Shown here: one piece after another, positions 1 through 64,000 of the stretch
Layout: every line of letters starts with the position of its first letter
Position numbering within the stretch: position 1 is the stretch's first letter
Source of the DNA: Halopseudomonas pelagia
GTDB lineage: Bacteria > Pseudomonadota > Gammaproteobacteria > Pseudomonadales > Pseudomonadaceae
Length of the DNA stretch: 64,000 nucleotides
Direction of reading: 5' to 3'
Assembly: GCF_009497895.1 (NCBI RefSeq)
Contig: NZ_CP033116.1
Coordinates: 2,666,001-2,730,000 of the forward strand
Translations under genes and position numbers: made by a program
Notes under the pieces: generated by a model
Seen by the model: only the letters and a program-made list of their open reading frames with translations
Databases searched by the model: none
What the model was told of the DNA's origin: nothing

Positions 1-92
1 CGTCAAATCAAGGTTTTACGTCAGCGGAATCATGTCAATTTGCAACGTTACCCATTGACTAGCCAGAACTTTCCGGTAGTATTGCCGGCCGT

Positions 93-183
93 GGAGGGAT
101 GGCAGAGCGGTTGAATGCACCGGTCTTGAAAACCGGCGTAGGTTAATAGCCTACCCAGGGTTCGAATCCCTGTCCCTCCGCCA
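93..183 (+). tRNA. tRNA-Ser (UGA)
   Basis: Class II tRNA with a long variable arm. The acceptor stem pairs GGAGGGA with TCCCTCC, the discriminator is G, and CCA is encoded. The anticodon loop CTTGAAA gives UGA, and the T-arm contains GGTTCGAATCC. The 3' half is the source of two further copies in the window, at 340-358 and at about 37.70 kb, which marks this gene as an integration target. Confidence 0.97.
165..183 (+). repeat. att-like core in the tRNA-Ser 3' end
   Basis: The last 19 bases of the tRNA are repeated exactly at 340-358. A 14-base part of them, followed by the terminator, recurs at 37700. Tyrosine recombinases commonly use tRNA 3' ends as att sites and one is encoded nearby, so this is probably the intact-tRNA side of an attachment site. 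The crossover point itself cannot be read from sequence. Confidence 0.7.
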
Positions 184-190
184 AATAACC

Positions 191-222
191 AAAAAGCCTC
201 AGCGAAAGCTGGGGCTTTTTTG
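191..222 (+). terminator. terminator of tRNA-Ser
   Basis: The stem GCCTCAGC / GCTGGGGC encloses a short GAAA loop and is followed by six T. A nearly identical copy lies at about 37727-37752. Confidence 0.85.
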
Positions 223-339
223 TTTATCAGATGGGTTCTCGGTGAGAACCCATGTTCGACCGGAGCAAGCAACGCTTGCGTAGGAACGCAGGAACGCAGC
301 GACTGCGGCCCCGAAGGGGTGAGGCGCGAAGCGCCGAAT

Positions 340-358
340 AATCCCTGTCCCTCCGCCA
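340..358 (+). repeat. direct repeat of the tRNA-Ser 3' end (putative att)
   Basis: Exact 19-base copy of 165-183, including the CCA, with no preceding tRNA body. It lies between the tRNA and the recombinase genes, so it may be the left end of a former or present element nested in the same site. Confidence 0.7.
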
Positions 359-410
359 CACAACGTTTAGAATCAATGACTTACGCGCGATATTGGTTCT
401 TTGCCAACAT

Positions 411-447
411 AAGCCCCAACAAACCAACATCGGTTATTGGGGCTTTT
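411..447 (+). terminator. rho-independent terminator-like hairpin
   Basis: AAGCCCCAA pairs with TTGGGGCTT across a loop of about 18 bases and is followed by a T-run. It follows the second tRNA-Ser 3' copy and precedes the end of the minus-strand recombinase unit. It could also terminate that unit on the opposite strand. Confidence 0.6.
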
Positions 448-460
448 TTGGTTCTGCGAT

Positions 461-829
461 TCAGAGAATACCTCTGCGATGCCGTGATCGGGAACGGATT
501 ACCTTGGTCGAAGATGGACGGCCACCTTTACTCGGGTCCCTCTTCAATTTCAAAGGAGGTAGCCAGTCCTTCGTCTTACCTAACGCTTCCACTAAAATGA
601 TTAGGGTGCGTTCATAGTCCACGACAGTGGCGGGGCTATACTGAGCCAAACCTTCGTTTCTGACGTGCTGCAGATGCTTTAGCCTGATTTGGTCTAGCCG
701 GTGAATCTCTGGAAATTTTTCGCTGATAATCCTACATATCGTTTTCAGGCGCCCGATGACTTTCTTGGTCGTCACTTGCGAAGACTTAGGATCAAAGCGC
801 AACCTCTGGGTAATTAAACTGATGTTCAT
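461..829 (-). CDS. small protein coupled to a tyrosine recombinase
   Basis: This is a 122-residue basic protein that I do not recognise with certainty. It looks largely alpha-helical in the first 85 residues and ends in a Lys/Arg-rich tail. The helical part resembles the SAM-like core-binding domains that precede integrase catalytic domains, but no catalytic residues are present. Its ATG overlaps the stop of the upstream recombinase by one base (TAATG), so the two are almost certainly translated together and may act together. It could be a recombination directionality or accessory factor, or a separated DNA-binding domain. The function is inferred only from position and general composition. 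Confidence 0.6.
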   Translation of the reverse strand: MNISLITQRLRFDPKSSQVTTKKVIGRLKTICRIISEKFPEIHRLDQIRLKHLQHVRNEGLAQYSPATVVDYERTLIILVEALGKTKDWLPPLKLKRDPSKGGRPSSTKVIRSRSRHRRGIL

Positions 830-1809
830 TAATACCCACCCACGTAGCCGCTGGAAACCTGTATCCTCCCATGGCCCAAAACTCGAGCCACTTCCGCTCT
901 AGCTTTTTTGTCCAGGTCTCGAGGTACATGAACACCACTCATGGGTAATACGCCGGTGATCGACTGATAGACGTCTGCTGCAAACGCGGCGCGGAGCTCA
1001 CGATAGCTGACCACCCCAAACGAACGCAGGACGCGACGGCACCGGTTCAGCTCGCGCTGGTAAAAAACCTTTACTGTTTCAGTTTTATCTAGCAGGCATC
1101 GAGACCCGATGGGGAGAGTTTGCAATGCGAACTCGATTGCCTCAAGCCGCGCAGGTGTTGATGAAACCCAACGATCGGTACTTTGTCTGCCCCCTTTGCA
1201 CCCCTGCAGAATCCAGGCGCGGCCTGTCGTGAGAATCTCATGGCGCATTCGCTGCAGATCCTGAAGGGTCGCCTCCTGAGCGCGCATCCCCCAATTCCTT
1301 GCAAGAAGAGCCACTGCCGCACCTCGACGATCCCCTTTACTCACCATTTTCGCGACCGCCTGAGTGACCGCGTGTTGATCGGCTCGCGCTGGTACCTCTC
1401 TGACATATCTCCGAGAGGTAGCCAACGCCTGAAGTGCTGAAATTTCTATCTTCGCGTTCCCACGCATCGCATACAGCGCCGTGTTCGCGGTTGAGATCAA
1501 ATTGTGCGCGTACGGCGCAGAAATCGGCTTGTCGGTAGTGCCGTCTCGCCAAACGTACTCACCCTGCAATCGACTTTTCAGGTATTCCCCATATGAGTCG
1601 AGTGTCGATTGGCTAATCAGCCGAGCTTCGACTACGCCCTGCCTCATGCAGTATCGAGCAAATATCCGCACTCGATATTGGTGAGTCCTACGGGTCCCGA
1701 AGTGGTCCTGGTCGCCGTAAAAAAGAGTCAGCGCTCGGCACATGGCGTACCGGAGCTGCCGACCGTAGCCATAATTGCGTTTATTGCAAGGTTTCTGAGG
1801 TTTTTTCAT
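829..1809 (-). CDS. tyrosine recombinase / integrase-domain protein
   Basis: 326-residue site-specific recombinase. The catalytic region is in the C-terminal half: Arg176 in GMRAQEA (box I), Arg273 in RELRAAFA (box II), and His313 and Tyr322, nine residues apart as in typical LGH...Y tails. The box II HxxR histidine is an Arg here and the residue after the Arg is Ala instead of His, so the site is atypical. The N-terminal half would be the core-binding domain. The protein ends four residues after the tyrosine. The gene sits beside tRNA-Ser and its repeated 3' ends, the classic place for an island integrase, and is coupled to the small gene after it. I place it in the 'integrase domain-containing' proteobacterial group. 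Activity is uncertain because of the changed box II. Confidence 0.85.
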   Translation of the reverse strand: MKKPQKPCNKRNYGYGRQLRYAMCRALTLFYGDQDHFGTRRTHQYRVRIFARYCMRQGVVEARLISQSTLDSYGEYLKSRLQGEYVWRDGTTDKPISAPYAHNLISTANTALYAMRGNAKIEISALQALATSRRYVREVPARADQHAVTQAVAKMVSKGDRRGAAVALLARNWGMRAQEATLQDLQRMRHEILTTGRAWILQGCKGGRQSTDRWVSSTPARLEAIEFALQTLPIGSRCLLDKTETVKVFYQRELNRCRRVLRSFGVVSYRELRAAFAADVYQSITGVLPMSGVHVPRDLDKKARAEVARVLGHGRIQVSSGYVGGY

Positions 1810-2959
1810 ATCCGTTTACCTGTATGTGTAATTGATACAGCGCTGCGTGGCGGCCTCTCCGGTTGGGATAAAGGCTACGCCACGCACGTGTCCCTGCTGC
1901 CCCTAACCGGAGTTAGATTAAACATAGAGAGAAGTCCCTCTTGCGGGTGGACACGTCGTGTGCAGCTGTGAGCACGGTTGAAATCTGCTGCGCCGTGAAC
2001 CGGTATCTGAATCGAAACCGGGGGGCAAAGGCTTGCGCTTTATCATTGCGCCGATGCAGCAGATCTGGGTGCCTGATCTGGCTGGCTGTAATTTGGCTAA
2101 ACGATTCCGGCATGCTGAGCTGAAAACCCAGTGGAAGTCCGGCCGGGGCAGTTTTGTCCGAGTTTTGTCCGGTAGTGGTTCGGAACTTTTGTGCAAGCTA
2201 CTGATTTTAGTGTTTTTTATCTTTTTCATTGGTTGCATCTCTTAAACGTGCGCGCAATTTAAAAAAATCCGCTGCGTTGTCCAATCACACGCTGCGGAGG
2301 TAGTTAACTTGGCCATTCAGGCCGTTGGGATGCTGCGACTTTCGGCGTCCAGCTCACCCTCGATTCAGGAGTTCCCTCGGATCAATATCGAGGGGGTAAG
2401 GGAGGAATTCGGGCCCACGACGGGGCCACGCTGCAGCCCTCTTTGAGCGCTGCAGCAGTTGGATAGACTCTGCGTTGATGCAGAGCAATTCGGTGAAGGT
2501 GGCCCGGGAGGCCATTACATGCTGCTGCTTAACGAGCCCAGCTCGCTCGTCAGACACGATCGCCTGAAGACGGAGTAATTTTCACAGCGAATTGGGATGG
2601 CGAGCGTTGGGTAAATGCGGTATTTCGCGATTTAGTCAGGGATGCTGTGAATTTCTGCCTTTTTTCGGCAGGTTCAGATCTCGACAGGTGATACGCTCCC
2701 ATTCTGCGAGATTCTATTCATAGCATCAGAACTAAAAATAGCGAATACCATGGTTTCCGATTGTGCAGATCTAGTGCGCGATGGACGAAACAGCTAAGTG
2801 CCAGCAATTGTCAGCTACCGAAGAGATATCGGTACCAATACTACTAAATAACGAACCCCACCCTGCCAAGGAGGCATACCCGGGGTGCCTCTGTTGTAAT
2901 TAGTATCGTTACAAGACTTGGCTCGCGAGGGGTCAGGCAACGTGCAGAGGATAACAATC
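1810..2959. other. long stretch without a recognisable gene
   Basis: About 1.15 kb between the recombinase and exaC. Open frames exist on both strands (for example 1918-2238 minus and 2033-2245 plus) but none has recognisable domains, a good ribosome-binding site or a neighbour to support it, and they overlap one another. It looks like eroded island sequence, ending in the exaC promoter region. Confidence 0.6.
2834..2849 (+). promoter_or_regulatory. putative PQQ-regulon motif upstream of exaC
   Basis: ACCAATACTACTAAAT, about 110 bases before the exaC start. It is a looser member of a CCAA-containing motif seen before several units of the locus (4671, 25063, 28965, 33856/33878, 35388). The regulator is unknown; the LuxR-type regulators encoded in the locus are candidates. 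Confidence 0.35.
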
Positions 2960-4480
2960 ATGATTTATGCAAATCCCGGAGCTCAGGGCTCTGTCGTGTC
3001 TTTCAAGGAGCGTTACGGTAACTTCATCAATGGTGAATTCGTCGCGCCGGTCAAGGGGCAGTATTTCACCAACCTGTCGCCGGTAACGGGTGGGGCCATC
3101 TGTGAGATTCCCCGCTCTACCGCCGAGGATATCGACAAGGCGCTGGATGCTGCCCACGCTGCCAAGGCTGCCTGGGGCAAGACGTCGGTTCAGGCCCGCG
3201 GCAACATCCTGCTGCAGATTGCCGACCGCATCGAACAGAATCTTGAAAAGCTGGCCGTTACCGAAAGCTGGGATAACGGCAAGGCCGTGCGTGAAACCCT
3301 GAATGCGGATATCCCGCTCGCCGCCGACCATTTCCGTTATTTCGCTGGCTGTATTCGTGCCCAGGAAGGGACCCTGGCAGAAATCGACGAACACACCACC
3401 GCCTATCATTTCCATGAACCCCTGGGCGTGGTCGGCCAGATCATTCCATGGAACTTCCCGCTGCTGATGGCGGCCTGGAAGCTCGCGCCGGCGCTGGCGG
3501 CGGGTAACTGCGTCGTTCTCAAACCGGCAGAGCAGACGCCGCTGGGCATCCTGGTCCTGATGGAAATCATCGGTGACCTGTTGCCACCGGGCGTTCTCAA
3601 CGTGGTCAACGGTTACGGCCGTGAAGCTGGCGAAGCACTGGCCACCAGCAAGCGCATCGCAAAGATTGCCTTCACCGGCTCCACACCGGTTGGCAGGCAC
3701 ATCATGCACGCTGCTGCCGAAAATATAATTCCTTGTACTGTCGAGCTCGGTGGCAAGTCTCCGAACATATTCTTTGCCGACATCATGCAGGCCGAAGAGA
3801 CCTTTATCAGCAAGGCGGTCGAAGGTCTGGTCCTGGCGTTCTTCAATCAGGGCGAAGTCTGCACCTGTCCGTCACGGGCGCTAATCCAGGAATCCATGTA
3901 CGAAGACTTCATTGCCCTGGCGATCAAGCGCACTCAGAGCATCAAGCGTGGCAATCCCCTCGACACGGAGACCATGGTCGGTGCTCAGGCATCCGAGCAG
4001 CAGTTCGACAAGATCCTCTCCTACATGGAGATCGCCCGCCAGGAAGGTGCCGAATTCCTGATCGGCGGCAGTGCTGAAAAACTCCACGACAGCATCAATA
4101 ACGGTTATTACATCCAGCCGACCCTTCTCAAGGGTCACAACAAGATGCGCATTTTCCAGGAAGAGATATTTGGGCCTGTAGTCAGCGTCACGACCTTCAA
4201 GGACGAAGCCGAAGCTCTGGCGATTGCCAACGACAGCGAATTTGGTCTCGGTGCAGGGCTCTGGACACGGGATACTAATCGTGCGTATCGGATGGGCCGC
4301 GCCATTCAGGCAGGTCGAGTATGGACCAACTGCTACCACCTGTATCCCGCCCACGCGGCCTTCGGTGGCTACAAACAGTCAGGTGTAGGGCGTGAGAATC
4401 ACAAGATGATGCTCGACAGCTATCAGCAGACCAAGAATCTGCTGGTCAGCTATGACGCGAATCCGCTGGGTTTTTTCTAG
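2960..4480 (+). CDS. exaC: NAD-dependent aldehyde dehydrogenase ExaC
   Basis: Oxidises acetaldehyde and other aldehydes produced by the quinoprotein alcohol dehydrogenases, in the cytoplasm. The protein has 506 residues, the usual ExaC length, beginning MIYANPG. An open frame extends upstream to 2918, but AGAGGA lies just before the ATG at 2960 and family members start there. Catalytic Cys301 is in [12 protein letters not shown] and the general-base Glu262 is in VELGGKSP; the cofactor motif FTGSTPVG is present. It lies ahead of the pqq genes, as in P. aeruginosa PA1984, but about 290 bases separate it from pqqA, including a terminator, so it is probably its own unit. The closest alternatives are other AldB-type dehydrogenases. 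Confidence 0.95.
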
Positions 4481-4576
4481 GCTCCGGCTGCGGCTGCCCG
4501 GGACCGCTCCTCCCCGGGCGGATGCATTCTGTCCGGTTACCCCGGACAGGGCTGAGGATTGATGCTCTGGATCATT

Positions 4577-4600
4577 GCGCGGCTTCGGCCGTGCTTTTTT
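4577..4600 (+). terminator. terminator after exaC
   Basis: GCGCGGC / GCCGTGC stem with a short TTCG loop, followed by six T. It lies about 100 bases after the exaC stop. Confidence 0.75.
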
Positions 4601-4670
4601 ATGCCTGATCGACAGGCCAAAAAGCTTTGACCGGGCCGCCTCGAGCCATACCAAATCGGGCCGAAACTAG

Positions 4671-4686
4671 TTCCAAAGTACCATTC
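4671..4686 (+). promoter_or_regulatory. putative PQQ-regulon motif upstream of pqqA
   Basis: TTCCAAAGTACCATTC, about 80-95 bases before pqqA. It matches the motif at 28965 (ACCAAGGTAGTATTTC) and at 33878 (ACCAAAGCAGCATT). A second ACCAAA lies 22 bases upstream, the same spacing as between the two copies at 33856 and 33878. Confidence 0.45.
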
Positions 4687-4766
4687 TTGGGTTGGCAGTC
4701 GGGTGGTTAACTGAGGTTGTCGGCTTTTACCGGCAAGACCTATTCGTAAAACAAGAGGATCGACCT

Positions 4767-4838
4767 ATGTGGACTAAACCGAGCTTTACCGATCTGCGTA
4801 TCGGCTTTGAAGTCACCATGTACTTTGCCAGCCGTTGA
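4767..4838 (+). CDS. pqqA: PQQ precursor peptide PqqA
   Basis: 23-residue ribosomally made peptide: [14 protein letters not shown], then EVTMYFASR. It carries the conserved Glu and Tyr, three residues apart, that PqqE joins and that become the PQQ skeleton. Too short for routine gene finders. AAGAGGATCG upstream provides a ribosome-binding site. It is first in the pqqABCDE operon, and the hairpin directly after it probably sets its excess over the downstream enzymes. Confidence 0.95.
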
Positions 4839-4846
4839 GCAGTCGG

Positions 4847-4866
4847 CACCCCGGCTTGCCGGGGTG
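4847..4866 (+). promoter_or_regulatory. pqqA-pqqB intercistronic hairpin
   Basis: CACCCCGG / CCGGGGTG with a four-base loop, followed by TTTCC. It lies nine bases after pqqA. With only three T it is more likely a partial terminator or mRNA-stabilising stem than a full stop. Confidence 0.6.
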
Positions 4867-4907
4867 TTTCCTTGATTCAGCCGATCCGTTGAACACCAGG
4901 AAAAACA

Positions 4908-5819
4908 ATGCATATTCAGATACTCGGTTCGGCAGCTGGCGGCGGTTTTCCGCAATGGAACTGCAACTGCAGCAACTGCGACGGAGTGCGCAAGGGCACC
5001 TTGAACGCCAAGCCGCGCACCCAGTCTTCCATCGCACTGTCCGATGACGGCGTCAACTGGATACTCTGCAATGCCTCGCCGGACATACGCGCGCAGCTAG
5101 AGAATACCCCGACGCTGCAGCCTGCACGTTCCGTGCGCGACACCGCCATTGGTGCCATTGTGCTCATGGACAGTCAGATTGACCATGTCACCGGCCTGTT
5201 GACTCTGCGCGAAGGGTGTCCGCACCAAGTTTGGTGTACCGATATGGTGTACGAAGACCTCAGCAGCGGATTTCCGTTATTCAAGATGCTTGAACATTGG
5301 AATGGCGGACTGCGCTGGAACCCAATTCCGCTTGCAGCAGAATTTACCATTCCGGTTTGTCCCGCTCTGCGCTTTACCGCCATCGCCCTACGCAGCGCAG
5401 CGCCACCCTATTCCCCGCATCGCAACAATCCACACCCAGGCGACAACATCGGACTGCTGGTGCGCGATCTGAATACAGGCGGGGTGCTGTTTTACGCGCC
5501 GGGTTTGGGGCAGCCGGATGCCCAAGTCAAATCAGTGATGGCTGACGCCCACTGCCTGCTGGTGGATGGCACCTTGTGGCGCGATGACGAGATGGCCTAC
5601 GCCGGGGTAGGCGACAAGCTCGGTAGCGAGATGGGGCATCTGCAGCAGAGCGGCACGGACGGGATGATCGCGTTACTGGATGGGCAAGCTGCGGTACGCA
5701 AGATCCTGATCCACATCAACAATACCAACCCCATCCTGGATGAGGATTCGACCGAACGGGCCGAACTTGCCCGGCACGGGATTGAAGTCGCCTTTGACGG
5801 CATGCACATTACGCTTTGA
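4908..5819 (+). CDS. pqqB: PQQ biosynthesis protein PqqB
   Basis: 303-residue cytoplasmic metallo-beta-lactamase-fold protein. Family members are iron-dependent hydroxylases that act on the tyrosine of the excised Glu-Tyr dipeptide during PQQ formation. The N-terminus [19 protein letters not shown] and the following Cys-rich CNCSNC are typical, and the length is normal for PqqB. It is second in the operon, 69 bases after pqqA with the hairpin between them, and is followed 10 bases later by pqqC if the TTG start is used. Confidence 0.95.
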
Positions 5820-5829
5820 GGAGTCTGTC

Positions 5830-6582
5830 TTGCAGCCCGAACCAATGAATGCTGATGCTTTCGAGCAGGCCCTGCGGGCCAAGGGAGCTTACTATCATAT
5901 TCATCATCCCTACCATGTTGCCATGTACAGCGGCACGGCCAGTCGCGAGCAGATCCAGGGCTGGGTCGCCAATCGCTTCTACTACCAGATCAAGATTCCG
6001 CTGAAGGACGCGGCGATCATGGCCAACTGCAACGACCCGGCCACCCGCCGCGAATGGATACAGCGGATTATCGATCATGATGGTGAGAGGCAAGGGGAGG
6101 GCGGTATCGAAGCCTGGTTGCGGCTGGGCGAGGCGGTAGGGCTGGACCGCGAGGTGCTGCTGTCGCAGGAAAAGGTATTGCCGGGCGTGCGCTTCGCTGT
6201 GGATGCCTATGTCAATTTTGCCCGTCGGGCGAGCTGGCAGGAAGCCGCCAGTTCCTCGTTGACCGAGCTGTTTGCCCCGCAGATTCACCAATCACGCCTC
6301 GATAGCTGGCCAGCACACTATCCGTGGATCGATAGTCGCGGCTACGAGTATTTCCGCAAGCGAATGAGTGAGGCACGGCGTGATGTAGAGCATGGTTTGC
6401 GCATTACTCTCAGCCACTACCAGACCTATGATGCCCAGCAGCGCATGCTCAATATCCTGCAGTTCAAGCTCGATATCCTCTGGAGCATGCTGGATGCCAT
6501 GAGTATGGCCTACGAATTGGACCGCGCGCCTTACCACACCGTTACCGCCCAGGCCGTCTGGCATCGGGGGGTAGATCTGTGA
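5830..6582 (+). CDS. pqqC: pyrroloquinoline-quinone synthase PqqC
   Basis: Cofactor-less oxidase catalysing the last step of PQQ synthesis (ring closure and eight-electron oxidation). Helical-bundle family; the motifs GAYYHIHHP and NRFYYQ...[12 protein letters not shown] are well conserved. Two starts are possible: TTG at 5830, six bases after GAGGAG, gives 250 residues as in other pseudomonads; ATG at 5845 gives 245 but has no ribosome-binding site at a good distance. I prefer the TTG. The stop overlaps the GTG start of pqqD. Confidence 0.93.
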
Positions 6583-6857
6583 TCGACTTTCAGAGGCATC
6601 AAGTGCCGATACTGCGTCCCGGGTTCCGGTTGCAGTGGGAGCCGATCCAGAATAGTCACGTTCTGCTGTATCCCGAGGGTATGGTCAAGCTGAATGAAAG
6701 TGCTGCCCAGGTATTGCTGCTGATCGATGGCGAGCGACCAATTGACGACATCATCGACAGCCTGGCTGGTCGGTTTCCAAATGTACCCGGGCTGGATGAA
6801 GACATCCTCGCCTTTATCGAGGTGGCCAATGCTCAACACTGGATCAACATCCGCTGA
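6579..6857 (+). CDS. pqqD: PqqA-binding chaperone PqqD
   Basis: 92-residue winged-helix RiPP recognition protein that binds PqqA and presents it to PqqE. It contains the usual [18 protein letters not shown] and [12 protein letters not shown] segments. It starts at a GTG overlapping the pqqC stop by four bases (GTGA), and its 3' end overlaps pqqE by 29 bases, so the three are translationally coupled. Confidence 0.95.
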
Positions 6858-7989
6858 CAGCACTCTGGTTGCGAACCAAGGCCCACCATTGTGGCTTCTG
6901 GCCGAGCTGACCTATCGCTGTCCATTGCAATGCCCCTACTGTTCCAACCCGCTGGAGTTCGCCAATCACAAGGATGAACTGACTACCGCACAGTGGATCG
7001 ATGTATTCACTCAGGCACGAGCGCTGGGGGCGGCGCAGCTGGGATTTTCAGGCGGCGAACCCTTGGTACGTGACGATCTGGTGGAGTTAATCGAAGCGGC
7101 GCGCGAGCTGGGGTTCTATACCAATCTGATTACATCGGGCATGGGGCTAACCGAGCAAAAGGTCAATGCGTTCAAGCAAGCGGGGCTCGATCATATCCAG
7201 ATCAGCTTCCAGGCGTCCGACGCAGAGATAAACAACATGCTCGCGGGTTCGCGCAAGGCATTCGACCAGAAGCTGGCAATGGCCCGTGCCGTAAAAGCGG
7301 CGGGATACCCGATGGTGTTGAACTTTGTCACGCACCGGCACAATATTGATGAGATAGAAAAGATCATCGAACTCTGCCTGGCGCTGGAAGCTGACTTTGT
7401 CGAGCTGGCTACCTGTCAGTACTACGGATGGGCACACCTGAACCGGGCTGGCCTGCTGCCAACCAAGGCGCAACTGGACCATGCTGAAGCCGTAACGCAG
7501 CGCTACCGCCTCAAGCTCGCTGCCGAAAATCATCCGTGCAAACTGATTCTGGTGACCCCCGACTACTACGAAGAGCGTCCCAAAGGGTGTATGAATGGCT
7601 GGGGCAATATCTTTCTTAGTATTACTCCTGATGGCACAGCGTTACCTTGCCACAGCGCGCGGCAATTGCCAGTGACCTTCCCGAACGTCACCGCACATAG
7701 CCTGTCGCACATCTGGTACGACTCATTTGGCTTCAACCGTTTTCGCGGTTACGAGTGGATGAGCGAACCCTGCCGCTCCTGTGATGAAAAGGAAAAGGAT
7801 TTTGGCGGCTGCAGGTGCCAGGCGTATATGCTTACCGGAGACGCGACCCAGGCTGACCCGGTATGTAGCAAATCGCCACACCACGACAAGATTCTGGCCG
7901 CCCGTGCCGAGGCAGACCTACCTCAGCCCCCGATAGAGGCATTGACGTTTCGGAATGAACGCAACTCGCGAATCATCTGCAAAAGCTGA
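6829..7989 (+). CDS. pqqE: PqqA peptide cyclase PqqE (radical SAM)
   Basis: 386-residue radical S-adenosylmethionine enzyme that forms the carbon-carbon bond between the Glu and Tyr of PqqA. The radical-SAM cluster motif is C31-x3-C35-x2-C38 (CPLQCPYC). The C-terminal SPASM-type cysteines are visible in [24 protein letters not shown] and the last CSKSP. The frame is open further upstream (to 6727), but ATG 6829 gives the family length and places the cluster motif normally. It overlaps pqqD at its start and pqqH at its end. Confidence 0.96.
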
Positions 7990-9859
7990 ACAGCCCGGAT
8001 TCTGGACCAGCTCCATGAGTGCTGCGCAGGCGGTCGCAGCAGCCAGTGATTATGCTGATCTGGTCTGCGACGAGCAGCGTCTGCTGTGGATTGAATTTCA
8101 TCCTGAGGACGGTCGTAGCCTGATTCATGAGTGGACAGAAGCCGGCCAGCGCTGCCTAACCCCGCTGGGTTATAGCGCCCGCAGTCGCGTCTACGAATAC
8201 GGCGGTGGTGCATTGTGTCTTGCCTCTGGCTTCCTGTGCTTTGTCAACGAAGACGATCAGCAGATCTATGTGCAGGGACTGCAGGATCTAGGCTGCCGAG
8301 CGCTGACTCAGCGCGGCGATTGCCGCTACGGCGCACTGCTGAATGATGCCATGCGCGCACGTCTGATTGCGCTGGAGGAGTGCCACACGGCAAGAGCAGT
8401 TGAGCATCGGCTGGTGGCGATCAGTTACACCGGTGAGCGTGAAGTGATCACTGAAGGTGCTGATTTCTACAACAGCCCCTGCCTCAGTCCGGATTGCTTG
8501 CACCTGGCCTGGATCGAGTGGGATCGTCCGCATTTGCCCTGGACGCAAACCCGTCTCATGTCGGCTGTGCTCAATGAGCGCGGGCAGGTTGTCAGTAAAA
8601 AATCGATTTCGTCTGTGCAGTCCCAGGCAAGTCAGCCCGAAGCATTTCAGCAGCCGCAATTCGATTCTTCGGGGGACTTGTTGTGCCTGACTGACCGCAG
8701 TGGGTACTGGTTGCCCTGGCGCGTGCGGGATGATGGCGGCTTGGAGTCCGTGCCCAGCCAGCCAGCCGATCACGCGCCAGCGCCCTGGCAACTGAATCCA
8801 CGCCATATTCTCGCACTACCCGATGACAGTCTGGCCCTCAGTTGGATGGAGGGGGGCTATGGGCATCTGGCCCTGCGGCATACCATTGGCGGCGAAGAGC
8901 AGCGGCTAGCCCATGGTTACCAGCGCTTCCGCTCGTTGGCGAGTAACGGCCGCTGGTTATATTGCGTGGCCGGGTCGGCCCTGTGCAGTGCAGCAATACT
9001 GCACATTGATCTGCTTACCCATGCACTGCAGATCATACGAGCAGTACCGGCAACCCTGCCGGCAGAGGAAGTATCGCAACCGCAGAGATTACTTTATCGA
9101 AGTGGCCGCGGTGAGACCGCACATGGGTATTTCTACCCGTCGAGCAACCGCAATCAGGCGTCGCCAGCTCCACCGCCATTGCTTATTTTTACCCATGGCG
9201 GTCCGACGTCTGCCACCTATGCGGTACTGGATAACCGAATACAGTACTGGACCCAGCGCGGTTTCGCCGTTGCAGATCTGAATTATCGTGGCAGCGTCGG
9301 CTTTGGTCGGGCTTACCGGCATCGGCTAAGGGGGCAGTGGGGTGTGGTCGATGTTGAGGACGTGCTGGCGGCTGTTGATCACTTGGTCGACGCAGGCCGT
9401 GTGGATGCTGGGAATATCTTTATTCGGGGCTCGAGTGCGGGTGGCTACACCACGCTGTGTAGCCTTGTCGCAGCGGGTGACCGCTTTCGGGCGGCGGCGA
9501 GCCTGTATGGCGTGAGCGATCCGTTGCGGTTGCGTATCAACACTCACAAGTTTGAAGCCGATTATATCGACTGGTTGATCGGTGACCCTGCGGATGTGCC
9601 AGAGCGTTATGTTCAGCGTTCGCCGCTGGAGCAAGCCGCCGAGATCAGCACGCCCGTTATCTTTTTCCAGGGATTGCAGGACGGGGTGGTGCTACCCGAG
9701 CAGACCGAACGCATGGTCAAGGCGCTGAAAGAGCAGGGCGTGCCGGTAAAATGTTTAACCTTCGCAGAAGAACGTCACGGTTTCCGCGCGCCGGGCACCC
9801 TGGCGAGTGTCCTTGAGGAAGAATTGGCTTTCTACCAATGCTGGATGCAACACGCCTGA
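7955..9859 (+). CDS. pqqH: S9 family prolyl-oligopeptidase PqqH
   Basis: 634-residue serine peptidase with an N-terminal beta-propeller and a C-terminal alpha/beta hydrolase domain (about 385-634). The nucleophile is Ser494 in GSSAGG, the Asp is probably in the [10 protein letters not shown] region, and His is in ERHGFR near the C-terminus. It overlaps the end of pqqE by 35 bases and so belongs to the pqq operon, as does PA1990 in P. aeruginosa. A role in degrading PqqA or its processing products is likely but not shown by sequence. No signal peptide is seen. Confidence 0.9.
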
Positions 9860-9890
9860 CGCACACGAAACCCGAGGCTAACCTTGGAGG

Positions 9891-10934
9891 TCACCATTGA
9901 GGGGTTTCACTGATGTTCAGCCACAATGACTCGACCTGGGCCTGGCTCCCGTCAATGCGATAGGTCGCCCGCTCGTCCAATAGCAAGGTGCGTGTTGTGC
10001 TGTCGCTCGTCAGGGTTTCAGTAATCTGTGAGAACACCAGTATACGGTCCTCCGCCAGCAAAAAATCGGGTGTGCTGCGTATCTGCCGATACTTATCGAC
10101 TTGATCGAACGTAGCCTGCCAGAGTGCCTGAAGTTCGTCCTTGCTGAGAGTGGTCCAGGCTTCCTGATTGGGTAGCCGCACCCGAATACGTGCCTCTGCA
10201 TCGATTTGAGCAATGACGCCCAACGCATTTTTTGCGCGAGCGGCCTTATCTATCTGCTGCAAGTGATCGGTGATTACGTCGCGCTGCTGCTGGTCCGGCA
10301 CAGCGGTGACCTGGCTTCCATTCAGCTCGGCGAGAAACAGCCGCGCACTGGGGTGGTCACCCGTCCGCGCGGCGGTGCGTATCCAGCTAAGCCCGTCCAG
10401 CCGGCTGGCGCGATCATAGAGCCGCTTTCCGAGTACCCACTGAGCATCACTATTGTCATTTTCGGCAGCCAGTTGATACCAGTAGTCAGCCTGTTGCGGA
10501 TCTGCCTGAGTGCCCAGGCCGTGCTCATAGGCTCGGGCAACTTCGAACTGACCGATAGGATCACCTGCGTCTGCGGCGCGTTGGTACCACAAGAGTGCCT
10601 CGGTTGGGTTTTTCCCCACGCTGAGACCCGCCGAGTACATGTTGCCTATATTGAGCATGCCTTGACGGTTTCCAGCCTCGGCCAGCACCCGATACCGCTC
10701 AAATGCCTCATCGAACTGACCCATTTTGTAGACCGCGTAGGCATCCAGCACTTGGATCATTTCCCGGGCGATACGCAACTGTTCGTCTGCGTGGGTAGCC
10801 CCGCCGGGAAGCAGCGGCAGCACTGTGGCACAAATTACCACCAGCAGGGTCCGCAGGCGCGACAGAATCGAGCCACGGCTCGCTTTCTCGGTGGTCTGCT
10901 CCGTTACGGGAGTGCAGGCAGGGTGCATGGTCAT
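9891..10934 (-). CDS. Sel1-repeat (TPR-like) exported protein
   Basis: 347 residues with a hydrophobic segment at about 28-48 ending in GGATHADE, probably a signal peptide after a rather long N-terminal extension, so the true start could be internal. Residues about 65-200 contain Sel1-type repeats (AEAGNRQGMLNIGNMYSAG, AADAGDPIGQFEVARAYEHG, AAENDNSDAQWVLGKRLYD). The rest is of unknown fold. It follows the NosR-like gene by 30 bases on the same strand and is convergent with pqqH. Such repeat proteins usually mediate protein-protein contacts; a periplasmic assembly or scaffold role with the NosR-like protein is inference. Confidence 0.75.
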   Translation of the reverse strand: MTMHPACTPVTEQTTEKASRGSILSRLRTLLVVICATVLPLLPGGATHADEQLRIAREMIQVLDAYAVYKMGQFDEAFERYRVLAEAGNRQGMLNIGNMYSAGLSVGKNPTEALLWYQRAADAGDPIGQFEVARAYEHGLGTQADPQQADYWYQLAAENDNSDAQWVLGKRLYDRASRLDGLSWIRTAARTGDHPSARLFLAELNGSQVTAVPDQQQRDVITDHLQQIDKAARAKNALGVIAQIDAEARIRVRLPNQEAWTTLSKDELQALWQATFDQVDKYRQIRSTPDFLLAEDRILVFSQITETLTSDSTTRTLLLDERATYRIDGSQAQVESLWLNISETPQW

Positions 10935-10964
10935 GAGTATGTCCTTGACGAGTGCTGGTGAGCT

Positions 10965-13118
10965 TCAGGTTTTGGGCGCTGCGGCAGCGTTTTGCCACGG
11001 GCTGTCAGTCGCGATGATCTGGTTGTTTGCTACGCGTTTTCTGGCTTTGCTCGCCTGTTTTTCAGCGCTGATTGCAGCAACGCATTGGTCTTGATTGTTC
11101 AGAATGACGATGCATTCCAGGCACTGGACGCACTCACCGTAGTCGATGCTGCCGTCACGGTTGATGGCACCGATCTCACAATGATTCTTGCAGTGCTGGC
11201 AGGGTTGGCCGCAGGCATCAATGCGTTTGAGCCAGGAAAACAGATGGTACTTGCCAAGCATTGCCAGGCCTGCGCCCAAAGGACAAACGTAGCGACAGTA
11301 GAACTTGTGCACGAAAAGACCCAGACCCAGCAGGATCAGTGCGTAAAGCACAAAGGGCCAGGTACGCACAAAGAACAGGGTAATGGAGGTTTTGAACGGC
11401 TCGATTTCGGCGAGACGCTCTGCCAGGGTCAATGAAAAGAATGCACTGCCCACAAGGCCGACCAGAACGGCGTATTTGATCCATTGAAGCTTGCGGTGCA
11501 GTGGGTCGGCGATCTTCCATTGCCAGATGCGCAGCCGTTTGGCCAGCCAGGCGAGCATGTCCTGCAACGCCCCGAAAGGACATAGCCAGCCACAGAAAAG
11601 CCCCCGTCCCCAGATAAACAGGCTAACAAAGGTAAAGCTCCAGAGAATGAAGATCACCGGGTCCATCAAGAATACGCTGAGGTCAAAATCACCGCCTAGC
11701 GACAGCAGCAGAGTGAAAATATTTACCACCGACAGCTGCCCCTGGGCATACAAACCGAGAAACACCAGAGTGAAGATCAGAAAGCCGCCGCGAAATACAT
11801 GGAAGGCGCGGCTGTGACGGCTGATGCGCTGCTGAAAAACGAAAACCCCACTCAGTAGCACCAGTGCTAGTAAGGTGATGCCCACCTGCCAACTGCGCTC
11901 CTGCCACATGCGTAACCAGATGGGGACTTGCTTCGCCACTGCCTGGGGCGGCTGAATATCGAACAGCGCCGGGTCTAACGTCAGCGCTTGGGTAAAGATG
12001 GCGTTGTCCTCGACCAGCGGGTTGCGCTTCAGGCTGACGTTCAGTTGCAGCTGTGCCGGTTCGGCAGGGTTGAACCCGGCGTGGGGCTTGATACGGAATA
12101 TGTGTGCTACACCATTGCCCAGCGGCGTATTGAGCAGCTCCAGCACGGCACCATTGTTGTAGTTCATGTCATGCAATTCAATCGCCTTGTCGTTCTGCAC
12201 CAACACCAGGCGGCTGGGCGCGCTGGCAGGAGTGAAGTCATCGGGCACATGCCGGTATAGGCCCTCGGAGATCACCAGCAAGGCCTGCTCGTTCGCCTTC
12301 AACTCTTGATTGAGTTTGTCGAATTCCACCTGGCCAAGCAGATTTAGACCACTGTTAGGCGTGTTCAGGTAGGCAAAATACACCTCGCTGAATGGCTGTT
12401 CGGCATTGTCGCCGTGCAGACCGGGGAAGTATGCCAGGCGCTGACCAAGCGCTTGCTCCACCTCGGCCTGAGAAATTTGCCAGCGTTGCAGGTACTGTCG
12501 GTCCAGCAGTTGATCCCAATCCAGCGGCTCGAACAGATCGGCTTTCGGCGTGGCCAATGGGCTGCTGGAGAACCCCTCGAGAAGCTCACGGGCAACGCTC
12601 AAGGCCGATACCAACACCGTTTCGTTGAGAATGACCACCGAGACAGTGGCCTTGCTCACACCATCAAACTGGGTAATGGACGTACCATCGACCGTCTCTG
12701 CCTGGCGTCCGCCGACCACAATTGGCGTGCTGATGTCCTGCTGGCGGTACTGTTCAACGAAGTCAAACAGCGCTTGCTCGCCGAGACCGTGAAGGAACAC
12801 CGGCTCATGGTGCTCAACGACCGTGACGCCGCTCAGGACACCCTGCGGGTCCATGCCGATCAACAGTCGAATCGGCTTGCCGGAAAAGCCCTGCAGGCTG
12901 GAGTAGTCATTGGACTCAAAGGCATAGCCGAGCAACTCGTCGAGCTGATAGGCGCTGTAGACCGGCGGGTTGTCCTGTTTGGGTTCGATACGGGTGGCTT
13001 TGGGAAACAGTGCCTGGATCTGGCTGTCATTTATCGCAGCTGGCGCTGCCTGACTGAACAGCAACCAAAGCAGGAACCCGGCGCGTAAACAGTTGGAGAA
13101 AAAAGACCGGGCTGACAT
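10965..13118 (-). CDS. NosR/NirI-type membrane flavo-polyferredoxin
   Basis: 717 residues. A signal peptide is followed by a periplasmic FMN-binding domain (about 70-190) with the covalent-flavin type motif DGVSKATVS, then several membrane helices from about 410 to 630, cluster-type motifs CGWLCPFGA and CRYVCPLGA, and a C-terminal double ferredoxin (CGQPCQHCKNHCEIGA and CVQCLECIV...C). This is the NosR architecture, but no nosZ or denitrification gene is nearby. It lies antisense between pqqH and ercA, so it may move electrons across the membrane for the alcohol-oxidation system. The substrate and partner are unknown. Confidence 0.85.
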   Translation of the reverse strand: MSARSFFSNCLRAGFLLWLLFSQAAPAAINDSQIQALFPKATRIEPKQDNPPVYSAYQLDELLGYAFESNDYSSLQGFSGKPIRLLIGMDPQGVLSGVTVVEHHEPVFLHGLGEQALFDFVEQYRQQDISTPIVVGGRQAETVDGTSITQFDGVSKATVSVVILNETVLVSALSVARELLEGFSSSPLATPKADLFEPLDWDQLLDRQYLQRWQISQAEVEQALGQRLAYFPGLHGDNAEQPFSEVYFAYLNTPNSGLNLLGQVEFDKLNQELKANEQALLVISEGLYRHVPDDFTPASAPSRLVLVQNDKAIELHDMNYNNGAVLELLNTPLGNGVAHIFRIKPHAGFNPAEPAQLQLNVSLKRNPLVEDNAIFTQALTLDPALFDIQPPQAVAKQVPIWLRMWQERSWQVGITLLALVLLSGVFVFQQRISRHSRAFHVFRGGFLIFTLVFLGLYAQGQLSVVNIFTLLLSLGGDFDLSVFLMDPVIFILWSFTFVSLFIWGRGLFCGWLCPFGALQDMLAWLAKRLRIWQWKIADPLHRKLQWIKYAVLVGLVGSAFFSLTLAERLAEIEPFKTSITLFFVRTWPFVLYALILLGLGLFVHKFYCRYVCPLGAGLAMLGKYHLFSWLKRIDACGQPCQHCKNHCEIGAINRDGSIDYGECVQCLECIVILNNQDQCVAAISAEKQASKARKRVANNQIIATDSPWQNAAAAPKT

Positions 13119-13346
13119 GGCTGACCCCGCGCCGAATTAGGATTCTGTTCATGTTGGACGGCGCCATTGGCCGCAGCCATTCGACTTACGAGCAACCTGA
13201 GCGCTACTTAGGTCTTAATGCGTGACATGAGCTGCACGAGGGATCTCACCCGGCGGGAAGAGGGGACTGGCTCAGACAATACCCGCTTATGGTCCGGCGG
13301 GTAATCAGGTACTCTTGGCTGACAATAACAATCTGATAGAAACGCC

Positions 13347-14510
13347 ATGTCCTACGATATAAGCCAGCTACGCAAGTTTGTTACCCCGGAGATCATCTTC
13401 GGAGCCGGTGCGCGTAAAACCGTTGCCAACTACGCTTCTACCTTTGGCGCGAAGAGGGTACTGCTGGTCTCCGATTCTGGTGTGCAGGCCGCCGGGTGGC
13501 TGGCTGATGTGGAACAAAGCCTGGCAGACCAGGATATCGATTATGTGCTCTTCACCCAGGTGTCGGCCAATCCGCGTGTCGAGGAGGTCATGCACGGTGC
13601 AGAGGTCTACCGTGCTGCAGGGTGCAACGTGATTGTCGCGGTGGGCGGCGGCAGTCCCATGGACTGTGCCAAGGCGATCGGTATCGTGGTTGCACATGAC
13701 CGGCACATCCTCACCTTTGAAGGAGTGGACACCATTCGGGCGCCGATTCCGCCTTTGATAATGGTACCCACCACGGCGGGCACCTCGGCCGACGTGTCCC
13801 AGTTCGTGATAATTTCCAACCAACAGGAGAAGGTGAAGTTTTCGATTATCAGCAAGGCTGTAGTGCCCGATGTGTCGCTGATCGATCCGGAAACCACCTC
13901 CACCATGGACCCTTTTCTGTCGGCCTGTACCGGGGTTGATGCGCTGGTGCATGCCATCGAAGCATTCGTCTCGACCGGCAGCGGCCCGATGACGGATGCT
14001 CACGCGCTGGAGGCCATGCGCCTGATCAATGGCAACCTGGTGCAGATGATTCAGAATCCGCAGGACATAGCCTTGCGCGAGCAGATCATGCTTGGCAGCT
14101 TGCAGGCCGGCCTGGCGTTTTCTAACGCCATTCTCGGCGCAGTGCATGCCATGTCGCACAGCCTGGGTGGCTTTCTTGATCTGCCGCACGGGCTGTGCAA
14201 TGCGATCCTGGTGGAACATGTTGTGGCCTTCAATTACGCGTCGGCCCCAGATCGCTTCAAGGTTGTTGCACAAACGCTGGGCATTGATACCCGTGGTCTG
14301 ACCACGCCACAAATCCGGCAACGATTGGTTCAGCATCTGATTGACTTGAAAAAGGCCGTGGGATTCGAGCAGACGCTGGCCATGCATGGTGTCAGCACCT
14401 CAGACCTGCCGATGCTGTCGGTGCATGCCATGCACGACCCCTGCATTCTTACCAATCCTCGTGAATCCAGCCTCAAAGACGTTGAGGTGGTGTATGCAGA
14501 AGCCCTCTGA
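13347..14510 (+). CDS. ercA: iron-containing alcohol dehydrogenase ErcA
   Basis: 387-residue group III Fe-dependent alcohol dehydrogenase. The NAD-binding GGGSPMDCAKAIGI and the metal-ligand region HAMSHSLGGFLDLPHGLCNA are present. In P. aeruginosa ErcA is required for normal induction of ethanol oxidation and is regarded as part of a sensing circuit together with ErcS. Here it overlaps ercS by 17 bases, supporting a joint role. It is transcribed divergently from the NosR-like gene, with a 228-base intergenic region. Confidence 0.92.
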   Translation: MSYDISQLRKFVTPEIIFGAGARKTVANYASTFGAKRVLLVSDSGVQAAGWLADVEQSLADQDIDYVLFTQVSANPRVEEVMHGAEVYRAAGCNVIVAVGGGSPMDCAKAIGIVVAHDRHILTFEGVDTIRAPIPPLIMVPTTAGTSADVSQFVIISNQQEKVKFSIISKAVVPDVSLIDPETTSTMDPFLSACTGVDALVHAIEAFVSTGSGPMTDAHALEAMRLINGNLVQMIQNPQDIALREQIMLGSLQAGLAFSNAILGAVHAMSHSLGGFLDLPHGLCNAILVEHVVAFNYASAPDRFKVVAQTLGIDTRGLTTPQIRQRLVQHLIDLKKAVGFEQTLAMHGVSTSDLPMLSVHAMHDPCILTNPRESSLKDVEVVYAEAL

Positions 14511-16251
14511 CCCTCGGCGGGAGGTTCTTACCGGGTTGCTCGGGCTTGGCTCGCAGTCCTCTCGAAAGAGCTATTATCCGGAGCTGCTGGCGCGTCTGGA
14601 AGAGCTTGAAGCTGAGCGCAATCGCTATAAATGGTTGTTCGAGAATGCTCTGCACGGCATCTTTCAGGCCGGCCTTGGCCAGGGCTTCGTATCGGTTAAT
14701 CGAGCCTTGGCGCGCATGCTGGCGTACACCGATGCACAGGCCCTACTCAGCACCCATGAGGGCAGTTGGGCGGGAATCCTTGTAGGCGGTGAGAAGGAGT
14801 TTCAAGCCATCCGCCGCACGCTGATGAGCCAGGATGAGCTGGCAGGCTACGAAACCCAGCTGATGCGCGCTGACGGTCAATATCTGCAAGTGCGCATCAA
14901 CATGCTGCTCAGACCTGACGTTGAAGGGCCCGTGGTCGAAGCCTTTGTCGCCGATGTGACCGAGCGCAAGAATGCACAGGCCGCCATGCAGCGTCTGAAT
15001 GACGATCTGGAGCGGCGCGTCCAGGCACGCACCCAGGAATTGGAGGCGTTGAACGATAATCTTCGGCACGAGATCATCGAGCGCGAGAAGGTGCAGCGGG
15101 CTCTGCGTGACGCCCGCGATGCCGCCGAGCAGGCCAACCGCAGCAAAGATCGCTATCTGGCCGCGGCCAGTCATGATCTGTTGCAACCCATGAACGCCGC
15201 GCGACTGTTGATGTCGACTCTGCGCGAGCGGACATTGCCGATGCCCGAGGCACAATTGGTCGACCGGTCCCACAGCGCGCTAGAAAGCGCTGAAGACATG
15301 CTCACCGATCTTCTGGATATTGCCCGGCTGGATCAGAGCACGGTCAAGCCGGAACTGGGCGATTATAACCTCGCGGAACTGATTGAACCGCTGGTAGCCG
15401 AGTTCCGGGGGCTGGCCGAGGCCAGCGGGATCGAGTTGCGCATGCACCTAGGGCCCTGGGCAGTGAATACCGATTACAGGCTGCTCAGTCGTATCCTGCG
15501 TAACCTTTTGAGCAACGCCATCCGCTATACCGATCAGGGCGCGGTGCTGATTGGTGCTCGCCGCCGTGGCGAGGTGCTGGATATTCAGGTGTGGGACACC
15601 GGGCGGGGTATACCGGCTGCCCAGTTTGGCGCCATTTTCAAGGAGTTCAATCAGCTTGCAGCAGCGGCTGACGCACCTCAGACAAACAAGCAGGGCCAGC
15701 GCAAGGGTGTGGGGCTGGGCCTGGCGATTGTCGAGCGCATCGCGGCTTTGCTGAGCGTACATGTGGCCGTGCACTCCAGGGTCGGACGCGGCTCGATGTT
15801 TTCCGTCAGCGTGCCCATGGCTAAACATCTGCCCGCGGCAGCGTTCCCTTCCACCGGCATTCTGGAGCGACTTGCCGAGCCGCTACAGGGGCGGCGCTTG
15901 CTGGTCATCGATAATGAACAGATCATTCTTGCCAGCATGCGCGATCTGCTGACGCAGTGGGGAGCTGATGTTTGCGTGGCGGTCGATGCGGATTCGGCGC
16001 TGATGCAGTTGGACGGGGTGGTTCCTGACGTGATTCTGGTGGACTATCACCTCGATGGCGGCCGTAACGGCTGCGAAGCGGTCAGCCAACTGCGCGAGCG
16101 GTGGCGGCAAGGAGTACCGGCGATCATGATCACCGCCGATCGCAGCGAACACTGCCAGCAGACCTTGCGTGAGCTGGGAATTCCGGTACTAAACAAGCCG
16201 CTGAAAGCCAGCAAACTGCGCGCCATGCTCGGGCAGATGCTCCGGGGTTGA
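14494..16251 (+). CDS. ercS: hybrid sensor histidine kinase ErcS
   Basis: 585-residue soluble kinase. Order: PAS domain (about 40-165), coiled coil, HisKA with phospho-acceptor His in AAASHDLLQPMNAARL, HATPase (N box RNLLSNAIRY, GVGLGLAIVERI), and a C-terminal receiver with Asp in VDYHLDGG. No membrane segment is seen. The ATG lies inside the end of ercA, so the two are translationally coupled; an open frame further upstream is an artefact of the ercA sequence. It probably feeds the ErbR circuit of the locus. Its kinase core is very similar to that of the NahK-like protein at 21.7-24.3 kb. Confidence 0.9.
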   Translation: MQKPSDPRREVLTGLLGLGSQSSRKSYYPELLARLEELEAERNRYKWLFENALHGIFQAGLGQGFVSVNRALARMLAYTDAQALLSTHEGSWAGILVGGEKEFQAIRRTLMSQDELAGYETQLMRADGQYLQVRINMLLRPDVEGPVVEAFVADVTERKNAQAAMQRLNDDLERRVQARTQELEALNDNLRHEIIEREKVQRALRDARDAAEQANRSKDRYLAAASHDLLQPMNAARLLMSTLRERTLPMPEAQLVDRSHSALESAEDMLTDLLDIARLDQSTVKPELGDYNLAELIEPLVAEFRGLAEASGIELRMHLGPWAVNTDYRLLSRILRNLLSNAIRYTDQGAVLIGARRRGEVLDIQVWDTGRGIPAAQFGAIFKEFNQLAAAADAPQTNKQGQRKGVGLGLAIVERIAALLSVHVAVHSRVGRGSMFSVSVPMAKHLPAAAFPSTGILERLAEPLQGRRLLVIDNEQIILASMRDLLTQWGADVCVAVDADSALMQLDGVVPDVILVDYHLDGGRNGCEAVSQLRERWRQGVPAIMITADRSEHCQQTLRELGIPVLNKPLKASKLRAMLGQMLRG

Positions 16252-16363
16252 GGCGCGGCCTACTGCTTTGGTGCAGCTCACTTGCTACTTTAGTGGTGTG
16301 GGCGGATACAGGCTTGTCCTGCAGCGTTAATCTGGTAGCCCATAGACTGTCTACGAGTTCCCC

Positions 16364-19051
16364 GTGCATTCCATCCCACTGGCTTCCACTCCCGACGATG
16401 GTCGTGATTATCGGCTTTACCATCATGCCAACGGCTTACGCTGTCTATTGGTCAGTGACCCGTCGGCCAGCCAGGCGACCTGTGTCGCTCAGGTAGATGC
16501 TGGTAGCCATGACGAGCCGGATAGCCACGCCGGTTTGGCGCATTTGCTGGAACATATGTTGTTCATGGGCTCGGAATACTACCCTGAGCCAGGTTCTTTT
16601 CCAGCGCTGGTCAGCCGCTGGGGTGGTCGCTTCAATGCCAGCACCGCTGGCGAAGAGACTCGCTTCTTCTTCAGCGTCGCCTCGGCGGGGCTCCTTTCCT
16701 GTATCGGTCAGTTGGCCGACATGCTGGCCGCGCCTCTGATAGAGGCTACGCAGGTGGGTGCCGAGCGGCAGGTCATCCATGCGGAGTTTCATACTCGGCT
16801 GGCAGACGACGCGCTGCACGCTCAGGCGGCACTGGGTCAGGTAACTAATAGCGCCCATCCGCTGAGCCGCTTCAGCGCCGGCAATGCCACGAGCCTGAAT
16901 GGCACTGACAGCATGCTGGCGTCGCTGCTGCTGCAGTTTCACCGGCAGTACTACCGCGCGGCGAATATGGTGTTGGTACTGCATGCAAATCAACCGCTGG
17001 CTGATTTGCTGGCGCTGGCAGCCAGCTTTGCCGAGCGGCAGGCTCCGGGGGAGCGCAACAGGCGCACCCGCGCGCCGGTGCTCGGCGCCGATCTCCTACC
17101 CGGCCGGTTGCAACGGCAAGCGCAGTCGGGCATGCCGCGTTGGCAGCTGATGTATCCGCTGGCAGAGATGCCCTGGCTCAACCACGACAGTGCCGGGCAA
17201 TGGCTGTGTGAGTGGATTGCCAGTCCGACGCCTGCCGGTGCATTGGGCTGGCTGCGCGACCGACACCTGATCTCGCAGTTGACAGTACACTTGGAGGCCA
17301 TGCCCGGTGATCAGGGGCTGCTTTGCATCGAGTTGCAGCCCTTGCTCAAGCCGAACGATTATCCACAACTGCTTGATGCCTGGCAGGTCTGGCTGAACGG
17401 ACTGGCCAAGACAATCACACAACACTGGCCCACAGATGCACGAAAGAGTCTGCTTGATCAGTCCTTTGCCCTTGGGCCACAGGGTGAACCGGTAGAGTGG
17501 CTTAAAGTTCTGGCCCAACGCTTGATGCGTTTGCCGGTTGAACTCGTGCTTGAGCCGGCGGCCAATCGACAACCGCTTATCGAGCACCATTGGCGCGCAT
17601 TGCTAAGCCAAGTGCAGCCCGCCAACCTGTTGCTGGTGCAAGCGTATGGGCGCGCAGATTGGCCTGGTTATACGCCGTGGACTCACACCGGGTTTCAATA
17701 CGACGCCTTGAGCTGGCGCCCTCCTGCACGGGGAGCACCGTTGTCCACGATCGACGGGCTGCATTTCGGGCTTCCCTTGCCACTCAGTATTGCGCCGATG
17801 GCACTAGAGGCTTTGCCTGGCCTTAGATTGCTTGATTTGCCTAGCCACGGTAGCACTGAGGCATCGGCGCTACAGCTGGTGAAGACGCGCTTGACCTGGT
17901 GTTGGCGCTCAGGCCAGAGCAGCGAACCGCAACGTGTGTGGCTGCAGGCTTGCTGGGCTCTGCAGATTGAATCCCTGGCCCGCTGTGCCGAGTTGGCTGG
18001 TGTAATCATGGAATGGCAGCAAGCCACGGATCTATTGAGCCTGACGTTATCCGGTCCGCTTGGCCATGCTTCCAACGGTATACTGGCTATCACGCGAAAT
18101 GTGCTGAGCACCATCGCCCGGGCGCCTGAGCCAGGACTGATCGAGCTAGCTGGGTACCGACTGCGTGCGTGGCAGGCCGAACAGGCAGAACGGTTGCCGG
18201 CCTACCGTTGCCTTGCAGAGCTGGATGCCCTGCTGGCTGCCGATCCTGGTCAGCAACCCCGGATTTACGATGATCCACCTGCCAGTGGTTTGTCGCTCTG
18301 GAGGTGTTTACACGAGCGGGCCCAGCTGTTCTGGCTGAAACCCGCGGACTGGCCTGATACCCAGATCGATGGAGGTTTGCTGGCCAGCGCCTTCCCCGGC
18401 GTTACACGTCAGTTTGACTGGGGAGAGCAGCCAGCCAGGATGCTACCCAAGGGCGTCGGCCAGTGCGTAGTTACGGTGCAGCACGCCGACCGCGGCCAAC
18501 TGCTGTATTGCCAGGCGCGCGCCGCCACTGCGCTTGAGCGGGCAGGTTGGCGTTTGCTGCACCAACTTCTGGCCAGTGCGTTTTTCGACAGTTTGCGCAC
18601 GCGTCAGCAGTTGGGATACTGGGTGGTTGCCCGTTACCACGAGGTGGCCGGGTTGCCAGGATTGTTGCTGCTGGTGCAATCACCCAGCCATGAACACGCG
18701 CAGATAGCTGCGGCCATGGAGCTCTTTCTGCTGCAGCAGCAAAAGCTCATTGGCGCATTACCCTTCACGGCCATCAGCGCACAAGCCGAGCGCCTGGCTG
18801 ATGCTCTTCAAGCCCGCGAGGCCGCGGCCGAAGGTGCATTCGAACGATATTGGCAGGTATTGCTGGGCCGGGTCGGGGCGTATGCACCAGCAGACGGCGA
18901 GGCACTGCGCCAGTTGCAGCCGGCGCAGTGGCAGGAGGTCCAAGCGCAACTCTGGGGGCAGCCAGTGCGCCTGCGCCTGATCAGCGAAACTCATCCCAAG
19001 GTAGCGCATGACTCAGTCCTGCCAAAGCATCAGGAGGGCAGGGCTTTGTAG
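16364..19051 (+). CDS. pqqF: PQQ biosynthesis M16 peptidase PqqF
   Basis: 895-residue insulinase-family zinc peptidase. The inverted zinc motif is HLLEH (His60, Glu63, His64), with the distal Glu in the following AEFHTRL region. The second half would be the inactive M16 homology domain. PqqF, with a partner, cuts the cross-linked PqqA core. It starts at GTG 16364 (MHSIPL). It lies 112 bases after ercS and far from pqqA-E, unlike loci where pqqF is next to pqqA. The length is at the upper end for PqqF. Confidence 0.85.
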   Translation: MHSIPLASTPDDGRDYRLYHHANGLRCLLVSDPSASQATCVAQVDAGSHDEPDSHAGLAHLLEHMLFMGSEYYPEPGSFPALVSRWGGRFNASTAGEETRFFFSVASAGLLSCIGQLADMLAAPLIEATQVGAERQVIHAEFHTRLADDALHAQAALGQVTNSAHPLSRFSAGNATSLNGTDSMLASLLLQFHRQYYRAANMVLVLHANQPLADLLALAASFAERQAPGERNRRTRAPVLGADLLPGRLQRQAQSGMPRWQLMYPLAEMPWLNHDSAGQWLCEWIASPTPAGALGWLRDRHLISQLTVHLEAMPGDQGLLCIELQPLLKPNDYPQLLDAWQVWLNGLAKTITQHWPTDARKSLLDQSFALGPQGEPVEWLKVLAQRLMRLPVELVLEPAANRQPLIEHHWRALLSQVQPANLLLVQAYGRADWPGYTPWTHTGFQYDALSWRPPARGAPLSTIDGLHFGLPLPLSIAPMALEALPGLRLLDLPSHGSTEASALQLVKTRLTWCWRSGQSSEPQRVWLQACWALQIESLARCAELAGVIMEWQQATDLLSLTLSGPLGHASNGILAITRNVLSTIARAPEPGLIELAGYRLRAWQAEQAERLPAYRCLAELDALLAADPGQQPRIYDDPPASGLSLWRCLHERAQLFWLKPADWPDTQIDGGLLASAFPGVTRQFDWGEQPARMLPKGVGQCVVTVQHADRGQLLYCQARAATALERAGWRLLHQLLASAFFDSLRTRQQLGYWVVARYHEVAGLPGLLLLVQSPSHEHAQIAAAMELFLLQQQKLIGALPFTAISAQAERLADALQAREAAAEGAFERYWQVLLGRVGAYAPADGEALRQLQPAQWQEVQAQLWGQPVRLRLISETHPKVAHDSVLPKHQEGRAL

Positions 19052-19167
19052 CCACAACCAAAGCGCAATGTTTTCAAGTCCTAGGCAGAATGGGGCTGAA
19101 CGCAGGGCTTTCCGATAATTGGCCAGACGCTTTTATTCCGTCAGCCATCAATTACATCGGAGAGCAT

Positions 19168-20334
19168 ATGAACAACAAGAAATCGGCCTACCCTCTGTTA
19201 ACTGCCCTGACTGCAGCCATCCTCAGCGCCCCAGCCAATGCCGCCATTACTCTGTATGACCAGGAAGGCACCACCTTCTCGGCTGATGGTTACGTCAATG
19301 CCTTCTACGTCCAGACTGATACCGACAACATTGACGACACTCTTGATCGCGATCAGTCGCGGGTCAAAATGGGTTTTCTTCCCAATTACATCGGTTTCAA
19401 TATGGGCAAGGAGATGGACGGTCTAACCCTCGGCGCCCGTTCATCATTCTGGGTCACTATCAATGACAGCGAAACCAATGCCACCAGCACCGGGATTGAT
19501 GTACGGCAGTTCTACGGCACGGTCGCCGGCGAGTGGGGCGAGGTGCTTGTCGGTAAGGATTTCGGCCTGTTCTCGCGATCGAATATCTTTGTCGACGAAT
19601 TTCTCTCCGGTTACGGTCAGGTCAGTGACACGCTGGGCTTGGTAGATGGCGGCGGGGTATCCTTCGGCAATATCGGTACCGGCTACCCTTATCCATTCCC
19701 TACCGCGCAGATTACTTACCGTTCCCCGGTGATGAGTGGTTTCCGGGTTGCAGTGGGCATCATGGACCCGGTAGACACGACGGACGACACGCTAGTGGGC
19801 AAGAACTATCAGGACACCCCGCGTTTCGAGTCTGAAATTACCTACCAAACCCAATTGGGCGGCGTGGATCTTTTCAGCTGGGTCAACGGCATGCGCCAGA
19901 AGTCGGAAAATACGGACTCCTCGGTTGAGTCAGTTACCTCCCAGGGGCTGGGTTACGGCTTGCAGGCGAAGATGGGCAATCTGTCACTCACGGCTTCGGG
20001 TTTCGATGCCGAAGGGGTCAACCCGTTTTTCACCAATAATGCTGGCGAGCCGGTTCTGCGCGAGATCGATAGCACCGGGTACCTGTTGCAGGGATCGTAC
20101 AAGTTTGCCGGTAAAACGCGCGTGGCACTGTCTTTTGGCAAGACCGAGGACGATGGTAACGGCCTGGGGTTCGAGGCTGATTATGAAACCCGAGGTCTGG
20201 GTGTATTCCACAGCATCAATGACAACCTGACGCTCGTGGCCGAGTATAACCAGTTCGAGATTGAAGACCGCACTAACAACCTGACCATCGAAGAAACCGA
20301 CACGGTCGCTCTAGGCGTCGTTCTCAGCTGGTAG
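19168..20334 (+). CDS. outer-membrane porin
   Basis: 388 residues with a signal peptide ending APANAA, then beta-strand-rich sequence of the general Gram-negative porin family and a C-terminal strand ending in VVLSW (terminal aromatic). ATG 19168 follows GGAGAGC; the frame extends upstream without a ribosome site. The position between pqqF and nosP suggests it admits alcohols or metal for the periplasmic oxidases, but the substrate cannot be read from sequence. Confidence 0.88.
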   Translation: MNNKKSAYPLLTALTAAILSAPANAAITLYDQEGTTFSADGYVNAFYVQTDTDNIDDTLDRDQSRVKMGFLPNYIGFNMGKEMDGLTLGARSSFWVTINDSETNATSTGIDVRQFYGTVAGEWGEVLVGKDFGLFSRSNIFVDEFLSGYGQVSDTLGLVDGGGVSFGNIGTGYPYPFPTAQITYRSPVMSGFRVAVGIMDPVDTTDDTLVGKNYQDTPRFESEITYQTQLGGVDLFSWVNGMRQKSENTDSSVESVTSQGLGYGLQAKMGNLSLTASGFDAEGVNPFFTNNAGEPVLREIDSTGYLLQGSYKFAGKTRVALSFGKTEDDGNGLGFEADYETRGLGVFHSINDNLTLVAEYNQFEIEDRTNNLTIEETDTVALGVVLSW

Positions 20335-20352
20335 AAGCTATCGCGCCGCACA

Positions 20353-20386
20353 GACAACCGAAGCTAGGCTTCGGTTGTCGTGTTTC
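20353..20386 (+). terminator. terminator after the porin gene
   Basis: A perfect 12-base stem GACAACCGAAGC / GCTTCGGTTGTC with a TAG loop, followed by GTGTTTCTTC. The T-run is imperfect. Confidence 0.65.
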
Positions 20387-20522
20387 TTCGCCCCATCTCG
20401 CTTGCGATACGGCTCCTTGCGCCTTAAGACCCATTCAGCCAGTACTCAAGTAGCATATTGATACGCTGCGCGCCTTTCTAGAATCAATGGTGGGGCACAA
20501 TGCCCTGTTACGGAGTCGACGT

Positions 20523-21671
20523 ATGCAACGCACCGCGGAACAGTGCTTTCTCACCGCCATGACCAGCGCGCAAGACCCCGGGCAAGCCGCCGCGGAACTG
20601 GCCGTGCAGTTACGCCATCCCAGCCTGGGCTGTGTACTGTTCTTCTGCTCGGCAGAGTATCCGCTGGCGACCCTGGCTGTTGCCCTGGAACAGGCGTTCG
20701 GAGCCGTAACCGTGATTGGTTGTACCAGTGCTGGAGAGATTACCGCAGCCGGATATGGACGTGGCTGTATCAGTGCCATCGGTTTTGATGCCGACGTTTT
20801 TGCCGTGGATTGCACCTTGATTCGAGAGCTGGACAATTTCACCCTGGTAGACGCCCAGGCCGCGGTCGAGCAGATGCTCAATCACTGTCGCCAGGTGGAT
20901 CTGGCGCCGGTCAAGGATCGGACCTTTGCCCTGACGTTACTGGATGGTCTGTCCAGCCGTGAAGAGGTGGTGCTATCCACGCTGAGTACGGCGCTGGGAA
21001 GTATCCCTCATTTTGGCGGTTCTGCCGGTGATGACAATCATCTGAGCCACACCCACGTCTATTATCAGGGCGGTTTTCATACGGGCGCTGCGGTGCTGGT
21101 GATGATCAATACCTGGCTGGATTTCGAAGTGTTCACCACCCATCACATGGAGCCCCGAGAAGACAAACTGGTGGTCACTGCTGCAGACAGCGAAAGCCGC
21201 ACCGTGCTGGAACTCAATGCCGAGCCGGCTGCTGAAGAGTATGCGCGGCTGGTTGGCGTGCCGGTCGAGGAGCTGAAGCACTCGACCTTTGCCCTGAACG
21301 CACTGGCTGTGCGCATTCGCGATCAGTTCTACGTGCGCTCGATTCAGCGGGTCAATGCCGATCACAGCCTCACCTTCTACTGCGCGGTAGACACCGGCAT
21401 AGTGCTCACCGCGATGAAGCCGGGACCCTTGTTGCCTGGCCTGCGTCTGCAGTTGGAACAGATTCGTCAGCGCCTGGGCAATCCGGTACTTATTATCGGT
21501 TGCGATTGTTTTCTGCGGCGTATGGAAGCTGAGTTGCGGGGGGAGGACGGTATGTTGTCGACCTTCCTCGCCGCTAACAACGTGATTGGCTTCAATACCT
21601 ATGGCGAGCAATACAACGGCATGCATATCAACCAGACGTTTACCGGAGTTGCTTTTGCGATTCCTGAATAG
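20523..21671 (+). CDS. nosP: FIST-domain sensor, NosP-like
   Basis: 382 residues: an N-terminal FIST domain (about 35-215) with the typical IGCTSAGEI motif and a C-terminal FIST_C domain (about 220-355). The P. aeruginosa counterpart PA1975 (NosP) binds heme and nitric oxide and inhibits its neighbour kinase NahK. The same pairing is seen here: the kinase gene begins inside the last codons of this one. ATG 20523 is preceded by GGAGTC. Heme binding is inferred from the family and gene order only. Confidence 0.85.
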   Translation: MQRTAEQCFLTAMTSAQDPGQAAAELAVQLRHPSLGCVLFFCSAEYPLATLAVALEQAFGAVTVIGCTSAGEITAAGYGRGCISAIGFDADVFAVDCTLIRELDNFTLVDAQAAVEQMLNHCRQVDLAPVKDRTFALTLLDGLSSREEVVLSTLSTALGSIPHFGGSAGDDNHLSHTHVYYQGGFHTGAAVLVMINTWLDFEVFTTHHMEPREDKLVVTAADSESRTVLELNAEPAAEEYARLVGVPVEELKHSTFALNALAVRIRDQFYVRSIQRVNADHSLTFYCAVDTGIVLTAMKPGPLLPGLRLQLEQIRQRLGNPVLIIGCDCFLRRMEAELRGEDGMLSTFLAANNVIGFNTYGEQYNGMHINQTFTGVAFAIPE

Positions 21672-24258
21672 AACACCGCCGGTCACACCCGATGGCGCAG
21701 AACTCAGGGCGCTGCGTGCTGAGAACAATAAGTTGCGGCGGATCAATGCCGCCCTGATCGAGCGGGTGGAGTCGAGCTCCAGTCAACGTACTGAAAGCTA
21801 TGCGGCTTTTCAGCATTCAGTAGAGCTGGCCGAGCAGGTACGTGAGCGCACTCACGCACTGAACGAAACCATGGCCGAACTACAGGGCAGCAACCGCTTG
21901 CTGATCGATGCACGGGCGCACGCCGAGCGCGCGCACCATCACCTGACCGATGCCATCGAAAGCGTCTCCGACGCCTTCGTACTGTTTGATAGACATGAGC
22001 GCATCGTGCTGTTCAATAGCCGCTTTGCCGCCTTCTGGAAAGGTACCCAAGCAGAGGTCGCAGCCGGCACCTCGTTGGCCGAGATCAAGCGTCTGGCGGT
22101 CAGCACCGGGCTGGTCACTGAAGTGGACGCGGCAGCCGACGGTCATGTGCTTTACCAACTGCGCGGTGAGCATTGGGTCCAGGTCAGTGAACGCCTGACC
22201 AGCGAGGGCGGCCTGGTGATCATGTATACCGATATCACTGATCTCAAACAATCGGAAACCGCGCGGCGAGAAAAAGCCCTGGCGCAAAAGACACGACTGT
22301 TGCAGCGTACCGTTGATAGCCTGTCCCAAGGCGTCGCAGTGGTCAATGCAGAGGGAGCGCTGGAGGTCTGGAATGGACGGTTTCTGGAGTTGTCCGGTCT
22401 TGCGCCGATCGAGGCACACCGCCCGTTTGCCGAAGTAATGCAGGACAGCGAACTGGGGTTGCTAGCCCCCGGCAGTCAAGGCAGCATCGGCGCTGCACCG
22501 CTGACTTGGGAACAACGACTGAGCAACGGCCGGGTACTCGAAGTCCGGACCCACCCGATGCCCACCGGGGGCTACGTCAATACCTACACCGATATTACCG
22601 AGCGTGATCTGTACGCCAAGGCGTTGCTAGAGAGTGAGCGCTGGGTCAGGCTGATTACGGATCATGTGCCGGCGCTTATCGCCTATGTAGGTGAGGATCT
22701 GACCTACCAGTTCACCAACAAGGTATATGAAGAATGGTATGGCTGGCAGCGCGGCGAGATCCATAGCAGAAGCCTGCGGCGCGTGCACAGTCCGGAACAA
22801 TTTGCCCGCCTTGAACCCTACATAGAGCGCGCTTTCCAGGGCGAAAGCGTGACATTCGAATTTGCTGAATACAACGCCCAGGAGCAGGAGCGTTACTTAT
22901 TGCGCTCCTACGTGCCCAACCGAGATGCGCAGGGCCGGGTGATCGGTATATTTGTGTTGATTCGGGATATCACCGATCGGCGCCGTACCGCAGAAGCCCT
23001 GCATGAAGCCTATCAACATCTGGAGCAGCGGGTACTTGATCGTACCCAAGAACTGACCGAGTTGAACTCGCAATTGTGGCAAGAGATCAGCGAGCGAGCT
23101 CAGGCGGAAGCCCGCCTGCGTGAAGCCAAGCGTGAGGCGGAACAGGCGAACATGTCGAAAACCAAGTTCCTCGCGGCGGTCAGCCACGACCTGCTGCAGC
23201 CGTTGAACGCCGCCCGGTTGTTTACCGGAGCGCTGCTCGAACACCAGGTGCCGGCCGCCAGTGCGCCGCTCATTCGCCAGGTTAGCCACTCGCTGGAAGA
23301 CGTGGAGAATCTGCTGGGCACGCTGGTCGACATTTCCAAGTTGGATGCGGGTGTCATCAAACCAGACATCGCTGCCTTCAAACTATCCGAGTTGTTAGAC
23401 AATTTGGCCAATGAGTATCGACAGATTGCTGCCGTGGAAGGTCTGAACATGCATTTTGTCGGCTGTGATGCAGTGGTGCGCAGCGATGCTCAGTTACTGG
23501 CACGTATTCTCCGTAACTTCCTCAGCAATGCGATTCGCTATACCCCGTCTGGCCGTCTGTTGCTGGGATGTCGCCGTCAGGCACACGGCTTGCGCGTTGA
23601 AGTGTGGGACACCGGCATGGGAATTCCCAGCGACAAGCTGGTTGAGGTGTTCCAGGAGTTCAAGCGGGTTAATCCCAATGGCAACAACCGGGACCGCGGC
23701 CTGGGGCTAGGTCTGGCGATTGTGGACAAGATTGCCCGTATGCTCGGCCACCGTATTCGCGTGCGCTCCTGGGAAGGGCTGGGCTCGGTATTCTCGGTGG
23801 ATGTACCTTACGGTCGCTTGCAGGCACAACCTGAACAAGCCGTGGCGTTACCGGCGAGCCTGGATCATCGTTTGCAGGGCGCTCGGGTATGGGTGCTGGA
23901 CAACGACGCCTCGATTTGCGCGGCCATGCGTACTCTGCTGGAAGGTTGGGGTTGCCAGGTGATCACCGCGTTGTCGGAGGAGGATCTGGCCAGTCAGGTG
24001 GATAACTTTCATGCCGCAGCCGATCTGTTGATAGCCGATTATCATCTGGATAACGACGTCAACGGCGTAGAGGTGGTGGCAACCATCAACGCACGGCGTG
24101 GGCTGACGTTACCGGTTCTGCTGATCACCGCCAATTACAGTAACGAACTCAAACTGCAAGTACGCCAGTTGGGTCACGTTCTGATGCACAAGCCGGTCAA
24201 GCCGCTGAAGCTCAAGGCCGCCATCAGCCATCTACTGGCCACGCAACGCGACCAGTAG
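21655..24258 (+). CDS. nahK: hybrid sensor kinase, NahK/ErcS'-like
   Basis: About 867 residues: coiled coil (30-90), three PAS domains (about 95-210, 220-335, 345-460), coiled coil, HisKA with His in AAVSHDLLQPLNAARL, HATPase (RNFLSNAIRY, GLGLGLAIVDKI), and a receiver with Asp in ADYHLDN. Soluble. The start is uncertain: TTG 21655 has GGAG six bases upstream and lies within the end of nosP, whereas the frame is open to 21586. The order matches PA1975-PA1976. It was formerly called ErcS' for its likeness to ErcS and is known to act in NO and HptB/RetS-linked signalling. Confidence 0.88.
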   Translation: MRFLNRTPPVTPDGAELRALRAENNKLRRINAALIERVESSSSQRTESYAAFQHSVELAEQVRERTHALNETMAELQGSNRLLIDARAHAERAHHHLTDAIESVSDAFVLFDRHERIVLFNSRFAAFWKGTQAEVAAGTSLAEIKRLAVSTGLVTEVDAAADGHVLYQLRGEHWVQVSERLTSEGGLVIMYTDITDLKQSETARREKALAQKTRLLQRTVDSLSQGVAVVNAEGALEVWNGRFLELSGLAPIEAHRPFAEVMQDSELGLLAPGSQGSIGAAPLTWEQRLSNGRVLEVRTHPMPTGGYVNTYTDITERDLYAKALLESERWVRLITDHVPALIAYVGEDLTYQFTNKVYEEWYGWQRGEIHSRSLRRVHSPEQFARLEPYIERAFQGESVTFEFAEYNAQEQERYLLRSYVPNRDAQGRVIGIFVLIRDITDRRRTAEALHEAYQHLEQRVLDRTQELTELNSQLWQEISERAQAEARLREAKREAEQANMSKTKFLAAVSHDLLQPLNAARLFTGALLEHQVPAASAPLIRQVSHSLEDVENLLGTLVDISKLDAGVIKPDIAAFKLSELLDNLANEYRQIAAVEGLNMHFVGCDAVVRSDAQLLARILRNFLSNAIRYTPSGRLLLGCRRQAHGLRVEVWDTGMGIPSDKLVEVFQEFKRVNPNGNNRDRGLGLGLAIVDKIARMLGHRIRVRSWEGLGSVFSVDVPYGRLQAQPEQAVALPASLDHRLQGARVWVLDNDASICAAMRTLLEGWGCQVITALSEEDLASQVDNFHAAADLLIADYHLDNDVNGVEVVATINARRGLTLPVLLITANYSNELKLQVRQLGHVLMHKPVKPLKLKAAISHLLATQRDQ

Positions 24259-24266
24259 AGGGTAAT

Positions 24267-24929
24267 TCAGCGTCTTAGGTAGGAACTGAAGTCCACATCG
24301 CTCGCCGAGAGGATTGCCTGCACCCGGTTATGCACATTGAGCTTGCGCAGGATCGCCGAGACGTGGGCTTTGACTGTGGTTTCTGCGATCTCCAGATGGT
24401 AGGCAATCTGCTTGTTCGACTCACCCTTGGCCATGCGCTCCAGTACCAGCAGTTGTTTGCGGGTCAAAGCATACAGCAGCTCAGGCGACACTGGGTGTTC
24501 CTCCGGGTGGCGGCGGGTAATCACGCGGTTGGAGCGAATGATGTCCGAGGGCAGGTAAACATTGCCGGCCATGATCTGTTCAATGGCCTTGGTCATTTCC
24601 GCCCGCGGTGAAGATTTGGTAATAAAGCCGACTGCACCATAGGTGATGGCTTGCAGCACCACCTGCTTGTCCTCCTCGGCGGAGACAATCACTACAGGGA
24701 TGGAGGGGGATTCGTTTCGCAGGGTGATCAGGCCGTTCAGACCATGCATGCCAGGCATGTTCAGGTCGAGCAGAATCAGGTCTAGATCGTCCTGTTCCTG
24801 GGCGATCAACAGGGCGCTATCGAGATCGTTGGTTTCAATCAATTCTGCGCCGGCAAAGCCTGTGCTGATAACGTTGCAGATGGCTTCACGAAATAACGGA
24901 TGATCGTCGGCTATCAGTATCTTGTACAT
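24267..24929 (-). CDS. erbR: LuxR-type response regulator ErbR (AgmR)
   Basis: 220 residues: receiver domain (phospho-Asp in [11 protein letters not shown], acidic pair ADDH) and a C-terminal LuxR helix-turn-helix (about 150-215, [21 protein letters not shown] region). In P. aeruginosa ErbR (PA1978, formerly AgmR) activates the pqq genes and ethanol oxidation. It starts at ATG 24929 (MYKILIADD); a TTG four codons earlier is less likely. It is convergent with nahK, with only eight bases between. A motif shared with other units of the locus lies about 135 bases upstream. Confidence 0.92.
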
Positions 24930-25062
24930 GGCCAGTTTCAACCTGTTGTTGTATTTATAGGGTTTGCTGCAGGATGCACGCTGTTGCTATGTGTATCACT
25001 ACTGAAGCATTACATCCCGAGTAGCCCACAATTCAAATGATACATTGGCACAGTAAAGCGGT

Positions 25063-25078
25063 ACTAAAGTAGTAAATC
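25063..25078 (+). promoter_or_regulatory. putative PQQ-regulon motif upstream of erbR
   Basis: ACTAAAGTAGTAAATC preceded by CGGT, closely like CGGT-ACCAAGGTAGTATTTC at 28965. It lies in the gap between the ABC permease end and the erbR start, on the strand opposite to erbR transcription. It suggests autoregulation if it is an ErbR-family site. Confidence 0.4.
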
Positions 25079-25093
25079 CGTGCTCGGCCTGCA

Positions 25094-25897
25094 TTAACTG
25101 CCGGGCGCACGACGTACGGCGGCGTGCTGCGGGTTGAAGGTGATGACCGCCGAGCTGGTGACTACTATCAGCAGACTCAGACACACCAGCAGAGCCTGAC
25201 CATTAAACTGCAGATAGAGCGCGAAGCGCACCAGTTCGACCGCGTGGGTAAAGGGATTCAAACTGCATATCCAGTATAGCCATTCGCTGGACTCGCGCAT
25301 CTTCCACAGCGGGTATAACGCCGAGGAGAGAAAGAACATCGGAAAGATGACGAAGTTCATCACGCCGGCGAAGTTCTCCAGCTGGCGTATGCCATTGGAC
25401 AGTAACAAACCCAGTGCGCTGAGCAGCAGCGCTGCCAGCAACAGTGCAGGGGCGGCGGCCAGCATCCCCCAGAGCGGGGGCTGAATATCGAACATCCAGG
25501 CAATCGCCAGGAATGCGTAAACCTGAATCAGGGAAATCAATGCGCTGGCGATCAGCTTGCTGACCAGCAAGAAGGGTCGGGGCAGGGGGCTCATAAGCAA
25601 TACCCGCATGCTGCCCATCTCGCGGTCATAGACCATTGATAGCGAGCCCTGCATGCCATTGAACAGTACAATCATGCAGCACAACCCAGGCAGGATATAT
25701 GTCTCGTAGGTGATATAGGTGGCGTAGGGCGCTATGATCGAGACTCCCAGAGCCGCACGAAAACCCGCTGCGAATACCAGCAACCAGAGTAACGGCCGTA
25801 CCAGGGCGCTGAGAAAGCGCGAGCGCTGCTGATAGAAACGCAACCATTCACGCCTGAGTACACCGTTCAGGCAGGCCAGGTAGGCAGCCGGGGTCAT
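25094..25897 (-). CDS. ABC-2 type permease of the PQQ-alcohol system (PedC-like)
   Basis: 267 residues with six predicted membrane helices and the ABC-2 pattern (ILPGLCCMIVLFNGMQGSLSMVYDREMGSMRVLLMSPL). It overlaps the ATPase gene by four bases and forms a cassette with it. Homologous permeases occur in PQQ-dependent alcohol catabolism clusters and are named PedC in P. putida. ABC-2 permeases are usually exporters, so efflux of a toxic alcohol or aldehyde, or export of a PQQ-related compound, is possible. Confidence 0.88.
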   Translation of the reverse strand: MTPAAYLACLNGVLRREWLRFYQQRSRFLSALVRPLLWLLVFAAGFRAALGVSIIAPYATYITYETYILPGLCCMIVLFNGMQGSLSMVYDREMGSMRVLLMSPLPRPFLLVSKLIASALISLIQVYAFLAIAWMFDIQPPLWGMLAAAPALLLAALLLSALGLLLSNGIRQLENFAGVMNFVIFPMFFLSSALYPLWKMRESSEWLYWICSLNPFTHAVELVRFALYLQFNGQALLVCLSLLIVVTSSAVITFNPQHAAVRRAPGS

Positions 25898-26631
25898 GCG
25901 GCTACTCCCTCATCTTGCGTCATCTGACGGAAGGCTTCGCTCAGGCTGGGCTGGCCGGTGCGTGCAACAATGCTTGCCGAGCTGTCCGCTGCGAGAATCC
26001 GCCCACGATGCAGCACCACCACAGGGTCGTCCATGGCAATCTCGTCCATCAAGTGGGTGGCCCAGACCACCGTCAACTGGCACTCGCGGCACAGAGTCCG
26101 AACATGCTGGTTGAGTGCCAGACGGCTGGCTGGATCGAGGCCGGCACTGGCCTCGTCCAGCAGCAGAATGTCTGGCTGATGCAATAGCGCCCTGGCGATT
26201 TCCACCCGCCTGCGGTGCCCGCCATTGAGCTGCCGCACGCGCTGGTGCTGGTGCTCCAGTAAGGATTGGCGCGCCAGTTCCTGCTCGATGCGTGGCGCTG
26301 CTGCGCGGCTGCTCAGACCATGCAATGCGGCGTGGTACGCCAGGTTCTGATGTACGCTCAGATCCATATCCAGCGTGCTTTGCTGGAACACGACGCCAAG
26401 GCGCCGCAGTGCCTGGCGGGGCTGCTGACGCAGCGACACCCCGCCAATCCGGATATCGCCCTGTTGCAACCGGTAAAGCCGGCTGAACAAGGCCATCAGC
26501 GTGCTCTTGCCGGCCCCATTGGGGCCCAGCAGTGCATTCAGCCGGCCTGATTGCATGTCAAAGCTGACCTGTTGCAGAGCTAGCTTGTCGCCATAACTGA
26601 AGCTCACCTGCTCGACCTGCAAGGTGCTCAA
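25894..26631 (-). CDS. ABC transporter ATP-binding protein of the PQQ-alcohol system
   Basis: 245 residues with Walker A GPNGAGKST, Q-loop (VVFQQSTLD), a degenerate signature LNGGHRRRVEIA (LSGGQ replaced), Walker B ILLLDEASAGLDP and switch His in ATHLMD. It overlaps the permease and the beta-propeller gene by four bases each, so the three are coupled. It belongs to the PQQ-associated ABC ATPase family found beside quinoprotein dehydrogenase genes. Confidence 0.9.
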   Translation of the reverse strand: MSTLQVEQVSFSYGDKLALQQVSFDMQSGRLNALLGPNGAGKSTLMALFSRLYRLQQGDIRIGGVSLRQQPRQALRRLGVVFQQSTLDMDLSVHQNLAYHAALHGLSSRAAAPRIEQELARQSLLEHQHQRVRQLNGGHRRRVEIARALLHQPDILLLDEASAGLDPASRLALNQHVRTLCRECQLTVVWATHLMDEIAMDDPVVVLHRGRILAADSSASIVARTGQPSLSEAFRQMTQDEGVAA

Positions 26632-27653
26632 GGTGTGACCACCACGCCCCAGGGGTAACGGCCGACCTTGACGGTATTGACAGCCTTGAGTGAGTCCACG
26701 TCAATCACCGAGACATCGCCACTCACACCGTTAGTGGTCAAGAGTCTGCTTTGGTCGGTGTTGAATGCCATGTGCCAGACGCGACGGCCCACCAGAATGT
26801 ACTCAAGTACTTCGTAGGTTTTGGCGTCCACTACAGCCACATGATTAGCCGGGCCGAGGGCAACAAAGGCGTAGCGACCGTCATCACTGAGCTTTACGCC
26901 TACCGGTTGAATACGATCCGGATGAATACCCTTGATCGCAAAGTTGATGGTGTGGGTGACATCCTTGCTGGCCACATCGACTATTTTTACCGTACCGCCG
27001 ATCTCGGCCGACGCCCACAGCAGACGACTGTCCTTGCTGAACTCCACGTGTCGGGGCCGCTGATCCACCAGGGTGTTGTCTACCAGCGTATTGGTGTTGG
27101 TATCGATCCAATGCAGCATGTTACTGGTTTCACTGGTATTGACCGCCCATTTGCCGTCCGGGCTGACGCCCATTCCCTCAGGCTCGACACCCACATCAAT
27201 CTGCGCGAGCACTTCACTGGTTTCAACATCGACCACAGTAACCAGCGCGTCATCCTCATTAGAGATATACAGCCAGCGGTCGTTGTTGTGCAGCGCGAAC
27301 TGTTCGGGGTCAGCGCCCGAAGGTAGCTCCTTGATGATCTTGCGGGTGGCCAGATCGATGATCTGCACGCGATCAGAATCACTGGCGCAGATATACAGCA
27401 GCTTGTTGTCGCTGGAGAGCAGAATGCCGCGCGGACGCAGGCCCACATCGATGGTCTCCACCACCTGCATGCTGTTCATATCTATGACTGAAACGGTATT
27501 GTCCTTTTCGTTGGTCACGTAGGCGGTTTCGGCCAGGGCGGTCAAACTGAAGGCGCTGGTTAGCAGCGCGCCTGCGAGTAGTGCAATTCTGAATCTTCTG
27601 GTTGACGGGCGGTGGCTGAGCAGAGCGTAGGTGGCGCTGTTTTTCTTGTACAT
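26628..27653 (-). CDS. periplasmic YVTN beta-propeller of the PQQ-alcohol system
   Basis: 341 residues. A signal peptide (MYKKNS... to TALAETA) is followed by seven YVTN-type repeats (AYVTNEKDNTVSVIDMNS, LYICASDSDRVQIIDLAT, LYISNEDDALVTVVDVET and so on). ATG 27653 has AGGAG five bases upstream; the frame extends to 27737 without one. This is the PQQ-catabolism-associated beta-propeller family. The role is unknown; it is encoded in the ABC operon and may capture a ligand or scaffold the dehydrogenase. Confidence 0.9.
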   Translation of the reverse strand: MYKKNSATYALLSHRPSTRRFRIALLAGALLTSAFSLTALAETAYVTNEKDNTVSVIDMNSMQVVETIDVGLRPRGILLSSDNKLLYICASDSDRVQIIDLATRKIIKELPSGADPEQFALHNNDRWLYISNEDDALVTVVDVETSEVLAQIDVGVEPEGMGVSPDGKWAVNTSETSNMLHWIDTNTNTLVDNTLVDQRPRHVEFSKDSRLLWASAEIGGTVKIVDVASKDVTHTINFAIKGIHPDRIQPVGVKLSDDGRYAFVALGPANHVAVVDAKTYEVLEYILVGRRVWHMAFNTDQSRLLTTNGVSGDVSVIDVDSLKAVNTVKVGRYPWGVVVTP

Positions 27654-27702
27654 GGGCACTCCTGTTTTTTTCTTTTTCGGATGTTCGGTAAGCGGGCCCA
27701 TA

Positions 27703-28884
27703 TCAAAGCAGCCGGCATTGGCTCTCGGGCTGGTCAAACCCCAGAGTGTCGAGATCGGTTTGCGGATGCAGAAACCCTTCCTGCGGCGAGTTGCTGACCA
27801 ACGCGCGAGGTTGCACCAGTGGAATAGGCTGGCGTAGCTGGCCGTTCCAGGTGCGATAGCTCAGTTTGCGGCCTTTGAAACCGTCCAGTGGGAGTTTGTC
27901 AGACAGGCTGAGAGCAGTGATGGCCGCCGCATCGGCGCTGTTCAGGGTGGTGACGGCCGCGCCGAAGGTACGGATACCCAGCCAGGCAGCGAAGTCCAGG
28001 CTGTTCATCCAGCGACCGGCCTGCTGTTCAAAGCGTTTTTGGAGCTGGGCTGCGCCATAAGTTTCGACCACCTTGTGCCAGCCCAGCGGCGTGAGCCCCT
28101 GGGTGCCGGCTACTGGCCTTGGGTACCATGTGTTGTAGGGAATGTATTCGCCAAAATCACCGCGTTCATCGGCCACTACCACGACGTCATACTCGACGGT
28201 TTGCGTAAAAAGAGGCACCTCTGCCTGCGCGGTCCGCCGCAGATCGGTATCGAAGCTCCAGACCTTCTCCGCGACTACCTTGTGGCCGAATCGCTTGGCC
28301 GAGCGCTTCAATGCTGCCGCGTAGGCAATGTCATCAGCCGTGGGGCCGCTGATCAGCAGCCAGCGTGTCAGCTTGCGCACTTTCAGGAACTGCGCCAGCG
28401 CATCGGTCAGCATCGCGCGGCTGGGTAGCGTATGCAGCACGTTCGCCAGGCATTGGTCAGTGCGCAGTGCGTCGTCGTAACTGCCGGCGTTGATCAGCAG
28501 GCTATCGGTGCCGAACTCCTTGGCCAGTTCGGCCAGCGCCTGGCTGGGCAAATTGGTGACGAACAGTCGCACGCCTTGAGCGTGCAGCCCTCTGGCAGCA
28601 TCCAGGGTGGCTGGTAACTCGGATTCAGACGCTATCAGTAGTTGATAATCGTGCTTGAGAAAGCGCCCGGTACTGTTGTTATCTACTACCGCCAGTTGCG
28701 CACCTTGCAGCCCGGCATCAGATGGTTCAGGTATGACGTTGGACATGATCGGGCCTGGATCCGGAGTCCAGCTCACATACGCCATCTCGACCGTCAGTGT
28801 GTCGGCTTGACTACTGGTGGCCACAACACTGGCGCTGAGTAGAGCCAGAAAATAGAACAGGGAATGCAGAATCATCGGGCGCAT
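27703..28884 (-). CDS. ABC-type substrate-binding protein of the PQQ-alcohol system
   Basis: 393 residues. A signal peptide ends SSQADT, followed by a periplasmic-binding fold of the branched-chain amino acid type (type I) with the diagnostic opening EMAYVSWTPDPGP. This is the family annotated as the binding protein of PQQ-dependent alcohol dehydrogenase systems. It is first in the minus-strand operon with the propeller, ATPase and permease, and divergent from the sensor kinase. A type I binding protein paired with an ABC-2 exporter-like permease is unusual. The ligand is unknown. Confidence 0.88.
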   Translation of the reverse strand: MRPMILHSLFYFLALLSASVVATSSQADTLTVEMAYVSWTPDPGPIMSNVIPEPSDAGLQGAQLAVVDNNSTGRFLKHDYQLLIASESELPATLDAARGLHAQGVRLFVTNLPSQALAELAKEFGTDSLLINAGSYDDALRTDQCLANVLHTLPSRAMLTDALAQFLKVRKLTRWLLISGPTADDIAYAAALKRSAKRFGHKVVAEKVWSFDTDLRRTAQAEVPLFTQTVEYDVVVVADERGDFGEYIPYNTWYPRPVAGTQGLTPLGWHKVVETYGAAQLQKRFEQQAGRWMNSLDFAAWLGIRTFGAAVTTLNSADAAAITALSLSDKLPLDGFKGRKLSYRTWNGQLRQPIPLVQPRALVSNSPQEGFLHPQTDLDTLGFDQPESQCRLL

Positions 28885-28964
28885 GTGGACTCCTTTTGTG
28901 CTGGGTCCAGCATGGGAGTGGGCAGGGGGGCGGGTAAATATGAAGAAAGTACCAATCAGCCGGT

Positions 28965-28980
28965 ACCAAGGTAGTATTTC
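28965..28980 (+). promoter_or_regulatory. putative PQQ-regulon motif in a divergent promoter
   Basis: ACCAAGGTAGTATTTC in the 157-base region between the ABC binding-protein gene and the kinase gene. A partial copy (GTACCAAT) lies 14 bases upstream. It could serve either direction. Confidence 0.45.
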
Positions 28981-29041
28981 GAGGTTTTATTGAAGCCTTA
29001 GGATGGTTTGTGATGTTTTGAACCAATTAAGGAATACGCCA

Positions 29042-30334
29042 ATGCGCTCCATTTCGACTGCGACACGCCTGACTATGTGGGTGTGCATGGCCTTCATTCT
29101 GGTATTGCTAGTGACCATGGGCGTTATGCTCAAACAGGCGGAAAAAGATGTTATACGGGAGCTGCAAGGCGGACGGGCCATGGCCCTGAGCCTGCTCGAA
29201 AGCATGGCTCAGAGGCCGCTCTCGCCATCTGCGAAGATGCTGGATGAGGTGCGCCATGTGCGTATCTCACGGGTTGGCGACCTGGCCACAACCGGCGTGC
29301 CGGAACACCGCACCAGCGCCGTACCGGCATGGCTGCTGGGCTGGATGCAGCCCGCGATAGACCAGTCCTTTGCACCTGTATCTTTGAGCTTTGCCGATGG
29401 CCAGCAATGGCTGATCAGTCCGGATCCGGTGGATGAACTTGAGGAGGTATGGGAGTCGGTACTGCTTCTATTGGGCGTATTCAGCACGGCCCTGGTGTTG
29501 TCATTGCTGGCTATCCATCTCTCATTACACCGCGGCCTTAAGGCCTATCGGCAGCTGCTTGACGCATTGCAACTGATCGGAGTAGGCGATTTACAGGCAC
29601 GCCTAGCGCCGAGCAGCCAAGCCGAGCTGAATCAGTTGGCTGACCGCTTCAACCTCATGGCGGTGGCGTTGCAGCGGGCAGATGCGAAGAATCAGCAATT
29701 GACCCGTGCGCTGATGACGCTGCAGGAGAAAGAGCGCATGCACCTCGCGCATGCGCTGCACGACGATCTGGGCCAATACCTTACCGGTATCCGTGCCCAA
29801 GCCTACATGTTGGGTGAGGCGGCTAGCAGGCCCGATCTGGTGCGCCAGCATGCCGAGCACCTTTTGCAGGCATGCAGTGGCTTGCAGCGAGGCTTCCGTG
29901 CACTGGTGCGGGATCTGCATCCGGTGGTGCTGGATCGACTCGGGCTCGAGCAGGCTGTGCGGCAACTAGCAGGGCAATGGCAGGAACAACAGGGTATCCA
30001 GTGTGTACTCGAGCTTGATGAGTCGTTGCCCCGCCTCGGAACCGAACAGCGCACCCATTTGTATCGGCTGTTGCAGGAAGCCTTGACCAATGTCGCCCGG
30101 CATGCAAAAGCCAGTTCCGTCTGGGTGCGGCTGGTGCATGAGGACGAAGTACTTCAAGTCAGTGTGCAGGATGATGGCCACGGCTTGAGAAACCCTGATC
30201 AATCCTGTGGAGTGGGCATGCGCTCCATGCAGGAGCGCGCTCGCTGCTTGCAGAGCGCGCTGCAAGTGACCTCCAGCCCGGGCATGGGTGTGTTGGTGTC
30301 CCTGGCCATTCCGCTGAAGGTGCTTGCCGCATGA
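29042..30334 (+). CDS. membrane sensor histidine kinase (NarX/HisKA_3 type)
   Basis: 430 residues: TM1 (about 10-30), a periplasmic loop of about 110 residues, TM2 (about 148-168), HAMP (to about 225), HisKA_3 dimerisation domain with phospho-acceptor His in HALHDDLGQYLTGI, and HATPase (NVARHAKASSV, DDGHGL, GVGMRSMQERA). Its stop overlaps the response-regulator start by four bases. It is a candidate sensor of alcohols or lanthanides for the adjacent dehydrogenases, comparable in position to PedS/EraS, but the sensory loop gives no direct clue. Confidence 0.9.
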   Translation: MRSISTATRLTMWVCMAFILVLLVTMGVMLKQAEKDVIRELQGGRAMALSLLESMAQRPLSPSAKMLDEVRHVRISRVGDLATTGVPEHRTSAVPAWLLGWMQPAIDQSFAPVSLSFADGQQWLISPDPVDELEEVWESVLLLLGVFSTALVLSLLAIHLSLHRGLKAYRQLLDALQLIGVGDLQARLAPSSQAELNQLADRFNLMAVALQRADAKNQQLTRALMTLQEKERMHLAHALHDDLGQYLTGIRAQAYMLGEAASRPDLVRQHAEHLLQACSGLQRGFRALVRDLHPVVLDRLGLEQAVRQLAGQWQEQQGIQCVLELDESLPRLGTEQRTHLYRLLQEALTNVARHAKASSVWVRLVHEDEVLQVSVQDDGHGLRNPDQSCGVGMRSMQERARCLQSALQVTSSPGMGVLVSLAIPLKVLAA

Positions 30335-30972
30335 ATATTCTGCTGGTCGATGACCACGCCATCGTTCGGCAAGGTTATACCGGCCTGCTGGAAATGACGT
30401 TTACCCAGGCCCATATCCGCGAGGCTACCAGCGGCGAAGAAGCCATCAGTGCTGCGCAGCAACAGGTGCCTGATCTGGTGGTGCTGGACATCGGGCTGCC
30501 GGGCATCAGCGGTGTCGAAACCGCCCGGCGGTTGCTGCTGCGCTGGCCCTCCATGCGCATTCTGTTTTTCAGCATGCACGATGAGCTGCCGTTGGTACGT
30601 CAGGCGCTGGCAACGGGTGCGCTCGGGTACATTACAAAAGGTGCAGCTCCGGATGTATTACTTGAGGCGGTACGGCGCTGCCTGGGCGGACAGCGCTATA
30701 TCGAACAGGACCTCGCTACCCAGCTGGCCTGTGCCGGTACCGATGGCACGCTCGATCCGAGGCTGAAATGCATGACTCAGCGCGAGTTTGAGATATTTGT
30801 CATGCTCGCCAAGGGCACGCCACCCCGGCGCATCGCCAGCCAGCTGTGCATTAGCAGCAAGACGGTGTCGAACAATCTGACGGTGCTCAAGCAGAAACTG
30901 AATGTCAGCTCTCTCACGGAACTGGTACACCTGGCCATCGATACCGGAGTCATTCGGGTGCAGGTGGCTTGA
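30331..30972 (+). CDS. LuxR-type response regulator (ExaE/EraR-like)
   Basis: 213 residues: receiver with DDH acidic pocket and phospho-Asp in VVLDIGLPG, and LuxR helix-turn-helix at about 145-205 (TPPRRIASQLCISSKTVSNN). It is translationally coupled to the kinase. In P. aeruginosa the corresponding EraSR (ExaDE) pair turns on exaA. It is convergent with the pentapeptide gene. Confidence 0.9.
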   Translation: MNILLVDDHAIVRQGYTGLLEMTFTQAHIREATSGEEAISAAQQQVPDLVVLDIGLPGISGVETARRLLLRWPSMRILFFSMHDELPLVRQALATGALGYITKGAAPDVLLEAVRRCLGGQRYIEQDLATQLACAGTDGTLDPRLKCMTQREFEIFVMLAKGTPPRRIASQLCISSKTVSNNLTVLKQKLNVSSLTELVHLAIDTGVIRVQVA

Positions 30973-30987
30973 GCGCGCCAGCGTTCG

Positions 30988-31659
30988 TCACTTTTCCCAG
31001 TCAACCGGGCAGGCAGTGCAGTTGCGCATGTGCATGTTGAGAAAGGTGCCGTAGTGCAGCCGGGCGCCACTCATGTCGGCAGACTCCAGGTTGGCGTGGT
31101 TCATTTTCGACTCCTGCAGGTTGGCATCGCGCAGGTTTGCGCCTTTCAGGTCTGCCTTGGGTAACCAGGCCATTTCCAGGTTGGCAGCCCGCAAAATGGT
31201 GCCATGCATGCTAGCACCACTGAAACGGGCGAATTCCAGGTTGGCCCCGGTAAAATCCGCATCCTTGAATTGTCCTCCCTGGGCGGTCAGATTCCAGGCC
31301 TGAGAACCGACAAAACTGCTACCGATGGCGCTGACACCGCGCATCGCAGTTTGCTGCAGGCTCGCGCGGTTGAGATTGGCGCCGTCCAGTTTGGCGCTGT
31401 CCAGCCTGGCCTGATCGAGCTGCGCGTGGCGAAGGTCGGCACCACGTAGATCGGCACCGGTGAAGTCGGCCTTGCGCAGATCCATATTACGCAGATCGGC
31501 GTTGCGCAGATCAACGCCCGCACATTGTGTGCCGGGCATCAGTGCGCAGCCATTGAGGGTAACGATGTCCTGCTCGGCGAGATCAGCGGTTTGTGCCGCC
31601 AGCGGCAGCCCGGCGCTGATGCCGACAAGCAGTAAGCTTCTGGTAAGAAAGGATTTCAT
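30988..31659 (-). CDS. exported pentapeptide-repeat protein
   Basis: 223 residues. A signal peptide (to LAAQTADLA) is followed by about 30 A(D/N)Lxx pentapeptide repeats (residues about 50-205) that should form a right-handed quadrilateral helix. It has two cysteines before the repeats (CALMPGTQC) and two at the C-terminus (CTACPVDW), suitable for disulfides. Similar genes occur beside quinoprotein alcohol dehydrogenases in pseudomonads. It lies downstream of, and on the same strand as, the calcium-type dehydrogenase, with a 66-base gap, so it may be co-transcribed. The function is unknown. Confidence 0.85.
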   Translation of the reverse strand: MKSFLTRSLLLVGISAGLPLAAQTADLAEQDIVTLNGCALMPGTQCAGVDLRNADLRNMDLRKADFTGADLRGADLRHAQLDQARLDSAKLDGANLNRASLQQTAMRGVSAIGSSFVGSQAWNLTAQGGQFKDADFTGANLEFARFSGASMHGTILRAANLEMAWLPKADLKGANLRDANLQESKMNHANLESADMSGARLHYGTFLNMHMRNCTACPVDWEK

Positions 31660-31725
31660 TGTTCAGCTCCGATGGCAACGCCCGGTCCTGCCGGGCGCGC
31701 CTTAAGGGATAAAGACGTTAATGGT

Positions 31726-33597
31726 TCAACGCTTGGCGCTGCTGGTATCCCAGCTAGGTAGTTTGAACACCCAGAACGAGCCGCCCTGAGCAACAGGCTT
31801 GGTCAGCTCGGCCATCTCGCCGCCCCAGAGTGGAACCGCGCCGCCGTAACCGGTGGTGACACCGATATACTGCTCGCCGTCCATTTCCCAGGTGATCGGG
31901 GGCGAAATGATTCCGGTGCCGGTCTGGAACTTCCAGACTTCCTTGCCGGTTTTGGCGTCAAAGGCCTTGAAGTAACCGTCACCCGTTCCGGTGAACACCA
32001 GGTTGCCTGCGGTCGCCAGCACGCCGGCCCAGAGCGGCAAAGGCTCCTTGTGCTCCCACTCGACCTTACCGGTAGTGGGGTTCATGGCGCGCAGGATGCC
32101 GACATGGTCATCAAACATGCGCTTGATCCGAAAGCCCATGCCCAGGTAGGCCGAGCCCTTGTTGTAACTGACCTCTTCGGTCCAGTAGTCCTCTTTCCAG
32201 TGGTTGGCCGGCACATAGAACAGGCCGGTATCCTGGCTGTAGGCCATGGGGTTCCAGTTCTTGCCGCCAAGGAAGGGCGGTGAGACTTCGACGGCTTCGC
32301 TACGTTCCTGGCCGGGTTCCAGCCGAGCCGGGCGCTGCCCCTTGTTTTCCACTGGGCGGCCGGTCTTCAAATCAATATGACTTGCCCAGGTAATGTTGTC
32401 GACGAAGGGGAAGGCGTTAGCCAGTTTGCCGTTGTTGCGATCCACGACATAAAAGAAGCCGTTACGATCAGCGTGAGCAGTGGCTTTGAGTGTCTTGCCG
32501 GCCTTGTCCTTGTAATCGAACAGCACCAGTTCGTTGTTGCCGGAGAAATCCCAGGCATCGTTGGGCGTGTGCTGGTAGAACCACTTGACCTCGCCCGTGG
32601 TGGCATCAACGCCCACCTGGCCCGAGGTATACAGGCTGTCGTAGTCGGCAGGTTTGCCGTCCTTGCCGGTGCGCGCCCAGCCGTTCCAGGGCGCCGGGTT
32701 CCCAGCGCCAATGATGATGGTGTTGGTCTCAACATCAAAGCTGGCGCTCTGCCAGGGAGCTCCGCCGCCCTGGCTCCAGGCCTCGACCTTGCCGGTAGGT
32801 GAATTCGGATCATCCGGCCAGGAAGGCGCCTTGACGTCACCGGTGGGCGTGCTGTCCTTGCCATTCAGGCGCCCCATATGCCCTTCAACGAACGGCCGCA
32901 TCCAGATTTCCTTGCCAGTCTCCGGATCGCGGGCGAAGAGCTTGCCCACTACGCCGAATTCGTCGCCGGAGGAACCATGGATAAGCATGACCTTGCCGGA
33001 TTTTTGATCTTTAACGATGGTCGGGGCGCCCGTCATGGTGTAACCGGCCTGGTGGTCACCGAATTTTTCACGCCACACTACCTTGCCAGTGTCCTTGTTC
33101 AGCGCGACCACGCCCGCATCCAGGGTGCCAAAGAACACATTGTCGCCATAGATCGCGGCGCCGCGGTTAACGACGTCGCAGCAGGGCCGGATGTCATCGG
33201 GCAGACGGTGAGCATAACTCCACAGGCGTGCGCCGGTCTTAGCGTCTAGGGCAAATATCCGCGAGTAGGAGCCGGTCACATAGATCACGCCGTCATGAAT
33301 GATCGCTTGGGACTCCTGTCCGCGCTGCTTTTCATCGCCAAACGAATAGGACCATGCTGGCGTCAGCTTGTAGATGTTGTCGCTATTGACCTGGTTCAGC
33401 GGGCTCCAGCGCTGGGCGTTGGTGCCCATGCCGTATTGCAAGACGTTATGCGTGGAGGTGTGATCGTTTGCGATATCGTCCCAGGTAACCGGCTTGGCCG
33501 TAGCATGGGGCGCGGCCAGGGCAATACTGGCGGCCATCGCCAGGCACTTGACCGCCTGGGCGAGGGGGTTTGGAGCAGGAAGCGTTCTTGTTCTCAT
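31726..33597 (-). CDS. exaA: PQQ-dependent alcohol dehydrogenase, calcium type (ExaA/PedE)
   Basis: 623 residues, the ExaA length; an eight-bladed propeller quinoprotein, periplasmic. ATG 33597 follows AAGGAAA; the signal peptide ends PHATA. The vicinal cysteines in RPCCDVVNR form the disulfide next to PQQ. The catalytic Asp350 is followed by Phe-Ser (WDFSG); the second position after the Asp is not acidic, which is the calcium-type arrangement. It oxidises primary alcohols and passes electrons to the cytochrome c encoded divergently. Its tail (LPSWDTSSAKR) is normal. Alternative names are QedH or PedE. Confidence 0.95.
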   Translation of the reverse strand: MRTRTLPAPNPLAQAVKCLAMAASIALAAPHATAKPVTWDDIANDHTSTHNVLQYGMGTNAQRWSPLNQVNSDNIYKLTPAWSYSFGDEKQRGQESQAIIHDGVIYVTGSYSRIFALDAKTGARLWSYAHRLPDDIRPCCDVVNRGAAIYGDNVFFGTLDAGVVALNKDTGKVVWREKFGDHQAGYTMTGAPTIVKDQKSGKVMLIHGSSGDEFGVVGKLFARDPETGKEIWMRPFVEGHMGRLNGKDSTPTGDVKAPSWPDDPNSPTGKVEAWSQGGGAPWQSASFDVETNTIIIGAGNPAPWNGWARTGKDGKPADYDSLYTSGQVGVDATTGEVKWFYQHTPNDAWDFSGNNELVLFDYKDKAGKTLKATAHADRNGFFYVVDRNNGKLANAFPFVDNITWASHIDLKTGRPVENKGQRPARLEPGQERSEAVEVSPPFLGGKNWNPMAYSQDTGLFYVPANHWKEDYWTEEVSYNKGSAYLGMGFRIKRMFDDHVGILRAMNPTTGKVEWEHKEPLPLWAGVLATAGNLVFTGTGDGYFKAFDAKTGKEVWKFQTGTGIISPPITWEMDGEQYIGVTTGYGGAVPLWGGEMAELTKPVAQGGSFWVFKLPSWDTSSAKR

Positions 33598-33974
33598 GGC
33601 AGTGTTTCCTTGTTGTTGGAAGAGGGCAGCAATGCTGGTCCACGTCGCCATATTGGTCAGTCGCTGATGCACGTGATACGGAAAATGCCCCGGTCTTTGC
33701 GGGAAATATGCCCTGCCCGCTAGCGTTTGGGACGCCCTCAACAGGAGCGCTACCTTGGGCGGAGGAAATCACTGCTTTCGGTCATTTCACTGCATAGAAC
33801 TTGTTCTGAACCGCCAATGCGGAGGTGCGGGCGCAGGTCGGCTGAAATACCTACGACCAAGGAACTAAATTGCGGCCACCAAAGCAGCATTGGGGTTAGG
33901 TCTGCGCCTTCCTACCATGGATCTCGGATATTCAAATAATGATCCGTGCTGGACACGGCCAAGAGGTGAGCCCT
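33598..33974. promoter_or_regulatory. divergent promoter region of exaA and the cytochrome c gene
   Basis: 377 bases with no gene. It holds two copies of the locus motif: ACCAAGGAACTAAATT at 33856-33871 and ACCAAAGCAGCATT at 33878-33891, 22 bases apart. Open frames crossing it are upstream extensions of exaA. Confidence 0.5.
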
Positions 33975-34409
33975 ATGAGGTATTTCAAGCAGGCACTGAA
34001 GATAAGCGCTTTGGGACTATTGCTGGCGACAGGCCAGGCGTTGGCCCACGGCAATGTCACGCCCCAGTCGGTGGATACCAAGGACCTGGAAAAGTTGGGT
34101 GACGAATGGCTCGAGACCAACCCCTATCGCGATCATCCACAGCATGATCTGGCGGTGAAAATCGGCGCCTCTGCCTACAACCAGAACTGCGCCGCTTGTC
34201 ATGGGCTGGAGGCCATTTCGGGCGGTATGACACCAGACTTGCGCGAGCTGGAGGTCGGCGAATTCGGTGATGAATGGTATAAGGAACGAGTCGTCAATGG
34301 CGCGGTGCGAGATGGGCGGGTGTATATGCCACGCATGGGCGACGTCCTCAGCCAGGAGGCATTGTGGGCCATCCGTACCTGGCTGGAAACTGTCGCAGTC
34401 GAGCAATAA
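33975..34409 (+). CDS. exaB: periplasmic cytochrome c (ExaB/PedF)
   Basis: 144 residues with a signal peptide ending QALAHG, one heme motif CAACH at about residue 75, and a distal Met in the YMPRMGD segment. It is the size of cytochrome c550 (ExaB), the electron acceptor of the quinoprotein dehydrogenases. ATG 33975 follows AGAGGTGAGCC. It is followed after three bases by the binding-protein gene. A cytochrome of this class would hand electrons to a terminal oxidase. Confidence 0.93.
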   Translation: MRYFKQALKISALGLLLATGQALAHGNVTPQSVDTKDLEKLGDEWLETNPYRDHPQHDLAVKIGASAYNQNCAACHGLEAISGGMTPDLRELEVGEFGDEWYKERVVNGAVRDGRVYMPRMGDVLSQEALWAIRTWLETVAVEQ

Positions 34410-34412
34410 AGC

Positions 34413-35309
34413 ATGCTCAGCCTGCGCGTTATCGGGTTGTGCTGCTGCTTGTTGCTGGCGATGCCGGTGCAGGCGTTCAACATTACCCATATCCGCGACC
34501 ATGATGAAATCATCGAGTCGGGGTACCTTAAGGTGGCGGTCTACGAAGACTATCCCCCCTACAGCTTCATGCAGGATGGCCAGCCCAGAGGCGTCGACGT
34601 CGAGCTGGCCAAAGCGCTGGCGGCAGAGCTGGGTGTGGAGCTGAGGCTGCAATGGATGACGCCTGATGAAAACTTCGACGGCGACCTGCGCAATCACCTG
34701 TGGAAAGGCCACTATTTGCGCCCAGGCCAGATCGCCGATGTCATGTTGCGTGCGCCCAACGATAAAGCGTACAGCAACATGCGTGACGATTTGGGGCTGC
34801 CCGCGCACGAATTGATTCACATGTTCGGCGCTTACCAGCAGGAGCGCTGGCAAGCCGCCTATGACCCGCGACAGATAGACGCGGTGCCCAGCATTGCGAT
34901 CTTTCAATACCACCCGGTCGGCGTTGAGGAAGACTCCATTCCCGCGTTCTACTTGGCCAGCGTCATGAACGGCCAGTTGAGCAAGATGACTCGCCACTAT
35001 CGCAACCTTGGCCAGGCCTTTGCCGCGATGGAGACCGGTGAAGTGCATGCCGTCATGGGTACCCAGGCCGAGATTGACTGGCTGCTAGCCGAGCATGCCG
35101 ATGCCGGTATGCAACTGACCGAAAACGCCTACCCTAATATGGGCAAACAGGTCTGGGATCTGGGCATGGCCGTGCACGACTCCAACCGGCAACTGGCCTA
35201 CGCGCTGGGTGATATAGCCGAAGCAATGGTGCTGGACGGGCGCATGGCCGCACTCTATGCAGACTATGGTTTGCGTTACATGCTGCCGAGCTACTACACC
35301 GACATCTGA
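34413..35309 (+). CDS. quinoprotein-associated periplasmic binding protein (XoxJ/MxaJ-like)
   Basis: 298 residues with a signal peptide ending PVQAFN and an SBP_bac_3 fold (opening LKVAVYEDYPPYSFMQDGQPRGVDVELAKAL). No ABC permease of this type follows, so it is not a simple transporter part. Related proteins (MxaJ, XoxJ) sit next to quinoprotein dehydrogenases and are thought to help assemble or activate the apoenzyme. It is placed between the cytochrome and the lanthanide-type enzyme, whose activation it may serve. Confidence 0.88.
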   Translation: MLSLRVIGLCCCLLLAMPVQAFNITHIRDHDEIIESGYLKVAVYEDYPPYSFMQDGQPRGVDVELAKALAAELGVELRLQWMTPDENFDGDLRNHLWKGHYLRPGQIADVMLRAPNDKAYSNMRDDLGLPAHELIHMFGAYQQERWQAAYDPRQIDAVPSIAIFQYHPVGVEEDSIPAFYLASVMNGQLSKMTRHYRNLGQAFAAMETGEVHAVMGTQAEIDWLLAEHADAGMQLTENAYPNMGKQVWDLGMAVHDSNRQLAYALGDIAEAMVLDGRMAALYADYGLRYMLPSYYTDI

Positions 35310-35325
35310 TACCGTTTCATGTTTG

Positions 35326-35366
35326 CCGGTTTGCACGATGCCTACTGTGCAAACCGGATTTTTTTT
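35326..35366 (+). terminator. terminator after the binding-protein gene
   Basis: CCGGTTTGCAC / GTGCAAACCGG stem with a loop of about ten bases, followed by ATT and a T-run. It separates the cytochrome/binding-protein unit from the next dehydrogenase. Confidence 0.85.
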
Positions 35367-35387
35367 GCCCGGCATCAGGGTATTGCT

Positions 35388-35406
35388 ACCAAGTGATGAG
35401 CTAAAT
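35388..35406 (+). promoter_or_regulatory. putative PQQ-regulon motif upstream of the lanthanide-type dehydrogenase
   Basis: ACCAAGTGATGAGCTAAAT, about 120-140 bases before the start codon. It is a weaker and longer match to the shared motif, which would fit separate regulation of this gene. Confidence 0.3.
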
Positions 35407-35527
35407 AACCCCTGGGTTGGATTGTTGCTCTGGTCTCAGCGGCGAAGAATCAATGCCTGAGGCGGGAAAATTTCCCGGTTCTTCGCTGACTCGACCAACA
35501 CAACAATACATCTCTGAGGTAGCAGCA

Positions 35528-37300
35528 ATGACACACCGCTCACCCTTCGTCCTGACCGCGCTGGTAGCCGCCATGAGTTTTTCCGGTTTGGCTGTCGCCG
35601 GCGTCACCTATGACGACATCAACAATGACGCGACCACCACCGACTCCATCGTCTCCTACGGCATGGGAACCCAGGGCCAGCGCTACAGCCCATTGACCAT
35701 GGTCAACGACACCAACGTCGATCAGTTGCAGCCCGCATGGGCGTTCTCGCTAGGTGGTGAAAAACAGCGTGGCCAGCAAGCACAGCCGATGATCAAGGAT
35801 GGCGTGATGTATATCACCGGTTCCTACTCACGGGTTTTTGCGGTCGACGCTCGCACTGGCAAGAAGCTCTGGCAATACGATGCGCGCCTGCCGGACGGCA
35901 TCATGCCCTGTTGTGACGTAATCAATCGCGGTGTGGCGCTGATCGATGATCTGGTGATTTTCGGCACCCTCGATGCAAAGCTCGTGGCTCTGCACAAAGA
36001 CACCGGGAAAGTGGTCTGGCGCAAGACAGTGGCCGACTACAAGGCCGGATATGCCATTACTGCCGCACCCTTGATCGTTAATGGTAAGTTGATTACCGGC
36101 GTCTCCGGCGGTGAGTTTGGTGTGGTTGGCAAGATTGAAGCCTACGACCCAACCAACGGCGAACTGCTCTGGACACGCCCGACTATTGAAGGCCACATGG
36201 GCTATACCTACAAGGACGGTAAAGCCATCGAAGCGGGTATTTCCGGTGGCGAAGCCAATAAGACCTGGCCAGGTGACCTGTGGAAAACCGGTGGTGGCGC
36301 ACCTTGGCTGGGTGGCTTTTACGACCCGGAGACCAACCTGCTGCTGTTCGGTACCGGCAACCCCGCGCCCTGGAACTCGCACATGCGCAAGGGCGACAAC
36401 CTCTACAGCTCGTCACGCCTGGCACTCAACCCCGATGACGGCACGATCACATGGCACTTCCAGACCACCCCGAACGATGGCTGGGACTACGACGGTGTAA
36501 ACGAGTTGGTGTCCTTCAACTATAAGGAAGGTAATAAGGAAATCAAAGCCGCCGCGACCGCTGACCGCAACGGCTTTTTCTATGTACTGGACCGCACCAA
36601 CGGCAAGTTCATCCGTGGCTTCCCGTTTGTAGACACCATCACCTGGGCCAAGGGGCTGGACACGAACGGCCGGCCTATATACAGCGAGGATCACCGCCCG
36701 GGCGCGCCAACCGAATCCGGGGACCAGGGGAAAACGGTTTACGCCGCGCCTGCCTTCCTGGGAGGCAAGAACTGGCAGCCCATGGCTTACAGTCAGGATA
36801 CCGGCCTGTTCTACGTGCCTTCCAACGAATGGGGTATGGATATCTGGAACGAAAGCACGGCGTACAAGAAAGGCGCGGCCTACCTGGGCGCAGGCTTCAC
36901 CATCAAACCCATCCACGACGACTACATTGGCGTACTCAGGGCCATGGACCCCAAAACCGGCAAGGAAGTCTGGCGCGTGAAAAATCCGGCGCCACTCTGG
37001 GGCGGTGTACTGAGCACCAAAGGCAACCTGGTCTTTACCGGCAACCCGGAAGGTTACCTGATGGCCTTCAATGCCAGGAATGGCGAGAAGCTGTGGGAGT
37101 TCAACACTGGTTCAGGCGTGATTGGTAATCCGGTTACCTGGGATATGGATGGCGAACAGTACGTATCTGTGCTGTCTGGCTGGGGCGGGGCGGTACCCTT
37201 GTGGGGCGGCCAAGTTGCCGAGATCGTCAAGGACTTCAACCAGGGCGGTATGCTCTGGACATTTAAAATACCGAAACCCACTCCGGTAGCCAATCGTTGA
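35528..37300 (+). CDS. pedH: PQQ-dependent alcohol dehydrogenase, lanthanide type (PedH-like)
   Basis: 590 residues, periplasmic eight-bladed quinoprotein with a signal peptide ending LAVAGV. ATG 35528 is chosen because the signal peptide begins there; the frame is open to 35417. The vicinal cysteines MPCCDVINR are present. The catalytic Asp320 is followed by Tyr-Asp322 (WDYDG). The extra Asp two residues on is the known mark of lanthanide-binding enzymes such as XoxF and PedH, and differs from the Ser in the neighbouring exaA. It is a single-gene unit with terminators on both sides. Substrate range is not readable from sequence, but PedH enzymes oxidise many alcohols and aldehydes. Confidence 0.93.
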
Positions 37301-37326
37301 TCTGATGGATTGACCAGCAAGAGAGG

Positions 37327-37350
37327 AAGGGCCTGCTAGCAGGCCCTTTT
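37327..37350 (+). terminator. terminator after pedH
   Basis: AAGGGCCTGCTAGCAGGCCCTTTT: a perfect GGGCCTGC / GCAGGCCC palindrome with T-run, 27 bases after the stop. Confidence 0.85.
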
Positions 37351-37699
37351 CATTCCATAAAAACAATGAAAGCCCTCTAATGGAAATCTTCTTTATAGAT
37401 CCGCGTTAAATGCTCGTTTTCGAATACTATAGAGCTACACGCTATAGTGCTGACTCGGGAGGGGGGTGATAATGTATTTACTGCAAATATTCGGCAGCTG
37501 CCGGCCAATGGTTGAGACACGTTCTGCTGGGGCGCAGGGTTGGTAACGGATTGCTGCTATTTAAACTCTTCAGAAGGTGCGACTAATCTGTCGACATGTT
37601 CGCACACGTCAAAAAGGTGCTTTAACTATATGATATAGCTAGATTATTCTAAGTCTATATCTGTCTCATGCTGTCTATTTGGATACTGATAATGGCGGA

Positions 37700-37757
37700 C
37701 TGTCCCTCCGCCAAATAAACAAAAAAGCCTCAGCGAAAGCTGGGGCTTTTTTCGTTT
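37700..37757 (+). repeat. copy of the tRNA-Ser 3' end plus terminator (putative distal att)
   Basis: About 57 bases almost identical to 170-225: CTGTCCCTCCGCCA, then an A-rich spacer and the same GCCTCAGC hairpin with T-run. Differences are one substitution and an inserted A in the A-rich spacer, plus a C after the T-run. No tRNA 5' part is present. With 93-225 it brackets 37.5 kb containing the recombinase and the whole PQQ locus, so it may be the far junction of an island. Confidence 0.7.
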
Positions 37758-37850
37758 CTATGACCCATCCCTGAACGGATTGCCAGCGCGCGAAGCGCTG
37801 CACTGTCTGAGCCCCCAGCGCCGCCATCTTGCTAACCGGGCCTTCCAATA

Positions 37851-37866
37851 CTGTATTGATATCCAG
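37851..37866 (+). promoter_or_regulatory. LexA (SOS) box of yebG
   Basis: CTGTATTGATATCCAG fits the CTG-N10-CAG SOS-box consensus with an AT-rich centre. It lies 63 bases before the yebG start, and yebG is a known SOS gene. Confidence 0.85.
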
Positions 37867-37929
37867 TACAATGCCGAATTCCGCCACTCAACAGGTGTCG
37901 GGACCTCCATTCAGCCTGAAGGTACCACT

Positions 37930-38190
37930 ATGGCCGTTGAAGTTGTTTACCGCAGTAGCAGAGACCCGGAGCAATTGTTCATGGACAAAGCCGAAGCCGA
38001 TCGCCACGACAAAATGCTTGAACTGGCTGAGACATTGGGTGAAGTTTTGCAGAGGGCAGTACCCTCGTTGGATGAAAAGACCGCTGAAGAGGTCAGCTTG
38101 TTTATGGCACAACATCGCGACGCCTTCAGTAAGGCCTTCAAAAATAATCCTGATGCATTATCTGAAGTTTTTACAAATAATAACAAGTGA
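37930..38190 (+). CDS. yebG: SOS-induced YebG family protein
   Basis: 86 residues, beginning MAVEVVYRSSRDPEQLF with the conserved MDKAEADRHDKMLELAE segment. ATG 37930 is the family start; the frame is open to 37780 but that part overlaps the LexA box. YebG is a small DNA-damage-inducible cytoplasmic protein of unclear biochemical role. Confidence 0.92.
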   Translation: MAVEVVYRSSRDPEQLFMDKAEADRHDKMLELAETLGEVLQRAVPSLDEKTAEEVSLFMAQHRDAFSKAFKNNPDALSEVFTNNNK

Positions 38191-38541
38191 TATCAAAATA
38201 GTGGGTTCTGGCTCTACCAGTACTCATCTGTACTGAGCGTGGGACGTTTAATATGAAACCAGTATGACATTAAATTAGTTTCAATTAGCGACTGTCCAGC
38301 TATTAGTCATAATGCCGGCAAAATGTGCGTCACTTCATGTTTTGCCAGTTTCCCGTCACTGCCAATGGAACTCTCTTCCAGCGCAGCCTGTCAAAATCAA
38401 GCATTTCAAATAATTAAAACTTCCTAATGCCAGCTTCATTTTCCAGTGTTGGATAAATCTGGATTAGGGGTGGCTGTGTCTTGCGTTCCGAACAAGGCAT
38501 TTGCAAGAAACAAGTAAATCAACTTAGGTCAACTAACGCTT
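38191..38541. other. intergenic stretch before the nitroreductase gene
   Basis: About 350 AT-rich bases. No gene, RNA or clear terminator is seen. It presumably holds the promoter of the nitroreductase/pyruvyl-transferase pair. Confidence 0.5.
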
Positions 38542-39648
38542 ATGAGTATTTTGAAGTATCCGCTGAAAAAACTATTGCCGCAAAGTGGCATTGAAAGTTT
38601 GAAGCGGTTGCGCGATAACGCCTCAATCGCTTGGATAAAAGCTCTGGTTCGTTCGGCTTTTTTGCGACGCGTCCATTACGCCTTTTTTTCGGATGCTTTC
38701 GACCACGAAGCTCAAGCAGTAGTGGAAGGGCAACTGCGGCATGTACGAAATCGCAGCGGCGTAGAAAGTAGTAATTTCTTTCTCAGACGAGCGGTTCACC
38801 GCATCGAGAAAGGCCTGATCATGCAGCCGCGGCGCGACGTATTCGCGCTGGACTACATTGAACAGACGGTTGATGCCTACTCCCGCTCATTGGGCGGCTC
38901 GGTCGACTCCTACGAGATCTGCTGGGCACATGATGTATTGGCAGCGTACTTTGAGATGTCGGCTACCCATCCCGTCATTAATAGAGCGCGGGAGCGTTTC
39001 CTTGCGTTCAAGTCGCCTCACGATATAGCGGATGACCTTCGCCACGAAGGGGAAGGCCGCGTGCCTTTCGCTGCGGGTGATGCTGTTGCACCGGTTAGCT
39101 ACGCCTCCTTCACTCAGCTATGCATGAAGAGACGCTCTGTACGTTGGTATGACGGCAGGGCAGTCCCTCGGCAAATTATCGACCAGGCGGTGGAGCTGGC
39201 CGTGCAGTCCCCAAGCGCATGTAATCGCCAGCCATTCAGATTTATTGTTTTCGATGATCCTCAGGATATTGCTCAGGTGTCGGAACTGCCCATGGGCGTA
39301 GCGGGCTTTAATCACAACTTCCCGGCGATGGTAGCCATCGTAGGCCGCATGCGAGCCTACCCGCATGCGCGTGATAGGCACGTTATCTATATAGACGGGG
39401 CCCTGGCAGCCATGTCTTTCATCTTCGCGCTGGAGACCTTGGGGGTTTCTTCATGCTCGATTAACTGGCCGGATATACCCGAGCGGGAGCGGGCAGCTAC
39501 CAAGCTGTTGGGGTTGGATCCAGATGAGCGCATCGTCATGTTCATTTCCCTGGGATATGCCGCCCACGAATCACTAGTGCCGTATTCACAAAAGATCTCC
39601 CTGGAGGAGGCACGCGTTTACGGCAACTTCGCGGCTACCTCTGTCTGA
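38542..39648 (+). CDS. nitroreductase-family protein
   Basis: 368 residues. The C-terminal part (about 190-350) is a nitroreductase fold: KRRSVRWYDGRAVPRQIIDQAVELAVQSP, then CNRQPFRFIVF, and a late glycine-rich FISLGYA. The first 190 residues form an extension with basic and helical character that is not part of the standard fold. The flavin-binding Arg-Ser pair (RRSVR) is present. Its partner gene is a polysaccharide pyruvyl transferase, a pairing found in surface-polysaccharide loci, so it may modify a sugar or act in its oxidation. The substrate is unknown. It starts at ATG 38542. Confidence 0.82.
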   Translation: MSILKYPLKKLLPQSGIESLKRLRDNASIAWIKALVRSAFLRRVHYAFFSDAFDHEAQAVVEGQLRHVRNRSGVESSNFFLRRAVHRIEKGLIMQPRRDVFALDYIEQTVDAYSRSLGGSVDSYEICWAHDVLAAYFEMSATHPVINRARERFLAFKSPHDIADDLRHEGEGRVPFAAGDAVAPVSYASFTQLCMKRRSVRWYDGRAVPRQIIDQAVELAVQSPSACNRQPFRFIVFDDPQDIAQVSELPMGVAGFNHNFPAMVAIVGRMRAYPHARDRHVIYIDGALAAMSFIFALETLGVSSCSINWPDIPERERAATKLLGLDPDERIVMFISLGYAAHESLVPYSQKISLEEARVYGNFAATSV

Positions 39649-39764
39649 GGCGGCAGCAATGCCCCATACCTCAAAAGAACGCTCATTTCTTGACGATGGC
39701 GCACTCTTGAAGTCGCCCGTCTTTTTAATTTTTCCAGTTTGATCAAGACCCTAGGAAAACCTTT

Positions 39765-40910
39765 ATGTATGTAGAAGTGCGCAAAGCGGGATTTGTGAAC
39801 AAGGGAGCTGAACTGATGCTCAGGGCTGTTTTGGAGCAAGTGCAGGCGCAGTATCCCGAGGCTCGGACGGTTATGGAGCCGGGGCGGGATATGAGTCCTT
39901 ATCCTTATCAACAAAGAGCCAAGCTGGGCCTTTATCAAAAAGCCTGGTTATGGCGCAAGGGTATCCCTTTTGGTGACCTGGCAGCACTGCTGCCGGGCAG
40001 ATTGCGCGAGATGTATGGCGTCGTGCTCGACAAGGATATAGACGTGGTGCTGGATGCCGCGGGCTTTGCTTATACGGATCAATGGGGGCCGGAACTGTCT
40101 GAGGAGCTGGCAAGGTCTTCGGCGCGCTGGAAAAGCCGGGGGGCAAAAGTGATTATGTTGCCGCAAGCATTCGGTCCGTTCCGTGATGGCAAGAGCAAGG
40201 AGGCGGTTAAACGCTTCGTGGGAAACGCTGACCTCATTTATGCTCGCGAAAGAATTTCTTACGAGTATCTAACCGATATCGTCGGTAAGGCCGAGCATAT
40301 AAAGCAGTGCCCGGACTTTACCAACCTGATCAAGGGCCGGTGTCCAGATTATTTCGACCGCACAACCCATCAGGTCTGCATCGTGCCTAATTTCCGCATG
40401 ATGGACAAAACCAGCGACGCTGTAGCCAAGGGCTACATTCCCTTTCTGGAACGGGTCACTCGGATTTTGCTCAAACGGGATGCCAAGCCCTTCCTTCTGG
40501 TGCACGAGGGTGCAGATGATCTGCGATTGGCCGAGCAGGTATCCCAGGCGGTGGGGGGCGTGCCTATCCTCAGGGAAAGCGACCCGCTGGCAATCAAGGG
40601 GATTTTGGGCGCGTGCAGAGGCACGGTGGGCAGCCGTTTTCATGGTCTAGTGAGTGCTTTGTCGCAGGGCGTTCCGTCGCTGGCGACTGGCTGGAGTCAC
40701 AAATATCAAATGCTGTTTGCCGACTATGGTTTCGATCAAGGCGTTCTGGATATAAACCTGACCGATGAGCAGCTGGAACAGGCTTTGGACTATCTGACCG
40801 ATGCTGCCTTGTCCGCCGAATTGTCATCGACATTGATGAGACGCTCTCATGCGCTTAAGCAACAAAGCCGAAAAATGTGGAACGAGGTATTCGACCTCAT
40901 TGCTTCTTGA
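39765..40910 (+). CDS. polysaccharide pyruvyl transferase family protein
   Basis: 381 residues of the WcaK/CsaB-like family: an N-terminal region with GFVNKGAELMLRAVLEQV, the central KVIMLPQAFGPFRD, and the C-terminal GTVGSRFHGLVSALSQGVPS carrying the conserved Arg-x-His pair. Such enzymes transfer pyruvate from phosphoenolpyruvate to sugar hydroxyls in exopolysaccharides. It lies 116 bases after the nitroreductase gene. No glycosyltransferases or export genes are nearby, so it is an isolated pair. Confidence 0.85.
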   Translation: MYVEVRKAGFVNKGAELMLRAVLEQVQAQYPEARTVMEPGRDMSPYPYQQRAKLGLYQKAWLWRKGIPFGDLAALLPGRLREMYGVVLDKDIDVVLDAAGFAYTDQWGPELSEELARSSARWKSRGAKVIMLPQAFGPFRDGKSKEAVKRFVGNADLIYARERISYEYLTDIVGKAEHIKQCPDFTNLIKGRCPDYFDRTTHQVCIVPNFRMMDKTSDAVAKGYIPFLERVTRILLKRDAKPFLLVHEGADDLRLAEQVSQAVGGVPILRESDPLAIKGILGACRGTVGSRFHGLVSALSQGVPSLATGWSHKYQMLFADYGFDQGVLDINLTDEQLEQALDYLTDAALSAELSSTLMRRSHALKQQSRKMWNEVFDLIAS

Positions 40911-40991
40911 AACGACCACAAGCTGATTCCGCATAGCCTGGCGCCGCAGCAATTGCTGCGGATTATCAAGCCTGTTTGCGCAAAGCAGAAC

Positions 40992-41022
40992 AAAACGCCC
41001 CGAGCAATCGAGGCGTTTTTTT
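40992..41022. terminator. bidirectional terminator
   Basis: An AAAACGCC...GGCGTTTTTTT hairpin lies between the converging pyruvyl transferase and FadL-type genes. The A-run on one side and T-run on the other allow it to serve both strands. Confidence 0.8.
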
Positions 41023-41035
41023 CTTGCGCTAAAGG

Positions 41036-42265
41036 TCAGTAACTATAGGTGACCTGAGTAGACAAGCCATGTGCGCTATTGCGGTAGTCAGCGCTATAGT
41101 CCGAATAGCTGACGCTCGCCTGGTCTTCATGTAGATAGGCATAAGCCACATCCACGGTGACGTTGTCGGTCGCTTCCCAGCCGGCACCCAGAGACAGAAC
41201 CTTGCGGTTACCTACTGGAATACGAACGGTGCGATCAGCATCCGTCGTGGGGGAGCGGTCGAACGCCAGGCCGGTGCGCAGAACCACTTCCGGCGTGATT
41301 TGATAGGCCGCGCCGAACGCAAATGCCCAGGTATCCGACCAGTTGAGCTCTTCTTCTACTGTTCCAAACAGCGCTGGGGAGTTCTCATTTTCGATGATCA
41401 GCTGGTCAAACTGGCTCCAGCGTGTCCAGGTAGTACCCGCATAAAGTGTCCAGCGCTCATCGTGAGCGTAGGTCAAGGACACGTCGACTGACTCGGGCGT
41501 GGTCACATCCAGAGTGGCGTCATAACTGCCGTTGACCGGCAACTGTGCCGGGAAGCCGGACACGCGGGTTCTTCCTTCCAGCGTGTAATCGACACTGGAG
41601 TGGTAAGTGACACCCAGTGCCACGCGCTCGGACAGATCCACCAGCACGCCAGCGTTGAAACCGTAGCCGATATCGTCACCCTGAATATCCACGTTGGCAT
41701 CGCTCGGGCCGACGGGAACGGCACTGGTCAAGGTTCCTTCGATGCGATTGATGGTGGGGCCGAAACCGATTGAAACACGGTCGTTAACACGATAGCTGAG
41801 CGTAGGTTGCAGCGTTACTACCTGCACTTCGCTTTCCAGACCGTGGTAGCGGCCCTGGAAGCTGTCTTCGTAATCGCTGATTACACCAAAGGGCACATAG
41901 ACGCCCAGACCAAAATGCCAGTCGTCATTCAAGGGCCTGACGTAGTAGCCGAAGGGCACCGCTGCGACCGGAACCATATCGCCGTCGTTAGTGCCGCTTG
42001 TACTGCCTTGCGCATTGCTGATGTCGGTGTTGGCACTGATGACAGCAAAACCCCCGCTGATTTGCGCGCGGTCGAGCTTGGACATCCCGGCGGGGTTGCC
42101 GAATACGGTACTGGCATCTTGCGCGGAGGAGGAGCGCCCGGCGAAACCGGTGCCCATGCCGCTGGCACTTTGCTCGTTGATTGCAACGCCATTGGCCATC
42201 AGGTGGGTAGAAACGGTGGTTACCGCCAGTGCAAGTGCAGTTTTATAAACGACTTTCTTGATCAT
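41036..42265 (-). CDS. FadL-family outer-membrane transporter
   Basis: 409 residues. A signal peptide (to STHLMA) is followed by the FadL hallmark NGVAINEQSASGMGTGFAGRSSSAQDASTVFGNPAGMS, then a beta-barrel ending in QVTYSY (terminal aromatic). It takes up long-chain fatty acids or other hydrophobic compounds. It is the Toluene_X/FadL type; the substrate is not readable. Confidence 0.92.
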   Translation of the reverse strand: MIKKVVYKTALALAVTTVSTHLMANGVAINEQSASGMGTGFAGRSSSAQDASTVFGNPAGMSKLDRAQISGGFAVISANTDISNAQGSTSGTNDGDMVPVAAVPFGYYVRPLNDDWHFGLGVYVPFGVISDYEDSFQGRYHGLESEVQVVTLQPTLSYRVNDRVSIGFGPTINRIEGTLTSAVPVGPSDANVDIQGDDIGYGFNAGVLVDLSERVALGVTYHSSVDYTLEGRTRVSGFPAQLPVNGSYDATLDVTTPESVDVSLTYAHDERWTLYAGTTWTRWSQFDQLIIENENSPALFGTVEEELNWSDTWAFAFGAAYQITPEVVLRTGLAFDRSPTTDADRTVRIPVGNRKVLSLGAGWEATDNVTVDVAYAYLHEDQASVSYSDYSADYRNSAHGLSTQVTYSY

Positions 42266-42394
42266 GCAAAACTCCAGGGTTGTCAGGGTCGCGGAGGCTA
42301 CCGACGATTCCGACTGAAATCAATTCCTGGGGTTCAATAAAAATGGCTTAAAGAAAATTAGCGCCGACGCATCAGGCGGAATCAAGGAGAAAAC

Positions 42395-43108
42395 TCATAC
42401 TCCGCCAAGACGTGCGCGTTTGAGCTTCCGCCAGTGCCCGAGCCGAGTATTCAATTCGTCCAATTGGTTAATGCCTTGAGCGCGAGCCTTGCTCAAAAGG
42501 ATCAACATGATCTCGGCGGTAGCCATCGCATCGGCGGCGGCATTGTGACGCTCGGTATTATTGAGTTCGAAGTAGGTCTGCCAATCATCCAGTCCGCCAC
42601 GGCCGACAATCGCATCTGGACAGAGCATCGGTGCGATCTCGGCTACATCGAGGAATTTGTGCTGCAGGCGGTAACCTAGATCGTGGCGCAGGCTCTTGCT
42701 CAGCATGCGCTGATCAAAGCCAGCGTGGAAGGCGAGGAAAACACACTCGCCAGCAAACTCCATAAAATCCAGCAACGCGTCTTGTGGCGCCATGCCCAGA
42801 GCCACCTCGCTGGGCGGTATACCGTGTATGAGAATGGCTTCGGTCACTTTGTGGTTGGCCCGGTAAAGGGTGCTCTCGTACTGGGTGCCCATATCGATCG
42901 CGCCGCGCTCGATCACCACCGCGCCTATAGACAGGACCTTGTCACGCTGGGTATTCAGGCCGCTGGTTTCAACATCCACCACAACCAGCTTGGTCTCGTG
43001 CAGTGGTGTCTGGTCCAGCGGTTGCGGCGCAGGCAGGTGATCACGTCGGTCGCGCTGGAGCTCACTGATACTCGCCGTGCGACGATGTAGCCAACTCAGC
43101 GGGCTCAT
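42395..43108 (-). CDS. DnaQ-like 3'-5' exonuclease
   Basis: 237 residues with an RNase H-like DEDDh exonuclease domain (about 40-210): motif I VDVETSG, motif II around AFHAGFD, and motif III HNAAADA. It overlaps the end of the DUF294/CBS gene by four bases, the same pairing as PA3232-PA3233 in P. aeruginosa. It is not the polymerase III epsilon subunit (dnaQ), which lies elsewhere in such genomes. It may be a dedicated nuclease of unknown target. Confidence 0.88.
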   Translation of the reverse strand: MSPLSWLHRRTASISELQRDRRDHLPAPQPLDQTPLHETKLVVVDVETSGLNTQRDKVLSIGAVVIERGAIDMGTQYESTLYRANHKVTEAILIHGIPPSEVALGMAPQDALLDFMEFAGECVFLAFHAGFDQRMLSKSLRHDLGYRLQHKFLDVAEIAPMLCPDAIVGRGGLDDWQTYFELNNTERHNAAADAMATAEIMLILLSKARAQGINQLDELNTRLGHWRKLKRARLGGV

Positions 43109-45045
43109 AATTGGTACCTCAGAGCCAGGCTCGCTTGCAGCCTTTTTGCCTGGCGGAATGATTCGCGGAGAATGCGACGATCCAGATGGTTGAGGATGTC
43201 CGGATCAATCCGGTTGCTGAACGGCAGACCTTGCCTGTCTTGTAGTTGATGCTGTTGCATGCGGATCAATTGGATGAAGTGATAGGCCTCTTCGTATGCG
43301 GCAGCATCCTTGGCGTCGATGACCTCAATGGTGCTCAGCTGACGAAAGCGCTCCAGCGTATTGCACTCGGCAATGCCATGGGCCAGGGCAAGCAAGCGCG
43401 CACCGTCGACAAAGGGCATCAAGCCCTGCTTTTTCAAGTCCAGCGTATCCTTCTCAGCGCCGCTGCGCGCCACCACAAAGTCGCGGAAGCGCCCAATGGG
43501 TGGCCGCTGTTCTAGCGCGTTGTGAGCGAGCATATGCTGGAACAGCGCGTTGTTGCTGACTTTGTCCAGCACCCCGGCGAACAGTTTTCGAGCGCCGTCC
43601 GCCTCGCCCCAGACGACGCGGTAGTCGAAGAAAATCGAGGAGGCCATCAGGTTTTTTGGCGTCGCTGAGCTAATAAACTGGTCGAACCGCCTGTCCCATT
43701 CATGCCTCGACAGACACAGCTCGGGGTTGCTGGCCATGATGTTGCCCTTGCACAAGGTAAAACCACACTCGGCCAGCCCGAGGGTGATTTTCTGCGCCAA
43801 AGGCAGCAGCAGGCCGCGCATTCGCGCCGCTTCTGCAGCGTCGTCAGCCTCGAATAGAATGCCGTTGTCCTGGTCGGTGTGCAGCGTTTGCTCGCGGCGC
43901 CCCTCACTGCCAAAACATAGCCAGGTGAACGGAAAGCCTGGATCGCCGTGTTCTTCAATGCACAGTTCTATGACCCGGCAGACGGTGTGGTCGTTGAGCA
44001 GGGTAATGATGTGCGTGATCTGGGTTGAGGATGCGCCGTGGGCCATCATGCTTTCGACCAATTGGCGAATATCGGTGCGCAACGCCGCCAGGGTGCTGAC
44101 CCGGGCGGCCTGACGAATGGTCCTGGCCAGATGGACCAGATCAACGCGCTGCAAGGAAAACAGATCTCGCTCGGATACCACGCCGACCAACCTATCCTGG
44201 TCAACCACGCAGATGTGCGCTATATGCCGACCAGTCATGGCAATCGCTGCATCGAAGGCGGAGGCGCTGGAAGTCAGGTGGAAGGGGGGAGAGGACATCA
44301 CCCGATGGATAGGCTCATCCATGTCGACCTCGCCCAGCGCCACGACTTTGCGCAGATCGCGCAGGGTAAAGATGCCTTGCGGTTTGTTATCTGAATCAAC
44401 GATGACAATACTGCCGACATTGGCCTCGTGCATGTGCCTGACGGCAACGCGTACAGGTAATTCCGCGGCGCAGCTGACCGGGCTGCGCACGGCCAGATCG
44501 CCAAGGCGGGTATCCAGCGAATACTGGGAGCCGAGATTCTCCGCCGCCTGCATCTGGGCTTGCTGATTGACCTGATCCAGCAGACTACTCACACCACGCA
44601 GGGCAAAGTCGCGAAAGGGTGCAGACATGGCAAACAGCCTGGCAAAGTCAGCGCGGGGTAATGCTAGACAAAACGTATCCTTGCCGGCCAGATGTTCGGT
44701 CCGCGTGGCTCGCTCGCCAATCAATGCCGCGAGTGGAAAGCACTCACCCTGGCTAATCTCGAAGGTGGTTTCCGGTGTCTCCTGGCCAGCGAGCATCCGT
44801 TCGCCCCTGACCAACCCCTGTTTGACGATATAAAAATGTTTTACCGGACCTTCCTGCGGGCGGATGATGGATTCGCCACTGGCAAAGAAACACAACTGGC
44901 AATGCTCCACCATAAACGCCAGGTGATGCGTATCCATCAGGTTGAAGGGCGGGTAATTAAGCAAAAAGGTCATGGTGCCATGCACATTCTGCATAACCGC
45001 GGTTTTGCCGGTGGCGGCGAAGGGGTCTTCCTTACTCATGAGCAT
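43105..45045 (-). CDS. cNMP-binding / CBS / DUF294 nucleotidyltransferase-like protein
   Basis: 646 residues: an N-terminal cyclic-nucleotide-binding-like domain (about 40-150), paired CBS domains (about 185-310), a DUF294 nucleotidyltransferase-like domain with GSEGRREQTLHTDQDN (about 380-400), and a C-terminal substrate-binding helical domain. The GSEGR...DQD signature is of the GlnD-type. Similar genes neighbour acetate-uptake and acetyl-CoA synthetase genes, matching prpE on the other strand here. It may regulate by nucleotidylation, but the target is unknown. Confidence 0.88.
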   Translation of the reverse strand: MLMSKEDPFAATGKTAVMQNVHGTMTFLLNYPPFNLMDTHHLAFMVEHCQLCFFASGESIIRPQEGPVKHFYIVKQGLVRGERMLAGQETPETTFEISQGECFPLAALIGERATRTEHLAGKDTFCLALPRADFARLFAMSAPFRDFALRGVSSLLDQVNQQAQMQAAENLGSQYSLDTRLGDLAVRSPVSCAAELPVRVAVRHMHEANVGSIVIVDSDNKPQGIFTLRDLRKVVALGEVDMDEPIHRVMSSPPFHLTSSASAFDAAIAMTGRHIAHICVVDQDRLVGVVSERDLFSLQRVDLVHLARTIRQAARVSTLAALRTDIRQLVESMMAHGASSTQITHIITLLNDHTVCRVIELCIEEHGDPGFPFTWLCFGSEGRREQTLHTDQDNGILFEADDAAEAARMRGLLLPLAQKITLGLAECGFTLCKGNIMASNPELCLSRHEWDRRFDQFISSATPKNLMASSIFFDYRVVWGEADGARKLFAGVLDKVSNNALFQHMLAHNALEQRPPIGRFRDFVVARSGAEKDTLDLKKQGLMPFVDGARLLALAHGIAECNTLERFRQLSTIEVIDAKDAAAYEEAYHFIQLIRMQQHQLQDRQGLPFSNRIDPDILNHLDRRILRESFRQAKRLQASLALRYQL

Positions 45046-45165
45046 GACCTTTTTGTATGTGTGGCGAGTATGGCAGACCGCCGCCCAGCACCCATCCTAC
45101 GTAAGTCTAGTTCCCTTATAAACGATGTGGTTTAGTCTGGCGGCATAATAAGAGGATTACCGTTC

Positions 45166-47073
45166 ATGCCATCCACCCATTTGCACCCGCCAACCTATGC
45201 CCAAGCCTATATCCAGGCGCGACGCGAGCCCGAAACATTCTGGGCTGAGCAAGCCGCAGACCTCGCCTGGCACACGCCGCCGACTGCCATTTTGCAGCAG
45301 GACGCCGAAGGTAATTATCAATGGTTTGCTGACGGACGGTTGAATACTGCCTGGCTGGCAGTTGACGCCCATGTGGAGGCAGGCAGGGGCGAGCAAACCG
45401 CACTGATTTACGACTCACCGGTGACCCATGGCAAAGCGCGTATCAGCTACCGCGAGCTGGCCGGCCGGGTGGCTCAGTGCGCGGGTATGCTGCGTGCCTT
45501 GGGTGTGAACAAAGGCGACCGGGTAATCATCTATATGCCGATGATTCCTGAAGCCGTAGTCGCGATGCTCGCCTGCGCTCGGCTGGGCGCGGTGCACTGC
45601 GTGGTGTTTGGCGGTTTTGCAGCTCATGAGTTGGCGGTGCGCATCGATGATGCCCAGGCGGACGTTATTCTGACCGCATCCTGTGGGGTCGAAGTTGACC
45701 GCATTATTCCCTACAAACCGCTGGTCGATGCTGCTATCAACGAAGCAGCCCATCCCGTCCGGCATTGTGTGGTCTATCAACGACCCCAGTGCCGTGCAGA
45801 ACTCTACAGTGATCGCGATCTGGAATGGCAGCAAGCCCTGGCCAATGCCGAGCCAGCTGACGCGGTACCGGTGCTGGCCGGCGACCCGCTTTACATACTT
45901 TACACCTCTGGCACCACCGGCAAGCCCAAGGGCGTGGTGCGCGATCATGGCGGCCACGCCATAGCCATGCGCTACAGCATGCAAGTGGTGTATGACATGC
46001 AACCCGGCGATGTGTTCTGGGCTGCCTCGGACGTTGGTTGGGTGGTAGGGCACTCCTATATTGTCTATGGGCCGCTACTGGCAGGCTGCACAACGGTGCT
46101 CTACGAAGGCAAGCCTGTTCGCACCCCGGACGCAGGTGCGTTCTGGCGCGTGTGCGCCGAATACGGCGTCAAGGCGCTGTTCGCCGCGCCAACGGCGTTC
46201 CGCGCGATTCGAAAGGAAGACCCGCAAGCGGCGCTCGCCCATGCTGCCGATTTGTCCAAGCTGGAGCGGCTGTATCTGGCTGGGGAGCGCCTGGACCCGC
46301 CTACATGGGCATGGCTTGAGGAACACTTCCAGAGGCCGATTATCGATCACTGGTGGCAGACCGAGACCGGCTGGGCCATCGCTGCCAACCCGGCGGGGTA
46401 TGGACTCCAAGCTGCAAAAATGGGCTCGGCGACCTATCCCATGCCAGGCTTTGAGGTGGCGATACTCGACGATGAAGGGTTGCCGGTAGCCGCGGGTGCT
46501 CAAGGCAACATTGCCCTGAAGATGCCGCTGCCCCCGGGCTGTCTTACCGGCATCTGGGGCAATCCGGCACGCTTTCGCGAAGGTTATCTCAATACGTTTC
46601 CCGGCTATTACCAATCTGGCGACGCCGGCTACCTGGACACTGACGGCTACTTGTTTGTAATGGGCCGCACTGACGACATCATCAATGTCGCCGGCCATCG
46701 ATTATCGACCGGAGAAATGGAAGAAGTGCTCGGCGCTCACAGCGCGGTGGCTGAATGTGCGGTGATCGGCATACCTGATGAACTCAAGGGCGAGCTGCCG
46801 CTGGGCCTGGTGGTGCTGAAAAATGAGGTGGCGATAGACCCCGAAACGCTGAGCGCGGAACTGGTGGCAATGGTTCGGCGGGATATAGGCGCGTTGGCCT
46901 GCTTCAAAGGTGCGCTGATCGTCAAGCGCTTGCCCAAGACCCGCTCCGGAAAAATACTGCGGCGGATCATGCGGCAGATGGCGGCTGGCGAATCTTTCAG
47001 CGTGCCATCCACCATTGATGATCCTGCCTGCCTGGATGAGCTGGCAGCGCAGCTTGGCAGCGCTGATCGCTAG
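45166..47073 (+). CDS. prpE: propionyl-CoA synthetase PrpE
   Basis: 635 residues, acyl-CoA synthetase (ANL) family. ATP-binding YTSGTTGKPKGVV, the A5 motif WWQTETGW, and the C-terminal catalytic Lys in KTRSGKILRR, the site of regulatory acylation in Acs and PrpE. The opening matches PrpE rather than acetyl-CoA synthetase, although acetate activity cannot be excluded. It is divergent from the DUF294 gene. Confidence 0.88.
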   Translation: MPSTHLHPPTYAQAYIQARREPETFWAEQAADLAWHTPPTAILQQDAEGNYQWFADGRLNTAWLAVDAHVEAGRGEQTALIYDSPVTHGKARISYRELAGRVAQCAGMLRALGVNKGDRVIIYMPMIPEAVVAMLACARLGAVHCVVFGGFAAHELAVRIDDAQADVILTASCGVEVDRIIPYKPLVDAAINEAAHPVRHCVVYQRPQCRAELYSDRDLEWQQALANAEPADAVPVLAGDPLYILYTSGTTGKPKGVVRDHGGHAIAMRYSMQVVYDMQPGDVFWAASDVGWVVGHSYIVYGPLLAGCTTVLYEGKPVRTPDAGAFWRVCAEYGVKALFAAPTAFRAIRKEDPQAALAHAADLSKLERLYLAGERLDPPTWAWLEEHFQRPIIDHWWQTETGWAIAANPAGYGLQAAKMGSATYPMPGFEVAILDDEGLPVAAGAQGNIALKMPLPPGCLTGIWGNPARFREGYLNTFPGYYQSGDAGYLDTDGYLFVMGRTDDIINVAGHRLSTGEMEEVLGAHSAVAECAVIGIPDELKGELPLGLVVLKNEVAIDPETLSAELVAMVRRDIGALACFKGALIVKRLPKTRSGKILRRIMRQMAAGESFSVPSTIDDPACLDELAAQLGSADR

Positions 47074-47213
47074 ATCAGCCGTTCCCCTGGAGGCGGCGAT
47101 TTGCTATGGTACCGCCTAGTGAATCAGGGCTGAGCTTGTGCCGGCCAAACTGCCTGAGTCGGACGTTGGGCAGTTCTTGAAATGCCGCTCGTTCAATGCA
47201 CAAGGGGTCGGAT

Positions 47214-47858
47214 TTGATCAAGGTACTGGTAGTAGATGACCATGATCTGGTGCGCATGGGCATCAGCCGAATGCTCAGTGATGTGCAAGGCATCAGCGTA
47301 GTAGGCGAAGCAGACTCCGGAGAATCAGCCGTAACGCAAGCACGCACACTAAAGCCCGATGTGGTCCTGATGGATGTGCGCATGCCCGGCATCGGTGGTC
47401 TCGAAGCGACGCGTAAACTCCTCCTGCACGACAAACATCTGCGCATCATTGCGGTGACGGTGTGTGATGAGGAGCCGTTTCCAACACGCTTGATGCAAGC
47501 CGGTGCGGCTGGCTATGTGACCAAGGGCGCGGCGCTGGATGAAATGGTGACAGCCATTCGCCAGGTGGCGGCGGGGCAACGGTATATCAGCCCGGATATT
47601 GCCCAGCAGCTTGCGCTCAAGGCCTTCGCGCCGGCCAGTGACTCGCCTTTCGACAATCTCTCCGAACGCGAAATGCAGATCGCCTATATGATTGTCAGTT
47701 GTGAAAAAGTGCAGAATATTGCCGACAAGCTGTGTCTGAGCCCGAAGACCGTCAATACTTACCGCTACCGCTTGTTCGAGAAGCTGAACATCACCAGTGA
47801 CGTTGAACTGACGCTGTTGGCCGTGCGCCACGGTATGGTCGACGCCATTCCTCGCTAA
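47214..47858 (+). CDS. gacA: global response regulator GacA
   Basis: 214 residues: receiver (VVDDHDL; phospho-Asp in [10 protein letters not shown]) and LuxR helix-turn-helix ([21 protein letters not shown]). It starts at TTG 47214 ([14 protein letters not shown]), as known for gacA of other pseudomonads, eight bases after AAGGGG; an ATG 18 bases earlier is less likely. It lies directly before uvrC, the conserved order in Pseudomonas. It controls small regulatory RNAs with GacS. NahK in this window is also known to feed the GacS network. Confidence 0.96.
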
Positions 47859-47860
47859 GC

Positions 47861-49690
47861 ATGACGCCTCCGATGTTCGACCCCAATGCCTTCCTGTCCA
47901 CGGCCAGCAACAAGCCTGGCGTGTATCGCATGTTCGATGCTCAGGGTGAGCTGCTGTACGTCGGCAAGGCCAAACACCTGAAGAAGCGCCTGGCCAGTTA
48001 CTTTCGCAAGACCGGACTAAGCCCCAAGACCGCAGCGTTGGTAGCGCGCATACAGCAGATTGACACCACCATCACCTCGAACGAAACCGAGGCGCTGCTG
48101 CTGGAACAGAGCCTGATCAAAGCGTCCAGGCCGCCTTACAATATTCTGTTGCGTGACGACAAATCCTACCCCTATGTGTATCTATCCAGCCTGGACAGCT
48201 TTCCGCGGCTGGGCCTGCATCGCGGCACAAAGAAGCTCAAGGGGCGCTATTTCGGCCCTTACCCCAGTGCCGGAGCCATCCGCGAAAGCCTCAGCCTGCT
48301 GCAAAAGGCATTCAAGGTGCGCCAATGTGAGGACAGTTTCTACCGCAACCGCACCCGGCCCTGCCTGCAGCATCAAATCAATCGCTGCAAGGCGCCCTGT
48401 GTGGGCTTGGTTGATGAACAGGAATATGCCGAGGACGTACGTCACTCAGTCATGTTTCTCGAAGGCCGCAGCAACGCTCTGGCGGATGAACTGGTCAAGG
48501 CTATGGAACAGGCCTCGGAGCAGCTGGATTTCGAGCGTGCTGCCGAACTGCGCGATCAGATGGCGCTGCTGCGCCGGGTGCAGGACCAGCAGAGCATGGA
48601 TACCGAACAGGGCAATGTGGATATCGTTGCTGCCGCGGTTTCCCCCGGAGGTGCTTGTGTGCATGTGGTGATGGTGCGCCAGGGCAGGGTGCTGGGCAGC
48701 AAGAATCATTTCCCGCGTGTACCTATAGAGCAGTCCCCGGGGGAGGTCCTGGCGGCCTTCCTGCCCCAGTACTATCTGGGCGGCGCCGAACGTGAGCTGC
48801 CGGGTGAAATTATCGTCAATGCCGAGCATGAAGACATGCCGGTGATTGCCGAAGCATTAGCCCAGGCGCGCGGACATAACCTGACTATCAGCCACCGCGT
48901 CAGGGGCACGCGTAGCCGCTGGCAAAGCCTGGCGGTGAATAACGCCGATCTGGCCCTGGCTGGGATGCTGGCCAATCGGCAAAACGTCCAGATCCGTTTC
49001 GAAGCGCTGCAAGAGGCGTTAAAGCTGGACGAGCAACCAACGCGTCTGGAGTGTTACGACATCAGTCATTCCAGCGGCGAGGCGACCGGCGCCTCCTGCG
49101 TGGTGTTTGGCCCGGAAGGGCCACTGAAGAGCGATTACCGCCGATTCAATATTGAAGGGGTTACTGCAGGTGACGATTACGCCGCCATGCGCCAGGCTCT
49201 GACCCGGCGTTTCAGCCGGATCAAGGACGGCGAGGGCAAGATGCCGGACATTCTGTTGGTCGATGGCGGTAAGGGTCAGATGTCAATGGCGCTTGAGGTG
49301 CTGCAGGATCTGGCGATACATGGCTTGACGCTGTTAGGCGTCGCCAAAGGTGTCACTCGCAAGGCGGGCATGGAAACGCTGTACCTGAACGATCCGCACA
49401 ATGAGCTGGTGTTACCGGCGCATTCGCCAGCGCTGCATCTGATTCAACATATTCGTGATGAAGCACACCGTTTTGCCATCACAGGTCACCGCGCCCGGCG
49501 GGGCAAAGCGCGCAATACGTCTCCCCTGGAAGGGATCGAAGGCGTGGGACCCAAACGCCGGCGTGAACTATTAAAGCACTTCGGCGGACTGCAGGAGCTG
49601 AAGCGCGCGAGTGCCGCCGAGATGGGCAAAGTGCCGGGAATCAGTAAAAAACTTGCGGAACAGATTTATGCTGCGCTGCATAGCGACTAG
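47861..49690 (+). CDS. uvrC: excinuclease ABC subunit C
   Basis: 609 residues: N-terminal GIY-YIG nuclease ([19 protein letters not shown]), UVR domain ([23 protein letters not shown]), C-terminal RNase H-like nuclease ([19 protein letters not shown]) and helix-hairpin-helix pair ([19 protein letters not shown]). It makes both incisions in nucleotide excision repair. The start two bases after the gacA stop is kept; ATG 47873 is an alternative. Confidence 0.97.
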
Positions 49691-49723
49691 AATGCGCCAT
49701 TAGACAAAGGCCGCTAATCACTC

Positions 49724-50293
49724 ATGAACATACCGAATATTCTGACGTTGCTGCGGGTCGGACTGATCCCGATCTTCATCCTGTTCTATTATTTGCCCTT
49801 TCACTGGAGCTATCTGGCTGCGGCGATCGTCTTTACTGTGGCAAGTATCACCGATTGGCTGGATGGCTATCTGGCACGAAAATGGGAGCAGAGCACGCCC
49901 TTTGGTGCCTTTCTCGATCCCGTGGCGGATAAATTGATGGTGGCTGTGGCATTGGTGTTGCTGGTTCAGAGCCACGCCAATTTCTGGGTCACGGCTCCGG
50001 CGATGGTGATCATCGGCCGCGAGATCGTTATCTCGTCACTGCGTGAATGGATGGCCGAATTAGGCAAGCGTGCACATGTGGCGGTATCCCAACTGGGCAA
50101 ATACAAGACCGCCGCGCAGATGGTCGCACTCATCGTACTACTGGCCAATCCGCCGCTAATAAACAATTGGGTGGTACTTGGCTATGTGCTGCTGATGATC
50201 TCGGCGGTGCTGACGCTGTGGTCAATGTTCGTCTATCTGCGCGCTGCCTGGCCGTATATGAGCATGCATGCTGTGCAAAAAAGCGACAAATAA
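49724..50293 (+). CDS. pgsA: phosphatidylglycerophosphate synthase PgsA
   Basis: 189 residues, membrane CDP-alcohol phosphatidyltransferase with the signature D-G-x(2)-A-R...G-x(3)-D-x(3)-D visible in [20 protein letters not shown], followed by LDPVADK. Four to five membrane helices. It follows uvrC by 33 bases and precedes tRNA-Gly, the conserved Pseudomonas arrangement. Confidence 0.96.
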
Positions 50294-50355
50294 CTTTTTC
50301 TGAATCAATGACTTGACAGGCCCGCGCAGGAGGATAGAATGGGCGCCGTTCCAAA

Positions 50356-50431
<76 letters not shown>

Positions 50432-50441
50432 GATTTAGATC

Positions 50442-50466
50442 AAAGCCACCTTCGGGTGGCTTTTTT
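50442..50466 (+). terminator. terminator of tRNA-Gly
   Basis: AAGCCACC / GGTGGCTT stem, TTCG loop, six T. It is duplicated after the tRNA remnant (50574-50598). Confidence 0.85.
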
Positions 50467-50482
50467 CGTTGTGACTAGCGAA

Positions 50483-50563
50483 GCACGACCTTGCCGAGGT
50501 CGGGGTGGGGCGCATAGTCCGGGGCGCGTAGCCTCGCGAGTTCGAGTCTCGTTTCCCGCTCCA
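50483..50563 (+). pseudogene. partial tRNA-Gly copy
   Basis: It contains GCACGACCTTGCCGAGGTCGGGGT (anticodon arm with one change) and then an insertion of about 25 bases before CGCGAGTTCGAGTCTCG and the TTCCCGCTCCA end. The acceptor 5' strand and most of the D-arm are missing, so it cannot fold as a tRNA. The pattern parallels the tRNA-Ser fragments in the first kilobase and at 37.7 kb. Confidence 0.8.
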
Positions 50564-50573
50564 GATTCAGATC

Positions 50574-50598
50574 AAAGCCACCTCCGGGTGGCTTTTTT
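50574..50598 (+). terminator. second copy of the tRNA-Gly terminator
   Basis: AAGCCACCTCCGGGTGGCTTTTTT: the same stem as at 50442 with one loop change. It follows the tRNA remnant. Confidence 0.8.
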
Positions 50599-50871
50599 CG
50601 TTGTTGAATTTAAAAAAGCCGAACGATCATCTCTTTCGGCTTTTTATTGCCTGCAGAAAACCACCCGCATCTTCCCCGGCACCCAGTTGCTCAGCTTCGA
50701 CTCAAACCTTTCAAATCCGCTTGAGACCCGCTCTGGTGCGCGCCATAAGGCCTAAGACTAATGTCGGGGATTTATTGTCAGGCCGAATTTTGCAAAATCG
50801 ATGTCACGGAATCCTTCCGAGCTAGTGGAATTTCCCAACGCGGTAATAACAATAAAGTGGAGAGTAAAACG
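50599..50871. other. promoter region of the symporter module
   Basis: No gene is seen; the open frames here are readings through the tRNA copies or upstream extensions of the small symporter gene. It presumably contains the promoter for the two symporter genes. Confidence 0.45.
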
Positions 50872-51129
50872 ATGGATGACAAAGAGAAAGGAGCTGCATA
50901 TTGGTCGGCGAACCTACGCCTGATCTTTTGCAGCCTGATTATATGGGCTTTAGTTTCCTTCGGTTTCGGCATCATATTGCGGCCTATGCTATCTGGCATT
51001 TCAGTAGGCGGCGCTGATCTCGGTTTCTGGTTCGCCCAGCAGGGCTCAATCCTGGTGTTTGTTGTCCTGATCTTCTTCTATGCCTGGAGAATGAATCGTC
51101 TGGACAAAGAACACGGTCTGGAGGAGTAA
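50872..51129 (+). CDS. symporter small subunit (DUF4212)
   Basis: 85 residues with two membrane helices (about 15-40 and 50-70) and the DUF4212 opening KGAAYWSANLRLIFCSLIIWALVSFG. ATG 50872 follows GGAGAGTAAAAC; the frame is open to 50761 without a ribosome site. It lies six bases before the large subunit. Such pairs form sodium/solute symporters for acetate or other short acids. Confidence 0.9.
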   Translation: MDDKEKGAAYWSANLRLIFCSLIIWALVSFGFGIILRPMLSGISVGGADLGFWFAQQGSILVFVVLIFFYAWRMNRLDKEHGLEE

Positions 51130-51134
51130 CGGAT

Positions 51135-52898
51135 ATGAGCCAATTTGTTATTAATCTATTGTTCGTGGGCGGGTCCTTCGCGGTCTATATCTTTATCGCG
51201 ATCTGGGCCCGTGCCGGCTCCACCAAGGAGTTCTATGTCGCAGGCGGGGGTGTCCATCCCATCACCAACGGCATGGCAACAGCAGCTGACTGGATGTCCG
51301 CTGCCTCCTTCATCTCGATGGCGGGTCTTATTTCGGTCGGGTATGTCAACTCCTCCTTCCTGATGGGCTGGACCGGCGGTTTTGTATTGCTGGCGATGTT
51401 GCTGGCGCCTTACCTGCGCAAATTTGGCAAATACACGGTGCCGGATTTCGTTGGTGATCGTTTCAACAGCAACGCTGCGCGTGCCGTGGCGATTATCTGT
51501 CTGTTGGTGATCTCCACTACCTACGTTATCGGCCAGATGACAGGGGCGGGCGTCGCATTTGCACGTTTCCTTGAAGTGGACGCTACCACCGGTTTGATCA
51601 TCGCGTCAGCAGTCGTATTTGTGTATGCGGTATTGGGCGGCATGAAAGGCATTACCTACACTCAGGTAGCGCAGTATGTCGTGCTGATCATTGCCTATAC
51701 CATTCCGGCGATCTTCATCTCCTTGCAAATCACCGGTCATGTTCTGCCGCAAACCGGTCTGTTCGGCACGCACCTTGAGTCCGGCTTGCCCATGTTGCAG
51801 AAACTGGATGAAGTGGTTCGTGAGCTGGGCTTCCAGGATTACACTGCTGCTGTCCCCAACAAGCTGAACATGTTCCTGTTCACTGTGTCGCTGATGATCG
51901 GTACTGCCGGTCTGCCACACGTCATCATTCGCTTCTTCACTGTACCCAAGGTTGCAGATGCTCGCTGGACTGCTGGTTGGGCACTGGTCTTCATTGCCCT
52001 GCTGTACACCACAGCGCCTGCGGTAGCTTCCATGGGCCGACTGAACCTGATCGATACCATTTATCCGGACGGTCCAGCTGCTGAGTCGCTCGAGTATGCA
52101 GAACGGCCACAATGGATCCAAACCTGGGAAGAAACCGGACTTGTCACCTTTGAGGACAAGAATAATGACGGCAGGATCCAGATGTACAACGAAGTACCCG
52201 CATTTGCCGAAACAGCTGAAGCGCGTGGCTGGGCTGGCAATGAACTGGTCGTAAACAACGACATTCTGGTATTGGCGAACCCTGAGATTGCCAACTTGCC
52301 AGGCTGGGTTGTCGGCTTGATTGCGGCAGGTGGTATTGCAGCTGCGCTATCTACAGCGGCGGGTCTGTTGCTGGCGATCTCCTCGGCAATCAGTCACGAC
52401 CTTATCAAGAAGATGATCAAACCCGACATCACCGACAAGGGAGAAATGCTTGCAGCACGTATTTCCATGGCGGTGGCCATCGTGATTGCGACCTGGCTGG
52501 GGATTAACCCTCCTGGATTCGCGGCGCAGGTGGTTGCACTGGCATTTGGTATTGCCGCAGCAACGATCTTCCCAGTACTGATGATGGGTATCTTCTCCAA
52601 GCGTATCAACAGCAAAGGCGCGGTATTGGGCATGCTGGCTGGTCTGTTTGCTACCTGTATCTACATCTTTACCTATCTGGGCTGGTTCTTCATCCCAGGC
52701 ACTGCAAGCCTGGCGAACATCCCGGAAAACTGGTTGTTTGGCATCTCGCCATTGTCGTTCGGCGCGGTTGGTGCACTGATCAACTTCGCAGTCGCCTTCG
52801 GGGTTGCCTATGCAACTGAAGAGCCTTCGCAGGAAATTCAGGATCTGGTGGAAAGCGTTCGCTATCCAAAAGGCGCTGGCACTGCCGTAGATCACTGA
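51135..52898 (+). CDS. sodium:solute symporter, VC_2705/ActP-like
   Basis: 587 residues of the SSS family with about 13 membrane helices. Conserved GGVHPITNGMATAADWMSAASFISMAG near residue 40 and DRF region at about 110. Between two helices lies a hydrophilic insert (about 310-380) containing DKNNDGRI (residues 341-348), an EF-hand-like loop. The partner is the DUF4212 subunit upstream. This subfamily is linked to acetate, pyruvate or propionate uptake, fitting prpE nearby. Substrate inferred. Confidence 0.9.
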   Translation: MSQFVINLLFVGGSFAVYIFIAIWARAGSTKEFYVAGGGVHPITNGMATAADWMSAASFISMAGLISVGYVNSSFLMGWTGGFVLLAMLLAPYLRKFGKYTVPDFVGDRFNSNAARAVAIICLLVISTTYVIGQMTGAGVAFARFLEVDATTGLIIASAVVFVYAVLGGMKGITYTQVAQYVVLIIAYTIPAIFISLQITGHVLPQTGLFGTHLESGLPMLQKLDEVVRELGFQDYTAAVPNKLNMFLFTVSLMIGTAGLPHVIIRFFTVPKVADARWTAGWALVFIALLYTTAPAVASMGRLNLIDTIYPDGPAAESLEYAERPQWIQTWEETGLVTFEDKNNDGRIQMYNEVPAFAETAEARGWAGNELVVNNDILVLANPEIANLPGWVVGLIAAGGIAAALSTAAGLLLAISSAISHDLIKKMIKPDITDKGEMLAARISMAVAIVIATWLGINPPGFAAQVVALAFGIAAATIFPVLMMGIFSKRINSKGAVLGMLAGLFATCIYIFTYLGWFFIPGTASLANIPENWLFGISPLSFGAVGALINFAVAFGVAYATEEPSQEIQDLVESVRYPKGAGTAVDH

Positions 52899-52951
52899 GT
52901 AGTATCCAGGCCAGACCTGCGCAGCTGAGCTGTGCAGCTGGCTGAACCTAA

Positions 52952-52983
52952 GCGGGCTTCCTTATGGAAGCCCGCCTTATTTC
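52952..52983 (+). terminator. hairpin after the symporter gene
   Basis: GCGGGCTTCC / GGAAGCCCGC stem with a four-base loop, followed by CTTATTT. It lies directly before the start of the next gene, so it might also affect that gene. Confidence 0.65.
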
Positions 52984-52997
52984 CGGGAAAAGAATTC

Positions 52998-53510
52998 ATG
53001 ATCTGGCATTTGCTAGCATTGGCTGTAGCAGGTTTGGGCGCGGCGGGAATCGCTGCGACGCTACGTAGTTTGTCGGGAAAGAGGCTACCTAAATGGATCA
53101 TTCCGATCTTTGCAGGGGCAGGCATGTTGAGTTACCAGATCTACTACGAGTACAACTGGTTCGAGCATAAGCAAACCCAGCTGCCCGAAGCTTCACAGGT
53201 GGTCGAGATCGAGCAGGAAGGTGTGTTCTGGCGCCCCTGGACTTTCATGTTCCCGATGACCGTAGGTTTCACCGTGCTGGACACGGGCAACATTTCTCAG
53301 GTCGAGCGGGAAGGGCAGAGCATCAGCCAATTCATACTGTATAAGTTCGATAAAGAGTACGTAGACCTGGTCTCCCATCAGACCCATCTGCTCAACTGCT
53401 CTACGCAGGAACTGGTCCCGATGGCCGAAGATGGTTCACTGCGTGTCCCTGCACTGCGTCGGGTCGAGCGCGATGCCCCTTTGTATCAGGCGGTCTGCGC
53501 GGCCAACTGA
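52998..53510 (+). CDS. membrane-anchored protein of unknown function
   Basis: 170 residues with two N-terminal membrane helices (about 3-25 and 33-50), the second ending GAGMLSYQIYYEYNWFEHKQ, and a soluble C-terminal domain. ATG 52998 is chosen; the frame is open to 52932. I do not recognise a family beyond conserved proteobacterial hypothetical proteins. It is downstream of the symporter and before tRNA-Cys. Confidence 0.75.
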   Translation: MIWHLLALAVAGLGAAGIAATLRSLSGKRLPKWIIPIFAGAGMLSYQIYYEYNWFEHKQTQLPEASQVVEIEQEGVFWRPWTFMFPMTVGFTVLDTGNISQVEREGQSISQFILYKFDKEYVDLVSHQTHLLNCSTQELVPMAEDGSLRVPALRRVERDAPLYQAVCAAN

Positions 53511-53701
53511 TCGGGGAACGCGAGCGAGCCAAGTATTCAGAGTGCGCTTGCCAAGCCCTCCAAATTGATACATAATGCAGCCCATCGAGTGCACTGGCTT
53601 TGAAAAATATCAGTCTTATCAATAAGATAAGACTAAAATCAAGACCTTTGTATCGATCAAGGTTGCGTTTGATTCACCCACAACGTGACTGTTAATTATG
53701 A

Positions 53702-53775
53702 GGCCGGGTGGCAGAGTGGTTATGCAGCGGATTGCAAATCCGTGAACGCCGGTTCGATTCCGACCTCGGCCTCCA
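53702..53775 (+). tRNA. tRNA-Cys (GCA)
   Basis: Acceptor GGCCGGG / CCTCGGCC end with one G-T pair, anticodon loop TTGCAAA giving GCA, T-arm CGGTTCGATTCCG, CCA encoded. In Pseudomonas it normally follows tRNA-Gly directly; here about 3.3 kb separate them. Confidence 0.96.
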
Positions 53776-53814
53776 TTAATTCGCACTATGTCGTTAGTAA
53801 TACCGTACTCGTTA

Positions 53815-53901
53815 GCCCGGATGGCGAAACTGGTAGACGCAAGGGACTTAAAATCCCTCGGGGGTAACCCCGTGCCGGTTCGATTCCGGCTCCGGGCACC
53901 A
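53815..53901 (+). tRNA. tRNA-Leu (UAA)
   Basis: Class II tRNA: acceptor GCCCGGA / TCCGGGC, anticodon loop CTTAAAA giving UAA, long variable arm, CCA encoded. It lies 39 bases after tRNA-Cys. Confidence 0.96.
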
Positions 53902-54062
53902 TCGGGTATTACGTCCTCTGCAACACCATCCACCTATCAAGCCGTTTCAGCCTACTTTCCTGTTGTCATCTTTTGCAATGATAGATGAGGCCTGTCTGAA
54001 GTCAGACGTGAACTCCCAGGTTACAGTGTCGTCCGACTAGGTAGGTTAGCCAAAGGTGGACT

Positions 54063-54941
54063 ATGTCATATCTGGATCTGCGCGGCGTCAGCAAGTGGAC
54101 GCTGATAAAACGGAGCTTTCGCGAATTCGACAATAACGACATGTCGACTTACGCTGCTGCGTTGGCTTTTCGCGCGCTGCTATCGCTATTTCCCTTCCTG
54201 TTGTTTCTAACCGCCACGCTGAGTTTCTTCAATCTCCCTGAATTCTTCAATTGGTTGCGTCAGCAGGCAGCGGTCGCGTTTCCGGGCATGGTGATGGAAA
54301 TGGTTGATCCGGTTATTGATCAACTTCAAAAAGACAACAACAGTATCTTGTCTATCAGTATCGTCATGGCCCTGTGGGTATCATCGACGGGTATGCGATC
54401 CCTGATGAATGCCATGAACAATGCCTACGGCGTGCAGGAAAGCCGTCCAGCGTGGAAGCTTTTTCCGCTGTCCATAGGTTTTACCTTGGGTATGGCTCTA
54501 TTGCTTATGGTGGCTGCTGGCTTCATGGTGATAGGCCCTACGGCAGCCGAGTGGCTGGCAAACCAGGTGGGCATGAAGGATCTGTGGGTACTGTTCTGGA
54601 GCTGGCTACGCTGGCCAATAGTGGTGTTTATTCTGATGTTCGTCGTGGCCATGATCTACTACCTCACACCAGATGTAGAACAGGAATTCCGGTTCATTAC
54701 CCCGGGATCGGTGATTGCCGTCATGGTCTGGATTGCCGCCTCGATCGGTTTCGGTATCTTTGCTCGCAACTTCGGAAACTTTCAGCTGTTCTACGGCGGT
54801 ATTGGTGCTGTGATCATTCTCCTGCTGTACTTCTATATTTCCGCCTCGGTCATGCTCTACGGCGCCCAGTTGAATGCAGTAGTCGAACATGCATCAGCGG
54901 AGGGCAAGGAGCAGGGCGAGAAGATCATTGATGAGGATTGA
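54063..54941 (+). CDS. YihY/BrkB-family membrane protein
   Basis: 292 residues with about six membrane helices of the YihY/RNase-BN-like (BrkB) family; ALAFRALLSLFPFLLFLTATLSFF and FGGIGAVI-type segments (here YGGIGAVIILLLYFYISASVMLYGAQLNAV) are typical. It is an inner-membrane protein of uncertain transport function, formerly misnamed ribonuclease BN. Confidence 0.9.
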   Translation: MSYLDLRGVSKWTLIKRSFREFDNNDMSTYAAALAFRALLSLFPFLLFLTATLSFFNLPEFFNWLRQQAAVAFPGMVMEMVDPVIDQLQKDNNSILSISIVMALWVSSTGMRSLMNAMNNAYGVQESRPAWKLFPLSIGFTLGMALLLMVAAGFMVIGPTAAEWLANQVGMKDLWVLFWSWLRWPIVVFILMFVVAMIYYLTPDVEQEFRFITPGSVIAVMVWIAASIGFGIFARNFGNFQLFYGGIGAVIILLLYFYISASVMLYGAQLNAVVEHASAEGKEQGEKIIDED

Positions 54942-55064
54942 TGACGATCTGCCAAACGCATTGGCGTAGAGTATGCTGAGTTATCGAGTACCCGATCGAA
55001 CGAATGGGTATTTGTTCAGGTTGGTGGTACATAGTCACTGTTAACAGATAGTTAAGGCATAAAA

Positions 55065-56429
55065 ATGAGTCACTACGATTTTGATCTTTTCGTCATTGGC
55101 GCCGGCTCCGGCGGGGTAAGAGCGAGCCGGATGGCTGCAGGCTTCGGGGCCAGGGTAGGTGTGGCGGAGGATCTTTATCTGGGCGGCACATGCGTTAATG
55201 TAGGCTGTGTACCGAAAAAACTCTTTGCCTATTCAGCGCATTATTCCGAGGACTTCGAGGACGCCAAAGGCTACGGCTGGGAACTGCCTGACGCCCACTT
55301 CGACTGGCCTGCGCTGCTGGAAAACAAGAACCAGGAGATCGCGCGTCTCAACGGCATCTATCGCAATATGCTCAAAGCCTCGGGCGTTACTATCATGGAT
55401 GCCCGTGCGCGTTTTATCGATTCGCATACCCTGCAGGTGGGGGATAAACAAATCACCGCCGAACATATTTTGATTGCGACCGGCGGCTGGCCGCATATTC
55501 CCGAGTTTCCTGGTAGCGAGCACGTTATCAGTTCCAACGAGGTGTTCCACCTGGAAACCTTGCCCAAACGCACGTTGGTAGTGGGCGGCGGTTATATTGC
55601 GATTGAGTTCGCCAGTATTTTCCACGGCATGCAGCGCGAAGTCAGCTTGCTCTATCGCGGCGAGCTTTTTCTGCGTGGCTTTGACATCAGCCTTCGTGAG
55701 CATATGGCGGCGACCATCAAACAGAAGGGCATAGACCTGCGCTTCAATGCCGATGTCAGGAACATTGAACGCCAGGCAGATGGCAGTTTGCTGGTTGCAC
55801 TGAAAGACGGCACCACGCTGGAGACCGACCTGGTGCTCTACGCCACTGGCCGCAAGCCCAATCTCAAGGGTCTGGGCCTGGAAAACACTGCTGTGACCCT
55901 GGATGACAAAGGCTTTATTGCCGTCAACAGCGATTACGAAACCCAGGACCCGAGTATTTATGCCATTGGTGACGTCACCGATACCCTGCAGTTAACGCCT
56001 GTCGCACTGGCGGAAGGTATGGCGTTGGCTCGGCGGCTGTTCCAACCGGCCGACTATATCCCTGTGGACTATCGCGACATACCTACAGCAGTGTTCTGTA
56101 TCCCGAATATAGCCACGCTGGGGCTCACCGAAGAACAAGCCCGCGAAGCCGGCCACGCGCTGAATATTTACGAAAGTCGTTTCCGCCCCATGCGCAATAC
56201 GCTAGCGGGCCGGGGCGAAGAAAGCCTGATGAAGATGATTGTCGACAAGGCCAGCGACCGGGTATTGGGCGTGCACATGATTGGTCCTGATGCAGGCGAA
56301 ATCGTCCAGGGCATGGCCGTTGCACTCAAGGCCGGAGCTACCAAGGCCATGTTCGACGCCACGCTGGGGATTCATCCCACCGCAGCAGAAGAGTTTGTTA
56401 CCATGCGCACCCCAACGCGGTCAGACTGA
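55065..56429 (+). CDS. gor: glutathione-disulfide reductase
   Basis: 454 residues, FAD/NAD(P)H pyridine-nucleotide disulfide oxidoreductase. FAD motif GAGSGG, redox-active disulfide [18 protein letters not shown]-binding [12 protein letters not shown] with downstream Arg, and C-terminal catalytic [10 protein letters not shown]. The length is normal for Gor. It maintains reduced glutathione in the cytoplasm. Confidence 0.96.
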
Positions 56430-56457
56430 GACCGCGCAAGCCCGGAGATCGGACCGC

Positions 56458-57096
56458 ATGACCTGGTTCTATGCCTTTGACCTGTTTGGCGTGGCAGTAT
56501 TCGCCATTTCTGGCGCGCTGGTAGCCGGGCGTAAGTCGATGGATCTTTTCGGGGTGCTGGTCATTGCCATTATCACCTCGCTGGGCGGTGGGACCTTGCG
56601 CGATGCCATTCTGGATAACCATCCCGTCAGCTGGATCAGAAATGACGTCTACATCTTGGTGGCGGTGTTGGCGGCTATTGGCACCATTCTCTGGGTGCGG
56701 TTCACTCGGCCTATCCACGAAACAGGGCTGCTGATTGCTGATGCCTTCGGGCTAGCCGTGTTTACCGTCATCGGCACCCAGGTAGCACTGCAGCACGACG
56801 TGCCGGTTAGCGCGGCCGTTATCATGGGGGTAATGACCGGCGTCGCGGGTGGTGTGATGCGCGATGTTATCTGTAATGAGATTCCGCTGATTTTCCACAA
56901 GGAAATTTACGCTACCGCCTGCATAGCCGGTTCAGTGGTGTATATCGCTCTGCATCAACTCAACACCACGGCTAACCTGGATGTCACCATCGCTGTGTTA
57001 ACCGTTCTGGTGATCCGCCTGGCAGCTATCCGCTGGCACCTAAGCCTTCCTCGGTTCCACTTGCTGGATCGTGATCCGCCTGATCGCGGTCAGTGA
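56458..57096 (+). CDS. TRIC-type (UPF0126) membrane protein
   Basis: 212 residues with seven predicted helices in two repeats, each with a GG(T/V)xRD motif (GGGTLRDAIL and AGGVMRDVICNEIP), typical of the bacterial TRIC/YadS family, which are trimeric cation channels. ATG 56458 follows GGAGATCGG; the frame into gor is a shadow. It lies 28 bases after gor and overlaps the end of the next gene tail-to-tail by seven bases. Confidence 0.9.
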   Translation: MTWFYAFDLFGVAVFAISGALVAGRKSMDLFGVLVIAIITSLGGGTLRDAILDNHPVSWIRNDVYILVAVLAAIGTILWVRFTRPIHETGLLIADAFGLAVFTVIGTQVALQHDVPVSAAVIMGVMTGVAGGVMRDVICNEIPLIFHKEIYATACIAGSVVYIALHQLNTTANLDVTIAVLTVLVIRLAAIRWHLSLPRFHLLDRDPPDRGQ

Positions 57097-57587
57097 TGTT
57101 GGGGCTTTCCAGATTCAGCTTGAGCGTCTTCCGGAGCGTCCTGCTGAACAGAAATGTCGACTTCCAGTTCTCCTGCCTGTTCAAAGTGCAGGGTCAAAGG
57201 GAACTGTTCCCCTGCCACCAGGGGCTGCTTCAGGTCAAACAGCATGATGTGGTAACTGCCGGGTTTGAAACTGACACTGCTTCCGGCGGGTAACGCCATA
57301 GTCTCGATCTGCTGCATTTTCATCAGGCCGTCCTGGTGAATATGTTCATGCAGCTCGGCATGGCCGGCTACCGGTGTAGTGACCTCGAGCAATCGGTCAG
57401 CTTGCTCACCGCGATTTACGATAGTGAGATAAGCTGCTCCCGTTTTTGCCACAGGGGGCAGGGCACGCGACCATGGATGGGTAATATGCAGGTCGGCAAT
57501 ATCGTATTCATGCGCCATTACCTGACCAGCAAGCAAGCTGCTACCTAGCGTGGCGGCCAGGATGATGACCAGCTTTTTCAATCTCAT
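57090..57587 (-). CDS. periplasmic copper chaperone PCu(A)C
   Basis: 165 residues. A signal peptide ends QVMAHE, then the DR1885/PCuAC fold with HPWSRALPPVAKTGAAYLTI and copper ligands in ELHEHIHQDGLMKMQ...YHIMLFD (H-x(n)-M...H-x-M). It delivers Cu(I) to cytochrome oxidase. It ends in a His pair. Confidence 0.9.
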   Translation of the reverse strand: MRLKKLVIILAATLGSSLLAGQVMAHEYDIADLHITHPWSRALPPVAKTGAAYLTIVNRGEQADRLLEVTTPVAGHAELHEHIHQDGLMKMQQIETMALPAGSSVSFKPGSYHIMLFDLKQPLVAGEQFPLTLHFEQAGELEVDISVQQDAPEDAQAESGKPQHH

Positions 57588-57841
57588 GCAGGAACTCCTG
57601 AAGGCAAAGACTCAAGATTAACCTGCGCCCGGATCACAAGCCATCCCCGGCCAAGCATCTGAACGCAGATATCTTTTGCAGAATGATGTAATACTAAAAT
57701 AGTATTGCGAAGCTGAAATTTTCAACTGATTCCCATGTTCAAAACTGTGTTCCAGTTATCGAATAACAGGCAATATATGGCTGTTAGCCAGCATGTATTT
57801 CAAGCAGACTGTCAGGGCTGACATCTCGCAAGGTAGGAAGG

Positions 57842-58201
57842 ATGAATACTTCGGTTAATGAGCCAACTATGTACGAAAAGCGGCGCCTGGAACGACATAC
57901 ATTGAGTGCGAGTCTTGAGGTTTATGATCTGGACAAAGGCTGCCATCTGGGCCGGGTCGTCGACCTGCATACCGAAGGATTGATGCTGCTGAGCGACCAA
58001 CCTATCGTTTTATTCAAGCGTTATGCGTTGCAGATCAGTCTGCCGATGACGCTGAACGGCATGAGCGATTTTTATCTAGATGCCGAAAGCCTCTGGCATC
58101 GCGAAAGCATCGCCGGTGGCCAGCACTGGACCGGAATGCATTTCGTCGAGTTACCGGAAGACGCCAGGAAATGCATAGAGAAAATGGTCGCCAGCCGCTG
58201 A
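57842..58201 (+). CDS. PilZ-domain protein
   Basis: 119 residues. The c-di-GMP-binding RxxxR motif is in KRRLERH, but the second D/NxSxxG motif is DLHTEG, with a Thr in place of Ser, so binding may be weakened. A single-domain adaptor, convergent with the DUF1513 gene. Confidence 0.85.
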   Translation: MNTSVNEPTMYEKRRLERHTLSASLEVYDLDKGCHLGRVVDLHTEGLMLLSDQPIVLFKRYALQISLPMTLNGMSDFYLDAESLWHRESIAGGQHWTGMHFVELPEDARKCIEKMVASR

Positions 58202-58209
58202 ACCCAGCT

Positions 58210-59316
58210 TTACAACGCAGTCAGATGATTGTCCCAATGCAGTTTTTCAGGGTTTAGCAGTGTCGCTGTGAGCCTTTGCTCATCCAGCAGATAGACCCCA
58301 CCCAGGCCGGAAGTCACCACAAACCCACCTTGGGGTGCTGGCAATACACCTGCGGCGTCGGGCAGATGGATATCAGCCACATACTCGCCACTCAGGTAGT
58401 TGATCAACACCACACGGTTTCCGCGCGGTGCGGTAATGGCTGCCAAGGGCCCCTGCGTGCTGACGGCCACACTGGCGACATAATTGTGCATTGCCGCCAA
58501 CGCCTCGGCCGGCAAAGCAACCTCGCTGAACAAGCCCGAGCGGGTGTCCAATCGTGCAATCAGCGGCGGCCGTTCCCACTCTGGCCCCTCGAATTGATAG
58601 CCTGCGATGACTACGCCTTCTGAACTGATATCCAGGTGATGGCAACTGAGCTGGTGATGCGAAGGCTCATGCCGCTGCTCAATCTCGCCAGTGTGCCGAT
58701 TCATCAGCAGCAATGCCGGGCGCATGCTGTCGAGGTTCAGTTTGATGCGATCGTAATCCGGATGGGTAAGAATCCCGCCCATGGCGATAACCAGCGTATT
58801 GCCGTCCGGGTGCAATCTCAATTCGTGCGGATCCATGCCGCCTACCGGGAAGTCCGCGACCCACTGATACTGCTGGCGGGCGTCATAGACACGCACCTGG
58901 CCCTGGCCATCATTGAAATGGTTGGCGGTGGCGTAGAGATACTGACCGTCTTCACTGAAAACACCGTGCCCGTAAAAATGGTGCTTATCGCCGGAACTCA
59001 GCTGATGCAGCAGGGCGCCATCGCGGCCATCGAGTATGTACAGCTCACGGCCAGGGCGCCGCGCAAATACCGCCACCTGAGCGGAGCCAGGCCGCACACA
59101 GCCGCCGTGACAACGTTCGGCTACGGGAACGCGGGCAAGCACATGCCCCTGATGATCGGCCAGCGTAATCAGGTGCTGGCCGTTGGCATCATCCGCCGCG
59201 CTCAGAAATCGCTGCGGGCGATCCCTCTCGGAGTGCAACCGGGTACAACCTGCCAGGGGACCGCTGAGAACCAAAGCTGCCAGCCCCAGCTGAACAAAAC
59301 GTCGTCTATTCATCAA
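58210..59316 (-). CDS. DUF1513 periplasmic protein
   Basis: 368 residues with a twin-Arg-like opening (MMNRRRFVQLGLAALVLSG) and a Cys (GPLAGC) that could be a lipobox, followed by beta-propeller-like sequence. It is last in the imelysin operon, as PA4373 follows PA4370-4372, and overlaps the preceding gene by four bases. The role is unknown, presumed in iron handling. Confidence 0.85.
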   Translation of the reverse strand: MMNRRRFVQLGLAALVLSGPLAGCTRLHSERDRPQRFLSAADDANGQHLITLADHQGHVLARVPVAERCHGGCVRPGSAQVAVFARRPGRELYILDGRDGALLHQLSSGDKHHFYGHGVFSEDGQYLYATANHFNDGQGQVRVYDARQQYQWVADFPVGGMDPHELRLHPDGNTLVIAMGGILTHPDYDRIKLNLDSMRPALLLMNRHTGEIEQRHEPSHHQLSCHHLDISSEGVVIAGYQFEGPEWERPPLIARLDTRSGLFSEVALPAEALAAMHNYVASVAVSTQGPLAAITAPRGNRVVLINYLSGEYVADIHLPDAAGVLPAPQGGFVVTSGLGGVYLLDEQRLTATLLNPEKLHWDNHLTAL

Positions 59317-60338
59317 TCACCATCGCTGGAGTTGAAGCCTTTGACAATCCCGAGTTCACTGGCAATAGGGCCATTGAGCAGGCTGGCGAGCCTATCGATA
59401 TCGACAAACAGTAGCTGCAGCCCCCGATAAAGCTGCTCATCTTTAAGCGATGCGGACACGTCGGACGGAAGGCTGTCTATTCGCTCCAGGGTGCCGGCCA
59501 AGGTCTCCTCGAACTGAGTCAACAGTTGCTCTTTACCGGCATCACGCATCACGGTGGCAAAGCCCGGAAGAAACTCGGATTGCAACCCTTGCAGCGTAGC
59601 CTGGATGGCCGTCAGTGACTGTTCACTGCGCCAAGCGTCTGCCAGATAGGGGTTACGTCGTTTCTTGCCTTGCAGGCCCATAGGGGCGCCAAGGCGGGCG
59701 TCACGCATGATTTCCAACGAATGCATCGCCGCACTGATGGTGGTGGTCTGATAGCTGTCGCTCTCAAGGTAATGCGGCTTGAACGCGGCCCATTGTTCAA
59801 CAAGGTGGGTCGCATTGGCGCTGACCTGTGCACTGATGGCTACCAGCAGCTCGCAACCTCGCGGCGAAACGGTGTCTGATTGCTCGCCATAGAGCAGATA
59901 TTCCATGGCGGGAAAGCCTTTCAGAGCGACACTTTCTCCAGCCAGTGCTTGAGAAGACACCGGGCGCTGATCCTTCATCCAGCGATCTACCTGACGGGCG
60001 ATCAGATTCTTGCTGTCCGGCCAGAACTGAAACTGCCAGGCCATACTGTTTTGCTCGATCGGCCCAAAATCGATAAAACGTACTCGCTGCCAAGCCAGGA
60101 AGGCGCGCAGCCAGTCGTCCCGCAGCGGTGCGGCAGCTGTTTCCTGACGAGTGGCGCAGTGCTCGGTTGCCTGCTGATGAAGGTCGCTGCTGGCGTCTGC
60201 CAGGGCTGTGTAGCCGCTGGACAGCTGTGCGTGCCATTGCTCACGCGCTGATTCGGCATAGGCCGAGGAGGTATACAGCAGCGTAAGCAGACACGCACTC
60301 GCCAACAGCCGGCTGGGCCGGTTACTCAATACAGACAT
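59313..60338 (-). CDS. imelysin-family protein (second copy)
   Basis: 341 residues with a signal peptide (to SAYAES) and the imelysin (peptidase M75) fold. The family GxHxxE motif is altered to GFPAMEY, lacking the His, whereas the first imelysin in the operon has GYHAVEF. ATG 60338 follows GCGGAGCG; the frame extends to 60374 into the di-heme gene. It follows the di-heme protein and precedes DUF1513. Confidence 0.88.
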   Translation of the reverse strand: MSVLSNRPSRLLASACLLTLLYTSSAYAESAREQWHAQLSSGYTALADASSDLHQQATEHCATRQETAAAPLRDDWLRAFLAWQRVRFIDFGPIEQNSMAWQFQFWPDSKNLIARQVDRWMKDQRPVSSQALAGESVALKGFPAMEYLLYGEQSDTVSPRGCELLVAISAQVSANATHLVEQWAAFKPHYLESDSYQTTTISAAMHSLEIMRDARLGAPMGLQGKKRRNPYLADAWRSEQSLTAIQATLQGLQSEFLPGFATVMRDAGKEQLLTQFEETLAGTLERIDSLPSDVSASLKDEQLYRGLQLLFVDIDRLASLLNGPIASELGIVKGFNSSDGD

Positions 60339-60351
60339 CAATACGCTCCGC

Positions 60352-61767
60352 TTACAGGGACTCAAGGAAAACAATCAACGCCGCGCGTTGCTCACTGGAC
60401 AGTTGTCGATACTGCTCGGTAGCTTGCTCAGCTTCGCCACCGTGCCAGAGAATCGCCTGTTCCAGCGTTTCGGCTCGGCCATCGTGCAGGAAACCCGCCC
60501 GAGGATTAATCTGCTGTGCCAGTCCGATGCCCCATAATGGGGGAGTGCGCCATTCGTTGCCGCCGGCGAGGAATTCCGGTCGGCCGTCGGCCAGCTCAGC
60601 GCCCATGTCGTGCAGCAACAGATCAGTGTAGGGCCAGATGGTCTGATTGCTCAGGTCCGGTCGGTCGGCAACCACACCGGTTACCTGGCGTGGCGTGTGG
60701 CACCCGGCGCAACCACTCTGATTGAATAACTGTGCACCCTGGGTTACCTGCGGCTCATCCATGTTGCGCCGCGCTGGCACCGCCAGACTGCGGGAATAGA
60801 AAGCAACGAAATTGGCCACCTTGTCGCTGACCTCCGGCTCACCACCATGTGCAAAGCGCCCGCAATCCTGCTCTTCAGTGCAATCGGTGATCGGAGCCAA
60901 TGTGGACGTCAGCCCCATATCACCGGCAAATGCGCCCATGCTCTGCTGCATGACATTCGGTTCTGCCGCTTTCCAGCCAAACCGGCCCAGCACGCTCGTT
61001 TCTTCGGCTCTATCCCAAACTTGATTGGGACGTCCGGAGATGCCGTCATCGTTGCGATCGTCAGGATCGGCGGCAGCAAGAATATCCGCTTCGGGGATGG
61101 CCTCAAGCAAGCCGAGACCTATCATCGGCGGCGCTACCCGGGGCGACACCAGAAGATTCGCAGGCAAAGGTCCGTAAGCAGGTTTCTCGATTCGGTAGGT
61201 TGGCTTGCGCAGCGTAACCTTGGTGCCATCCGCGAGGCTTTTTTCCAGAGCACTCCACTCGATGGCCAGATCTGCCTCGGGCTGCATGCCAGGGACAGCA
61301 GAGGTCTGAAGCTGGCTGCCATACACCGGAGCGGGTAGAAAGCCATGCTGTTCAAGGATCAGCGCATCCACTTCCGAATCTGCAGGCACTGATAGCCGCA
61401 GAAACAGCGACACAGCAGTCTCGCCAGCGGCAGGTGGATGACCGCGACCATCCTTGATATGGCAACCCTGGCAGGAGTTGGTGTTAAGCAAGGGGCCAAG
61501 ACCGTCGCGCGCATCTGTGCTGGACGGTGCGATTACCCACGGGTTGCGAAAAAAACTGTTGCCCACGCTGAAGTCCAGCCGGCTGGTCATCGGCAGATTG
61601 GATTGGGGCAGGGAGTAGGCATTGTGGTCCGATTGTTCAACCGTACCTTCGCCCCCGGTATCGGGCGTGGTCTGTAACGGATACTCGGCTGCCGAATCGC
61701 AGGCAGTCAGTAATAATTGGGCGGCCAACAACAAACCAATGGCGGCGGGGCAAGTCAATAGCTTCAT
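60352..61767 (-). CDS. di-heme oxidoreductase-like lipoprotein
   Basis: 471 residues. Lipobox LLLTAC, then two heme c sites (CQGCH near residue 100 and CAGCH near 355). It is in the family of DUF1111/di-heme thiol oxidoreductase-like proteins found between two imelysin genes. It may oxidise or reduce iron, or reduce peroxide; the substrate is unproven. Confidence 0.88.
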   Translation of the reverse strand: MKLLTCPAAIGLLLAAQLLLTACDSAAEYPLQTTPDTGGEGTVEQSDHNAYSLPQSNLPMTSRLDFSVGNSFFRNPWVIAPSSTDARDGLGPLLNTNSCQGCHIKDGRGHPPAAGETAVSLFLRLSVPADSEVDALILEQHGFLPAPVYGSQLQTSAVPGMQPEADLAIEWSALEKSLADGTKVTLRKPTYRIEKPAYGPLPANLLVSPRVAPPMIGLGLLEAIPEADILAAADPDDRNDDGISGRPNQVWDRAEETSVLGRFGWKAAEPNVMQQSMGAFAGDMGLTSTLAPITDCTEEQDCGRFAHGGEPEVSDKVANFVAFYSRSLAVPARRNMDEPQVTQGAQLFNQSGCAGCHTPRQVTGVVADRPDLSNQTIWPYTDLLLHDMGAELADGRPEFLAGGNEWRTPPLWGIGLAQQINPRAGFLHDGRAETLEQAILWHGGEAEQATEQYRQLSSEQRAALIVFLESL

Positions 61768-61878
61768 GAATGCCTGTTTATCTCACTGTTGAAACAAATG
61801 AGAGCCCGACCTCGCGGGCGGACTCTCAGCGTACAGATCACCAGCCACCATGGTGACTGGCAGTACTGTTGTTACCGC

Positions 61879-63252
61879 TTAGAATGCGTGACCAGCATCA
61901 TCAGGCTCGAGCGACGCGATACCCAGCTCGCCCGCCACTTTCTCGATAGAGCCAGTTTGTGCAACCAAGCTGCTGATCGCTGCATTGATGATGTCATGGC
62001 CTTCCTGGTTATCCGGGGCGATCATCATATCGAACGCCATTGGATTTTCCTCGGCTTCGGCCGCATCTTTCATCGCCTGAACTGCTTCCATGGTGCTCTC
62101 CAGTTCAGTGCGCAGTTGCTGGTCCAGCTCGGGATTGCTCTGGGCAACCAGATCCGAAAGGGAAGGGCCGGTAATGGCAGCGCCGTCAGCGGGCTGATAC
62201 TCACCCAGGTAAACATTCTGGATGCCCTTGGCGTTATAGAAGTGCGAGTTATGGGTATTGTCACTGAAGCAGTCATGCTCGTCTTCATAGGAGTTGGCTT
62301 CCAGCGCTACCTTCATGCGCTCGCCGGCCAACTCACCCAGTGACAGGGAACCCATGCCGAACAGCATCTTCTGCAGAACTTCTTCACTGGGCATGGCCAA
62401 CAGCTCAGCACGATAATTATCAGACTTATCCTCGGCCCACTGCTCGGCCATCCATTGCAGGTCGGTCACTAGCAAGTCGGTTGCCGCATCCAGATACTCG
62501 GCACGACGCTCGCAGTTGCCATTGGTGCAATCATCGTTCTTGGCGAAATCAGTCACTGGGCGCTCGCCGCTACCGGCAGAGTAGCCGTTCATGTCCTGGC
62601 CCCAGAGCAGAAATTCGACAGCGTGATAACCGGTTGCAACGTTGGCTTCGGAGCCACCCGCTTCATTCAGGTCGGCCAGCAGCTTTGGCGTCAGCTCGGA
62701 CACATCCAGCGTTTCGCCACCGACATTGATGCTGGTATTGGCAATAATGTTGGCATTGGCACCTTCGTTACCCATCTCGTGCTGATAGTCATCGGCAGCC
62801 ACGTAATCGATCATGCCTTCGTCCAGCGGCCAGGCGTTGAGTTGACCTTCCCAGTCGTCGACAACTGCGTTACCGAAGCGAAACACCTCGGATTGCTGAT
62901 ACGCAACGCGTGCATCCAGCCAAGCCTGCTTGGCTGCGGTCAGGTTAGCCTCGGTAGGCTCACTGATCAGTGCATCGGTCGCCTCATTCAGAGCCTCTGC
63001 CGTTTTCGTAGCGTCCTGATAGGTGGCATACGCAAGATCCGCGTAATGCTTGGCGACTGCCGTACCGTCTACGCCATTGTCAGCGCCTGCCTGGTTTGCA
63101 TTGTCATTCTCTACTGCGTCGACCACTGCCTCACCGGCCGACTGCTCGGCAGGTGCCTTGGTTTGCGCCTCTTCGTTGTTGTCACAAGCAGTCAGCAATA
63201 CAGCAGCGGATAGCGCAAGGGTCAATGCCTTGAGAGGGAAGTGAACGACCAT
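61879..63252 (-). CDS. imelysin-family lipoprotein IcmP/IrpA-like
   Basis: 457 residues. Lipobox VLLTAC, an acidic linker, then the imelysin fold with GYHAVEF (GxHxxE) and a second conserved segment near FDMMIAPDNQEGH. Homologous to P. aeruginosa IcmP (PA4370), first reported as an insulin-cleaving metalloprotease. It is first in the operon and has a Fur-like site upstream. The gap to the next gene is 111 bases. Confidence 0.9.
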   Translation of the reverse strand: MVVHFPLKALTLALSAAVLLTACDNNEEAQTKAPAEQSAGEAVVDAVENDNANQAGADNGVDGTAVAKHYADLAYATYQDATKTAEALNEATDALISEPTEANLTAAKQAWLDARVAYQQSEVFRFGNAVVDDWEGQLNAWPLDEGMIDYVAADDYQHEMGNEGANANIIANTSINVGGETLDVSELTPKLLADLNEAGGSEANVATGYHAVEFLLWGQDMNGYSAGSGERPVTDFAKNDDCTNGNCERRAEYLDAATDLLVTDLQWMAEQWAEDKSDNYRAELLAMPSEEVLQKMLFGMGSLSLGELAGERMKVALEANSYEDEHDCFSDNTHNSHFYNAKGIQNVYLGEYQPADGAAITGPSLSDLVAQSNPELDQQLRTELESTMEAVQAMKDAAEAEENPMAFDMMIAPDNQEGHDIINAAISSLVAQTGSIEKVAGELGIASLEPDDAGHAF

Positions 63253-63279
63253 GTAGATGAACTCCTGATTACCGTGAAA

Positions 63280-63302
63280 GATTATAATGATAGTGATTTG
63301 CG
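63280..63302 (-). promoter_or_regulatory. putative Fur box of the imelysin operon
   Basis: ATTATAATGATAGTGATTT, rich in the NAT-triplet pattern of the Fur consensus GATAATGATAATCATTATC. It lies 30-50 bases before the first imelysin start. Iron regulation of this operon is known in relatives. Confidence 0.55.
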
Positions 63303-63406
63303 TTCACGATTATAGGCTTGTGTCGGGATATTGCAACGTCCTGCACATGCGGAACTTAGCGCCCCATCCTTTGCCTTACGGATAACGTTCACAAAAGGAG
63401 AAAGAC

Positions 63407-63628
63407 ATGTCAGATCAACATGTGTACAAGAAAGTCGAGTTGGCAGGATCCTCTACTACAAGCATTGAAGATGCTATCAGCAATGCTATTGCCGAGTGCG
63501 CCAAAACCGTCAAGAACGTTGAATGGTTTGAAGTTGTCGAGACGCGTGGCCACGTCGTTGATGGCAAGGTTGCACATTATCAGGTGGTCATCAAAGTTGG
63601 TTTCCGTATAGAGACCGGCTCTAACTGA
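63407..63628 (+). CDS. dodecin (flavin-binding)
   Basis: 73 residues. VYKKVELAGSSTTSIEDAISNAIAECAKTVKNVEWFEV is the dodecin signature, with Trp stacking on flavin. ATG 63407 follows AAAGGAGAAAGAC. It stores or scavenges FMN/riboflavin as a dodecamer. Confidence 0.92.
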   Translation: MSDQHVYKKVELAGSSTTSIEDAISNAIAECAKTVKNVEWFEVVETRGHVVDGKVAHYQVVIKVGFRIETGSN

Positions 63629-63890
63629 TAGTGACATCCGGACGGGAGGCCGGCGTGGCCTCCACGTTACCTTTGTGCATACCTCCTCATAGTAGAAAAC
63701 TTGATTTTCCAGGCTTGAACTTCTGATCACTCCCCTCTAATAAAGTATGTAAAGCGCTAGAACCTATTCAAGCAATTCCAGTCAAGCAATTCCAGCCTCA
63801 AGGGCCTGCTATCCTATGGCAAATGGGGTCAGCCGGCTTTGCATCAGGTTTCCCCATTCTCCAGTTGAATAGAAGGCGGGGCGTATAAAC

Positions 63891-64000
63891 ATGCAATCCC
63901 AGACATCCGCGCAGCAGCCGGTCCAGTTACCGGCAGGCATTCGCTTGATTCAAAATCAACATGGCCGAGATTTTCTGCAGATTGACCACCCCGCGGTCAG
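63891..64000 (+). CDS. 5' part of a gene cut by the window end
   Basis: ATG 63891 opens a frame of at least 36 codons (MQSQTSAQQPVQLPAGIRLI...) that runs off the window. FLQIDHPAV resembles the start of hexose-6-phosphate mutarotases, but too little is visible to name it. Confidence 0.4.
   Translation, partial: MQSQTSAQQPVQLPAGIRLIQNQHGRDFLQIDHPAV

Follow-up and report, generated by a model that had tools for sequence, protein, structure and literature searches.

A PQQ-biosynthesis and alcohol-oxidation island at a copy of the tRNA-Ser 3' end in Halopseudomonas pelagia, with a near-identical island in a second species

PQQ gene clusters have been called widespread in the Pseudomonadaceae in a paper on marine members of the family (PMC10165715), and an island form is known from Alteromonas australica H17, whose GI-5 is a 35-kb island by a tRNA-Leu that carries a PQQ-dependent methanol/ethanol dehydrogenase together with pqqABCDEF (PMC4119200). 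The island described here resembles GI-5 in that PQQ genes and a dehydrogenase lie on a tRNA-adjacent island with the tRNA 3' end repeated; compared by description, however, GI-5 has a tRNA-Leu and a 52-nt repeat, whereas the present island has a tRNA-Ser and a 14-base core, and the passages on GI-5 make no mention of a copy in another species, an RtT copy or the loss of a native site (PMC4119200). Since a tRNA-Leu PQQ island has been published for Alteromonas, the kind is already known; the novelty of the present case lies in its near-identical copy in a second species and in the use of an RtT-like target. Among the best-matching open-licence papers, none had a title dealing with a PQQ island in Halopseudomonas. 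In Burkholderia, an insect-associated region holds a block of PQQ genes and PQQ-ADH with signs of interspecies transfer, but its authors report finding neither mobility elements nor integrases or flanking repeats, while the present island has an integrase and repeats (PMC9088363). The Pseudomonas tmRNA islands I23, I44 and I55 are described as having a tyrosine integrase, a 14-bp direct repeat at the end of an RNA gene and no recognised autonomous-transfer genes, features that they share with the present island, I55 being found on a jumbo phage; they differ in their tmRNA target and defence cargo, and they have an AlpA at the 3' end (PMC12595487). The target here is a tRNA-Ser rather than a tmRNA, the window has no tmRNA by ARAGORN, and no AlpA was named in the scans of island reading frames, a set without small ORFs in a copy whose right end is shortened. 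Tycheposons, as described in PMC10872708, are cargo elements of 4-200 kb that border on a tRNA and encode a tyrosine recombinase, and by that description the tRNA border and recombinase are found here as well. Islander defines tRNA-targeted integrative genomic islands by a tRNA gene, a fragment of its 3' end lying 2-200 kb downstream and oriented alike, and a tyrosine integrase between them (PMC4383910), which is the arrangement of the present element.

The window is a 64,000-nucleotide stretch of the Halopseudomonas pelagia genome (G000). We put the probability at roughly 0.9 that it contains a 37,355-bp integrative genomic island (345-37,699) with PQQ-biosynthesis and PQQ-alcohol-dehydrogenase cargo, integrating by tyrosine recombination. 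The island is flanked by 14-base repeats, CTGTCCCTCCGCCA, which form the attL core (345-358, located by sequence comparison) and the attR core (37,700-37,713); the plus strand of the window has exactly three copies of the core, the remaining one being at 170-183. At attR, an inner arm GGCGGA mirrors an outer arm TCCGCC around CTGTCCC, and strand exchange would probably take place within this overlap, which we infer to be 7 bp. A first-pass annotation had noticed that the tRNA-Ser 3' end and terminator (170-225) recur at 37,700-37,757, that a 19-base exact copy lies at 340-358 and that a tyrosine recombinase lies just inside the left end. All three observations held: the long repeat has 95% identity and an E value of 1.5e-17 over the whole genome, and is therefore not due to chance, the 19-base copy is exact, and the recombinase matches Pfam Integrase_1 (829-1809, minus strand). 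The proposal that the repeats bracket an element was right as to the island, but its left boundary is the core at 345-358 and not the tRNA gene.

The host tRNA-Ser(TGA) gene (93-183, plus strand; ARAGORN and Rfam) is intact and is followed by its apparent terminator (184-225, plus strand), similar to one in the sister species (G023). Next comes an RtT-like unit (216-358, plus strand) ending in the 19-base copy of the tRNA-Ser 3' end. Like RtT RNA (RF00391), the unit stands behind a tRNA and ends in that tRNA's 3' end, as the Rfam alignment confirms, but it lies behind tRNA-Ser rather than tyrT, and its score of 35.3 bits, like those of 34.6 in G023 and 37.2 in G030, is below the gathering score of 45 bits. 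A search of two further relatives, G029 and G027, turned up no RtT match at E 0.01. The sister species, the closest relative of the window genome, has no island at the site: a match of 93% to window positions 37,700-50,293 begins precisely at the core, and upstream of it lie tRNA-Ser and the second tRNA-end copy. This is a precise empty site of the sort that the first-pass annotation had proposed to look for, although the join is at 345-358/37,700-37,713 and not from 225 to 37,758. Because the 19-base copy closes an RtT-like unit with its own terminator and both are also present in the island-free sister genome, the long repeat (170-225/37,700-37,757) is, by this comparison, host DNA and not element DNA. 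The long copy of the terminator did need explaining, as had been remarked: 37,714-37,757 (plus strand) lies beyond the right boundary and, judged against the empty site, is the host terminator that followed the RtT-like unit. The end of this unit (216-358), on the same comparison, is what served as attB for the window island. Successive integrations and partial excisions, which had been suggested as a source of the repeats, are not needed even for the copy at 340-358, since the sister genome has the second copy and terminator without an island and scores as RtT-like.

The RtT-like copy in the island-free sister genome, together with the occurrence of pqqE in 21 of 37 genomes of the genus, could be taken to mean that the locus is ancestral here, was lost in G023 and others, and is flanked by host RtT-like repeats only. 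We regard this as very improbable, as the sister chromosome resumes its match exactly at the att core and as G030 carries the same DNA at the other tRNA-end copy, with an identity far above that of core DNA. Moreover, among the flanks of 19 relatives (up to ~17 kb downstream each except in G023, and short because of contig ends in G010, G013, G017, G027 and G030), pqq cargo directly follows tRNA-Ser only in G025 and, if contigs C2 and C5 are joined, in G030; carriage of the segment here by all close relatives, which the first-pass annotation had named as evidence against a mobile island, was not seen.

G030 is a metagenome assembly labelled Halopseudomonas xinjiangensis. Its island is 99.73% identical to the window island over 36,865 columns, with 32 of the 100 differing columns left of position 34,000, compared with ~73% identity of core DNA over 7.8 kb in the gacA region and 72-82% for separate upstream pieces. 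The left core of the G030 island is formed by the tRNA gene itself, and beyond its right core comes that genome's own RtT-like copy; the window island occupies the second copy of the tRNA-Ser 3' end, the G030 island the 3' end of the tRNA gene. Insertion at two different tRNA-end copies suggests that ~19 shared bases suffice as attB, and that the element would integrate at the tRNA-Ser 3' end or at the RtT-like copy of it. The island thus appears to have moved nearly unchanged between distantly related Halopseudomonas species, and the first-pass idea that the pqq locus lies within a mobile island is supported by the empty site and this second location together. Transformation or transduction with recombination of flanking DNA is a common mode of transfer, and its general frequency speaks for a recent movement by homologous recombination between species instead of by an integrase; we give this very little credence, given that outside the tRNA gene the flanks of the two genomes diverge close to both cores and that the island adjoins different tRNA-end copies. 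The G030 island is spread over three contigs (C2, C5 and C12), and since the end of C2 is presumably sequencing adapter, the join of C2 to C5 relies on ends that abut (window 625 and 633); C5 could conceivably also be misbinned. At the right end, G030 has 95% identity over just 102 bp, with other backbone DNA between this end and the cargo. The window copy has there an A+T-rich tail of shortened backbone (37,350-37,699), in which the G030 match runs to 37,497 and resumes from 37,618. A third species (G025) holds a 5.5-kb remnant, 95.0% identical over 5,499 bp and ending at the core, in a host flank that resembles the G010 and G013 empty sites. This short form is unlikely to be an ancestral small element, as it breaks off shortly behind pqqB, at a CTGTC match; the truncation may have come about through the integrase or through microhomology. 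Boundaries, empty site, near-identical island at the other tRNA-end copy and third-species remnant are all read directly from sequence comparison.

The probable actors of integration are the 326-aa Integrase_1 recombinase and an overlapping gene product of 122 aa (461-829, minus strand). Residues R176, K205, R273, H313 and Y322, which we take to be the catalytic residues of a tyrosine recombinase, are invariant in all five aligned integrases. The 122-aa protein has no Pfam match and is predicted to be a stand-alone core-binding-like domain from structure matches of an AF2 model of moderate confidence (mean pLDDT 70.8), for which Foldseek gave no match at E 0.001 and a best plain match at E 0.7. 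Relatives of the integrase (71-83%) adjoin the left core in G025 and G032, both at tRNA-Ser(TGA), and twice in G013, at tRNA-Ser(CGA) and (GGA). A second integrase, which we call P4-type, lies beside the right end in G030 and G032 but is absent from the window copy. Its position at the right core raises the alternative that it is the real integrase and the 326-aa protein a passenger or a protein with another role, and in G000 a related integrase (38%) adjoins the displaced tRNA end of a second island, at tRNA-Ser(GGA), with no second 326-aa match at E 1e-20 in the genome. This alternative is unlikely, though less so than the two above: the 326/122-aa pair adjoins the left core in all six copies with at least 70% identity (G000, G030, G025, G032 and G013 twice), and neither G000 nor G025 gave a P4-type match at E 1e-80. 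Just inside attL (411-449, plus strand) the element carries a hairpin with a T-run, similar to those that G032 and G013 have at their left ends, and this is probably a replacement terminator; the element would thereby place a terminator-like hairpin of its own beside the tRNA end.

Pathway genes fill ~34 kb (~2,842-37,350). On the plus strand these are an aldehyde dehydrogenase (2918-4480; Pfam Aldedh), presumably exaC, a gene for a 23-aa peptide (4767-4838; by translation) that we take to be pqqA, and a run at 4908-9859 of pqqB, pqqC, a pqqD-like frame (~6,579-6,857, assigned by frame), pqqE and an S9 peptidase (Pfam), names that are in part assumed from general knowledge. A Sel1-repeat protein and an FMN-binding/Fe-S protein follow on the minus strand (9891-13,118; Pfam). 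The plus strand at 13,347-24,258 encodes an Fe-ADH, a hybrid kinase, a PqqF-like M16 peptidase (272.8 bits, cut-off 320), a hypothetical 414-aa protein, NosP and a NahK/ErcS'-like kinase (1452 bits, cut-off 1500). At 24,267-28,884 (minus strand; NCBIfam) lie a response regulator closest to ErdR (184 bits, cut-off 390), together with PQQ-associated ABC/propeller genes, with TIGR03861, TIGR03864, TIGR03866 and TIGR03863 all above cut-off. The remainder, by NCBIfam, consists of a sensor kinase and response regulator (29,003-30,972, plus), a pentapeptide-repeat protein and PQQ alcohol dehydrogenase 1 (30,988-33,741, minus), and cytochrome c-550 PedF, a substrate-binding-like protein and PQQ alcohol dehydrogenase 2 (33,939-37,300, plus). 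As to the suggested check of G+C, the cargo (58.1%) is unremarkable beside the left (57.2%) and right (55.6%) flanks, a comparison uninformative for the cargo, whereas the left integrase module (52.5%) and the right tail (43.5%) do differ.

The chromosomal pqq locus of G011 is colinear with the cargo at 80-87% DNA identity, and at this native position G000 and G023 keep the exaC-like gene alone. Because the G011 contig ends ~250 bp past that gene, an element there is conceivable, although the G011 genome has no integrase match at E 1e-20. In a tree made from tblastn alignments, G000 and G030 share an identical pqqE protein, with G011 as its sister (100/99); in a tree of the protein whose gene adjoins the tRNA, G000 groups with G023 and G011 (100/99) and G030 falls outside. 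The cargo may have been captured from the chromosomal pqq locus of the G000/G011 clade, and the native locus lost and then regained on the island, native-place absence and island presence being found within one genome. The whole regulated pathway appears to move as one block between species with ~27% core DNA difference, so presence or absence of the trait can reflect island traffic. With the RtT-like copy as a target, a repeat that is known but obscure gains a role open to testing. It is conceivable, though we lean against it, that RtT-like repeats act as spare attachment sites (the 19-base copy used, the tRNA gene and its terminator untouched), that the recombinase is a two-protein one, with a full recombinase and a separate core-binding protein, and that together these let a lineage with a lost native pqq locus regain a portable block.

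Profile scans covered 27 island ORFs (10 with Pfam, 17 with NCBIfam, three of the 27 again with Pfam), small ORFs and oriT lying outside the set. Among the matches listed for these there was no conjugation machinery or relaxase, and no phage structural or packaging gene; on sequence grounds the island would be classed neither as an integrative and conjugative element nor as a prophage or phage satellite. Transfer via a helper phage can be offered as a guess. No relatives of the island integrase were found in viral contigs, and five of these contigs hold a 20-base exact attR-like pattern that we attribute to chance or unrelated sequence, with no 326-aa, 122-aa, P4-type or HTH match at E 1e-6; phage records gave one integrase match, at 25.5%. 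Among plasmids the integrase matched 26 records, all below 60% identity. A plasmid source of the island was also rejected: 12 records match (24,656 of the 37,355 island bases used as query), the ten listed of these cover 5-6%, at the aldehyde dehydrogenase gene, and one of the 12, outside those ten, falls in the 90-95% identity band.

The window covers positions 2,666,001-2,730,000 of a single-contig genome of 4.55 Mb (G000), and its tRNA-Ser(TGA) gene lies at 93-183. A query with this tRNA-Ser was matched in all 58 genomes searched (57 relatives plus G000), and the flank downstream of the gene was compared in 19 relatives (20 regions, the sister species G023 giving two). The first-pass annotation had pointed to a distant repeat of the tRNA-Ser 3' end with its terminator and to a 19-base copy of that end nearer the gene; both are present, at 37,700-37,757 (95% identity, E value of 1.5e-17 over the genome) and 340-358, respectively. 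The empty site that it had proposed seeking in a relative was found in G023, where tRNA-Ser is followed by a terminator, approximately 120 bp, a second tRNA-end copy, a second terminator and the genes found after window position 37,829. The match between G023 and the right flank restarts at exactly 37,700 and extends to 50,293 at 93% identity; therefore, the element (345-37,699) is bounded by the 14-base cores at 345-358 and 37,700-37,713. Judged by this empty site, the terminator of the right-hand copy is host DNA, which answers the question of why the repeat is longer than a minimal att core. In the right core of G000, of G030 (a metagenome assembly of a second species) and of G032 (which carries another tRNA-Ser element), CTGTCCC is flanked by mirrored arms, GGCGGA on the inner side and TCCGCC on the outer side, from which a recombination overlap of 7 bp would follow. 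Homology to the tRNA end in the right-hand copy begins exactly at the first C of CTGTCCC.

The second tRNA-end copy is a property of the host. The unit ending in it (216-358) matches RtT RNA in Rfam at 35.3 bits (gathering score of 45), and the corresponding stretches score 34.6 bits in G023 and 37.2 bits in G030; the same search gave no RtT match in G029 and G027. The Rfam model itself closes with the tRNA 3' end, and these terminal bases align with the end of tRNA-Ser in the window. Two tandem stretches behind tRNA-Ser(CGA) of G000, 170 bp apart, are 80-81% like this unit; in both, the tRNA-end copy extends only through its first ten bases. We call the unit RtT-like, its membership in RtT being unproven. 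At the tRNA-Ser(CGA) locus (G000 contig C1, 1605796-1606296), the tandem stretches are followed by an inverted piece of tRNA 3' end. Elsewhere in the window, a tRNA-Gly 3' end and terminator (50402-50472) recur 132 bp downstream (50534-50604) at 97% identity, and part of the repeat is present once more at 50482-50506. No RtT was detected there by Rfam, and these repeats look like a decayed tandem duplicate.

The suggestion that the pqq/erc/exa/ped locus may belong to a mobile island is supported by G030, whose contig C5 is 99.73% identical to window 633-37,497 over 36,865 columns, compared to 73% over 7.8 kb for the gacA region of the two genomes. The differences total 100 columns, with 32 to the left of 34,000 and 23 beyond 37,000. 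On G030 contig C2, which is unbroken from the G030 flank across the core into the island, tRNA-Ser leads straight into a match to window 340-625 (100% identity); the last ~19 bases of C2 are presumably sequencing adapter, and we infer its join to C5 in this metagenome assembly. Contig C12 carries window 37,618-37,719 at 95% identity, then the core, followed by a terminator and an RtT-like copy that are both G030's own; the gacA region lies farther along the contig. In G030 the island abuts the tRNA gene itself; in G000 its neighbor is the RtT-like copy. Since the adjoining tRNA-end copies differ, the sequences are read as two separate insertions. The RtT-like copy of G030 has one base missing and one change, which may be the reason that it was not used. 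In a third species, G025, window 340-5,829 is present at 95.0% identity, followed by the core and a host flank resembling the empty sites of G010 and G013; the cut falls after pqqB, at a match to CTGTC. Outside the tRNA-Ser site examined, G025 contig C49 encodes a 111-residue piece 51% like the element's 326-aa integrase (829-1809, minus strand), beside a 35% match to its 122-aa partner protein (461-829, minus strand).

The cargo (approximately 2,842-37,350) is colinear with a chromosomal locus in G011 at 80-87% DNA identity; that locus is without the Sel1 gene, and its PqqF is just 62% identical. No tRNA was found within the 60 kb read there, and G011, whose contig stops approximately 250 bp past the exaC-like gene, gave no match to the 326-aa integrase at E 1e-20. 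At the native position in G000 and G023 the segment is absent and the exaC-like gene alone is retained, ~83% identical to that of the island. Loss of the native locus followed by regain on the island would be the simplest story for this arrangement, but the locus may instead have been gained in G011. Genes for pqqE occur in 21 of the 37 genus genomes (E 1e-60), and in their tree G000 and G030 group with G011. The 223-aa protein encoded next to the tRNA, which we take to be YccA-like, gives a tree (19 genomes, one short marker) that places G000, G023 and G011 together without G030. Five pqqE matches contain one in-frame stop each (TGA in G002, G006, G034 and G033; TAA in G026).

A PQQ island at a tRNA, GI-5 of Alteromonas australica, has been published (PMC4119200). 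In Pseudomonas, tmRNA islands that lack transfer genes can travel in a jumbo phage (PMC12595487), and by analogy such carriage is a candidate route for the window island. A review of ped genes notes that some genes may have been transferred horizontally and that several strains lack the cluster; its main text does not contain the words "genomic island", "mobile" or "Halopseudomonas" (PMC12997753).

Relatives of the 326-aa integrase at 70% or more number six copies in five of the 37 genus genomes, G000 counted, with those of G013 at tRNA-Ser(CGA) and tRNA-Ser(GGA). The 35.2-kb element of G032 lies at tRNA-Ser(TGA) and is bounded by the same core as the window element; its cargo includes Gabija GajA/GajB and a 1,707-aa helicase-like protein, and G013 has the same three proteins (GajA/GajB were called by PADLOC on G032 proteins, and G013 proteins were equated by length and first residues). 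In G030 and G032, the right core adjoins a second integrase, presumably P4-type (Phage_int_M, Arm-DNA-bind_3 and Phage_integrase in Pfam for G030), which has matches at E 1e-80 in 8 of 37 genomes and none at that threshold in G000 or G025. An HTH protein is common to G030, G032 and G013. Because this integrase and the HTH protein occur in the elements of relatives, the right tail of the window element looks like a shortened backbone. Elsewhere in G000 (C1 1463467-1487023), a P4-type integrase adjoins a displaced tRNA end at tRNA-Ser(GGA), probably marking a second tRNA-Ser island of ~23 kb. In G021, G024 and G016, the DNA directly after tRNA-Ser is similar to the left ends of elements of this type in its AATCAAT, CTTA motif and hairpin, and may thus belong to more distant elements inserted there.
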